Positions 1-64,000 of a stretch of DNA of 64,000 bases are shown piece by piece. The position numbers were made by a program, and so were the translations under genes. Origin of the DNA: Paratrimastix pyriformis. Its lineage: Eukaryota > Preaxostyla > Paratrimastigidae. Position 1 is the first letter of the stretch. Every line of letters starts with the position of its first letter. The notes below the pieces were generated by a model, which made no database searches, was not told where the DNA came from, and saw only the letters and a list, made by a program, of their open reading frames with translations. Where the stretch lies: positions 62,001 through 126,000 of the forward strand of contig JAPMOS010000049.1 of the NCBI GenBank assembly GCA_027972325.1, written 5' to 3'.

Positions 1-1536
1 AGGAGCGCGGCCTCACGAGTGGGAGTGGGTTCGAAGGTGGGACCGGGGGCCAGCTTCGAGCGCGCAGTGGGAAATCGGACGGGGGTTCAATGCCAATGCC
101 AAACAGACCTCAGAGGCAGAGAAGTAGAGCCATTGAGACAGAGGCATACCCTCCCTGTGCACAATCTTGACAACTTCCTTCGCTGCCAGGGCTCCGACCA
201 GGGCGGCCTGCAGAGGGTTCAGGGAATTGTCAGCAACCGCAGTCAGGCAAAAGACAGACGAGGGGAACCAAGGCGCCCCCGTTGGCAGCCGCCTCGAACT
301 GGTCGATGAGCTCCATGTGGGCTTCCAAGGCTTCTTGAGACAGTCGGACCGCGGGGTCGAGGCCCGAGTTGAGGGCAACAACCGCATCGATCGCACCGGT
401 CAGAGGCTGGCCCTGTGAACGGAAGGAGTTTGTAGGGGCGCATAGCGGCAAGAGTGGCTGACCTTGGCGCGAGCCTGGTCGATGGCCAGGAAGCACAGGT
501 GGAGCACCGTTGCGCGGACATCCGGAGAGGACGTGCCAGTGGCGACACCCTCCTCATCGGCCTGTGGCGCCGCGCCGGCGAGGGACAGGCGCGGTTTGGA
601 ACGTTGTTGTGCTAAGGAATCCTGCGGCCGTTAAAGTGGGAAGAGCCGCCGAGGGCAACCAGACCATACAGAGGACGGCAGTCTTTGGATGGCGCACCGC
701 GTAGCCATCGCAGGCATAGGTCCCATGCGTGCGCAAATCAATCGGAACAGTGAAAACGTCCGCGTCTAAAATTCCGCCAGAGTCAAAGAAAGCCGAAAAT
801 GGCAGCGGGACGGACTGAGGACTGTGACAGGGACGGGGGGTTGCCCGTTCAACTCGGAGACACCTTTTACCGAGACAAAGGAGACAAGGTCGCCGGTGTG
901 AAATCCGTGTGGGACAACAGTGGTAATTTCGGGTGGGTAGAGAGCCTGCAATCACGAAGGGGTCAAAAATGACGCGCACCAAAGACACCGACGGTCGCGA
1001 TGTTTGCGATGGCCTCGGTTTGCTGTCCTGTGAGAGCTTCCATGTTCCTTACTTCAAACCGCTTCCCAACATCAACAAAAATTCTGCCAAAGAGCCCAAA
1101 ACAATCCGCAATCACGAGCTGCTTGCCCACCTCGCGCAGATTCGCATCGAATTGTTCCATGTCGTCCACCAGGGAAAGATCTGATAAAACGATCGTCTAC
1201 GAGAAAATGTGGCCGCGTATGAAAAAGCAGGCTTGCCGGACGGAGAAGGGCTGAAGGGTGGCGATGCTGAGATTCGGAACAACTGAGGGCTGGCGGATGC
1301 ATGAAAAAATCCGAAGAAAACAAGAAAATACAAACCGTTGAACCAGTCAGACTCTGGAAAAAGGCCGCAAGCGCCGGCGCCCGCAATTGCGGGACCCCAT
1401 CTCCTGGGAAATGGTCGGTGTTTGGGTTGCTTGTGTGCGTATCATATAACCCCAATGGAACTCCTTTCAAGGCAAGGATCTTGGCAACCTCAAACCCGAC
1501 GTGTTCGAGCCCACAAACGAGTACTCTCGTTGACAT
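1..1536 (-). CDS. Ubiquitin-activating enzyme E1-like protein, N-terminal part (runs off left edge)
   Basis: Reading leftward from ATG 1536, the exons follow canonical E1 order. A Rossmann start (VLVCGLEHVGFEVAKILALKG, about 1527-1465) is followed by a segment with QLVIADCFGLFGRIFVDVG (about 1125-1065), matching the E1 stretch around LVVADTRGLFGQLF. Next comes an FCCH-type segment (HGFHTGDLVSFVSVKGVSELNG, about 915-850), then RATVLHLCFLAIDQARAK, and near 260-130 NPLQAALVGALAAKEVVKIVHREGMPLSQWLYF, matching the end of the inactive adenylation half. E1 enzymes adenylate ubiquitin or a ubiquitin-like protein and pass it to a catalytic cysteine; the active adenylation and cysteine domains would lie left of the window. 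The ATG sits directly before the Rossmann strand, so the usual 40-50 leading residues are missing, and the stretch 1200-1400 is hard to read as exon. The gene may be divergent, mis-assembled or decayed. A UBA1, UBA6 or UBA7 assignment is not possible. Confidence 0.72.
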
Positions 1537-1579
1537 AGTAGACCTGACAAGACCGGTGGAGCAGGCTATCTTCGGAACG
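1537..1579. promoter_or_regulatory. Bidirectional spacer between E1-like and EF-hand genes
   Basis: Only 43 bases separate the two divergent ATGs, so any shared promoter and both 5' leaders must be compressed here or overlap coding sequence. No recognisable TATA-like element is present. The call rests on gene arrangement alone. Confidence 0.4.
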
Positions 1580-1987
1580 ATGGGAAACTCTCCGAGCTTC
1601 CAACAACTGAAAAGGATTAACGAAAGGTTGGCACAGGATATTATCCCATCAAGTGAAGAAGTTCGGGCAATTTTCCAGCTTTATGATAAGTCGGGCGATG
1701 GAGTTTTGCAACGGGACGAGGGAATGGTTTTCTGTCGTCAAGTGATCGATCTGACCATACTACGCGTTCAAGAGAAAATGTCAGGTGAACTCGGACAAGC
1801 CATGGTCGATGAGTTACGCGCGAGAAAGGACCAATATGCCACGCAGGCCTTCAATCAAGGTGATTCGAGTAAAGACGGTCGTCGGTTCGGGCTGCAGATT
1901 TGGTGGGCTGATGGGTGTATTTTTTCCCCCCCAGGACTTCTACAATTCGATGAATTCTATCAAGCAATTCTTAATTTACGAAAATGA
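1580..1987 (+). CDS. EF-hand calcium-binding protein with N-myristoylation signal
   Basis: The exons are 1580-1877 and 1935-1987, giving 116 residues. The protein begins M-G-N-S-P-S, which fits the myristoylation rule (Gly2, Ser6), so membrane anchoring is likely. It carries two EF-hands. Loop 1 is DKSGDGVLQRDE, about residues 37-48. Loop 2, DSSKDGLLQFDE, is complete only after removing the 57-base intron 1878-1934, which splits the glycine codon; this fixes donor GTCGTC and a C-rich acceptor ending CCAG. Both loops have the canonical Asp at position 1 and Glu at 12, so both should bind calcium. The protein is shorter than calmodulin and has a single EF pair. The target is unknown; a membrane-tethered calcium sensor is the simplest reading. 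Confidence 0.85.
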   Translation: MGNSPSFQQLKRINERLAQDIIPSSEEVRAIFQLYDKSGDGVLQRDEGMVFCRQVIDLTILRVQEKMSGELGQAMVDELRARKDQYATQAFNQGDSSKDGRRFGLQIWWADGCIFSPPGLLQFDEFYQAILNLRK

Positions 1988-2634
1988 TCAACGTCGCGCG
2001 GTGCCTTCGTTGATGAGGTTCATCCACTGTAAAATTCGCCCAGGCCGATGACCTGGGCCTTCCAGGGACGGGTCCCCTGGGCCCCTGTGAAGGGCGACCC
2101 GGCCTCCCAGGCCGTCGTCCAAAGGGAAGTCCGGCCATCCCTGCGGTTGTTCCGCACTCACCTGGTGCGCACTCCCCGGCCGAAGAACCCAAGGTATGGC
2201 CCTCCGCGGATCCGTGGTCGGCGACCATCTTCCAACAAGGCGAAGGAGTGGCAACGGACCACGCGCCACGAACGGGAGGCGATAAGGCACGAACGAACAC
2301 GAACGAACACGAACGAACGAGCGTCACAGGGGGGAAGCGGAGAGGAGAGGAGAAGCGGGCCAGGGGCAACACGGCAGCGGCGCGCGAGGGAAGACAATTT
2401 GGGATGGGGGAGGAGGTGGCATTTGGGTTGGGGGAAGAGAAGGCGGCATGGGGGTGGGAGGAGGAGGAAGATCAAAGGATGTAACAAATGCGGACGCCCG
2501 GCCTGAGGAGCCACGCGCAGAGGCAGGGAGGGAGGGAGGATGGAGGGGAGGAGGAGGAGGAGGAGGAGGAGGGAGGGTGCCGTGGCGGGCAAATCAGCCG
2601 GCGCACGAACATCGCGGAGCGGGCCATCCGTCCT
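1988..2634. other. Convergent intergenic region, purine-rich
   Basis: This lies between the stops of the EF-hand gene and the helicase-kinase gene. It holds a short CGAA(CA)-type tandem run near 2288-2322 and a long stretch (about 2325-2580) very rich in G and A on the plus strand. No open frame shows recognisable protein. It probably contains both 3' ends. Confidence 0.5.
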
Positions 2635-5600
2635 TCAGGGCGCCTGTTGGTCCGGCTGGGCATCGGAAACCGGGGCCGGGGCCGTGGTGGTGGAGCGGCG
2701 GTGGACGGGGCGGCCCTGGGCCCGGTGCTGCTGGGCCTCGTCGATGTGCTGCTGCAGGCGGCCGATGAAGTCCTGGTTGCTGGCCTTGCGCCGGGCCAGG
2801 GCCACCTGTAGCAGGGACTCCTCGCGCCCCGGGGTGTCCAGCTCGGCCACGGGCAGCTCGACCAGCACGTGGTACAGGGCCTCGGCCGTGGGCCGCTGGT
2901 CGGGGTCGGGGTGGGTCATCTGGCGGACCACCCGGCTCACCAGCGGCCAGCGGGCCTCGAGGTCGGCCCCGATGATCCCGCCCACGCGCAGCTCCTCGAA
3001 GCGCTGCCGCTCGTAGGCGAACAGCTGGAAGAGGATCAGCCCCAGCGAGTAGACGTCGGCCGGGAAGCCGATGGGGATGCCCGGCGGGTAGCGCTCCGGG
3101 TGCAGCAGCTCGGGGGGCGCGTAGAGGATGGTGCAGTTGCCCGGGTGCTCGTTGGGCCGGTGCGACAGGCCGAAGTCGCCGATCTTGGGGCCCTCCGAGG
3201 TCAGGAAGATGTTCTGCCCCGGGGAGACGCAGACACAGGCACGCCCGGGAGCCGCACCCCGAGAGGCCGAGACAGACAAGAGCAGAGACGATGATGGTGG
3301 TGATGGTGGTGATGATGAACCGCCCCCCAAAAAAAAAAAGGACAAAAGGACAAAAGGTGCCCATGGGGTGGCTGTGCTGCTGGGCGGGCGGGAGGGCGCC
3401 GACCTCGGGCTTGAGGTCGCCGTGGACGAGGTTGTGCTGGTGGATGTGGGCCAGGCCGCCCAGGATCTTGGCGAAGCAGATCCACCGCATGCGGGGCGCC
3501 CACTCGTCGGTGGTGGGCCGCTCCTTGAGCAGGTGGTCCAGGCGCCGCTTGCCGCAGTACTCCATGACGATCTCCAGGAAGCCCGAGTGGGGCGCCTCGT
3601 CGGCCATCAGGCTCTGGGCATAGACCAGCGACCCGTCCTCCGGGCCCGCGTCTGGGTCCTCGTCCTCGCCCGTCTGGGGCTTGGGGATCTTGCTGGCAAG
3701 CGACTGCGGCTCGTGGCACGAGAGGATGTACCTGGGGGGAGGGCAGCGGGCCGGCAGAAAGGGATTGAGAGGGCATCATCAGCATCAGCATCAGCATCAG
3801 GGAAGATGGGGATGGAAGGAGCGATCCGGGGAAGGATGCAGAGGTGAGCCCCCAAGACGGACCTGACGATGTTGGTGTGGTTGAGGCGGGCGATGGACTT
3901 TGCCTCACGGTAGAGCAGCCTCGAGGGGTCGTCGTTGGGGATCTCCTTCACCGCCCGGTAGACGTTGGTCCCCGTGATCTCTGCGCCCCGACCCGACCCG
4001 CCCCGACCCATGCGCCATGCGCCATGCGGTCCCACATGAAGAGACCGCTCCTCACCGTGCCAGGCGGTCGGAAGGAGGGAGAGGAGCGCGAGACGGACCC
4101 CGGACGAGGTAGACCGTGCCGAAGGCGCCGTGGCCCAGCTCGGAGCACACCTCGAACATCAGGAAGCGCGAGGTGGAGCTGACCAGGCTGTTGTGGTGGT
4201 GCTCGGCCCCACGGGGGCGCGCCTCCGGGTCGATCTGCATCACCCAATCGCCACCATCCACCATGATCATCCATCCATCACCATCCACCCCACCACCACC
4301 ACCACCATCCACCCATCCACCCATCCACCCATCCACCCATCCACCACCACCACCACCACCACCACCACCCACCACCACCACCGCCACCGCCACCACCCAC
4401 CCATCCACCACCGTCGTGGCCCCCGTGCCCACGACGAGGCGGCGGATGACCCGGAAGAAACGAACACACTGCACGCCACCCGACACGAAGAACGGGCGTG
4501 GCGTGGCGTGGCGGGCGGACCTCGGGGTATGGCAGGTCCTCGAGGTATTCCTTGAGGATGCCCTCGGCGGCCCCGCCCAGGTTGGGCAGCGAGATCATCC
4601 GCGACAGGGGCTGCCCCGGCCGCAGGGGGGGCGGCGAGGCCGGGCTGGGCGGCACCGCGGGCCCGACGGCCGAGCGAGGCCGCGGGATGGGCTGCGTGGG
4701 GGGCGGGGTGCTGGGGAAGGGGGCCAGCCCCACGGGGGCCGGGTCGGGCTGATTGGGGCCGGGCTGGGCGAGCGTGTTGGGGTCGGAATGCGGCCGGCGG
4801 GCGGGCGAGGCGGGGGGCGGGAAGGCGAAGGCCTCCTCGGGGGCGGCCCCCATGGGCCGGCGCGGGTCGAGGAAGGCGCACATGGGCGGCGAGGCGGCCG
4901 GCCCCAGGTCGGGACTGGGCCACCGGCCGGGCGGCTCGGGCGAGGTGGCCGTGGGCGGCGGCGGGGAGGGTGAGGGGGCAGGCGAGGGGGCGGGTTGTGG
5001 GGTGGGCTGGGCCGAGGAGGGGATGAGGCCCGGCGGAGGGAGGAGGCCGGTGGGCCGGGGCGGCGGGGGGGTGGTAGAGGCGATGGGCTCCGGGTTGCCC
5101 GTCGAGAGGGCGCGCCGCGGGGCCGCCGGTCCAGGGAGGGTCCCGGGCGGCGCGGCTGGCGGGGGCTGCGGGGGCGGCTGTGGGGGCGGCTGTGGGGGCG
5201 GCTGTGGGGGCGGCTGTGGGGCGGCCGCGGGGCGGGGTGCCCGGGCGGGGGCAGCGGCCAGGAAGGCGGCGGGTGGGGGCGACCGGTTGCCGCATGGGGG
5301 CGCCCGTGGGGCAAGGCCCAAAGAGGCTGGCCGGGATGGGCAGGGGAAGGAGGGGTGCCGAGCCGGGGGTGTTTGGGGTGCCCCCGCTGGGGACCAGGAG
5401 GGGCGGGGGCGAGGGCGAGGGCGAGGTGGAGGGCGGGGTGGGGGTGGTGGACGAGGTGGCGCCCCCGGCGGCGCGCGGGTGGCCGGCCGGGAAGAAGGAC
5501 TTGGCCTTGGCGGAGAACTTGCTGCCGGTTGGCTTGGAGGGCGACCCGGGCAGCGACGAGCCCGCTGCTGCCGCCCCACCGGAGGCCGGGCCCGTGGACT

Positions 5601-8600
5601 TGCTGGCGGCGGGGGCGGCGGGGGCGGAGGCCGTGAGGAAGGGGAGCTGCTGGAGGAAGGGAACCCCCGGGACGACGGGCGACGGGGCCGCGGGGGAGGC
5701 GCCCAGGGCGGGCGAGGGCGAGCTGCTGAAGGAGGAGCCGGCCGAGGCCAGGGGGCTCATGCTGGGCGGCTGGGGCGAGGCCGGGTGATGGTGCGGGGTG
5801 CCCGCGGGCAAGGGCAGCAGGGGACCCAACAGACGGGGCGAGGCCGCGGCTGGGGCTGGGGGAGCGGGGGCCGGGATGGCGGTGGGGGTCGGCGCGAGGC
5901 CGGGGACACTCGGCGGGGGGCTGGGTACTGGGCTGGGGCAGGGCGGGTTGGCGGGTGGGTGGCGGCGGAGGGAGTCGCGGTCGCGGCGGCCCGTCCGGTC
6001 ACGCCGATCCCCGCCGCCGCCACCCCGTCGGTGGCCGTCGGGCTTCCGCTCGCCCCAGCTGCTGCTGCTGCCGCCGCCGCCGCCGCCGCCCCGGCGCGGC
6101 ATGGGGCCCATGGTGGGCAGCGAGCTGGACATGGACAGCGGCACGGGGGGCAGGCCGCCGCCGCCGCCGCCGCCGCCCAACATGGCGGGCGGGCTGCTGG
6201 TCGAGGGGGTCAGCGGGCCCGGGGGCGGGCTGCATGCGGGCGGCGAGGGCGAGTCGTCGCCGCGGGGCGAGGGCTGGTGGGGCGGCGGGTCGGAGAGCCC
6301 CCGCCGGATGGCCACGGGCGGCATGCGGGGCAGGGTGTTCGGCGGGGTGGCCGCCCCCGCGGGGACCAGCTGCAGGCCGTGGATCTCCTGGCCCTCGGTC
6401 GAGGCGCGCGCGTCGAAGTTGCGGATGTGGTCGCAGACGACCCGGTCCGAGACGATCACCAGCATGGCGATGGCCCGGCTGGCCCCGGTGTACAGCAGCT
6501 CGCGCGCCTCGGGCAGCTGGTGGAACTGCGAGCCCAGGGCCAGGAAGATGACGGGCCGCTCGAGGCCCTTGAAGCGCCGGATGCACTCGACCACCAGCCG
6601 GTCGCTGGAGAAGTCCCGCGAGATGTCCCCCGGGATGTAGTGCCGCAGGGAGCGGTTCGGCTTGCCCGTCGAGACCAGGGCCGCCGCGGCCGTGGCCGGG
6701 CCGGGCAGCGGGCGGTCGGGGTCCTGGTCCGGGTCGTCCGGGGGCCCGTTCTTGGAGGTGGGGCCCTCGGCCGTGGCCGTGGCCGTGGCCGTGGCCGTGG
6801 CGGCGGGGCCCGGGGTGGTGCCGGTGGTGGTGGGGGTGCCAGAGAGGGCGGGGGGCGCCGGCTCGCGCTGCTCGATGAGTCGGGTCAGGTACTTCTGGAT
6901 GTCGTTCCGGGTGGCCGCGTCGTGGGTCAGGACGGCCACCATCCCCGGGGCGATCCCCATGGCCCGCAGCTGGTCGAGCTTGTTCAGGATGGCCTCCGCG
7001 TGGGCCGCGAAGGGCGAGGGCGGGTCGCCTCCCTGGTAGATCCGGCTCAGACGGGCCGGGGGGCTGCCATCCCACCCCCCCGCCAGAGGAGAAAGACGAG
7101 CCCAACACACGGTCAGGACTCGCAGGGCAGGGCGGCGCGATGGGAGGTCCATGTCCCCCCCCCCCACCCCCCGCCGAGGTGTGTCCTGACAGACATGCCG
7201 GCGATCTTCTGGTAGGTGATGGTGATGGGGCTGGTCTGCTCGTGGTGGAACTCGGTCCGGTGGCCCAGCCCGTAGTACTCGCACAGCGAGTGCAGCAGGC
7301 GGCGCTCCTGGTTGTTCAGCGTCATCACCAGCGGGTCCGGGCTCAGCCCCTCCGCCTGCAGCCTGCACCGGGCAGCCGAAGGGAGGGATGAGGGGCGGTG
7401 GTCGACATCACCCATGGGACACAGCCACATCGGGGGCAGGGGGGGGTGGGGGGGGGGGGGGGGGGGGGATGATGCAGACTTGACGGCGGTGGTGATGTAG
7501 TCCTCGAGGGAGCGCTCCGAGTCCAGGAAGAACTGGCGCTTCTGGCCGCTGAAGTGGAACAGGGTCCGGCTGTCGAGGGGCGGGATCTTGGGCACGGGGA
7601 AGTCCAGGAACTGCACCTTGGGGCAGGCCGCCACGCAGCGCCGCGAGAAGTACGGGCTCACGGAGGATCTGCGAGCGGGGAGGTGCGGGGGAACATACCC
7701 AAAAGATGATGCCGACGGGACGAGGGATTTGGTGTTGGTGGAAAGGAAAGGATCGCCATCCCCGAAAAAAAATGGAAAATGGGGTGGAGTGGGGGCATGT
7801 GGGAGGGGGGAAGGCAGCGAAAAGCGCGAGGGCCGCGGGGTGGGTCGGACTTGATGTCGGATGGGGCCACGAAGCGGGTGATGAAGTCGAAGATGGACCG
7901 GGTGTTGCGCACGACGCAGCACAGGTGGTGCACCTCGAAGCCGGGCAGCAGCCGGATGGGGTCGGTGTGGTTGGGGCAGCACAGCTGCTGGTTGTCGTCC
8001 AGGAAGATCTGCCCGTCCACGGGGGGAGATGCGTGGGCGGGGTGGTGCAGGCCAAGAAGGCGGGGGGTGGGTGGGACGGGGTGATCGCGGCAGGCGGACC
8101 CAGATGTTCTTGTTGGGGGCCACCAGCTTCTCCAGCAGCCGGAAAAAGTCCGGGAAGAAGTCCTGGCCCTCGTCTGCAAGGAGGGTCCCGGAAAAATGAG
8201 GGGCGAACGGTGAGAGGGGAACGGGAGAGGTGAGGGGGGGACAGGATGGATCGATGGGTGAGGGAGAGGTGGATGATTCGACAACGGACCGACAAAGATC
8301 CAGTCATAGCTCGGCCACACGTATCCGCCTGGACGGGAGGGGAGGAACAGCAGTCCTCAGAGTCAGGGCCGCTTGGTGAGGAGGAGCAGACCGGCGAGAA
8401 GGTCATGGGTGAGACGTTCAATAAAGGCACGATCATGGCTGTTGCCCTCAGGGTAGCGCTTGACAAGCTCATCTTGCCCAAAGAGCGCGACAGCATGATC
8501 CTCGACGTAGGAGGAGAAGGGGAGCACAAAAATGTCCCGATCCTTCATCTCCCCTCGACTAAAAGGGAATGAAGAGTCAAGATCTGGTGTCCACAGTGAA

Positions 8601-8857
8601 AACGCAGACGTGAAAAAACTCGTCATATAACTCACAAGAGGTCCATCCACAACAGATGAGAACACCAGAATTCGCGCAGCAGGGTCTTTGGCGGCTTCAA
8701 TGATTTTCGCAACCATGAGGGTAGTTTTACCCGTCCCTGCATATCCACGTACAATCACACGATTCCTCGAGATGGAGAAGAGCCGCTCCTGCTCGTCAGT
8801 CAGCAGGAGGTCGAGCTCCTGCATGGCCTTTTGAAAAGGGTGCTCCTCGTCCCCCAT
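2635..8857 (-). CDS. SF1 helicase - proline-rich linker - protein kinase, probable single gene
   Basis: From ATG 8857 the first exons give a superfamily-1 helicase core: Walker A GYAGTGKTT (about 8745), Walker B/motif II WIFVDEGQD assembled across intron 8289-8174, motif III FLDDNQQL (about 7990) and motifs V/VI RFKGLERPVIFLALGSQF and LLYTGASRA (about 6570-6470). The C-terminal motifs resemble UvrD-like helicases. A long Pro/Ala/Ser linker follows (about 6400-4530). A kinase then spans about 4240-2760: glycine loop LGHGAFGTVYL, lysine in VKEI, catalytic loop HGDLKPEN (HRD has become HGD), DFG in IGDFGLS, and APPEL for APE. Stop is at 2635-2637. The linker changes frame near 5283-5214; a 70-base intron there (donor GTCGCC, acceptor ACAG) joins the halves in frame, and LPYPE then splices in phase to the kinase. 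Twelve introns placed this way start with GTC. The alternative is two adjacent genes with the boundary in the linker. Confidence 0.75.
4266..4425. repeat. CCA/CCAT microsatellite in kinase intron
   Basis: Runs of CCA and CCCATCCA units fill most of the intron between the linker exon (ending LPYPE) and the exon carrying the glycine loop. Confidence 0.9.
5157..5222. repeat. 12-base tandem repeat, Pro/Gln-coding on minus strand
   Basis: Units of TGGGGGCGGCTG recur about five times. On the minus strand they encode PPPQ repeats. Each unit also carries a possible acceptor (CCACAG) in the same phase, so the exact splice point of the linker intron is ambiguous. Confidence 0.8.
7437..7470. repeat. 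G-homopolymer tract in helicase intron
   Basis: Nearly pure run of G on the plus strand, C on the coding strand, within the intron between the exon ending TTAVK and the exon beginning LQAEG. Confidence 0.9.
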
Positions 8858-9009
8858 TGGAGGGCACCAAAACTACAGAAATTTGGATAGGATGCTTGGG
8901 GGGCCCAAGAGACCAAACCAGAAGCTCGGAAGCTGAGAATGCGATTAATCAGCAGATCCCGGGGGTTAATCCGCTGATCCTCCTACAAAAACTTTTCCTC
9001 CTCTGCTCG
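8858..9009. promoter_or_regulatory. Bidirectional spacer between helicase-kinase and ubiquitin-like genes
   Basis: The divergent ATGs at 8857 (minus) and 9010 (plus) are 152 bases apart. GC is moderate and no known promoter motif is visible. Confidence 0.4.
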
Positions 9010-9765
9010 ATGACTTCCAAAATCATGTTTTGGTACGACGACCACGCACCGCCTGGCCACATCGGAAGGCATGAGCTTATTGATATCCTTCCCACCGAAA
9101 CGGTCCTCAACGCAAAGGAAAAGCTCCTTTCGAAAGTGCGACTTCGTGCCCCAGCCGTCCGCAACATTTCGGTCTTCCTTCATGGCCAGGAGCTGGCCGA
9201 CAACGTGACCTTTGGAACACTCAACCTGAACGCCGAATCAAAGTTTGTCTTGGTTGTTCGGATTTGGGTGACCTTCGAAATGGATGAGAGACGACACGTT
9301 GAACTGCCTCTCCTTTATGACGATACGGTTTCCTCTGTCAAAGCAAGAATTGCGAAAGTCTGCGCGGAATTCATCCCGCACTTCCGTGTACGTTCCATGC
9401 TGCATCTTTTTCATCATAGGCTTTCGGTCACTGTACTGCAGATGACCTTGATATCATCGTGCGTGATCGGCCTGCTGATGACTCGCATGAGGTTTCGATG
9501 CTGTGCATCGATAATTGCGCGGCTCTCCCTGTCGTTTTGGTCTGTTTTTTTTGACCGTCCTCACCCGAGCGAATTTTTTTCTGGATTTTTTTTCCCCTGT
9601 ATTTTTGGAATGTAGAAAGTGGCCCCGGCACCTTCGCCAGACCTAGCGCGGGAAGTTTTGGCGCGGAAGACGAGCGATGCCTTGCCCGCTATTCCTATTG
9701 AGACTGTTCGCAAGGTCATCGGAACTCTGCGCCTTCTTGGGGAGCTTCCGGCTCGCTATCTCTAA
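9010..9765 (+). CDS. Small ubiquitin-like-fold protein
   Basis: The exons are 9010-9357, 9420-9539 and 9616-9765, about 205 residues, stop TAA. The introns (62 and 76 bases) have donors GTCTGC and GTCTGT and both preserve frame. Two stretches resemble ubiquitin-like folds. Residues about 12-80 contain LPTETVLNAKEKLLSKVRL, then SVFLHGQELADNVTFGTLNL, matching the ubiquitin pattern of an unmodified Leu-x-Gly-x-x-Leu turn followed by a Thr/Leu strand. A second copy has VELPLLYDDTVSSVKARIAK, then DDLDIIVRDRP. There is no terminal di-glycine: the protein ends GELPARYL, so conjugation is unlikely and an adaptor or scaffold role is more plausible. I do not recognise the specific family. Confidence 0.72.
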
Positions 9766-10190
9766 TATACATTCATCATTCTGTCCTTACGGGCAGGGCG
9801 TTGTTGTACAGGTCTCTCTTGTTTTTGTTACTTGCATTTTTCCTGGCTTTTTTTGAGAATGAGCATTCGAGCGTTTTTCCTTTTTTCTCGAATTTCACCC
9901 CTCCCCGATTCAACCTTCCCCCCTGCCCTTTTTTCGCATTGTTTCGATCCCGTATCGTTTTTCCTCCACCTTTTTCTTCATTCACCTCCACCTCTGTCTT
10001 CGTTCTTCTCCGGCAATCCCGGGCCAACCGATTTCTCCCCCTTTTGGTTGTTTTCTGCTCCGGCAACTGCCCCATTGTCCAACACGTTTCTTCCCTGCTT
10101 TTCGGTTCGGAAGCGACGGCTGGATCGCACCCTTTTCTCACTTTGCCTCAGACCCTCAGACCCTCGCCGGAATTGCGGTGCCTCGTGCAA
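9766..10190. other. T/C-rich intergenic region
   Basis: Between two co-directional genes lies a strongly pyrimidine-rich plus strand with many TTTTT and TTTCC runs. Similar tracts occur at 28220-28450 and 32395-32720, also between tandem genes. They could be upstream promoter elements or 3'-end signals. No supported gene is present. Confidence 0.5.
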
Positions 10191-13100
10191 ATGTCAACTG
10201 CCGGATTGATCTGTTCATCCCGCCAGGTTGGTGACGTGTCTTGTTGCCTCTTGACTTCTTGTTCCAGCAAAGGAGAGGAACCCGAAAGGAAAGTGTCCCG
10301 TAAAGAAAATCCGTTGGCTTTGGGCCATGAAGTTATCCTCCCATTGGTTCATGCTCCATATCAGCATGTCGCCAATGGGAAAAGACCGTTTACCCGTCTC
10401 GGGCCGAGCGGGAGTCAAGTGTTCCTAATGAAGCGGGATGGTCATCTTTTTGCCGTCAAGCATATCCATTGTCAAGATCTTGAGAACGCATGTGAGATGC
10501 TTCGTTTTGGGCTGCAAATTCGCGCCTTACCAAGGCACCCTGCCCTCATCCCCATCAAGGATGTCTACATCGGTGAGCCATCATGGACTACGGCGCCCTA
10601 TTTGGTGTGTCAGGTGATGGATTACTTCCCCCTCGCCGATCTCGACGAGATTAATGAACTCCTCACTCCGGACCAGCGTGAGAGCTCCGGCTACGCCCTT
10701 CTCTCCGCTTTGGCATTTCTCCAGAGCCAAGGTATTCTGCACCCCTATGTGAAGGTCTGGTTCCACTCACCGCCCTTCTCAACCCGTCTCTTCCCCCCCC
10801 CCCCCCCCCTAGCCGACACACATCCTCTACAAGGGCATGTGCCACAACCCCGAGTTGGTCTTGGGCGGGTATGCCCCTCCACACTCTGTGGCCCGCTTGT
10901 CTCTCGACGCATCGGATTTTCTTGCCCCCGAGGCTGCCACCGCGCGCACCGCCTGCGACCACCGGGCGTGCGTCTTCTCGGCGGGCCTGGTGCTGTTCTG
11001 CATCTTTGGGCAGATGACCCAGGCAGAGATGCGGGCCTTACTCCGGGGCCAGTCCGCTTGGCTCATGCTGATGACCCCGGGCGGCCAGGAGGAGCTGCAC
11101 CAGCACATCCGTGAGCGGCTCGCGCGCGTCCAAGCCCGCCCGGTGCTGGCCGACCTGATCGTGCGCATGCTCGCCAAGAACCCCGCCGATCGGCCCACGG
11201 CCATGGAGGCCCGTCGCGAGGGCCGCTTTGAGGTTGATGAGGCCACTGTGATGAGGGCGGACTCGGTGCCCCTCGAGAACCGCTTCCTGGCGGAGGGCTT
11301 CTGGAGCCCCGATGCGGAACTCTTCGAGTACTTCGCCCCGTCCACCAAGCAGCAACGCTTCTCCGATTGCTGCTACTGGGTGCTGGACTCACTCGAGAAG
11401 TACCTGGAGGATCAGGGGAAAAAACTCGTCTGCAAGCAGCCGATCGGTTATGAAGGTCGAGATGCCCTCCTCACCACACCCTCCCTCCATCACTACCCAC
11501 CACCACCACCACCACCACCTCTTCTTCTTCTTCTTCTTCTTCTTCTTCTTCTTCTTCTTCTTCTTCTTCTTCTTCTTCTTCTTCTTCTTCTTCTTCTTCT
11601 ACATCCTCGCTGTCTTCGCCATCTGACCCTCTGCACCCGCGCTATTCTCTCTTGCAGTAAAAAAGGAGCCCGTCCCCGCCCCCGTCCCCGTCCTGGCGCT
11701 GGCCTTTGTCCTGGCCATCCCCTCCCCCACCCAATCAACTCCAGCCCCCTCCTCAACTCCCCCCCTTCCGGCCGCCCTCAACCGTGCCACCGCCACGCTC
11801 TCCCCAGCTGATAAGGCCGCACCTCCAACTGAGGGTAGCGCCTCGACTGCCACCCAGCCTGCATGCCCGTCGCCGCCACTGCCGCCGCCACTGCCGCCGC
11901 CACTGCCACCACCCCCGGGGGAGGGAGCGACAGCAAGCCCGCCCCCAACAGCAATCCCGGCAGCCACCAAATCGCCCGGCAATCCGATCCGCCCCCCCGC
12001 TGCCGCGACTCCCATCCCACCCCTCTCGCCGCCGCCCCCCGCCCATCCGACGCCCATCGTGGCATCGTCGCTCTTCCCGGGGTTGTCCTCGCCCTCGCCC
12101 GTCGACAGGTCCACGCCCCCCAGCACGCCCACCGCCTCGTCGGCCCCAGACCGGCCCTCCACCCCGCCCCAAGTGTCCACCAGCCCGCTGCCGCCAACCC
12201 CGCCACCCACCACATCCCCCGCCCCGCAGCAGCAGCAACGCGCCTCCCCAACGCCACCCGGCAAGTCCGCCGCCCCCAAGGCCGCGTCGCCTTCGCCTTC
12301 CCCTTCCACCACCACTCCCCCCGCCCCGACCACCCCTCCTCCGCCCGTGCCGGAGGACATCAAGCAGCTCGTGAGGCGCCTCGAGGCCGCCACGGACGCC
12401 CGCGGGGCGGAGACTGTCTGCCGCCTGCTGGCCGAGCGGGCCGAGGCGGACCCCCCAACCCGGGCCCACCTGCTCCGCGCGGGGGTGGTGCCCCCCTTGG
12501 TGGGGGTCTTGAAGCGCCCGGTCGCGTCGAGCAAGCCCCTCCTGGCCGAGCACCTCTGCCGGGCGGTGGCCCTGCTCGCCCTCGAGGCCCCACTGCAGGC
12601 GGCCTTCGGGCGGGAGGGCACGATCAGGCCCCTGGTGCAGCTCCTCAAGGCGCCCCTGATCGCCGGCTCCCCGTCGGCCTGCACACAGGCCTGCAGAGCC
12701 GTGGCCAACCTGGCCGTCGACCCCGAGAATCAGCTCGCCCTGGGCAAGTCGGCCTGCCCCTGCCTGGTGGGTCTCCTGGAGGCCAACGCCGGCGCCCGGG
12801 ACGCGGTGCTGCTGTCCCACCTGGTGCGGGCCATCGGCAACATCGCCATGGCCTCCGAGAACACGGGCCGCTTCGCATCGGCGGGCATCCTGCGGCTGAT
12901 GGTGACCCTGATGAACGGCCCGGTCTTCACCACCGACCGAGACCTGGCCGAGGAGGTGTGCACCTGCCTGGCCAACCTGGCCGCCGACGAGGGCCTGCGG
13001 ATGATGTGCGGCCACACCTTCTCGGCCCTGGTGCGCCTGCTGAACAGCCCCATGCTGGCGGGCGACGCGGACCTGGCCGAGGCGGCCCTGGGGGCCGTGG

Positions 13101-15038
13101 GGGTGATCTGCTCGTCGCGCGGCAACCTGATCCTGCTGAGCATGTCGGGGGTCATCGCCCCGCTGCTGGCCCTGACCAAGGCCCCGGCCGTCATGACCAG
13201 CCCGGGCGCCTGCGAGCAGCTCTGCCGGGCGCTCGGCTTCATGGCCTCCTTCACCGAGTCGCTGACGGCCCTGGGGCGCAGCCGGGACTTGGGCCCCACC
13301 CTGGTCAACCTGCTGCGGACCCCGATGGTGTGCGAGCACCCCACCTTGCTGGAGGAGCTCTGCCTGGCCATCGACCAGCTGACCGACGACAAGGACGCCC
13401 GGGCCGACATCGACAAGGCCGGCCTGGTGGAGGCCCTGGCCGTGCTCTTCCAGCACCTGCCCGCCCCGTGCCCCCCCGACCTGGCCTCGAGCGCCTGCAG
13501 GGTGCTGGCCCGCGGGCTCGTCGACGAGGAGGCCAAGCGCCGCTTCGGGCGGGCCGATGGCCTGCCGCCCCTGGTGACCCTCATGCGCCAGGTCAAGAGC
13601 AACCCGCCCGCCCTGGTGGCCGAGCCGCTGCTCTGGGTGGTGATGCACCTGGCGGGGGGCATCCCCGAGAACCAGGACATCTTCGCCCGCAGCGGGGCCG
13701 TGCCCTTGCTGGTCTCCCTGGGCAAGAAGCCCGCCGTCTACGGGAGCGCCCGCACGGCGGCCTACCTGTTCAGCGCCATCGGGTCGATCGCCATGTCGGC
13801 CGAGTGCCGGCCCACCTTCGTCCAGGCGGGCGTGGTGCCCCTGCTGGCCAAGCTGCTCCGGTTCCCCCTGGCCACCAGCGACCTGCTCTTCGCCACGTCC
13901 CTCTGCGCCACCGTGGGCGAGTTCAGCTCGGACGAGGCCGCCCGGGCGGGCTTCCTCGAGGCCGGCGCCCTGCCCGCCCTGGCCCGCCTGCTGCAGCTGC
14001 CCGCCGCGGGCACCCAGCTCGACTTCACCGAGCGGCTGATGCAGTGCCTGCGGCTGCTGTGCACCCACCTGCCGGCCCCGACCCAGGGGCGGGAGGTCGT
14101 CGAGGCGGGCATCATCCCGCCCCTGCTGGCCATGGCCAAGCTGCCCGCGGCCACCCACGTGCGGGTGGTCGAGTGGATCACGGCCCTGTTCTTCCACCTC
14201 TCGGTCATGCCCGAGATCCGGGCGGCCCTGCAGGCCCAGCCCGCCGCGGCGCCGACCATGGTGGCCATGCTGCGCGACCCCAACATCTGCGCCAACCCGG
14301 TGGCCCTCGAGTTCCTCGTAGCCGCCACGGGCAACGTCCTCGCCTATGCGCCCGCCATCCGCGGGTTCCTCAACGCCCACCTGGCGACCGGCATCATCGA
14401 CCTCCTCCGGACGGTCTGCAGTGCCCCCCCGCGTCAGCCTCCCCGCCCTGGGTTGGAGCCACTCTGGGATCCGTCCTGGGGTTGGGTTGGAGCCACGATG
14501 GTTGGAGCCACAATGGGGTTGGATCTGACCTCATTCCCACGGACTGTCACACTCCCATTGGCTGGGGATGTGGCCCTTGTCCTGTCCTGGGCCAGCCCTC
14601 TGTGCTGACGATGCCCGGGGTCTGCGCCAACCTGGTGCGGACGGCCAGCAACTGCTGCTCGGACCCCGAGGGGCTGCGGCTCTTCCTGGAGGAGGGCATC
14701 CTGGCCGCCGTGGTGGGCCTCCTGCGCAGCCCGGCCTGCCTGACCACGGCCGACCTGGCCCGGCACAGCTGCGAGTACATCCAGTCCCTCATCACCAGCA
14801 CGGTCTGCCTGCCTGCCTGTCTCCCGACCCCCCAATTCGCCTCACATCCCGCGGGGTGATGCAGGTGGTGGCCCGGGACTTCATGCTGAGCGGCCTCGAG
14901 GCCCTGGCGGCCACGGCCGAGGCACACAACCAGCGGGCGGCCGTGGGGGTGGCCGTCTGCCGGGTGGTCCAGCAGCTGTCCCAGCACCCCCTCTTCCACA
15001 AGGCCCTCCGCAACACGCCCCTCTCCAAGTACCTCTGA
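10191..15038 (+). CDS. Pseudokinase with C-terminal armadillo repeats
   Basis: Exons: about 10191-10754, 10813-11455, 11658-14413, 14596-14802, 14865-15038 (stop TGA), about 1,450 residues. The kinase-like part has a loosened glycine loop (RLGPSGSQVFLMK), the conserved lysine (FAVKHI) and a hydrophobic core (YLVCQVMDYF). At the catalytic loop it reads HPYVKPTHILY where active kinases have HRDLKPENILL, so the catalytic Asp is Tyr. The DFG position reads LGG. It should be catalytically dead. A Pro-rich linker (about 11700-12340) leads into many roughly 42- to 50-residue helical repeats with armadillo spacing (GVVPPLVGVL, GTIRPLVQLL, CRAVANLA, GVIAPLLAL) to the end. Pseudokinase plus armadillo/HEAT repeats occurs in ULK4, SCYL and related scaffolds; I cannot choose among them. 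The exact start is uncertain, as upstream frame stays open. Confidence 0.82.
10797..10810 (+). repeat. C-homopolymer at a 3' splice site
   Basis: A run of C lies immediately before acceptor TAG of the 58-base intron 10755-10812, acting as its pyrimidine tract. Confidence 0.7.
11518..11600 (+). repeat. CTT microsatellite in intron
   Basis: About 27 CTT units sit in the 202-base intron 11456-11657 (donor GTCGAG, acceptor TTGCAG) between the pseudokinase lobe and the proline-rich linker. Confidence 0.92.
14414..14595 (+). other. Armadillo-gene intron with short direct repeats
   Basis: This 182-base intron has donor GTCTGC and acceptor GGCCAG. The decamer TTGGAGCCAC occurs three times near 14453-14513. 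Splicing it keeps the armadillo frame (LLRT to PSVLTMPGV). Confidence 0.7.
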
Positions 15039-15230
15039 CCACACACCACCCCCGACCCGCGGCCCCCCCATTTTTCCGCGTTTTCCCCTCTGCTGCTCCA
15101 AGACGCCACGGGCGATTTCGTGTGGATGATATTCGGAGGCTGAGGGGGAGGGGAAGGGACGAAGGGGGGGAACCCCGGCCATGTATGGGGATCGGGGCAA
15201 GGGGAGGAGGAGAGGGGTGGTGACGGCTGC
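15039..15230. other. Short convergent spacer
   Basis: The stops of the armadillo gene and the Rubicon-like gene face each other across 192 bases. C-rich, no feature recognised. Confidence 0.5.
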
Positions 15231-24098
<8,868 letters not shown>

Positions 24099-24196
24099 CA
24101 AGGGCGGAGCGAGAAGGTCGAAGGTCGCCGGAAATTGCTAAGAGAACCGCGGAACTATTTTCAATCTCCGTGCGACGGTTCTGCAGCCCCTGCAGA
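24099..24196. promoter_or_regulatory. Bidirectional spacer between Rubicon-like and membrane protein A genes
   Basis: 98 bases lie between ATG 24098 (minus) and ATG 24197 (plus). Moderate GC, no recognised motif. Confidence 0.4.
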
Positions 24197-27100
24197 ATGG
24201 CCGAACAATTCCAAGAGAACTCGACACAAAAAAAGAGTGTCCAAACAATAATAAAAAGTGGCAAAAGTCCGCCAGCATGGAAGGCAAAATTTCGAGCCTG
24301 GTTCCGCGCCCTTTTCACTTGGCCCTGGTCTGGCTTGCCCTTTATGAGACTTTATGGATTACTTTGGAATTGCTCGCCATCTCCAGCATCTCGGCAGCGC
24401 TAAAGAATTATCTGAAGATGCTATTATATGGAAACCTTTGGGCAATTTTTTGCGGGGTATTTATGGTGCTCATTTGGTATACGATGAGGTCTTCCTGTTT
24501 CCGGTCCTTTTTTTGGCTGATCGCTTTTCCAGTTCGATCCAGTGGGTCGATTTTAATCTCCTTCAACAACCCGAACCGCCGGTGACGTTTTTCAGCTCGC
24601 TCGCTCTTACCATTGTCTGTTGGTCCACTTGTTATTTGCCCATCCTTTCAGCAGCAACACAGCTGGAACGTATTCCTCGTCACTTTTTCGCCCATGGTCA
24701 TGGTGTGCACCCTCTACGACGTCAGCAAGATCAAGGGGCTCATTGCTGCTTTTTTCGTGGCGAGTTTGACTCTCCCCTACTGTATTCACATCACAATGTA
24801 CGCACTTGGTTTCAACTGGTGGTACTACCGAGTCTGTCATGCCCTTTGTGTTAGCTCGACATCGGTCCATCGACGACGCACTTTTTCCCCTCAGCTGACC
24901 GTCATCGGGTACACGTTCGCCATGGTGATGTGCGTGGGGATCAGGTCTGTATCACCACCCCTCCCCCACCACCCCTCCCCACCCCGTCTGGTCGACCTGA
25001 CCTGACATTGGCGGTTCATGTTGGGGGTTAGCGTCATCCTCCGGCGGGCGCTCAAGTTGCCCAAGACCTTCATCGCGGCCTTCTTGATGGAGTTCATCTC
25101 GATTGCGATGGTCTTCCTGCTGATCTCGTTCATCGTGGTCAACTTCTTCGGCATGCTGCGCACCGATTGGGCCCGGCTGATCTTCCGGATCGTCGCATAC
25201 CCGGTCATCATCGAGATCGCCCTCCTCTGCGCCCGCCTCTCGGCGTACCTCTACCCCAGTCCGCCCGCCAGGCACCCACTCCCGACACCCCACGACCCCC
25301 CCCCCCCCCCCCCCCCCCCTCCACTTCCCCGCGACTCACCCGCCCCGCCCGGCCCTCCCCAGACGTGACGTACCCCTCGAACCTGCACAACATCAACTAC
25401 ATCGTCCAGCTGAGCACCCAGATCTGCGGCCGCTTCCTGCTGGTGGCCTTCGCGGACCAGGAGCTGGCCATCCTGGGTACCATCGTCACGGTCGTGGTCG
25501 AGTCCTTCACCCGCCTCACCCAGCGCTTCCGCGACCGGTTCATCGTCTGGGTCCGCCGCCGCCGCCATCCTCCAAGCATCGCCCAACCCGCATCGTCTGG
25601 GTCCACCGCCACCATGCAATCATCGTCACCGCCACCCATGATACCGTTTGGGCCCGCCATCCACCACCACCACCATCCAAGCATCATCGTGCTCCCCATC
25701 TCTGGTCGTCCTCGTGGGGCATGGGGTGGACGGGGCAGCTGTTCACGTGCGGCAAGAAGAACAACTTCTGGAGCAAGGCCTACGCGGAGGAGCTCAAGCG
25801 GGACAGCCAGGTGGCCCGCTTCACGGCCGAGAACGGCTCCGTCCTGGCCACGCCCTTCCTGCAGCTCTTCTTCTACAAGCAGCGGGCATTCTTCATGGTC
25901 CGCCCCCTCCGTTCGTCTGACTGACCCCTCCGCTCGTCTGACTGACCCCTCCGCTTGTCTGACTGACCCCTCCGCTTGTCTGACTGACCCCTCCGCTTGT
26001 CTGACGTCTCCTGGGCGACTCAGCTGAACTTCGCCCCGGGCGACCCGGCCCCCGACACCTGGGACCTACTCTCGTCCGCCCTCCTCCGATGGGTGATTGA
26101 GGTCCGTCCCGTGCCCCCACCCCTCCCCTCTCCCCCTCCCTCCCTCCCCTCCCTCCCTGCCTCCCTCCTGCCTCCCTCCCCGCCACCCCTCCTGCCCCCG
26201 CGCCCGGTCTCAAGACCGTCTCGCCCTCCCCCTCACCCTCACCCTCACCTCCCTCACCCTCCTCGTCCTCACCTCACCTCACCCTCCTCGTCCTCACCCT
26301 CACCATCCCCCCCCCCCCCCCGGCAGGTGATCGGCGACTTCAGTTCTCTGCATGAACGGCCTGGCCGACCACATCTGGTTCCACCGCAGGTCCCCCTTCC
26401 CTTCCTCCCCATCCCCGCCCCGCCCGCCCGCCCCGCCCCGCCCCGCCCCGCCCGCCCCGCCCCGCCCCGCCCCGCCCCGCCCCGCCCCGCCCCGCCCCGC
26501 CCCGCCCCGCCCGCCCGCCCCGCCCCGCCCCGCCCCGCCCCGCCCCGCCCCGCCCCGCCCGCCCCGCCCGCCCGCCCCGCCCCGCCCGCCCCGCCCGCCC
26601 GGCCCGCCCGCCCGCCCGCCTCTTTCCCTTCCGCCCGTGCCCCGACTCACGGTCTCTCATCCCCCCGCCCGCTCGCCCACCCCTGACCCCCCGCAGCGCC
26701 ACCTGATGGTCTACACGGTGCCCAAGGAGGGCGGCGGGGGCGAGGGCCAGGGGGGCAAGAGCCCCCTCGTGGTGGCCGCCCAGGAGCTGCAGCTGCCCGC
26801 CTCGCCCTCGCCCATCCTGGCCGCCCGCCAGCGGGCCAGCGCCACCCGCATCCGGCGGCAGCTCTCCACCAAGCTCGACGCACCGGCCCTGCTGGGGCCC
26901 TCCCCGTCCCCCGACTCGCCCGCCGACACGGTCCTCGAGGCCCCGGTGGCCCCCGGGACCCCCATCCCCGCCAAGGCGGCCCTGGAGGCGGCCGCCAGCC
27001 CGGCCGAGAGCCCGCCCGATGTGCGCCAGGCGGTCACCGAGACCGACCTGCCCGCCTCGGCCAAGAGCGCCGCCACCGTGCTGCGGACCGACCCCACCAC

Positions 27101-27624
27101 CCCGCCGGGCGGCCTCGACTCGGCCCCCCGGCAGAACCCCTCGGAGCCCGTGCTGACCCTGCTGACCAGCTTCACGGCCCGCGACCACCAGGCCGACCCG
27201 GCCGAGCTGCCCCTGCAGGAGGTCGAGTCCCCCGCGGCCGCCACCACCCCCACCATCCTCCTGTCGGCCAGCACCTTGCGGGCCTCCGATTCCTGGGAGG
27301 CCCCCGCCGCCTCGCCCGGCGCCGGCCCGGCGGGCTTCAGCTCGGTCACCAGCGAGGCTGCCGCCGCCCCGGCCCCCGCTCTCGCCCCTGCCCTCGCACC
27401 GCCGCCCGAATGCAGCCCCGGCCCGGGGAGCAGCCCCGCCCCGCCCTCGATCTCCGAGTCGGACCCGCCCTCGCCCGCCCCGGGGAAGGGGGGCCGGCCC
27501 CGGTCCCAGTGCGACCGGCTCTGCAGGCGTTTCTGGATCTACCTGCTGCCCAAACTCTGGCTGACCCTGGTCGCGGCCTGCTACTTCCCCATGGTCGGCA
27601 TCCTCCCCTCCCCTCCTCCCTCCC

Positions 27625-27655
<31 letters not shown>

Positions 27656-27845
27656 ACACGCTCACCTTTGCCCCCCCCCCCCCCCCCGACAGCTGTATAC
27701 CTTCTGGCCGGAGCTGTCCATCTGCACGGACACGACCAACCTGTGCTCGTGCTCCTTCCGGCTGCGGAGCCTCTACTGCGCCGCATCCAACTTCACCGTC
27801 GACGCCCTCCAGCCCGTGCCCTTTGGCCCGCTCCCCGGCAGGTGA
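24197..27845 (+). CDS. Multi-pass membrane protein A (tandem paralogue)
   Basis: Start ATG 24197 (MAEQFQEN). Early introns: 24328-24386, 24489-24532, 24615-24654, 24832-24894, 24945-25031, all with GTC donors and in-phase joins. Hydrophobic spans include LLYGNLWAIFCGVFMVLIW, FLVTFSPMVMVCTLY, LIAAFFVASLTLPYCIHI, TFIAAFLMEFISIAMVFLLI and IIEIALLCARLSAYLY, then LWLTLVAACYFPM near the C-terminus, so roughly seven or eight membrane segments. Segments shared with the next gene are [49 protein letters not shown] and LYTFWPEL. A long Pro/Ala-rich loop (about 26700-27500) precedes the last membrane span, and a Cys-rich tail (CTDTTNLCSCSF) follows. Stop is TGA 27843-27845. I do not recognise the family. 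The regular hydrophobic blocks and conserved soluble motifs suggest a transporter, channel or lipid-handling protein, but nothing decides this. Confidence 0.78.
25293..25322 (+). repeat. C-homopolymer in intron
   Basis: Run of C upstream of the acceptor of the intron that follows the exon ending LSAYLYP. Confidence 0.85.
25911..26006 (+). repeat. 21-base minisatellite just inside an intron
   Basis: Five copies of GTCTGACTGACCCCTCCGCTT-type units begin about 14 bases after donor GTCCGC at about 25900. Each unit starts with GTCTGA, itself a donor-like hexamer in this genome. Confidence 0.88.
26408..26625 (+). repeat. CCCCG pentamer array
   Basis: GC-only array of CCCCG and CCCGC units fills most of the intron between the exon beginning VIGDFSS and the exon carrying HLMVYTVPKE. 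Confidence 0.9.
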
Positions 27846-28555
27846 AGGCGGAGGTGTACATGACCCTGCGAAACCCCGCTCATGGCCCTGTCCTCGAGTG
27901 ACAGAGGCCGCGTGGCTGTGCCCAGGGCCATCGGCCCCACGCCCCCCCTTGGCAAGCCTTGTCCGCTCCGCCCTCCCTCCCCATCTCCCGCCCGCCTTCG
28001 GGTTGGCCTGGTTTCCTGTTTTGGTGGTTGCGTCGTCGCATGGTTTGTGGTCCCCTTATCGCGCCCTCCGAGTGCTGTCTCTCTCGACAGGACCCGAATG
28101 TCGGGCGCCTCGTCTGTTTCTTTGGTCCCCCTCACGGCCGGCCGTGACACTCCGTCTTGCTCCCCCTCCCACCTCCCTCCCTGAATATCTTCGCTTCCTT
28201 CCAGGCTTTTCCAATTTTCTAATTCTGCATGTCGCGCCTGTTGTCTGGTTCCTAGTCTCCTCTGTCTCTGTCTCCCATCTCCTCGCGAACAGGTACCTCT
28301 TTTCGTGTTTGTTGGTTTTTTGTTCTGTCTTTTCTCTTGGGACTTTCGTCTGTTGTTTTGCTCAAGCTGCGGTTTCGTGACATTTTTTCCCCCACATTTT
28401 TCTTTCGTGGTCCGAATCCTGAAAATACTACGGATCTTTTTCAGCTCTGGCAGAGCCGATGAAGAGAGGGAGGGGAATGAGTCCGAGAACGGCATTTCGA
28501 CAGTATTGGCTGGGAATGGGAGGAAGATCATGAATGTGTTTATATTTCCTCGACT
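27846..28555. other. T/C-rich intergenic region between the paralogues
   Basis: Contains a pyrimidine-rich stretch (about 28200-28450, TTTCTTTT-type). The 5' exon of membrane protein B may lie near 28450-28555, because no in-frame ATG is visible at the start of its first recognisable coding segment. Otherwise nothing supported. Confidence 0.5.
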
Positions 28556-31500
28556 GTGACATTCAAGATAGGCTCAAGCGTGCCCTCACTCGAGACTGAC
28601 ACGAGGTGCCTTCCAAGAAGAGCATCAGACCCCCTCCAGATTCCCCCGGGCAACGCATACTTTCCTCGCCGTTCTGCTTTCTCCCCGTCCGCGTTCCGGC
28701 ACTCTCCGTTCGACTTGGCTTTTCTTCCAACTAGAAAAAAAGTGAGTCTTCGGAAGAAATTACCAAAGCCCGTAAGAAAGGTTCTCCGAGTGTTTCTGAA
28801 ATACCTCAAAGTAATTATCTATGGAAACATTGGCTCACTCGTTGCCGGAGCGGTTATCATCCTCATTTGGTTTTTCATTTCGTCTGTCATTGGTTTTTAC
28901 CCAGATTCTGACGCGCTCCAGTTCCCTGCCCTGGATTAATGAGCATGCTTTCGACACTCGCGATCCTCCACTCGTGTACTTTAGCCCGTTGACACTTACG
29001 ATTGTGCACAGCTGGAATACATTTATCGTCACATCATCACCAGGTCCTTGCTCACTCGCTTCGAGTTCGTTCCAACCGTCTTTTAGTGGTGTTCGCTCTC
29101 ATTCTTTACGATTGTCGGCGCATCGCCTGGCTCATTGTCATTTTCTTTCTGGCGAATGCTTTGGTGCCATTCGTCACATACGGCGTTTTATATGCATTCG
29201 GATTCTATTGGTGGTTTTATCGCGTCTGTTTCTTTTTTTACTCCCGATGGATCCGACTTCCTCCAAGCTGACAATGTTGGGGTACTTCATGGCATTGGCC
29301 GGAACATTTTGCGAGTGGTCTGCGTGCGAGCCACCGCACCCTGACCGTCATCCTTCCCCCGGGCTAGTTTCATCATCAAACGGACGCTGAAGCTGCCGTT
29401 TGCCTTCATCGGGAGTTTCCTGCTGGAGTTCTTCTCGCTGATCCTGGTTTTCCTGGCCATCTCGTACCTAATCATCCCCTTCTACGCCTCGATGAGCACC
29501 GATTGGGGCAGGATGATCTTCCGGCTGCTCGCGTATCCCATCATTGTCGAGGTCTCCCTCTCCCCCCCCGCCCGGCCTCCCGGGTGCACATCTGTCCCAT
29601 GACGATGCTCACCGGGTTTGGTGGCCCCCTCGCGTGCAGTTCTCCCTGGTGTGCGGGCGCATCGCAGCGAACCTCTACCCGCGTCTGTGGCTCGCACCTC
29701 CCCCTCCCCCTCCCCTCCCCTCCCCCTCCCCCTCCCCTCCCTCCCCTCCCTCCCCTCCCTCCCTCCTCCCCTCCTCCCTCCCCTCCCCCTCCCCTCCCCT
29801 CCCTCCCCCCCCTCCCTCCTCCCCCCCTCCCCCCTCCCTCCCCCCCTCCCCAGGGCCAACATTTCCCCTCCGCTCTCGATGCTGACATTCCCCCTCTCGC
29901 ACCTCCGCAGGGGTCGATTACCCGCGCAACCTGCACAACGTCAACTTCATGGTGCAGATCTTCACCCAGATCTGCGGCCGCTTCCTGCTGGTGACCTTCT
30001 CGTCCCAGGGCATGGCCATCCTGGCCACCGTCTTCAACATCGGCCTGGAGACCCTCACCAGGCTGACCCTCGCCTGGCGCGACCGTTGGATTGTCACCGT
30101 CCGTCTGCCACCACCGGGCGCCCCTTGCCCTAACTCATTCCTTGGCAGATCTTCACCTGCGGGCGGGGCAAAGACTTCTGGACCCGGAAGCCCTACGCGG
30201 CCCAGGTGCGCAGTGACAGCAACCTGACCCGGCTGATCGCCGTCAGCGGCTCCGTCCTGGCCACTCCCTTCCTGCAGATCTTCTTCTACCCCAAGCGGGC
30301 ATTCTTCCAGGTCCGCCCCACCCCACGCCCATCCCCCCCGTGAGGCGCGTGTGTTCTTGTTGGGGATGGCGACTTCACCGCTGGGGGGTCTGCCTGGGGG
30401 ACGGTCATGGCGGGCAGATGAACTTCGCGCCGGGGGACCCGGAGCCCTCGCTGGTCGAACTGGTCCAGTCGGCCCTCATCCGCTGGGGCATCGAAGTCCG
30501 CCTCCCGCGCCTCCATCCCTCCCGCTCCTCCCTCCCTCCCGCTCCTCCCTCCCTCCGCTCCTCCCTCCCTCCTCCCTCCCTCCCTCCTCCCTCCCTCCCT
30601 CCCTCCCTCCCTCCTCCCTCCCTCCTCCCTCCTCCCTCCTCCCTCCCTCCCTCCCTCCCTCCTCCCTCCCTCCTCCCTCCTCCTCCTCCCTCCTCCTCCC
30701 TCCCTCCTCCCCTCCCTCCTCCCCTCCTCCCTCCTCCTCCCTCCCTCCCTCCTCCCTCCTCCTCCCTCCTCCTCCCTCCCTCCTCCTCCTCCTCCTCCTC
30801 CCTCCCTCCTCCTCCTCCCTCCCCCTCCTCCCTCCCCTCCCCCTCCCCTCCCCTCCCCTCCCTCCCCTCCCCCTCCCCTCCCCTCCCCCTCCTCCCCCCG
30901 CCTCCATCCCCGCGCCTTATCCCGTCTCCGTCCCTTCGCGCCTCCGTCCCCCCATCGCCACTGCCCCGTGCAGATTCTTGGGTCCTTCTTCTCGATGACT
31001 GTTGCTGGGATCGTGGCCCACTGCAAGTGCAAATCGTGCGGCAAGGTCTGGACGATGGAGGGGCGACCGAGCGAATGGCATCTCCTTCTCCTCTCCTCAT
31101 TGCCTCTCCTCTCCTCTCCTCTCATTGCCTCTCCTTCTCCTCTCCTCTTCTCCTTCTCCTCTCTCCTCTCCTTCTCCTCTCATGATTCTCCCAGCAAACC
31201 AGCAAGGTGTACGCCATGTCGCCCCCGCCCGCCAAGGAGCGTGAGCGTGAGATGGACATGCTGGCCGACAAGGACAAGGACAAGGACGCCAAGGACAAGG
31301 AGGACAAGGAGTTGGGCCCCATTCGGCGGGCCTACATCGGCGCCCCCGTTGGGCCCCCGGCCACCATCGGACCCGACCCCCCCTCCTCGCCGCCCGGCTC
31401 GCCCATGCTGACCACGGTGCCCACCTTGGCCACGGTGGGCTCGTCCCTGTCCGCCTCGGGCTCGGCGTCGACCCTGGCCGACCTGGGCAGCACCAGCCTC

Positions 31501-32382
31501 AGCGGGACGGTGGTCATCACCCCCCCGGAGATCCTCGGCATGGCGGGCGACCTGGGCGCCTGCCCCCTGCAGCAGCCCGAACAGCCCCCGCAGCCCTCGC
31601 CCTCCCCGCCCATTGCCGGCCGGGGCAGCACCGGGCCCGTGACGCTGCATGACCTGGGGTCGCCGCCCCCGCCCCCGTTTTCCCCCGACCCCTTCGCCCC
31701 GGCCTCCCACCCGGCGGCCCTCGCCGGCTCAGCCCTGGTTGCGCCCGCCGCCGGGCTGCCGCCCGTGGTTGCCGAGCCCGGCCAGGATGTGATCACCCTG
31801 ATGGCCAAGGCGGGGCCGCCGGAGGACGCGTGCCCGCGCCCCCACCAGGAGATGCTGGTCCTGGAGGATGTCGCCTCGCCCTCCTCGCCCAGCCCCCCGG
31901 ACACGACCCCCTCGCCCGCCACCACGGTCACCTCGGTCGCATCCATCTTCCGGCCGGTGCCCGTGATGGGCTGGGAGCTGCGCGGCCTCGAGCAGCAAGG
32001 GCAAGCCCAGGGGAAGATGGTCGCCTCGGGGTCCACCAGGAACCTCAAGGTGTCCCCCCGGCAGGCCGTGACGCCCATCCCCACCCCGACCCTGCCCGCC
32101 CTGGTCCCCTCGTCCCCCAGCGAGTCCACCTGGAGGCACTATGCCCGCCTGTTGGCCGCGTTCGTCTTCCCCAAGGTGTGGTTTGTCATGGTGGCCTCGT
32201 TCTACTTCCCCCTGGTCTGCCTCCCCCGCCCCTGCTCTGCTCACCCCCGGGACTCACTCCTCCTCCTCCTGTAGCTCTATACGTTCTGGCCCGAATACCA
32301 CCTATGTGCCGACGCCGAGCATCTATGCTCGTGCAGTTTTCGGCTATTTCAAGACTTTTGTCCTGTGGTGGCAGGGTGGTGA
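28556..32382 (+). CDS. Multi-pass membrane protein B (tandem paralogue); 5' exon unresolved
   Basis: This is co-linear with the preceding gene: [14 protein letters not shown] vs [26 protein letters not shown] vs [32 protein letters not shown] vs [83 protein letters not shown]. Several intron positions and phases are shared: 28882-28921 equals 24489-24532, and the introns ending before LTMLGY and FIIKRTL match those before LTVIGY and VILRRAL. The variable loop here begins with a Lys/Asp-rich run ([14 protein letters not shown]) and then Pro/Ser-rich sequence (31250-32120). Stop is TGA 32380-32382. The coding frame at 28556 opens without ATG, so the true start lies upstream or across an intron; a 50-base intron ending CAACTAG just before KKVSLRKK is likely. 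Family unknown; predicted integral membrane protein. Confidence 0.76.
29044..29086 (+). other. Intron present in paralogue B only
   Basis: 43 bases, donor GTCCTT, acceptor TTTTAG, splits a valine codon (SSP-V-VFALIL). The matching place in paralogue A (FSPMVMVCTL) is uninterrupted. Conversely A has a 40-base intron at 24615-24654 where B reads straight through LTIVHSWN. Confidence 0.72.
29696..29852 (+). repeat. CCCTCC-type pyrimidine repeat
   Basis: Imperfect CCTCCC/CCCCTCCC units fill the intron between LYPR and VDYPRNL, ahead of acceptor CCGCAG. Confidence 0.88.
30515..30900 (+). repeat. Long CCTCC pyrimidine array
   Basis: About 385 bases of pure C/T on the coding strand, built from CTCC and CCCT units, in the intron between the exons ending WGIE and beginning ILGSFFS. 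Confidence 0.92.
31080..31190 (+). repeat. CTCTCC pyrimidine array
   Basis: CTCTCCTTCTCC-type units directly precede acceptor CCCAG of the next exon. Confidence 0.85.
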
Positions 32383-32804
32383 TGGTGATGGTGACGCGGG
32401 TTGGGTTTTCCGTTTTGCTCTTTGTTCGCCCCGTTTTCTCTCAGCTTTTTCCTGGTGGGTTGTCTGCTGTGTGTGGATCTACCATCAAGTTTGATCGGGT
32501 ACCCGCTGCTATCGAGTTTTTCCTCTGTGTGCCTTCAACGAGGTGCATTGCGTCCCTTTCTACTGTGTTTTTTCTTTCCATCGTTCGGCATTTTGGTTGA
32601 CCGATCTCATGATGCTCTTTTGGTTTTGTGTTTTGTCTCCTTTGTTCCCCTCACATCCCCCTTCAACTTCCCTTCCTTCTCAGTCTTTCCTTTTTTTCTT
32701 GGAATTTCTATAAGGTTGCTCGTTGTAAAAAGAAAAAAAAGGGGGGAAAATATTTCGACTCGATATTGTGGGCTGAACCCATTGGGTGATCAATTTGCAG
32801 GCAA
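32383..32804. other. T-rich intergenic region
   Basis: AT-richer than its flanks, T-rich on the plus strand, with an A/G run (AAAAAGAAAAAAAAGGGGGGAAAA-type) near 32728-32751. It separates membrane protein B from APN1. No gene seen. Confidence 0.5.
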
Positions 32805-34222
32805 ATGGAGAGAAAACGAGGAAAGCATCCAGTGATCGAAGATGATGATGATGAGAACGAAGTCCAGGAACATTCACACCGTTCGAAGAAATCCAGAGAG
32901 TCGCAACCAAAAGTTGGACGGGGCAAAAAAACGAGTCTCAAAGACGAGACATCGGAGGTCTGGATTTTCTCGGGCTCGTCGGTATGTTGGTTTAGAGCTC
33001 TGAAAATGTTGCTGAAATTCGAGGCCCATCCGGAGATCCCTCCCCCGGTTCCAGGAAGTTTGTTGGAAGTCACGTATCCATCGACGGATCCATCGACCAG
33101 TCCGTCCAACGCTCGGTGGAGGTGACTGGCCGTTCGTTTGCCATTTTTACCAAAAACCAGCGCCAGTGGCGGGCGACTCCACTCCAGCCCAATGTCTGAT
33201 GCCTGCTTTCCCTCCAATGCCGACACGGAGCCCCCCCTCAACAGGCCATCCGCAAATTCAAATCGGCTTGCGAAAAGCGCGGTTACCCACCGCACCTAAT
33301 CTTGCCACACGCAGGGTATCTGATTAACTTGGCGTCGCCCGAAGACGACCTGCGCGCCAAATCCAAGGAGTGCCTGCGGGTGGAGCTGCAACGGTGTGCC
33401 GAATTGGGGCTGGTCAAGCTCAACGTGCATCCGGGCTCGACAAAGGTTTGCGCCTCGGGCCTCTTTGCTTGACAGGCACACTCGCCCCTCGGGATTGTGC
33501 AGAAAAAGATGTCCGAGGAGGCCGGACTGGCCCAAGTCGCCCGGTTAATCAACGAGTTGCATGCCGACCCGACCACGGGCACTGTCGCCGTGGTCCTCGA
33601 AAACACGACCCATGGCGGTGGCACCCTGGGTAGAACCTTCGAACAGCTGGCAGCCATCATCGGCCAGGTCACCGACAAGACCCGAATCGGAGTCTGCCTC
33701 GACACGTGCCATCTCTTTGGTCTGTCCCTGCCCGTCATCTCAGGCTTTGTCCCATCCTTATCCTCGAACAGCGGCCGGCTTCGATATTCGAACGGCAGTG
33801 GGCTTTGCCCAGGTGATGCGCGACTTTGACCGGGTCCGTGTGTTCCTCCTCGCCGCTCCAGTCATCCCCATCGACAGGTGGTAGGGCTGCGCTATTTGAT
33901 GGGGATGCACGTCAATGACAGCTGTGGGGCGCTTGGAAGTTCCCTGGACAAACACGCGAATATCGGGAAAGGCCTGTTTCCTGTATGGAGACGATCGATC
34001 GGCTTGCTCTGTTTTGTAGGCAAAATCGGATTGGAGGCCTTTCGATTCATCATGAACAGCCCCATCTTTAATGACATACCTCTCATCCTGGAGACCTCCG
34101 GACCCGCCAAGAACCAAGTGCGTCTCCTGCAATCCCTTGAAGCGCGCCCTGACAATGAAGGAAGGGCTGCCACATCAACCGCGACTACATCTCGGAGCAG
34201 AATCCTCGACGACGATCAGTAA
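32805..34222 (+). CDS. APN1: AP endonuclease, endonuclease IV family
   Basis: Seven exons: 32805-32977, 33055-33193, 33245-33445, 33503-33719, 33772-33833, 33878-33971, 34020-34222; 362 residues. The basic N-terminus (HRSKKSRES, GRGKK) suggests nuclear import. The TIM-barrel core starts FVGSHVSIDGS and carries the nine family metal ligands in context: H in LPHAGYL, H in NVHPGST, E in VLENT, D and H in CLDTCH, H in GMHVND, D and H in DKHANIG, E in ILETSG. The enzyme cuts 5' to abasic sites and trims blocked 3' ends in base-excision repair, using three zinc ions. The exon joins match the family exactly (LF-AAGFDI, NIGKG-KIGLEAFRF), so the introns (44-77 bases) are firmly placed. Four donors are GTC, one GTTTGC, and one GCCTGT (a GC-AG intron, 33972-34019). 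GC is moderate throughout. Confidence 0.95.
33972..34019 (+). other. GC-AG intron in APN1
   Basis: Donor GCCTGT, acceptor TTGTAG, 48 bases. The join gives NIGKGKIGLEAF, the endonuclease IV signature. An alternative GT donor at GTATGG would add three residues inside this invariant motif and is less likely. Confidence 0.75.
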
Positions 34223-34499
34223 AGCCATGTGTTTGACGGAGAAATCTGGGAATGTTTTTTGAATTTTTGAGTGTGCGATCAATTTCGATAACCAAGGGGG
34301 ATACTCCCCAATTTTCATCAGATGCAAAGTGGTCCGAAAGACTCTTTTGTAACCGATTTATGAGATTCGCTATAAAAATTGATTTTAGATGGCTTGACTC
34401 CTCGCACCTTTTTTCGGAGCAAGCTTTATTCCACGTCCCTGAAGCTTCCCCCTTCACAATCCGGTCTGGCCCCTTCTCTTTTTGTGCGACCTCATCGCC
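34223..34499. other. AT-richer spacer before the dynein gene
   Basis: Unique sequence of moderate AT content between the APN1 stop and the proposed dynein ATG 34500. No recognised motif. It may hold the dynein promoter and leader. Confidence 0.5.
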
Positions 34500-37400
34500 A
34501 TGACGAAAATAGGGCATCACCCTCCATCCCCTCTCGCACAAGCACACTTGCCCCGCTCTCCACAAGCATCACCCACACCACATCCCCCACCTCCCAAATC
34601 GCAATCCCCCCCCTCTCCAACCTCCTCACGCGCGCCCGAAGGGCCCGTGAACCCATTTTTCCCTTGGCAAACCACCCCAACGCAACATGCACCGGCGTCG
34701 GCCCCGCACACCCCGGAGATGGCGGGCATGTCATCGACGGCTCCTGCCGTCAGTCCATCTCCCTCCGCCGGGCCGCGTCACGTTCGCAGCTCGTCACTGC
34801 CTCACGCATCGCCGAACGTGCCACCATTATCCGGGCAGAACCGGCCGCCATCGCGGCGTGGCGGCGACTCCGGCCCGCTATTACCCCCGGACCTGGAGGC
34901 ACGAGGCGCGGCGGCGCCCACCTCCTCCCGCGATGGACTCGTCTGCATCTCCGCCCCGACCCCGCTGCCCAACCACTCCCATCTCCCCTCCCCCGCCCCC
35001 ACAGTCTTCCCGGTCGGCTGCGAGCTCGCGGGTCACCTCGTCATCGCCCGGCGGGCCGGGCCCCCAGCCCTCGCCCATCCTGGGGGGGTTGCGGCACGGG
35101 GCCATCCCGACCCCGACCCCCCTGCCCCGGGGCTCGCCCGAGCAGAGCCCCCAGGAGGGCGGCAGGTTCCCTGTGAGCACTCCGCCGCCCCCGCTGGAGA
35201 TTGTGGGCCTACGGGATGGCGCCCTGGGCGGGGCCCACACGACCAGCTGGTCCCAGCAGCAGCAGCAGCACCCTGTCCGGCCCGGCCGCGGCCCCACCGG
35301 CAGCGCCCGGCTGCCCTCGATCGCCTCGCGCACCCGGCTGGCCGGCGCCCTGCTGCATTACCAGTCGTACATGCGCGACGAGATGAAGGAACAGCAGAGG
35401 GTCCGCACCCCATGCCCCCTGTCTCGCCCGCCGCGCCCGCCGCGCCCCTCTCCCGCACACAGACCAAGCGCACACACGCGCGGTCCCCTGCCGGTTCGAT
35501 GGGACGCTCATCTCCCTTGGGGGGCATCCCTCCTCGGGCGCTGCAGATGCTCGCCGACCTGGTGGAGCAGCACCAGCAGGTGCAGTCCCTTCAGCATGCC
35601 CTCGTCGCCGCCGCCGCGGCCGCCGTTCCCGCGGGCCAACCGCCCCCGCCCCCGCCCCCCTCGGTCGCCGCCGAGGAAGACGACCGAGCCGCCGGGGCCC
35701 GGGCCCGGGCCGCCGCCCCGGGGGTCCACACACCCCCGCCCTTCCGGCCGACCATCGTGGTGGCCCCGCCGCCCACGGCTGCCATCCCGGGCTCGCCCCC
35801 GCCCCCCCGGCCGTCGTCCTCGTCGTCCTCATCGGTGGGCCGGCGCCTGGTGGCGCGCAGCCCCTTCAACCTGACCCCCGTCCGGGCCCTGCAGAACACC
35901 CCCGCCGCCCCGACCCCCTCGCCGGGGGGCGTGGGCGTTGCCCCGGGCCGGAGCCCCAAGGCCCCCATGATGATCAGCGCCGTGGGCCCGCGGCCCTCGT
36001 CGGCCACCACCTCGCCCGCCTACTTCGCCGGGTCGCGGCCCGCCAGCGGGTCCGGCCGTCGGCCCCTCACGGCCGCGGCCTCGGGGCGCGAGGAGGCCAC
36101 CCCAGGCAGCCGGCTGGCCCAGATGCTGCTCGCGAGCCCCGGGGGCACCCCCGAGCCTGGTCCGGCCATCCCTCCCTGGTTGCCTGGCCGTGCAAACGGG
36201 GGGGGGGGGGATGCCGACGGTGCCTCATCCACTCGCGCGCTACCTCATCCACCCCGGGGGGATGGACACAGGCGCCACGCCCTCGACACCCGACGGCCTG
36301 GCGGCCTCGACCGAGTCGCTGGGCAGCGCGCTGTCCCTGGCGGGGGCCCTGCCGGGCACGGTGACGTACATCCAGCAGATCAACGCGGCCCTCATGACCC
36401 GGCCCCTCGCCAACGAGGCCGGTCCGTCCCCGCACCGCCCCCCGCGCCGACCCTGTCATGCCCCGCCCCGTTCGGGTGGCCGACCATCTGGCTGTGGTTG
36501 GGATTTGTCTCCCCGTGGGTGTGTGCGTGTGGGTGCGTGCGGGGGCTGCAGGGCGGGCGATCCCTGCGGACAGCGTGCCGCCCATCCTGTCGACGGCCCG
36601 GCTGCCCCTCGTGCCGCCCGCCAACCCGCCCTCGCCCTCGCCCTCGCCCCGCCCCTCGGAGGCCGCCCCGGCCCCGGGCGAGCCCCAGGGGGCCCCCCAG
36701 CATCCGCAACCGCTCTCGGTGCAGCTCATGCGCACCGTCGCCGCCGCTGCTGCCGCCCAGGAGGAGCCCACCGCCCCGGCTGCCGAGGGTCCGCTGCCCC
36801 CCAGCTGCCACCCCCCGGATGGCGCATCGGCTCCCCCAATCTGCCCCTCTGCTTCGTGTCCCCACCACAAGCGGCCCCCTCCCCCTGACCGACCCTCGTC
36901 CGTGATCCCCTGCCTTTTCTTGGCGGGTGATTGGGTGGGTCTGATGGTCTGGTCTGCCCAGGGTCGTCGCCCCCGCGTGGGCTGCGCGCCTCCCCCTCGA
37001 CGGGCACCCTGGGCGCGCCCACCTCCTCGGGCGGTTCATCGGGGGGCCGCGCAGAGGCCTCGCCCAGCCCGCCCGCCACGGCCCCGGTGCTCATCAGCCA
37101 GGAAGGGCCCGTCATCCCGACGGCCGGCGAGCGGATGCTGATGGCGGCCGGCAGCCGGGGGCCGGGCGGGGCCACCTACGAGCACTACGCGGCCCTGGTG
37201 GTGGGCCAGCAGCCCCCGCCCGCCCCGCAGCCCCCCGAGGGCGACGCGCTCACGTCGCCCCGGCGGGCGGAGGAGGCCCCACGGGGGGCGCAGGGCACAC
37301 GCGCCGGCAAGCCCTCGGACGAGGTCGGTCACTTGGGGTCATCGCCCTGCCCTGCCCTGCCCTGCCCGCCTCCTCATCCACCCCCCGACCTCCCCGTGCC

Positions 37401-38170
37401 CCTCGCTTCTGGCGGGTGCGTCCCCATCCTCATCCGTCTGCCTCTCCCCTCGGGGGTGGTGGGCGCCACAGCTGACCTCGTATTCGGCCGCGGCCCGGCA
37501 GCTGCAGCGGCAGACGCAGCGCGTGTCGCCCCACCTGAAGAAGCCCATCCCCTTCGCGCCCCCCTTCGCCATCGCCGCCCTGACGGGTCCCGAGGGCCCC
37601 GCGGCCCCGGGTGCCGGCCAGAGCCCCAGCGCAGGCGGGCCCGGGGCCCCTCAGGCCGTGACCTCGACCCTGGGCCCCATGCCCGGCCTGGCCTCACCCC
37701 CGCCGACCCGCAAGCCGCTGACGGCGGCCGAGGTGAGCAGCCCGGTGAACGTCTTCAACCCGCTCATGGCCCGGTTCTCGGGGCCCGCCATCCCGGCACC
37801 CAAGGCGCCCCCGCCCGCCGGGTCCCCGCCGCCAGCCCCCGCGCCCGGCCCGGCCATGCGGACCCCGGGGGCGGGCGCCTCGCGCACCCCTGGCCGGCCG
37901 GCCCCGCCCAAGTCCCCCTCGAGCCGTCCCGCCCCCACCCCCGCCCCCCTCCGTGCCCGGGTGCCGGCCCTGCCCAACCTGGCCAGCCCCGCCTCGGACA
38001 AGGCCAACGCCCAGCAGCCACCACCCTCGCCCGTGCCGCCCTCGCTGCGGGAGGTCCTCGGGTACCATTCCGAGGCGGCCTCCATACCCCCCGTCGAGCT
38101 GCCCCGGGGGCCCGCAGCCTCCGAGGGTCCGCCACCCCCCGCACCCCTCCCCCCATTCCGGACAGGCCCA
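34500..38170 (+). other. Proline/serine-rich N-terminal extension of dynein
   Basis: Exons joined by GTC introns (34941-35004, then donors after KEQQR, PEPG, NEA, PAAE, SDE and SEG) encode about 900 mostly disordered residues rich in Pro, Ser and Ala, with scattered helical bits ([34 protein letters not shown]). This has no counterpart in typical dynein tails. It could be a separate gene whose 3' end I misjoined, but the frame flows continuously into the tail segment ending YDFVYLTFD. Confidence 0.6.
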
Positions 38171-41100
38171 TTCCGCCGCCTCCCAATCCCCGGGGAGGAT
38201 GGCGCCTGGATGTGATGATGATGTGCTGAGGATGATGGCTGGACGACGGGACGACTGGATGATGTTCGGTCACTCTTGGGTCGTGACGGGCGGGCGCAGA
38301 GAAACCGCCCCGGGCCCCGTCGCCCCTGCGGCCGCTGCACGGGCTGGAGGAGGCCCTGCGGACGGCCAACCTGTCGCACCCGGGCACCTTCATGGCCTAC
38401 GCGGCCCAGGGGGCGGCCCAGGGCACGCCCACATACGACTTCGTCTACCTCACCTTCGACGGTCCGCCCCCGCCCCCCCCACCCTCGCGACACTGCCCCC
38501 CGACACTGCCCCCTGGGGTCGATCTCACCCTGCCATCATACCCACCCTCCGCTCCACACACACCCTCTGCTCCCCACCGGGCAGGCCCGTTCTACGAGCG
38601 GAGCATGTACAAGCTGCGGATTGTGGCCCCCGAGCAGGTCGACTTCATGGAGTATTTCACCATGTCGGCCCAGGTCCGGCCTCCGCCCCGCCCCGCCCCG
38701 CCCCGCCCCGCATGATGGCTATCCCGGCCCAAAAATCGACAGCATCATCATCCGGTCATCATCATCATCACCATCATCCCCCCCCAGGGCCTGACCTACG
38801 TGGACAAGCGCAACGCCCACTCGGAGTTCGTCCCGATGACGATCTGGCTGCGAGAGCGTGCCCTCTACGAGGTGCTCAGCCAGAAGAAGTTCTTCCGCAC
38901 GTACCGCCTCAAGAAGAACTTCTGGCTCTGGCGCGACTTCGTCCGCCGCAAGGCCATGTCCTCCGTCCGTCCACCCACCCCCGCCCCTCGCTCCCCGCCC
39001 GGCACGGCAGGCATGACGCATGGCACAGAAGAGGCTGTCCTCCTGTCCTCTGCACCCCGCAACCACCCGCCCGGAACAGGGTATACAGCCCATGTCCTGT
39101 TCCCGCATGACACACAGATGCCACGCCGATGCACACAAACGGCACACAGAAACGTGGCACACTGATACGGCGCATGGCGAACATCATGGCACAGCACGTG
39201 AAGGTGACACACGCACACGGCGCATGGCGCACATCATGGCACAGCACGTGAAGGTGACACACGCACACGGCGCATGGCGCACATCATGGCGGCACTGGCA
39301 TGGCAGTCCCCCTTGGGATCCGCGGTCTCACGCACCGTCCCCACCCACTGGTGGCCCCGCTCCGCTCGTCCACAGGCGGTCATGGGCTTCCAGCGGCACT
39401 CGCTGCTGCTGCTGCCCCACGTGCGGAGCTGCCTGGCCACCGTCTGGCGGTGCGCGGCCGAGGCCCGGGACCGGATCCTGCTCTTCAAGGCCAAGCAGAT
39501 CGCCCCCGGGGCCGTCGAGAACTGGGTCGTATCCATCGCCGAGAACCCCGAGATGGCAGCCGCTCACGCTGCCGTCCGCACTGCCGCCCATCCGCCCATC
39601 CGCCCATCCGCCCATCCGCCCATCCGCCCATCCGCCCATCCGCCCATCCGCCCATCCGCCCACCAGCCCACCAGCCCACCAGCCCACCAGCCCACCAGCC
39701 CACCAGCCCACCAGCCCACCAGCCCACCAGCCCACCAGCCCACCAGCCCACCAGCCCACCAGCCCACCATCTGCCCTCCGCCCTTCATCTTGCTGCTGCT
39801 CGTTTGCCCCGAACCCCCCCGAAATACCGTGCCATTCATCCATCATCCCTCCGCTCCCCCACCCCCCGTTATGGTTTGTGGTTGTTGGTGATGATGTGAT
39901 GCTGATGGTCGTGGCATCGATGGCGATGATGATCGGACTGGATGGTGGGGGTGGCGATGATGGTGAACGAATGACCGCAGGCCCCACGGCTTCTTCCGGG
40001 CGAGCGGTTCGTCTCCTGCGCGCCGACCGCGGTGGCGCTGCTGTACCGGCACCAGCAGCGGCTGGCCGAGGGCAAGCTGCAGATGGAGGCCTTCGTGCGC
40101 GAGGTCAACTCGGCCTGCCTGAAGACCTGCCGGGCCCTCGACCGGGCCTACGCCCGGGCCGACCAGAGCAGCCCCAACGACCCCGAGGAGGAGGAGCGGC
40201 TCAAGGTCATGCGCCGCCTCAAGATGCTCATCAGGTCGGCCCCCCAACACCCCCCGCACACAGCCACAGCCGCGACCCACAGCCCACCGTCTTGTCTCGC
40301 TCAGTGTCGTCGCACAATCTGATGGCGAGCTCACGGCAAATCCCGACGTGGCCTCCCGGCCCTTGTGCCTGCCTGTGCTGCCTGCCCGCCTCGCCTTCTG
40401 TCTCTGTGTCTCTGTGCCTGTCTGTCTGTCTCTGTCTGTCTCTGTCTGTCTCTGTCTGTCTCTGTCTGTCTCTGTCTGTCTCTGTCTGTCTCTGTCTGTC
40501 TCTGTCTGTCTCTGTCTGTCTCTGTCTGTCTCTGTCTGTCTCTCTCTCTCCTGCTTGACTATGGCTTCCCTCGTGGATTGTGCCTACATTTCTTGCGGTG
40601 TCTTTCTTCCCTCTTTTTTAATTGTGCGTCTGTGTTTGTCTGTGTCTGTGTCTGTGTGTGCGTTCAGGGCGTGCGACCTGATGATCCACGATGCGCTGAC
40701 GGAGATCGTCCTGCGGGCCACCCGGCGCCTCCTCGAGGCCCTCGGGGTGCCCGTCATGAAGCGGGCCTACCTCCTGGTCCGCCAGCCCCCATCACCTGCC
40801 CCTCATCATCCTTTCCATGTTCGGGGGGATGTCCGCAGGAGAAGACCCGACTGCGGGACCGGTCCGAGGGCCGCCTCGAGTGGCACGTGCTGATGAGCCG
40901 GGTGCTGGGCAACCCCCACATCCGCCGCCGCATTGCGGGCCGCCAGGAGGCCGTCGAGGAGGCCCTGGCCGCCGAGCGCAGTCGGCTCGCCTCGGCCGAG
41001 GCCCGTGAGGACGGCTCGCGCACCCGGCGCTCGCACAGGGTCGCCTCATCGGTCCGCCCACCCACCCCACCCACCCCCAGCTGGCCATCCATCCCCACAT

Positions 41101-44100
41101 GCTCATCATCTTCCACTCCACCAGCCGATCCGCTCGCCAAGCGCCGTCCGGTCGCCCGGCGCCAGCCCGACCCGGGGGGCAGTCGGCCTGACCCCGACCC
41201 GCTCCTTGCTGGAGGCCCCCGAACCCGTCGACGAGGAGGAGCTGGCACGGCTCGACCCCGAGACCCCCGAGTCTGTCGCCCCCGACACTCTGCACTGTGT
41301 GTGGTGGTTGTGTGCTGCTTGTGAGGGAACCGCCATCGAAAGGAGCGGAGGCAGCTCGAGGGCGCAGCCACCGACGAGCGACGGCCGCGCGCCAAGAGCC
41401 ACCTATGGGCCCTCCAAAAAGTCGGACGAGGGGCGCCCCCGAGGGGGCCACGCCCTAGCCACGATGTGCTGGTGTTAGCCAGACACTGTATTTTCCTTAC
41501 TCATTAATTTACGGCTTGAACCAGACCGACAAAACCCAGCCGCCTTTGTGGGGTGGGTGTCCTCCAGAAAATTATGGGATGCGAAAGAAAAAAAAACTGT
41601 TTGCGTGGCGGGTGTGTCCCACAATGTTTCCGTGGAGGTGTGGCCGAAGTGTGAAGGTCGAAGTGGGAGGGGGTGAGGGTGTTTGGTCGAGGTCGCCTGC
41701 CGGAAGCTCGGAGCTTGAAACATTGCGAAAAACGGGTCGCAACCAGGGTCGTCAGGTAAAACCTTGATGCGGGCCAAAGCATCTGGTGTTCCAACCATGG
41801 GCGTCCCCAGGCCAGCAAATGCCAGGTAGAGCGGTGTCTGGTCCATGTTCGTAATCCACCTGTTTTCCAGGTTGATTCGCTTCCGGAGGAGGTGGACCGC
41901 CCGTTTCGACCCTCATCTCATGCGGTGTGTGCAGAGCGGTCGCCCTGGTGATGCGGCGGGTTGCGGCCCGGCAGCTGGCGGTGCGCCGGCGTGCCCTGGG
42001 GAAGGACGTCACCCCGGCCGAGCGGGAGAAGGAGGAGCAGGAGGAGGGCGCCATGCCGGCAATGTCACCCGCCGACCTGGTCAAGGGTCTGTCAGCCCAG
42101 GCCCCTCATCTGAATCATCCAATCATATCATCATCATCATCCATCATCCATCATCCATCATCCATCATCATCCATCATCCATCATCATCCATCATCATCA
42201 TCCATCATCCATCATCCATCATCCATCATCATCATCCATCATCCATCATCCATCATCATCATCATCATCCATCATCATCATCATCCATCATCCATCATCC
42301 ATCATCCATCATCCATCATCCATCATCATCATCATCATCCCCAATCCACCTCAGCTGCCGAGCCGGTGGCAAGCCACGGCCGGATCAACCCGACGGCCAC
42401 GGACGACCTGGACAGCCCCCACCAGGAGGACAGCGACGAGCAGGGCGACTTCTTCGCCGAGGGCCCCACCCCCGAGGAGGCCAAGCGCATCCAGGAGGCC
42501 GCGGCGGCCAGCCCCCTCGCCCCCGGCCTCGTCCAGAGGGTCCGCCCCCACCCCACCCACCCCCACCCCCCAACCGTCCCCGCACTCGTCCGCTCGTCTG
42601 CTGCCCCGTTCTCCTTCCCGTTGTGCGTCCCCACTCCTGGATGATGATGGTGACGATGATCATGGCGGCGGTGGTGGCGGGGCTGGGCAGGTGAAGAAGT
42701 GGCAGCCGGGGCAGCTCGCCAAGGCCGCCGCCACGGTCGTCATGACGGTGCTGCCCCACGCGCCGGCCACACCCGCCCTCGACGTCTGCCCCACCGCCTC
42801 GTCGACCCCCTCGCCTCAATCGGCTCACCTTCAAAATCACGTCCCCTCACCCCACGTCAGCATCTGCCTCACATCATCAACATCACGACCCTCCCCTCAC
42901 CCACCGCGACCTCCTCCATGCCCCGCCAGGACAACTACGACCCCTTCCGGGAGCAGGCCCAGGACCCCAACCCGGACGTGGAGGAGGAGTTCGTGCCGGC
43001 CGGCCAGACGGGCACCCCGCCCCTGACCCCCGCCACCAGCGTGGGCAGCTGGCAGCCCATGACTCCCCTGGGGCCGGCCACCCCCACGGCCGCCCGGTCG
43101 GCCTCGCCGGAGAGCGAGGGGTTCGCCACCGCCCGGCCGGCCGTCCTCAACCTGCAGAAGGGGCCTGGCGGCTGGGTCAAGGCCCGTCCCTTGCCCCCAG
43201 CATCTGCATCATCATCTTATCCAATCCATCCAATCATCAGCATCACCCAATCATCATCCAGGTGTCATCCAATCCCATCACCATCCAATCGCCATCCAAT
43301 CATCATCCTCATCATCCTCATCATCCTCGGCATCATCATCGAACCGACTCTCCTGGTCTGGGGTGTGGCCCCTTGTGCCTCGGGGCGGGCAGGTTGGTGG
43401 GCTGGCCTGGATCCAAGTGCCGACGGTGGACATGCCCTTCGTCCAGGAGACCCTCTCGGCCTGGCGGGCCCAGGGCAACGGGCCCGAGGGCAACCAGGCC
43501 AAGGTGCTCCGCTTCCGGGAGCACATCATGGAGGCCCTGAAGGAGCGCCAGGCGCGCCGGGCGGCCGAGCAGACGCCCCTCCGGGCCGAGGCCCCCGCCC
43601 CGCCCGCCCCGGCGCCCCCCGTCAGCCCTGCCACGCCATCAGGCGGGGCGGCGGCGGCCCGGGCGGCCAAATTGGCGGACCGGGTGAAGCGGCCCGCGCC
43701 CCTGGACCTGCCGGCCCCCGAGGAGGAGAAGCAGGCCGCAGCGACGGTCAAGGGGTACCCCAAGGCCCGCTGGTGCGGCCCCTGCGAGGTGATCCCCGTC
43801 GAGGGACACCTGGGCGGGCCGCCCCTGATGCAGATCTCGCTGGGCATCGGCCAGGAGGGCATCCTCATCGACCCCTCGGGTCCGCCACGCCGCCGTGGTG
43901 GTGATGATGTTGTTGTTGTTGCTGATGATGATGATGATTGGATGATTGGATGATGATGCTTGGATGATTGGGTGATGATGTTGTTGGTTGATGATGGAGA
44001 TGATGATGATGATGAGCCACCCTCTCCGCTACCTGCCTCGCTGTGCCCCCCTCCCCCGTCTGACACCCTGCATTGCATGGATGGGGGGCGGCTGTTCGGG

Positions 44101-47100
44101 GGCGCAGCCAACTTTGTGGGGACGCTGGTGATCAACATGATCTCGGACTACCAGCGGCTGGCCGACGGGGCGCCCCGGCTGATCACCAACACCCAGCTCA
44201 GCTCGTACATCCAGAACTTCTCGCTGGCCTCGGAGCGCAAGGACTTCACCATCGGGCCCCGGGTGGCCGAGCTGCTGGCCCAGCTGCCCGACTACGAGGA
44301 CCTGGTCACGGAGGCCGGCCGGGTGCTGCAGGCCTCCTTCAAGGCCGTCGAGGAGTACGCCCACTGGCTCGAGCCCTACCTGGCCCTCATCGAGCAGCAC
44401 CACCACTCGTCCATCCAGCGGTACTTCGTCGACCGGGACGACCGGATCGCCCCCGTGGAGGAGTTTCGCATGGTGGTCCTCGGCCTCCGCACCCAGGTCC
44501 GACACCCCACCGCACCCCACCGCACCGCCACACCCTAATCGCTTCATGGCCTTGCCCCACGACTCCCGCTCATGCCTCGGCCAACCCAAGACCACCACTG
44601 CGAGCCCCCGTCCACGCCTCAACATCTTCCGAGCAGCCCGCCTCAAGCACTTCCCTGGCGTTCCCCCCCCCCCCCCCCCCCCCCCCCATCCCTCCCTCCC
44701 CAGGCGGAGGGAGGTGCGCGGGCTGAATCACCCCATCATGGCGGGCTGCTTCCGGATCAACACGGCCCCCTTCGTGGAGACGGTGCTGCCCTACCGAGCC
44801 GGGTGCTGCTTCAGATGGAGCACCTGATCCCCCTCGTCTACGTCGAGCTCTGCGAGCGGCTCTCGCGCCGCATGCTGAAACACGTCCGGGCGCTGACCTT
44901 CACGCCCGACTCGCTCTCCAGGTCCGCCCATCCTCCTCCCCCCCCCCCCCCCCCCCCCCCTGCTGCTTGCTGCTTGCTGCTTGCTGCTTGCTGCTTGCTG
45001 CTTGCTGCTTGCTGCTTGCTGCTTGCTGCTTGCTGCTTGCTGCTTGCTGCTTGCTGCTTGCTGCTGCTTGCTGCTGCTGCTTGCTGCTGCTTGCTGCTGC
45101 TGCTCTCGCCCGGGGCGGTGATGGTGATGGTGATTGATGGTGATTGATGGTGATGGTGCTGAACATGATGACAATGATGACGATTGCTGGTGGTGGGAGA
45201 GGCGGTGGGCATGGCAGTGGTGGTGGTGGGCACGGCTCACCCGCACTTTGCGTGCCATCCTCGCCTCGCCCTCACCCTCCACGCCTTCCCGTCCCCGGGT
45301 GGGCCTCTGCCTGGGTCTGTCCAGCTGCGCGGTGACCCTGGAGAAGTACCTCGCGGCCGCCTCGGACCGGGAGATTGTGGACAAGCTGATCATCGACTTG
45401 GAGGGCCTCGAGCAGCTCATCCGCGAGTTGGGCTTCTCGGTGGGCCACGTGACGGTGGCCTGTCCCAAGGAGGACCCCTCCGCCCCGACGGTGGTCTTCA
45501 CCTCGGCCCCGGCGGCCCCCGTGCTGGGGGTCTTCGCCCCCCCGGGAAACATGGCCGAGATGCAGATCGTGGGCGAGGGCGAGGCGGGCGTCAAGCAGGC
45601 CGCCACCCGGGTGGCCGGCGGGTACGACCGCTACCTGGAGGTGCTCAACAAGTTCCACTTCGACCGGGCCGACCTGGTGACCCGGTTCAAGGGCGACCTC
45701 ACCAAGGAGCTCGAGGCCCTGCTGCACCGCCTCCAGCAGGCCGAGCAGGCCCTGCACGACCCGGCCCTGACATCCTTCGCCCCGGAGCCCATCCCGGCCC
45801 CGCCGCCCAACGAGCGGCCCGGCGGGCCCAGCGACGAGCCCCTGCTGCCCGCCGACGAGGTGGCCACCCACGGGATGACCGTCCACCAGTGGCGCGAGGA
45901 GGCCCACCGGCGCAAGGTCATCGAGGACGCCCGCCTCGAGCGGGAGCGGCGCGAGAAGGCCCGGGGCGAGCTGGTCCCACACACGGAGGAGGACGAGGAG
46001 GCCGAACGGGAGCGGCGGCGCCGGCGGGGTGAGGAGGACTACGACGAGCCTGCCCTGCCCCGGTTGACCACCTACCACCGCGACCGGAACCACGTCTACC
46101 GGACCATCTACCAGCTCGAGGGCCACCACTCGGGGCTGGTCGTCCTGGCGGGCGACCTGGACGTGCTGGCCCGCCGGTGCGAGCTGATGGACACCGTGCT
46201 GCCCCCCGAGCTGCGGGCCGTGCTCAAGCAGGCCCAGGCGACGGTCGACTTCAAGCGGCGCCTGTGGAAGGCCGCCGTGCGGTGGGACGGGGAGGTGGCC
46301 GCCTGGGTGGAGAAGCTCACCATTGGCGCCCTGCGGGCCCCCGAGGAGCCCGTCCTGACCGAGCTCAAGAAGCGCCTGGCCGAGTATGCCCGGCTGCTGG
46401 TCGAGGGCGACCAGTTGGCCGACGCGCACCCGCCCGTCCTCGAGAGGCTCCGCGCCGTCCTCACCGATGTCCGGCCCCCGCCCCGTCCCGCCAGCGCCCA
46501 ACCATTCCCACGTCCCACTCACTTCGTTGCACCGCACCTCTGCTGGGGCATGGCCTTTGCTGTAGCGTCGGGCGTCATCCGATCATCCAGCCATCCAGTC
46601 ATACAAGCATCCCATCATCCAGTCATTATCCATCATCAACCAGTCATCGTCATCCATCCATTCACCAACCACCACCATCGTCGGTGCGGGGCGCGCTGTC
46701 TGCGCAGGCGGCGGCGCTACTGCCCTCGCTGGGGGCCATGGCCAACAAGGACCTCAAGCCGCGCCACTGGCAGGACATCGGGGCCATCATGCACAGGCCC
46801 ATCACGGACGACGTCACCGTGGGCGAGCTGGTCAAACTCAACCTCGACCAGGGTCCGCCCGTCTGCCTTGTATGCCACACGTTGTGGCGCTGTTGGTGCT
46901 GTTGGCGCTGTTGGCGCTGTTGGCGCTGTTGGCGCTGTTGGCGCTGTTGGCGCTGTTGGCGCTGTTGGCGCTGTTGGCGCTGTTGGCGCTGTTGGCGCTG
47001 TTGGCGCTGTTGGCGCTGTTGGCGCTGTTGGCGCAGATGTTGGGCTCAATGGGGCAGCGCGCGGTCGCAGGGGAGGTCGGAGGAGGGGAGCGATCGGTAT

Positions 47101-49496
47101 GCATCGCAGCGCACATCTTCACACCACAGCACTCCTGCACCGTCGCATCCGGCTGATGCTGGGGGGGATGGAATGGGGGATGGGATGGGGGATGTGCAGC
47201 CCGGGTGGGCCTGGAGCGGATCTCGAGCATCGCCACCCACGAGGCGGCCCTCGAGTCGGGCCTGGCCGACCTGGCGGCCCAGTGGCGCGAGGTCGCCTAT
47301 CGGATGCACATCCACGACGCGGCCGACCCGCTGCGGCTGATGGAGTTCGCGGGGGAGGACCCGCCCGCCGACCTGCCCGCCAGCCGGCAGGGCTTCATGC
47401 TGGGGGCCACGGACGAGGTGACGGCCCTGCTGGACGACTCGGAGCTGCAGCTCTCGGTGATGCTCTCGAGCCCATTCAAGGCCGTCATCCAGGCGGTCCG
47501 CACGGCCCTCACATCCATCCATCCATCCATCCATCCATCCATCCATCCATCCATCCAATCCATCCATCCATCCCATCATCCATCCATCCATCCATCCATC
47601 CATCCATCCATCCATCCATCCATCCATCCATCCATCCATCCATCCATCCATCCATCCATTCATCCGCCTGTCTATCCACCTGCCCACCCGCCTGCCCACT
47701 CGCCCCTCTGGACCTTTCCTCTGGGCCCGACACGATCTCACCTGTTACCATGCGGCGGTCACCACGAGGATTGATTCTTCTTTTCTCTGTTGCATGTGCC
47801 GTGGCGGGGGCGATGTGGGCGATGTGGGCGATGTGGGCGATGTGGGCGATGTGGGCGATGTGGGCGATGTGGGCGGGGCGGTGCAGGGGCTGGAGCTGTG
47901 GCAGCACAACCTGCTCCTGATCCGCAACACGACCCGCTGCCTGCTGGCCATCCAGCGGCTGTGGCTCTACCTGGAGCCCGTCTTCCGGTCCCACGAGATC
48001 GTCAAGGTCCGGCCCGCGTCCACCCACCCCACTCGCCAACAACCCCACCCACCACAACGCCCCCAATCACCAGCCCCCCGACCCCCCGTGCCTTTGGCGC
48101 GCAATCCATTGCAGGAGTCACTCACAGCCTATCGATTGGTGACCTGCGTCTGCCTGTGCTGTCTGACTGTCTTCCTGTGCCGCCGTGTCCGTCTGTGCTG
48201 TCTTCCTGTGTGGGGTGGGTGTGCAGTCGCTGCCGGAGGATGCGATGAAGTCCTTCGGGGCCATCAGCGAGGCCTGGCAGGCCCTCATGGCCGCCTTCTG
48301 GCAGCAGCGGGGCGTCTACGCACAGTGCTGCCTCCTGGTCCGCCCGGCGCTCTTTACTCCACACACGTCATCACACATCACATCAAATCACATCACATCA
48401 CCGCCTGCCCTGTCCTGCCCTGTCCTGTTCTGCAAGCATCATCATCTGCCGATCATCCCGTGCCCATCTCATTGGCTGCAACCTCGCTCGCCCCCCACTT
48501 CCCATCCCCTCCCAGGCCCGAGACGCCCCCGGACTGAGTCTGAACCTTCTCGGCGAGCTGAAGCGGCCCGATGTCGACCTGGGCACCCCGGGCGGCGAGA
48601 AGGGCATCTCGCCCCGCCTCCGGGGGCTCCTGCAGTGGGAGGCCGAGCTGGGCCGGGTGCTGGTGGCCCTGCAGCACTACCTGGACCTGAAGCGGGCCGG
48701 CTTCCCGCGGTTCTACTTCCTCTCCGACCAGGAGCTCATCGAGATGCTTGCCGCCTCGGCCTCGAGCCCCGTCCGTGCCGGGCGGCCTGCCCTTTCCTCC
48801 TGGGTGTTTGTGTGTGTGTGTGTGGGGGTGTGGGGGGCATGGCTAGGGTGAGAGGCATCATGAGCAGTATCATCATCATCATCCAACAATCATCCAACCG
48901 TCATCACCAGACACACCCAATCAACATCATCATCCAACCATCATCCTCAGCATCACCAAAACACACACGAGGCCCGACCAACTGATCCAACATCACCACC
49001 TGCTTCAGCCAACATCACCACCTACTTCAGCCTTTCCACATCGTCCCATGTTTCAATCATCACCATCATCATATGTGACTGGTGGTCGTCCGAGCCTCAC
49101 AGTGGTACCACCCTCCGCTCCCCCTTGTGGCCCCTGACCCCGCAGGCGCGGATGGACCGGCACCTGCCCAAGTGCTTCGAGGGCGTCGCGGGGCTGGTGA
49201 TGGGCCCCAAGGGCAGCCGCCGGTTCACCATCGCCGGGGTGACGGACCCCTGCGGGCTGCAGCTGACCTTCCGCGAGCCCCTCGAGGTTGCCGGCTCGCC
49301 CGAGCAGTGGCTCGAGAAGATGCGGCGCACCATCGCCGCCCAGCTGAAGCGCCTCTTCGGCGAGGCGCTGCGGGCCTACCCGGCCACACACCAGTCGCAC
49401 TACTCGGCCCTGCTCGCACGGACGGACGCCCTCGAGCAGGTGGGCCTCCCCGCATCGGCTTACGCGTCCGCCAAGACCCATCCTTGCATCCCTCCC

Positions 49497-49559
<63 letters not shown>

Positions 49560-52500
49560 TGACCGGCTTTATCCATGTTTTCCGCCTCACGGCGCGTGGT
49601 GGTGGGCGGCCACAGCAACGCGACCCTGGACCTGCCCGGGACGCCCATCGCCCCTATGACGCCATCCGCCGCCTACGGGGCCCCGCCCACCTCGCCCATG
49701 GGGGGCTCGCCCATGGCCGGGCTGGGGCTGGGCATGGGGCTGGGCATGGGGCCTGGGACCAGCTTCACCGCCACCGACGACGCCCTCAGGGAGAAATTCA
49801 CCTTCGACTACCCGCCCCAGGTCGGGGTCACGCCCGTGTGGAGGATGTCGACGCGGGTGGTGGGAGGAGGAGGAGGGGGGGGGGGGGGGGGGGAGGGGTA
49901 TGTCGGGAGAGGTGTGTTCCGCAGCGTGGAAGTCCGCACAATGGGGAGGCGAGCTGACCCGTGGTGGTGGCTGGGGGGCTGGCGGGCGGCGCAGGTTGTG
50001 CTTGTGCTGGAGCAGCTCTTCTTCGCCCTCCTCGTGGCCGCCACCCTCCGCGGGCCCCAGGCGCCCACCCCCTCGGCCGCCCACGGTCCGCCCGGCGCCC
50101 GCATCCACACACCCCCACAGCCCCGGCCTGCAAGGATGCTCAGACAGGGTGGGAGAGACACAATGAGAGCCCCGCTGATGGTGCCTGGCATGCGGTTGTC
50201 TGCAATGGAAGGCTTCCCGACTCCCGCCGCCGAACCGGCTGGTGGAGTGCCCGTCATCCCCCACCTCCCACTCACCATCTGTCTCCGTCTGTGGACCCAT
50301 TCCATTGGTCCTGCGACCATGCTGGTCCTGCTGTCCCGGGGTGATGCAGTCCTGTCCGTCTCGGGCGCCATGTCCCGCCAGCCCTCGGCCCTCCGCCGCA
50401 TCCGGCGCGGCATCGACGAGAACCTCGCCTGGCTCTCCGGTCCGTCCGCGCCCCCTTCAGCGCCCCCTTCAGCGCCCCTCCCATCTGGCCCTGATCCGCA
50501 TATCCGATGCCGCGTTCTCTCCCTCCGATCCCGGATGCGAACGCCTTGCCTCATTTGCATGCCTCCCTGTGCACGTCATCATCATCCAATCATCACCATC
50601 CAATCATCACCATCCAATCATCACCATCCAATCATCACCATCCACTTATCACCATCCACTTATCATCATCCAATTATCATCATCCAATTATCATCATCCA
50701 ATTATCATCATTGCCACCATCATCTGTGTTTGAATCACAAAGTGACGACTCGCAAAGAATCAAAACAACCTGTCTTGTTTGCCAGCGGCCCCCCAAGTTC
50801 GCATCAGCTCGATGGACGAGTCCCTTTGCCCCCGCACCAAATTTCCAGTTCTGGAGCGGCGTGCCGCACGCCCGCTGGCCGAGCGGGTTTTGCTGGGCTC
50901 GCTGATCACCCACGAGATCCACAACCGGGACGTCGTCGACGAGCTGCTGGCCGAGCTGCGCAGGATGGGCGGACCCGAGGCCGCCCCTCCGGTGGCGCCC
51001 ACGACCCCCACCGGGGCGGCGGCAGCGCCTGACTACTCCATCTCGGCCGCCCTGGGGCTGGCTGGCCCGCCCCACCAGTACCAACCGCAGTACCAGCAGC
51101 AACAGCAGCAGCAGCAGGGCAGCGCCGTGCTCGGGGCGCAGGACTTTGTCTGGCTGCGCCAGCTGAGGTCCGCCCCCCACCTCATCACCCCACCCCTTTG
51201 TCGGTGTTCGTGGTGGTCGATGCCTCCCCATTGACGATGTTCACGGTCGTATCCCTTTGGCGGCGGCGGTGGTGGTGACTGGTGGCTGGTGGCTGGTGGC
51301 TGGTGGCTGGTGGCTGGTGGCTGGTGGTGGTGGTTGGCGGGCGGTGGGGGGGCCGGGCAGGTACCACTGGGACAAGGACGAGGAGGACGTCCAGGTGCAG
51401 CAGGGCGCGGCCACGCTGCAGTACGGCTACGAGTACCTGGGCAACCCGGCCCGGCTGGTGGTGACCCCGCTGACGGTGCGCTGCTGGATGACCCTCACCA
51501 CGGCCCTCCACCTCAACCTGGCCGGGGCCGCCGAGGGCCCCGCGGGCACGGTCCGCTCTCGCCCGGCCCGCCGGCCCGCACCATCCTCCTTGTTCGCCCT
51601 GCCCAACTGGCGCGTGCGGCCAGTGGAGCCCCCCCGTTGGCCTCTGTTTTTCCCTAACGGTTCCCGTTCCGCGCTGCGCTGTGGGGAGGGCGAGGGGGAG
51701 GGGGAGGGGGAGGGGTGAGGGGCAATCATCAAGACATCACATCATCATTCCACCGCCATCATGTGCATCGGATGGGCGTGCGATCGGTGCAGGGCAAGAC
51801 GGAGTCCATCAAGGATTTGGCCCGCGCTGTGGGCCGGTTCTGCGTGGTCCGCCGCCGCCTCCTTCCGTCCCCCCTCCAGCCCCCCCCTCCACCACCTTCC
51901 AGCCCTCCAGCCACCCCCTCCACCACCTTACCTTCCGTCTCCCTACATCCCCCTACATCCCCCTACATCCCCCGTCACTGGGCCCAACCTGGTCTCACGT
52001 GCCTGGTGCTGTTGCGTTGGCGTTGCGGGATGTCTGCTGCGCAGGTTTACAACTGCGGGGAGGGCTTCGACTACAAGGTCATGGCCCAGTTCTTCACGGG
52101 CCTCCTGCAGGTCCGCCGCCGCGCCCATCCCTCCCCCGTGCCCGATCCAGCGCGACCCAATTCATTCACGGCCCACATTTGCATCGCTCCATCGCTGGCA
52201 TGACGCCTCACCAAGACATCCAGCCAGTCGGCCGGCTTCCCCCCGTCATCACCCGCATCCCCCTCGACATCACCACTGACTGAGCCATCGAACGGGTTGT
52301 GCTGGTGCTGTGCAGGGCGGCTGCTGGAGCAGCTTCGACGAGTTCAACCGGATCGGGGTGGAGGACCTCTCGGTGCTGGCCCAGCAGCTCTTCACCATCC
52401 AGGCGGCCATCGGGGCCCGCCGGGAGGGGGTCCTCTTCGAGGGCCGCCAGGTGCCCGTCGACCGGGGCTGCGGCTTCTTCGTCACGATGAACCCCCAGGC

Positions 52501-55500
52501 CGAGCCCGGCTACGCGGCCGGCAGGAACGAGCTGCCGGATAACCTCAAGGCCCGCCCCCTGAACCACCTCCATAACCCCGCATGCCTGCATAACCCCGCA
52601 TGCCTGCATAACCCCGCATGCCTGCATAACCCCGCATGCCTGCATAACCCACATGTCTACATATCCAGTTGCCTGAGAGCCGCTATGACTGCATAACCCC
52701 GCATGCCTGAGAGCCGCTATGTTTGAATGGCCACCCTCTCGGCATAACCCCCATTGCGTACTCCCCTCCCCTGTCGACACGCCCATGCCTGCACATCCAC
52801 TTCGCTCTTCTTCTCTGACCGCCAACGGGGCACGGGCTCCCCCCCGCTCTGCACACCAGGCGCTCTTCCGACCTGTGGCGATGGTGATCCCCGACAGCGG
52901 CCTCATCACCGAGGTGATGCTCTTCGCCCACGGGTTCGGCTCGGCCCACGGGCTGGCCCTCAAGCTGGTCCGGCCACCGGCCCAAGGATGGGATGCTGAT
53001 GTTGATTGGGTGATGATATGGCTGATGATTGGGTTGATTGGGTGGTGATGATGATTGACTTGCCCACATGCCCAACGACGGGCCTCCTCTTGCTGCGCAG
53101 GTTCGGCTCTTCGGGGCGGCCCCGCAGCAGCTCTCGAACCAGCATCACTACGACTTCAGCCTGCGCTCGCTGGTGACGGTCGTCCGGCTGGCGGGGCTGT
53201 ACTACGCCACCTACCTGGTCACAAAGCAGGTCCGTGCCATCAGTCAAACATCATCAGTCAAACATCATCAGTCAAACATCATCAGCCAAACATCATCAGC
53301 CAAACATCATCAGCTAAACATCATCAGCCAAACATCATCAGCCAAACATCATCAGCCAAACATCATCAGCCAAGCAGCAGCAGTCACAACAGCAGCAACA
53401 ACAACATTCAATCATTGTCCGATCATCACCATCATCCGATCCAACCAGCATCAGTATCATCATCATTCATCATCATCACAACCAACCCGCGTTTTCTCCC
53501 TGCCCGCCCTGATCTGCTGCCCCAGGAGAAGCAGCGTGCCGAGGCGGAGGCGGCGGCGGCCCTTGCCCGGGAGGAGGCCGAGAAGGCCGCCCTCGAGGAG
53601 AAATCCAAGTCCCGCAAGTCCCGCAAGAAGTCCGTCCCGCGCGCTCCTGCTTGCGGGCGCCCGTGCAGTGGATCCTGTTCGGGACGTGTCGCTCACTGTG
53701 GGCCCGCAATTTTTCTCTGCTTCCGGTTGCGCATGGAACTGCCTTGCATGCGGCGGTGTGCCTGCTGTTGTTGGGGTCTGGCTGGCTGGCTGGGGCGGCG
53801 CTGCAGGAAGCGGGATGAGGAGGAGCGTCGCAAGCAGCACGACGCCCTGGTGGCCGCCTGGAAGCAGCGACGCGATATGCATCAGCAGATGGTCGAGGAG
53901 CAGGTCCGGCCAGATGCCCCCGCCTGCCCGCCCTCGCGCCTCCCCAGAAGGAGCGAACACGATTTTGAAACAAGCAGGCAATCGCTCTTTTTCGCCCCCC
54001 AATCGAAATCGCCGTTTCAATATTTCGCCTTTTTTTTTCACTGCTCCCGCACACCCTCATCACCCGCTCCTTCCCTTCCCTGCGGTCGCGGCCTGTAGGA
54101 TCTGGTGCTGCGGGCCGTCGCCGACCAGGCGCTGCCCAAGTTCACCGGAGACGACACGACCCTGTTCACGGCCCTGATGGGCGACCTCTTCATGCCCATC
54201 CCGCCCTTCACCGAGTCCGCCCCCGGCGAGGGTGGCCGGTCGCGGACCCCTACGGCCTCCGAGACCTCGACCGCCGTGTCGCCCCTGCCGCCGACCCCCG
54301 CCAGCGGGAAGGTGACCTCGCCGCCGACATCCCCCCGGCCCGTCTCGCCCCCGCTCACGGCCGCTGGGACGAGCACGGCCGGCCGGTCGGCAGGGGTCTC
54401 GATGCGGGAGCTGGTCAACATGGTGGCCGCCCCGCTGGCCCGCTCTCGGAGCCAGTCGGTACTGGCCACGGCGGCCATGATCACCAACGCCGTCACCACG
54501 GCCCCCGCCACCCAGGAGATGGCCCTCAGGGCCCGGGAGGCCCTGCGCCAGATGGGCCTCTGCTGGCGCGAGAACGACTCGGGGACCCGAATGCAGGTCG
54601 ACAAGATCACCCAGCTCCACACGGCCCTGCAGGTGCGCTGGGGGGTCATCATCCTGGGGGCCGCCGGGGCGGGCAAGACCACCTGCGTGCGGGCCCTGGC
54701 CCGGGCCATCGGCATCAGCCTGGCCAGCATCACCTGGAACGTCCCGTCCACCGCCCCGGCCCCCGCCGCCAGCCCCGAGAAGAGGCCGCGCTGGGGCCGG
54801 CTCCGTAGCAAGCTGCTTGTCCCCTACCGGCCCGTGGTGACCCTGCCCCAGGCGCGGCCCTCGGCCCATGTGCTGGTGCACGTGATCAACCCCAAGGCCC
54901 TCACCCTGGGCCAGCTCTTCGGCCGGATGGACGAGGAGTCGCGCGAGTGGACCCCCGGCGTCCTGGGCACCCTCGTCCAGCAGGTCCGGCGTCCCGCCGC
55001 CCACCTCCCGATCCGCCTGCCCCGCCCCGCCCCGCCCGGGTGACCGCTCGCATCATCCAATCAGCATCATCAGCATCATCAGCATCATCAGCATCATCAG
55101 CATCATCAGCATCATCAGCATCATCAGCATCATCAGCATCATCAGCATCATCAGCATCATCAGCATCATCAGCATCATCAGCATCATCAGCATCATCAGC
55201 ATCATCCCGCATCATCAGCATCATCAGCATCATCAGCATCATCAGCATCATCAGCATCATCAGCATCATCAGCATCATCAGCAGCAGCATCATCAGCATC
55301 ATCATCATCACCATCATCACCATCAGCATCATCAGCACCATCAGCATCATCAGCACCAGCACCAGCCATCCACCACCCTCATCATTCGCCTGGGCGGTGC
55401 GGTTTTTGCGTCTGCTCCTGCAGGTTCTGAACGCCAACGAGGCCCAGCGTGCGAGCGAGGCCGCCCGGCAGGAGTCCCATGCGCGCGCCCTGGCCACCCG

Positions 55501-58500
55501 GGCCACGGCCGAGCAGCAGCTGGGGGAGGCCGTCCAGCGGCTGCTGCAGGACGAGATCGAGGCCGAGCGGATCCGGGAGCGGCGCAGGGCAGGCACGCTC
55601 ACCCTCGAGGAGGAGCAGCAGCTCGCGCAGGAGAAGCCTGTCCGCGCTCTGGCGCCGCCATGCCCCGCGCCCCGATGGCCCCCTCCTCCTCCTCCTCCTC
55701 TGCCCCACCCGCACTTCATCAACATCCCTTCGTCGTCCCGCGGTCTCGATTCTGTGGGATGATGGCGACTGGGTGCTGGCTATGCGATTGCGCCTCTGTC
55801 TGCATCTGTGCTGTCTCTGTCTCCGCCCGGCGTCTCTGTGCCCGCAGCTGGCCATGCTGACCTCGTCCAACCCCTACGAGGGCCCGCTGCGCAAGGCGCT
55901 TGCGGTCATGCAGGCGACGGCCTCCATCCTGATGGCCAGCACCCCCCAGGCCGCCCGTGCCGCCGCCGCGGCGGGCCAGTCGAACGCCCTCCTGCTCCTC
56001 ACCAAGGCGGCCGCCAGCAGCCCCCAGGAAGTCATCGCCTCGTTCGACCTGCCCCCGCTGCCCACCGTGCCGCCGCCCCCCCAGGCCGCCCTGCAGGTTG
56101 TGCACTGGGTGCTCTTCGACGGGCCCGTCGACGCGCAGTGGGTCGAGAACCTCAACAGCGCCATGGACGACACCCGCACCCTCAACATGCCCAACGGCCA
56201 GGTTCGCACACTGCCCGATGGACATCCCCCCCTCGCGGTCGTCATCGTCCAATCAGCATCATCCGCCACCACGTCATTGCACTCATTCCCTGTCCCCCCC
56301 CCCCCCCCCCCCCCAGCGTTTCCGGCTGCCTGTCAACCTGTCCTTCCTGTTCGAGGTGGACTCGCTCTCGGCTGCCTCGCCCGCGACCATCTCCCGATGC
56401 GGGGTGGTCTTCGTCCCCGGGGGCGGCGAGGCCCCCCAGACCCTCACGGCCAAGCTGGTGCCCCCGCCCATGCCCACGCCCATGTTTCTCGGCACCGTGG
56501 TGGGCACCCCGTCCGCTGCCGCCCTGGGCGGGGCGGGCCGGCGCGCCTCGGTCGTGTCCAATATGGAGCCCGAGGTGGCCACGGCCCCTCTGCCGGCCGT
56601 CCTGCTGGGCAACCCGGCCGCCGGGGCCGTCCCCAGCACTGCCTGTGGGCCGGCCTGCGTGCCCTGGTCGTGCTACGTGCGGGCCTGGCTGGGCATGACG
56701 GAGGGCGAGGAGGCCGAGGCACCTGAGTCCTGGATCTGCGACCGGGAGGCCTCGCTGCTGCTCGAGGGGCAGGGCCAGATCTACGGGGACGTCATGGACA
56801 AGGACCTCGAGACCTTTGACCCCACCAAGGGCGGGCCGTACCCCGGTCTGATGAGGATGAGGATGAAGGGACGATCGGATGAGGGTGATCGGATGTATGG
56901 TGGTGGCGGTGGTGGCGGCGATGATGATGGATGTTTGGACGATGGCCTCTCATCATTCCGTCCCTCCGGCCCCCTTTCCGGGTCGCCCCCCCTCACTCAG
57001 CGCCCGACCTGCTGCCCGTCCCGGCGACCCTGCCGCCCACGTACGTCAGCCAGAAGCCCCAGCCGGTGCTGTCTGTCGCCCGGATGCATCGCCAGCTGCG
57101 GCAGCGCCTGTGGAACCACATCTCGCGGGCCCTCGAGCTGGCCCTCAACTGGCTGGGGGGCGCCGAGCCCGACGAGTACCGGGGTCCGTGAGCGCTCCCC
57201 CCTCCCTCTGCCCGTTCCCCCGGCAGCAACGTGCTCACCAGACCGCGAGCGGCAGTGTGCGTGTGTCTGTGTCTATGTGTCTGTGTCTGTGTGTCTGTGT
57301 CTGTGTGTCTATGTGTCTGTGTCTGTGTCTATGTGTCTGTGTCTGTGTCTATGTGTCTGTGTCTGTGTCTGTGTGTCTGTGTCTGTGTGTCTGTGTCTGT
57401 GTGTCTGTGTCTGTGTCTGTGTCTGTGTCTGTATCTGTGTCTGTGTCTGTCTGTGTCTGTGTGTCTGTGTCTGTGTGTCTGTCTGTGTGTCTGTGTCTGT
57501 GTCTGTGTCTGTGTGTCTGTGTCTGTGTGTCTGTGTGTCTGTGTGTCTGTGTCTGTGTGTCTGTGTGTCTGTGTGTCTGTGTGTCTGTGTGTCTGTGTGT
57601 CTGTGTGTCTGTGTCTGTGTCTGTGTCTGTGTCTGTGTGTCTGTGTGTCTGTGTGTCTGTGTGTCTGTGTGTCTGTGTGTCTGTGTGTCTGTGTGTCTGT
57701 GTGTCTGTGTGTCTGTGTGTCTGTGTCTGTGTCTGTGTCTGTATCTGTGTGTCTGTGTGTCTGTGTGTCTGTGTGTCTGTGTGTCTGTGTGTCTGTGTGT
57801 CTGTGTGTCTGTGTCTGTGTGTCTGTGTCTGTGTCTGTGTCTGTGTCTGTGTCTGTGTCTGTGTCTGTGTCTGTGTCTGTGTCTGTGTCTGTGTCTGTGT
57901 GCGTGTTTGTGCCAGAGGAGTTGGACGCGCGCTTTGCCATCGCCCGCGCTCATCGATCACTCTTCTTCGGTGCTTCTCCTTGCCTTGCCACCACGTCAGC
58001 TCCGCGGAAGGGGCGGCCCAGCGAGCGGTCCTCCTCGGATGCGGGCCTGGACACGGCCGAGGTGCCCGCCGCCCGGCGGCATCCCAAGCTCAGCCACGAC
58101 CCCGGCGGGCTGGGCCGGGTGGCGGCCTTCTGCGCGATGCTCTCGTGCCTCCTCGAGCAGCAGGGGGCCGCCCTGGGCGGTGGCCTCCTTGAGCTGGGCC
58201 TCCCGCGGCGCCCAGGCGAGATGGTCGCCCACCCCCAGCCTCCTTCCCCGCTGCCCCTCATCGCGTCTTCCCCGCACGAATGCTTTGATGGGATGACTGG
58301 ATGATGATGATGATGATGATGGGATGATGGTGACGAGCCCGTCTTTCCCTCTCGACCCACCTCACGACCCGCCCGCCCGCCCCTCCCCGCCCAGGCGCCC
58401 TGCCCCCCCTCGACGAGCATCAAGCCGCTGCCGCTTGAGCAGCAGCTGCAGTACCAGCACCACATCGAGGCGGCCCTGGCCGAGGCCGGCGTCGCGACCC

Positions 58501-61500
58501 CCATCACGGCCGCCGGCGCCCGGACCCCCAAGACGCCGCCCGCCAAGGCCAAGGGCGCCGCCGCTAAGGGCGCCGCTGCCAAGGGCCCCAAGTTCCCCAC
58601 GATCAAGGTGCGGGCCGTTGTGGCCCTGACGACGCCGACCTCAGCCGCGGGCTCCAAGACCCCCAAGTCGGGCAAGCTCTCCGCCGCTGCACAGGCGGCC
58701 CAGGCGGCCCAGCAGGCGGCCCAGTCGGAGGCCCTCCGGTGGGCCTTTGATGCTCGCATGCAGCCCTGCGTGACGGTCTTCGGCGAGTATGACATGGATG
58801 TCTCCAAGAAGCATGTCCGTCCCGGCCCCGACCCCGCCCCACATGATAATTCGATTGTAACGATTGGGATGGATGATTGGGTGGTGGGTGGGTGGTGAGG
58901 GAGGAGACGTGGACGATGTTTGGGTGATGACGATTCTGGACGGATGGATGGATGATGACTGGATGATGATTGGATGGTGATGATGAGCATGGCGATGATG
59001 GCAACTGGATGACGATCCGGTGGCTCTGCCTCTCCCCCTCCGGACGGCAGGTTGTGGAGCGGATGGAGCGGCTGCTGGACCATGCCCTCCTGCTGAGCCT
59101 GGTCTGGGGCCTGGGCGGCTGCATCGAGGGGGCCGAGAGCCGCGACCTCTTCTGCGACCAGCTGGCCACCTGGCTGCCCAGCCTCAAGGTGCGCTACCCG
59201 ACGGGCGACGGTCCGCTGACAGGCCCCCACGCACCCCCCGCCTGCTCCACCCCCCGCCTCGTGCCCCGGACGGCTCACTCTTTCCGCCTCGATATCTCCT
59301 TGCCGGTGGGTGTGGCGCAGGCTCGCTGTTCGACTTTGCGCTCTTCCCCCGGCGGCCGCAGTACCTGCGTCACTTCGTGGCGGCCTGCCCGACCCTGCCC
59401 ACCCTGCCCATCCTCCGGGCCGGCCAGGCCACGCCCACCACCCCCATGGGGCCGCTCTCCCCCGAGGCCCTCGAGGGCCCGCCCCCTGCCCCCGAGCACA
59501 GCTACGCGTCCATCCTGCGGGCATGCGAGACCGCCACGGGCAGCGAGGAGAACGACCTGCAGTACGAGTGGCGCGCCTTCCTGGCCCTGGCCACGCCCCC
59601 CTTCGCGGCCCAGTCGGGCGCCGGGGCCAAGGCCCTGGCCGCCACGGGCCAGAAGGACCCCGCCGAGGTGGCCTTCCACGCCCACGTCGAGGCCTTCCAG
59701 CGCCTCCTGCGGCCCGTCTCGCGCACCGTCGCCATCCAAAGGTCCCGCGCCCCCTGCCCATCACGACATCTGCGCTGTTCCTCATGCGAAAACAGTGTTC
59801 CCCCGACTGCTGCCTGCCGTGCCCCCCCCCCCCCCCCCCCCCCCGGCCCCCTCTCACTCGCCGACCCTCGTCCTCGCATTGGGTTCTGTCACCCCGGCCC
59901 CCTCTCACTCGCCGACCCTCGTCCTCGCTTTGGGTTCTGTCACCCCCGGCCCCCTCTCACTCGCCGACCCTCATCCTCGCTTTGGGTTCTGCCACCCCGG
60001 GGATGGCGGATGGTGGATGCGCACAGCTCGCCCCTGACGGCCGCGCTGCACTTCCTGCTGCCTGCCCTGCTCTCGCGCGGGATGCACGTCCTCATCGACG
60101 CGCCCTGCGTGGGCAAGAGCCTGGCCGTCCGGGCCGAGCTGCACGAGTGGGGCAGCGCCCAGTGGGTGCCCGCCCATCTGCTCGACCTGCCCCCGCCCCC
60201 GGATGCGACCGGCCGGCGCAGCGGCGAGTGGCGACTGCACGGGCGACGAATGCAGCCCCAGCTGGCCCCGGCCATGGTCACCTTGGGCAGGTCGACGCCT
60301 CTGCAGGGGCCCGCCGGCGTCCAGGTCTGCTGCGGCCCTGGCCATCATCAGCCAAGCATCGTCTTCATTGCCGCGCCATCATCCAGCGTCATCACCATCA
60401 CCATCACACCATCACCATCCAATCATCATTCAGTCACCACCCAATCATCACCACCCGATCATCGTCAGCATCATCATCCAATCGCCACCAGGAGCATGAA
60501 CACCCAATCAGCATCATCCACATTCCACCGCGCCTCTTCTCACCGCCGGTGTCCGCGTCTCCCCAGACGGCCCTCTTTGCCCGGCTGGCGGCCCTGAACC
60601 CCAACAGCCACCCGGCCCCGGCCCTTGCGCCGCTACCCTACGGGACGCCCCTGTCTCACCTTCTGCCCAACCAGTACCACCACCCGGGCGAGGCGGCCTC
60701 GGGGGTGGCCGTCCCGGACATGGTGCGCACCCTGGCCCGGATCACCATGCCCGCGGCCATCCCCCTGGGGCCGCCCCACCCCCACTCGCTGGGCGGCTGC
60801 ATGCCCTTCTTCCTGGACGACTTCCAGTGCCCCGCACCCGACGAGCATGGCGTCCGGCCCATCCACGAGTGGGCCCGCTTCCTGGCCGAGTACAGCAAGT
60901 GCTGGGACTCGGAGCTGGGTCTCTGGCGGCAAATCGAGGGGGTCCGCCCGCCCCGGCCGCCCGCTGCGCAGCACTCGGGAAGGAGGGGATTGGCTGATGC
61001 ACACATTATGCTGTTCCGGCTGGGTTTTTCATCAGTGGTGCTGTTTCCTCATGAATGGTCTGGTCTGCACGGGGTGTCTGGGGGGGAGGGCAGGTGTCGC
61101 TTGTGGCTGCGGTGCGCTCGTCGAGCTCGGCGCCCGTCGGCATCTCGGCCCGCCTGACGCGGCACTTCCTCTGCCTGCACTTCGACGAGCTGTGCCCGGA
61201 CGGCCTGCGGTCCATCTTCCTGGCGCCCCTCGCCCTGCAGATCATGAGCGCAACCGGCGGCGAGCCCAATAAGTTCGAGGTCCGGCGCCCTCCCCGCGCC
61301 CACCGCCCCATCCTCCGCATATTTGCCTGCGTTTCGGCGTGCGATCTGCCTGCCTGCTGTCCGCTGTGCTCATTCTCCCCGTGGGCCCATCCACCTCCTC
61401 GGTGGGTCCCCTGCCCGTGGGCGCGCGCAGTCCTTCCGCCGGGCTGCCGATCTGTACCTGCAGTCGACCTTCCACCTGCTGACGGCCGTCCGCGGCTCGC

Positions 61501-64000
61501 TGCTGCCCATGCCGGCCACGCCCCACTACCACTTCAACCTGCGCGACCTGGGCCGGGTGCTGGAGGGCATCCTGGCTGCCTACCCGCCCCTCAAGCGGCC
61601 CGGCGCCGCGCTTGTCCGGACGCCCCTGCAGACCACCCTGACCGTCCCCGAGCCGGCCGGCCACGCGCCGGGCAGCCCCAAGGTGACCCCGCCCCGGACG
61701 CCAAAGTCACCCGGGTGCCTCGGTGAGGTCCGCATCCTGGCCGCGATCGTCCAGCACCCCCGCTCCTCCGCTTGCCCATCCCATCACATCCATCATCACA
61801 TCCATCATCACATTCATCATCACATCCATCATCACATTCATCATCACATTCATCACATCCATCTGCCATCCAATCCATCCATCCATCCATCCATCCATCC
61901 ATCCATCCATCCATCCATCCATCCATCCATCCATCCCTCCATCCATCCATCCCTCCATCCATCCATTCCATCTGTTCATCAACCTCCCTTCACCCCGTCC
62001 GGCCTCTTGGCGCAGCCCGACGGGCCCCGGTTCTCCCTGTGGGAGGACGAGACGATGCTCTCCCGGGACGCCATCACCCTGTGGGCCCACGAATGCCTCG
62101 TCCGTTCCTCGCTCCCCCGCCCCGCCCTTCCTATCCCTCTCCCTGTCTTGCCCCCCACGCTCACGAGAGGCTTCGCGACCCCGTTTTTTTTCCAGCGGGT
62201 CTTCGGGGACCGGCTGATCGACCGCTCCGACCAGCTGATCCTGGACGGGCTCATCCTGGACGAGGTCCGGGTCCGCTTCCGGCAGCCCGGCCTGGCCGAG
62301 GACCTCGACTCGGCCTCCTCCGGGGCCCCCATGACGCCCCTGGCCGACTCGCACGGCCCCGGGGAGGGCTTCCACACCCGGCCGCCCCTGGTCATCAAGG
62401 GGCGCGCCCTCAAGCGGCCCCCGCGGGAGCGCGAGCCCGAGGTGTCCACCCGGCTGGACCAGCTGCTCTACGCCGAGTGGCCCCTCGAGGGCCTCATGGG
62501 TCTGTTCGCCTCCTGTCCCACCCAGGCACTCGGCGTGACGATGATTGGATGATCAATGATTGATGTGATTTGGATGATGAGCGGATGATGGTGATGGTGC
62601 TGATTGGCTGATTGGTTGATGATGATCAGCCTCCCCAGCCCCAGCCCAACAAGAGGGCGGGGCAGCATGAGGTTCATTCCTGCTGTGTACCGCCTGGCTC
62701 TCGCCCCCCTCATCAGGCCGGACGACGGGCTACCGGCCCTTCGTGGTGGACGGCGGCTCGGTGGGGAGCCTGGCCCCGACCCTGACCGCCCTGGTCAAGT
62801 CCCGCCTGGGGGCACACGATGCCGGGGGCGCGGCCGAGGTGGACCGGATCGTCCTCTTCGAGGCGTTCATCTCCCAGCTGGCCCGCCTGCTCCGCATCCT
62901 GCGCCAGCCCGGCGGCCACGCCATGCTGTTCGGGGTCTCGGGTGTGGGCAAGCAGACCCTGGCCCGGATGGCCGCCCACGTGGCCGGGCTGAGCCTGTTC
63001 ACCAGCAGCGCCATGGGGCAGGTCGACCTGGGCCAGTTCCGGGAGGACCTCAAGCGGGTCGTCATGTGTGCCGGCGGGGGCAGCACACTCACCCCACAGC
63101 GCAAGAACACCCAAGGTCTGACACACAGCCAGAGACACGGATCGAAACAGACCCTGATGATCGGCGGCACAGACAGACACGGATCGAGACGGGATGAGGG
63201 CGCGCAAGATCACCCTAGGGCCGACGGCACGCCCTCACACATCGACAGATGCAGACACAGACAGGCAGACACAGACAGACAGACACAGGCAGATGGGCAG
63301 ATGGGCAGATGGGCAGATGGGCAGATGGGCAGATGGGCAGATGGGCAGATGGGCAGATGGGCAGATGGGCAGATGGACAGGCATGGACAGATGGACAGAC
63401 AGACAGGACCAAGACAGGACAGACAGACAGACGACCGGTCGCTGACCCCCACCCTGCCTGTCTGCTCTCCCGTGCTGCCGCCCGAGCAGAGCCGCACACC
63501 CCGGTCACGCCCGGCCCGGTGACGGAGAACGTGGCCGACCTGCTGCTGGGCGACGACCTCGAGGGGCGGCCCTGCATGCTGGTCCTGGCCGAGCAGCAGC
63601 TGGCCCACGAGCGGTTCCTCGAGGAGATCATGGCCCTCCTCAAGACAGGCTCCGTCCGTCCCGTGTCCCCTGCCCCCCCCCCCCCCCCCCTCTTCGAGGA
63701 GATCATGGCCCTCCTCAAGACAGGCTCCGTCCGTTGATCCTTGGCCTTGGCCGCCCTCATGTCGCCTCATCCCCGGCCCTCTTTGTCGCCCCCCATGCCC
63801 CTTGCCGCCCCCACATGTCCCCGCATGTTCCAACCCATCGTACCCCACCCTCTATCCCCCCCGTTCTCCGATCCCCGTGTCCCTGCGACCGGACAGCTTG
63901 GCGGGCTCTTCACGAAGGAGGAGGAGCAGATGGTGCTGCAGCACATGCGGCCCAGTCTCGAGAAGCACCTGGCCGTGCTTTACAGGCACCTCAAGTCGAG
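34500..64000 (+). CDS. Axonemal dynein heavy chain, N-terminus to AAA4 (runs off right edge)
   Basis: Dozens of exons give, in order: a Pro/Ser-rich N-terminus; tail segments typical of axonemal heavy chains ([52 protein letters not shown]); linker ([52 protein letters not shown]); AAA1 with P-loop GPAGTGKTES split by intron 51551-51792, SSFDEFNRI and [19 protein letters not shown]2 with [21 protein letters not shown] and [12 protein letters not shown]3 with DAPCVGKS and [12 protein letters not shown]4 with [15 protein letters not shown]. The stalk, AAA5 and AAA6 lie beyond the edge. It is the ATP-driven motor of ciliary arms; the tail resembles single-headed inner-arm types (DNAH3/6/7/12) but I cannot fix the class. 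Low-complexity and Lys/Glu-rich insertions enlarge it. One likely one-base error is near 44808. The start is chosen as the first ATG in the frame that splices on through 34941-35004. Confidence 0.93.
39165..39292 (+). repeat. 50-base tandem repeat in intron
   Basis: About 2.5 copies of a unit containing CGGCGCATGGCGCACATCAT and AGCACGTGAAGGTGACACAC, offset 50 bases. Confidence 0.88.
39586..39770 (+). repeat. CGCCCATC and CCACCAGC octamer arrays
   Basis: Two adjoining 8-base arrays fill the intron after exon end AAAHAA (donor GTCCGC). Confidence 0.92.
40418..40552 (+). repeat. TCTGTCTG array
   Basis: Repeats of CTGTCTGTCT in a dynein intron; the unit contains GTCTGT, identical to a common donor here. 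Confidence 0.92.
41475..41880 (-). mobile_element. Possible fossil of a pogo-like (DDE_1) DNA transposon
   Basis: This is an AT-richer island in a dynein intron surrounded by GC-rich sequence. On the minus strand, from about 41873, the frame reads [16 protein letters not shown], then [16 protein letters not shown]. The NMDQTP stretch resembles the catalytic-Asp motif (I-x-NMD-[EQ]-TP) of pogo/Tigger-type transposases, with a following T-x-x-x-G spacing. The frame is lost within about 60 codons and no terminal repeats were found. It could be chance or an unrelated protein fragment. Confidence 0.3.
42118..42345 (+). repeat. ATC/CATC microsatellite
   Basis: Mixed CATC and ATC units through most of a dynein intron (donor GTCTGT at about 42088, acceptor CTCAG at about 42353). 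Confidence 0.93.
44664..44690 (+). repeat. C-homopolymer before acceptor
   Basis: C run followed by ATCCCTCCCTCCCCAG, the 3' splice site of the exon [14 protein letters not shown]. Confidence 0.85.
44938..45108 (+). repeat. C tract and TGCTTGC heptamer array
   Basis: A run of about 20 C precedes about 16 copies of GCTTGCT, then a CTG-rich tail, in the dynein intron after TPDSLS. Confidence 0.93.
46885..47037 (+). repeat. GTTGGCGCT 9-base array
   Basis: About 16 units in the intron following KLNLDQ. Confidence 0.93.
47513..47662 (+). repeat. TCCA tetranucleotide array
   Basis: CATC/TCCA repeats in the intron whose far end holds the next array (47815-47878). Confidence 0.93.
47813..47878 (+). 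repeat. GATGTGGGC 9-base array
   Basis: About seven units ending 10 bases before the acceptor GTGCAG of exon GLELWQHN. Confidence 0.9.
49445..50330 (+). other. Poorly resolved dynein exons between linker end and AAA1
   Basis: Partial coding is likely at about 49600-49820 ([14 protein letters not shown], then [12 protein letters not shown]) and at about 49995-50095 ([18 protein letters not shown]). I could not place every junction. A candidate donor after DALEQ is GTGGGC, which would be an exception to the usual GTC rule. Confidence 0.4.
49498..49560 (+). repeat. CCTG tetranucleotide array
   Basis: About 14 CCTG units in the region after the exon ending DALEQ. Confidence 0.92.
50578..50712 (+). 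repeat. ATCATCACCATCC array
   Basis: 14-base and related ATC-rich units in the intron before exon AAPQVRISS. Confidence 0.9.
52550..52859 (+). other. GC-AG intron in dynein AAA1
   Basis: Donor GCCCGC after PDNLK, acceptor ACCAG before ALFRPVAM. Dynein AAA1 reads [14 protein letters not shown] without a gap, and no GT occurs at the join, so a GC donor is required. It differs from the common GTCCGC only at +2. Confidence 0.85.
52568..52652 (+). repeat. 18-base tandem repeat in the GC-AG intron
   Basis: CATAACCCCGCATGCCTG-type units, four to five copies starting about 18 bases after the GC donor. Confidence 0.85.
53238..53380 (+). repeat. 14-base AG(T/C)CAAACATCATC array
   Basis: About ten units beginning just downstream of donor GTCCGT at 53230. 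Confidence 0.9.
53530..53905 (+). other. Lys/Glu/Arg-rich insertion between AAA1 and AAA2
   Basis: Two exons ([18 protein letters not shown]... and [20 protein letters not shown]...) encode about 70 charged, probably helical residues between [10 protein letters not shown] and [15 protein letters not shown], where typical dyneins have only a short connection. Confidence 0.72.
55055..55375 (+). repeat. AGCATCATC 9-base array
   Basis: Over 30 units of CATCATCAG in the intron splitting AAA2 between TLVQQ and VLNANEAQ. Confidence 0.94.
56297..56315 (+). repeat. C-homopolymer directly before acceptor
   Basis: C run immediately followed by AG and the exon [14 protein letters not shown], the clearest poly-C pyrimidine tract in the window. 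Confidence 0.85.
57258..57905 (+). repeat. Long TGTGTC/TGTC array
   Basis: About 645 bases of GTCTGT, GTGTCT and similar units in a dynein intron (donor GTCCGT at about 57186). Every unit includes GTCTGT or a close match to the donor consensus. Confidence 0.95.
59824..59999 (+). repeat. C tract followed by 51-52-base minisatellite
   Basis: A run of C precedes three copies of a unit with CTCTCACTCGCCGACCCTC and TTTGGGTTCTG at 59845, 59896 and 59948. Confidence 0.9.
60000..61600 (+). other. Dynein AAA3 region
   Basis: P-loop-like [15 protein letters not shown] lies at about 60084-60128; the usual first glycine (GPxGxGKS) is Asp, while GKS is kept. Walker [19 protein letters not shown] is near 60808. 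Later segments [15 protein letters not shown] and [20 protein letters not shown] match the family. Confidence 0.82.
61785..61965 (+). repeat. CATCA and TCCA arrays
   Basis: CACATCCATCAT units pass into pure TCCA units in a dynein intron. Confidence 0.92.
63288..63385 (+). repeat. ATGGGCAG octamer array
   Basis: About 11 GCAGATGG units, flanked by GACAGACA units, in the intron within AAA4. Confidence 0.93.
63619..63734 (+). repeat. Duplicated exon end with its donor site
   Basis: A 41-base segment (63619-63659) coding [11 protein letters not shown] plus donor GTCCGT is repeated at 63694-63734, offset exactly 75 bases, separated by a C-rich stretch. Reading through adds 25 residues in frame. 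Confidence 0.9.

What the first reader, a model, noticed from the sequence alone, without database searches (positions are those of the whole stretch)
1..64000. Nearly all introns start with GTC (GTCCG/GTCTG): a donor with C at +3
Where homology or phase fixes the junction, donors read GTCCG, GTCTG, GTCGG or another GTC form. I placed more than 60 across eight genes on both strands. Examples: 1878 GTCGTC, 9358 GTCTGC, 10755 GTCTGG, 14803 GTCTGC, 24328 GTCTGG, 24832 GTCTGT, 33720 GTCTGT, 33834 GTCCGT, 51551 GTCCGC, 52111 GTCCGC. Standard U2 donors are GTRAGT, with a purine at +3 and A at +4; only +5 G is kept here. U1 snRNA nucleotide 6 (pseudouridine) normally faces +3. A consistent C predicts a G there, and a pyrimidine at +4 predicts a purine at U1 nucleotide 5. 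A shared rewiring of donor recognition in this lineage is the simplest reading. The one clear exception is 33446 GTTTGC.
Basis: partly seen in the sequence, partly recalled or inferred. Interest (0 to 1): 0.92.

Follow-up and report, generated by a model that had tools for sequence, protein, structure and literature searches.

The report
U1 snRNA rewired for GTC introns
In this unidentified eukaryote, 97 of 103 GT introns placed by protein homology begin with GTC instead of the usual GTA or GTG, and all eight U1 RNA genes found carry the matching two-letter change, so the intron start signal and the RNA that reads it have likely been rewritten together.

Summary
I placed 104 introns by protein homology with an aligner that has no preference at +3 (PRP8, tubulins, actins, five dynein loci, endonuclease IV). 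GT starts 103; 97 of these have C at +3 (T 5, A 1; C follows 32% of all GTs, p = 3e-40); +4 is C or T in 94 of 104, +5 is G in 97. All 17 PRP8 introns kept are GTC. All eight carry an upstream motif shared with U5 and U6. U6 is unchanged (4 of 4), so U1's first seven bases (AUACAGA) now equal U6's AUACAGA, and GUCUGU can pair fully with both. In passages I read, ACUUACC of U1 was invariant in 236 yeast and outgroup genomes (PMC10581693). This looks like a whole-genome compensatory rewiring of U1 and donors. RNA evidence, lineage and U1C remain open.

The parts
33194..33244 (+). endonuclease IV intron, donor GTCTGA
   Evidence: homology to 1qtw_A, (GT, GT+GC and free modes)
33446..33502 (+). 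endonuclease IV intron, donor GTTTGC (exception, T at +3)
   Evidence: GT, GT+GC and free modes
33720..33771 (+). endonuclease IV intron, donor GTCTGT (matches this genome's U1 at +1..+6)
   Evidence: placed in GT and GT+GC modes, not in the free mode, where 17 placeholder residues lie next to it
33834..33877 (+). endonuclease IV intron, donor GTCCGT
   Evidence: donor placed in GT and GT+GC modes, not in the free mode (same acceptor)
33972..34019 (+). endonuclease IV GC-AG intron, donor GCCTGT
   Evidence: GT+GC and free modes (score 561-562); in GT-only mode the aligner used 33983 GTATGG instead (score 540)
46853..47199 (+). dynein heavy chain intron, GTCCGC
   Evidence: 4 of 6 references
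47496..47886 (+). dynein intron, GTCCGC
   Evidence: 5 of 6
48007..48226 (+). dynein intron, GTCCGG
   Evidence: 6 of 6
48338..48602 (+). dynein intron, GTCCGC (acceptor uncertain, AAG)
   Evidence: 4 of 6
48771..49145 (+). dynein intron, GTCCGT
   Evidence: 4 of 6
49394..49948 (+). dynein intron, GTCGCA (weak, acceptor GAG)
   Evidence: 4 of 6
51168..51360 (+). dynein intron, GTCCGC
   Evidence: 5 of 6
   Evidence: 6 of 6
51847..52044 (+). dynein intron, GTCCGC
   Evidence: 6 of 6
   Evidence: 6 of 6
52655..52859 (+). dynein intron, GTCTAC (weak upstream anchor)
   Evidence: 4 of 6
52968..53100 (+). dynein intron, GTCCGG
   Evidence: 4 of 6
53230..54098 (+). dynein intron, GTCCGT
   Evidence: 5 of 6
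54741..54851 (+). dynein intron, GTCCCG (weak)
   Evidence: 4 of 6
56202..56316 (+). dynein intron, GTTCGC (exception, T at +3)
   Evidence: 6 of 6
61280..61430 (+). dynein intron, GTCCGG
   Evidence: 4 of 6
61614..62051 (+). dynein intron, GTCCGG (acceptor uncertain, GAG)
   Evidence: 4 of 6
62100..62195 (+). dynein intron, GTCCGT
   Evidence: 4 of 6
63058..63527 (+). dynein intron, GTCGTC (acceptor uncertain, GAG)
   Evidence: 6 of 6
63654..63896 (+). dynein intron, GTCCGT
   Evidence: 5 of 6

Best explanation
All eight U1 snRNA genes found in this genome begin AUACAGACC instead of AUACUUACC, and 97 of 103 homology-placed GT donors carry C at +3, so U1 is predicted to read donors here through a G6:C(+3) pair and, where +4 is U, an A5:U(+4) pair. 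Shown: the U1 genes, the donor composition, the complementarity (perfect donor AG|GUCUGUAU), the upstream motif shared by U1, U5 and U6 genes, and canonical U6 box, U5 loop and (2 copies looked at) U2 branch-binding sequence. Inferred: that these U1 genes are transcribed from the A of ATACAG, that they bind the donors, and that U1 and donors changed together by compensatory evolution. Inferred for the next step: U6, whose AUACAGA equals the new U1 5' end, takes over the donor and can pair at +3 through its G44 (numbering recalled), a Watson-Crick contact that A or G at +3 cannot make. +4 C (56 of 104) is an unpaired position with U1 A5, perhaps tolerated as the U-U mismatch at the same position is in yeast and Giardia; the high G+C content of the genome may favour C over U.
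For: U1: eight matches to RF00003 over model positions 1-166 (50.8 to 60.2 bits, E 2e-10 to 4e-13), 8 of 8 with ATACAGACCTTG; a pattern with nt 5, 6, 11 and 15 free and up to 3 mismatches gives the same 8 and 0 in the reversed control. CCCATAA motif at -59/-60 in 8 of 8 U1 genes, -52 to -54 in 7 of 7 U5 and -66/-67 in 4 of 4 U6. Fold stronger than shuffles, z = -3.4. Donors: 97 of 103 GT donors GTC; of all 104, +4 C or T 94, +5 G 97, -1 G 75%. In PRP8, allowing only GTC donors costs 7 to 21 points of about 9,650 against all GT donors, while allowing only GTA/GTG costs 1,503 to 1,561 (3 references). With the donor dinucleotide free, 16 of the 17 PRP8 introns recur with all 4 references and the other with 2 of 4. 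Purity rises with agreement: in the four other dynein loci, rows seen with at least 5 of 8 references are 41 of 42 GTC, rows seen with one are 52 of 98. Pairing over -3..+8 with this U1 exceeds that with canonical U1 in 75 of 104 donors, equals it in 25, is lower in 4; duplex energy is better in 89, equal in 2, worse in 13 (mean -8.25 against -4.29 kcal/mol). Spliced PRP8 is 2332 aa with no stop. U6 ACAGAGA 4 of 4, U5 loop 7 of 7, U2 GTAGTA in the 2 copies looked at of 9 full-length.
Against: No RNA data: neither junctions nor U1 transcription is observed. The U1 matches lie below Rfam's gathering score (69.5 bits). The unconstrained fold of U1 pairs nucleotides 4-8 (CAGAC) with GUUUG near the Sm site; protein binding would have to keep the 5' end free. 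+4 C, the commonest base, does not pair with A5. Random GTs in the window also favour the new U1 over the canonical one in 324 of 500 cases (means -4.91 and -3.74), so part of the energy difference is base composition. PRP8 models allowed only GC donors lose 646 to 732 points, less than GTR-only models, so the score test excludes GTR better than it isolates GTC. U1C was not identified: the only zf-U1 hit looks like a WBP4-type protein, though a short exon-split domain can be missed. METTL16 and SNRNP27K homologues are present, which in yeasts goes with +4 A rather than +4 U (PMC10581693). I placed 25, not 60, introns in the window, and the 20 dynein ones rest on divergent references.
Confidence: 0.9

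Rival explanations
1. The donor change is driven by U6, not U1: donors drifted to match the unchanged U6 ACAGA box (GUCUGU pairs at all of +2 to +6), and the U1 5' end followed later to avoid a clash at +3 and +4.
For: U1's first seven bases are identical to U6's AUACAGA. GTCTGT gives 5 Watson-Crick pairs with ACAGA at +2..+6, GTAAGT 3, yeast GTATGT 4. Entamoeba uses GUUUGU donors with no U1 found (PMC6018208, PMC13292270, passages read), and GTTTG is the commonest minority donor here after GTCGG/GTCAG (4 of 104 each).
Against: The commonest donor, GTCCG (50 of 104), has no Watson-Crick pair at +4 with U6 A43 or U1 A5, and the mean U6 pairing of observed donors is only 3.65 of 5. A METTL16 homologue is present, and m6A:U pairs are destabilising (PMC11732430).
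Confidence: 0.3
2. U1 plays little part in choosing donors here; the U1 change is drift after U1 lost its role, comparable to Cyanidioschyzon or Entamoeba where no U1 is found, and the donor motif reflects U6/U5/protein recognition only.
For: U1C was not identified. U1 is dispensable for splicing in some contexts (PMC11732430).
Against: Eight copies on eight contigs with identical first 26 bases, the stem I loop GAUCAC and the shared upstream motif are not decay; both altered bases match the donor change.
Confidence: 0.06
3. Artefact: the GTC pattern comes from base composition or from misplaced junctions with GTR donors a few bases away.
For: The window is G+C rich and C follows 32% of GTs; motif counts alone are weak; one-reference dynein rows include many GTG donors.
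Against: Tubulin and PRP8 junctions have up to 10 of 10 identical residues on both sides and nearly all stay when any donor dinucleotide is allowed; GTR-only PRP8 models lose about 1,500 points; the independently found U1 change matches.
Confidence: 0.01

Closest known systems
Standard U2-type donor recognition by U1 (AUACUUACCUG with CAG|GURAGU)
   Same: GT-AG introns, -1 G and +5 G kept, a U1 5' end complementary to the exon-intron border, canonical U6 box, U5 loop and U2 branch-binding sequence
   Different: U1 nt 5-6 are AG instead of UU (and nt 11 U instead of G); donors are GUCYG instead of GURAG
Saccharomycotina +4 A/U switches (PMC10581693, passages read)
   Same: lineage-level change of donor preference at +4 with invariant U6 ACAGA
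   Different: there ACUUACC of U1 was invariant in the 227 of 230 yeasts and 9 of 10 outgroups in which U1 was found, and the paper names a U1 position-5 change to A as a possible compensation that it did not find; here position 5 is A. METTL16 and SNRNP27K homologues are present here
Entamoeba histolytica GUUUGU donors (PMC6018208, PMC13292270, passages read)
   Same: pyrimidine at +3, high complementarity to U6 ACAGA; the minority GTTTG donors here are the same motif
   Different: no U1 snRNA is reported in Entamoeba; here eight changed U1 genes exist
Alternative U1 of the diplonemid S. specki (PMC12621601, passages read)
   Same: U1 with a changed 5' end
   Different: there one of two U1 genes has a run of C and the other is canonical; here all eight copies found share one change that matches nearly all placed donors
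Larvacean F. borealis non-canonical introns (PMC13326754, passages read)
   Same: genome-wide departure from the donor consensus
   Different: U1 5' end strictly preserved there; divergent U2AF and m6A changes proposed instead
Aureococcus and Micromonas (PMC3033335, passages read)
   Same: G+C-rich protist genomes with unusual donors (GC-AG)
   Different: their U1 5' ends are exactly AUACUUACCUG

Membership tests
U1 snRNA (RF00003) | full-length match of sequence and structure | tested here: met
   8 matches over model positions 1-166, E 2e-10 to 4e-13
U1 snRNA (RF00003) | score above Rfam gathering cut-off (69.5) | tested here: not met
   50.8-60.2 bits; a curation threshold, not a biological feature
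U1 snRNA (RF00003) | canonical 5' end AUACUUACCUG | tested here: not met
   AUACAGACCUUG in 8 of 8; it is therefore filed as a U1 variant with a replaced recognition sequence
U1 snRNA (RF00003) | snRNA-type promoter shared with other snRNA genes | tested here: met
   CCCATAA at -59/-60 in 8 of 8, also before U5 and U6; that it is a promoter element is inferred
U1 snRNA (RF00003) | transcribed, capped, bound by U1-70K/U1A/U1C and Sm proteins | not testable with these tools
   no RNA or protein data
U1 snRNP | U1C gene present | tested here: inconclusive
   only one zf-U1 hit, WBP4-like
U2-type GT-AG introns | GT and AG ends | tested here: met
   103 of 104 GT, 1 GC; the AG end is required by the aligner and so not tested; GT is required in part of the runs, free
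U2-type GT-AG introns | GURAG donor consensus | tested here: not met
   +3 C 97 of 103 GT donors; +4 C or T 94 and +5 G 97 of 104
U2-type GT-AG introns | major-spliceosome snRNAs with canonical active-site motifs | tested here: met
   U6 ACAGAGA 4 of 4, U5 loop 7 of 7; U2 GTAGTA in 2 of 2 looked at; U4 not searched
U12-type introns | RTATCCTT donor | tested here: not met
   none of the 104 donors begins GTATC; AT donors were open only in free mode; motif recalled; U11/U12 snRNAs not searched

The most novel reading that the evidence does not exclude
One guide read twice: the U1 5' end has taken on the U6 sequence AUACAGA, by conversion from U6 or by convergence, so that U1 and U6 test the same donor letters with the same seven-base guide. 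Donor choice and catalytic docking would then no longer be two different readings of the 5' splice site but one repeated reading, a state not seen in any spliceosome I found described.
Probability: 0.3. Interest if true: 0.96.

Novelty: new variant of a known kind. Interest (0 to 1): 0.92.

Why it matters
The U1 recognition sequence is treated as nearly frozen across eukaryotes. A survey that looked for donor changes compensated by U1 changes did not find them (PMC10581693, passages read), and PMC10599564 (passages read) cites an earlier study that could not clearly show such a correlation. Here both partners have changed, which makes three open questions testable: how a change in a global code with many sites can be crossed, how much U1 and U6 each constrain +3 and +4, and whether the two pseudouridines usual at U1 positions 5 and 6 are needed. 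A practical point: gene finders trained on GTRAG would be expected to miss most donors in this genome and its relatives; this was not tested.

Tried and rejected
Lineage: the SSU rRNA family search failed seven times with a busy message and was left. The listed PRP8 hits (120 of 3227, 120 of 3229) show no close relative: the best full-coverage identity of the 372-residue exon is 85%, the highest over the full protein among 39 references compared is 79% (P0058, unnamed EukProt entry), and the row sits on a long branch (0.56) in an open fork. Motif counting in the raw window was too weak to decide. A whole-genome donor count was not possible. Loss of METTL16 or SNRNP27K as cause of the +4 change was considered and not supported: both homologues are present. 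Misplaced GTR introns were rejected. Phage, plasmid, viral and prokaryotic collections were not searched.

Rows dropped before the count of 104. PRP8: the N-terminal intron at C456:81847 (GTTCGT; donor seen with 3 of 5 references, acceptor not agreed) and two one-reference rows (81235 GTGGCG, 81266 GTCTGA) in GT mode; free mode added several one-reference rows with other dinucleotides near the N-terminus. Tubulins/actins: 54 rows in GT mode, of which 27 were kept, 5 (all GTC) came from near-identical gene copies, and 22 failed the rule (at least 5 of 10 identical residues on both sides, unchanged in free mode); these 22 have +3 C 17, T 3, G 2. Four dynein loci: 167 GT-mode rows; 45 were seen with at least 4 of 8 references (44 GTC, 1 GTA); 35 were kept by the rule of at least 5 of 8 in GT mode and 4 of 8 in free mode. 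Free mode gave 39 rows with at least 4 of 8: 36 GTC, 1 GTA and two others, ACC and TCA. Window dynein: 184 rows, 20 kept with at least 4 of 6 references; the 146 one-reference rows have +3 C 76, G 52, T 13, A 5 and are taken as alignment noise; no free mode was run.

Full report
The question was whether nearly all introns of this window begin GTC and whether that reflects changed donor recognition. The window lies in a 56.06 Mb, 495-contig assembly that can be searched.

Donors. I wrote a spliced protein-to-DNA aligner that requires AG at the acceptor and, at the donor, either GT (no preference after it) or any two bases ('free'). PRP8 was chosen because it is highly conserved. Against five PRP8 references in GT mode, 17 introns recur in at least four (for one reference, for four), and all 17 are GTC (GTCCG 11, GTCTG 5, GTCGG 1). 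In free mode 16 of the 17 recur with all four references tried and the other with two of four. Allowing only GTC costs 7 to 21 points of about 9,650; allowing only GTA or GTG costs 1,503 to 1,561; allowing only GC costs 646 to 732 (three references). The spliced protein has 2332 residues and no stop, and is 75-79% identical to other eukaryotes' PRP8 over more than 2,200 residues. In tubulins and actin relatives, 24 of 27 kept donors are GTC and 3 are GTT. In four other dynein loci, 34 of 35 are GTC and one is GTACG. In the window, 19 of 20 dynein introns are GTC and one is GTT; endonuclease IV has GTCTGA, GTTTGC, GTCTGT, GTCCGT and a GC-AG intron GCCTGT (with GT donors only, the aligner used a worse-scoring GTATGG in place of the GC donor). 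Pooled: 104 introns, 103 GT; among the GT donors +3 C 97, T 5, A 1, G 0; among all 104, +4 C 56, T 38, G 6, A 4; +5 G 97; +6 C 44%, T 42%; -1 G 75%; -2 A 44%. C follows 32.2% of GTs in the same DNA (p = 2.6e-40). The window dynein references are distant (34-47% identity in the searched part), so these 20 are the weakest part, and four of them have doubtful acceptors. Agreement between references sharpens the pattern: one-reference rows are 76 of 146 +3 C in the window dynein and 52 of 98 in the other dyneins; rows with at least four of six, or at least five of eight, are 19 of 20 and 41 of 42.

U1. A covariance search of the genome found eight U1 genes, each matched over the whole model. All eight start ATACAGACCTTG where the Rfam consensus has ATACTTACCTGG. 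A separate pattern search with nucleotides 5, 6, 11 and 15 left free and three mismatches allowed found exactly these eight, with identical first 26 bases, and none in the reversed control. No canonical U1 was seen, though the covariance search scored only 41 of 992 first-look candidates. All eight genes have a CCCATAA motif 59 or 60 bases before ATACAG; the seven U5 genes have it at -52 to -54 and the four U6 genes at -66/-67. This supports real snRNA genes that start at ATACAG. The loop GAUCAC of stem I is present, and the fold is stronger than shuffles (z = -3.4), although the unconstrained fold ties up nucleotides 4-8 with GUUUG near the Sm site.

Fit between the two. With this U1, donor position +3 faces G6 and +4 faces A5. 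The ideal donor is AG|GUCUGUAU. Observed donors pair better over -3..+8 with this U1 than with canonical U1 in 75 of 104 cases, equally in 25, worse in 4. Computed duplex energies agree (better in 89, equal in 2, worse in 13; mean -8.25 against -4.29 kcal/mol); random GTs also lean the same way (324 of 500), more weakly, so the base-pair count and the +3 composition are the cleaner evidence. +4 C, the commonest base, is a mismatch with A5. Giardia and yeast are described with a U-U mismatch at the same relative position (PMC3510501, passages read), so one weak position at +4 is not unusual. GTCC introns are longer than GTCT introns (p = 0.005, 54 and 33 introns), so +4 may follow base composition or mark two classes.

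Rest of the spliceosome. U6 is unchanged: GATACAGAGA in 4 of 4 genes. U5 loop CGCCTTTTACT is present in 7 of 7; U2 has GTAGTA in the two copies looked at, of nine full-length. U4 was not searched. A METTL16 homologue with the MCNPPFF motif and a SNRNP27K homologue with RQYMNRKG are present, and the latter's own gene reads by eye as having donors GTCTGC and GTCGGG. U1C was not identified: the only zf-U1 hit reads like WBP4 (naming by recalled sequence features).

How it most likely works. U1 with A5 G6 meets the donor GUCYG through G6:C(+3), A7:U(+2), C8:G(+1), C9:G(-1) and C4:G(+5). The donor is then passed to U6. Because U1 now begins AUACAGA and U6 contains AUACAGA, a GUCUGU donor can make the same pairs twice: five Watson-Crick pairs at +2..+6 with U6 ACAGA, against three for GTAAGT and four for yeast GTATGT. 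The identity of the two guides is a sequence fact; that it matters is inference. By my estimate two changed bases would match U6 by chance about one time in nine to sixteen, so the identity alone proves little.

Comparison with print. I searched the paper library and found no report of a genome-wide U1 5' end replacement or of GTC donors. I saw only listings (25 of 160 papers, all of 2, 3, 1, 15 and 1, 12 of 23, 15 of 160, 12 of 61) and passages of nine papers. One search covered the letters AUACAGACC/ATACAGACC; none of the 15 titles listed is about snRNA. In passages read: PMC10581693 found ACUUACC of U1 invariant in the 227 of 230 Saccharomycotina and 9 of 10 outgroups in which U1 was found, and states that a change at U1 position 5 to A could compensate +4 U but was not found; PMC3033335 reports AUACUUACCUG in Aureococcus and Micromonas; PMC13326754 reports a strictly preserved U1 5' end in F. 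borealis; PMC12621601 reports one alternative, C-run U1 beside a canonical one in a diplonemid; PMC6018208 and PMC13292270 report no U1 in Entamoeba, the first also GUUUGU donors; PMC10599564 and PMC11732430 give background. The library holds open-licence papers only, so absence there is not proof.

Limits. No RNA evidence; lineage unknown; one genome; 104 introns of a total I did not estimate; window coverage 25 introns in two genes. Within these limits the two independent observations, donors and U1, agree at +3 fully and at +4 for the U donors, which is why confidence is high.

Noticed in passing
G000 snRNA loci L001-L019, 52-67 bases upstream of each gene: U1, U5 and U6 genes share a motif near GTCCCATAATTTTTCC at class-specific distances; it resembles the plant upstream sequence element RTCCCACATCG (recalled). 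At least two U6 loci (L010, L011) also have a TATA-like TTATAA.
   Followed up: partly
33972-34019: A GC-AG intron whose donor GCCTGT otherwise matches this genome's U1 at +1 and +3 to +6.
   Followed up: partly
104 introns, position +4: Introns starting GTCC are longer than those starting GTCT (p = 0.005) and richer in G+C just after the donor (0.72 against 0.59, no test); possibly two donor classes or a composition effect.
   Followed up: partly
G000:C86:24809-24916 (L063): The only zf-U1 domain found reads as a WBP4-like protein; U1C itself was not identified. Its gene seems to hold a GTCCGT intron (read by eye).
   Followed up: partly
1-3000, minus strand: A gene resembling ubiquitin-activating enzyme E1 (FCCH domain; UBA1/UBA7 matches), broken over several exons.
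   Followed up: no
12590-13240, plus strand: Armadillo repeats (Arm above its cut-off, ARMC5 model below).
   Followed up: no
33000-34110, plus strand: An endonuclease IV (Nfo/APN1-type) gene with five introns of 44-57 bases.
   Followed up: yes
G000:C35, C112, C474: Tubulin genes occur as near-identical copies on one contig: alpha at C35:73 kb (-) and 149 kb (+), beta at C112:1058 kb (+) and 1079 kb (-), beta at C474:423 and 579 kb (both -). In the C474 pair the same first intron begins GTCAGC in one copy and GTTTGT in the other.
   Followed up: no
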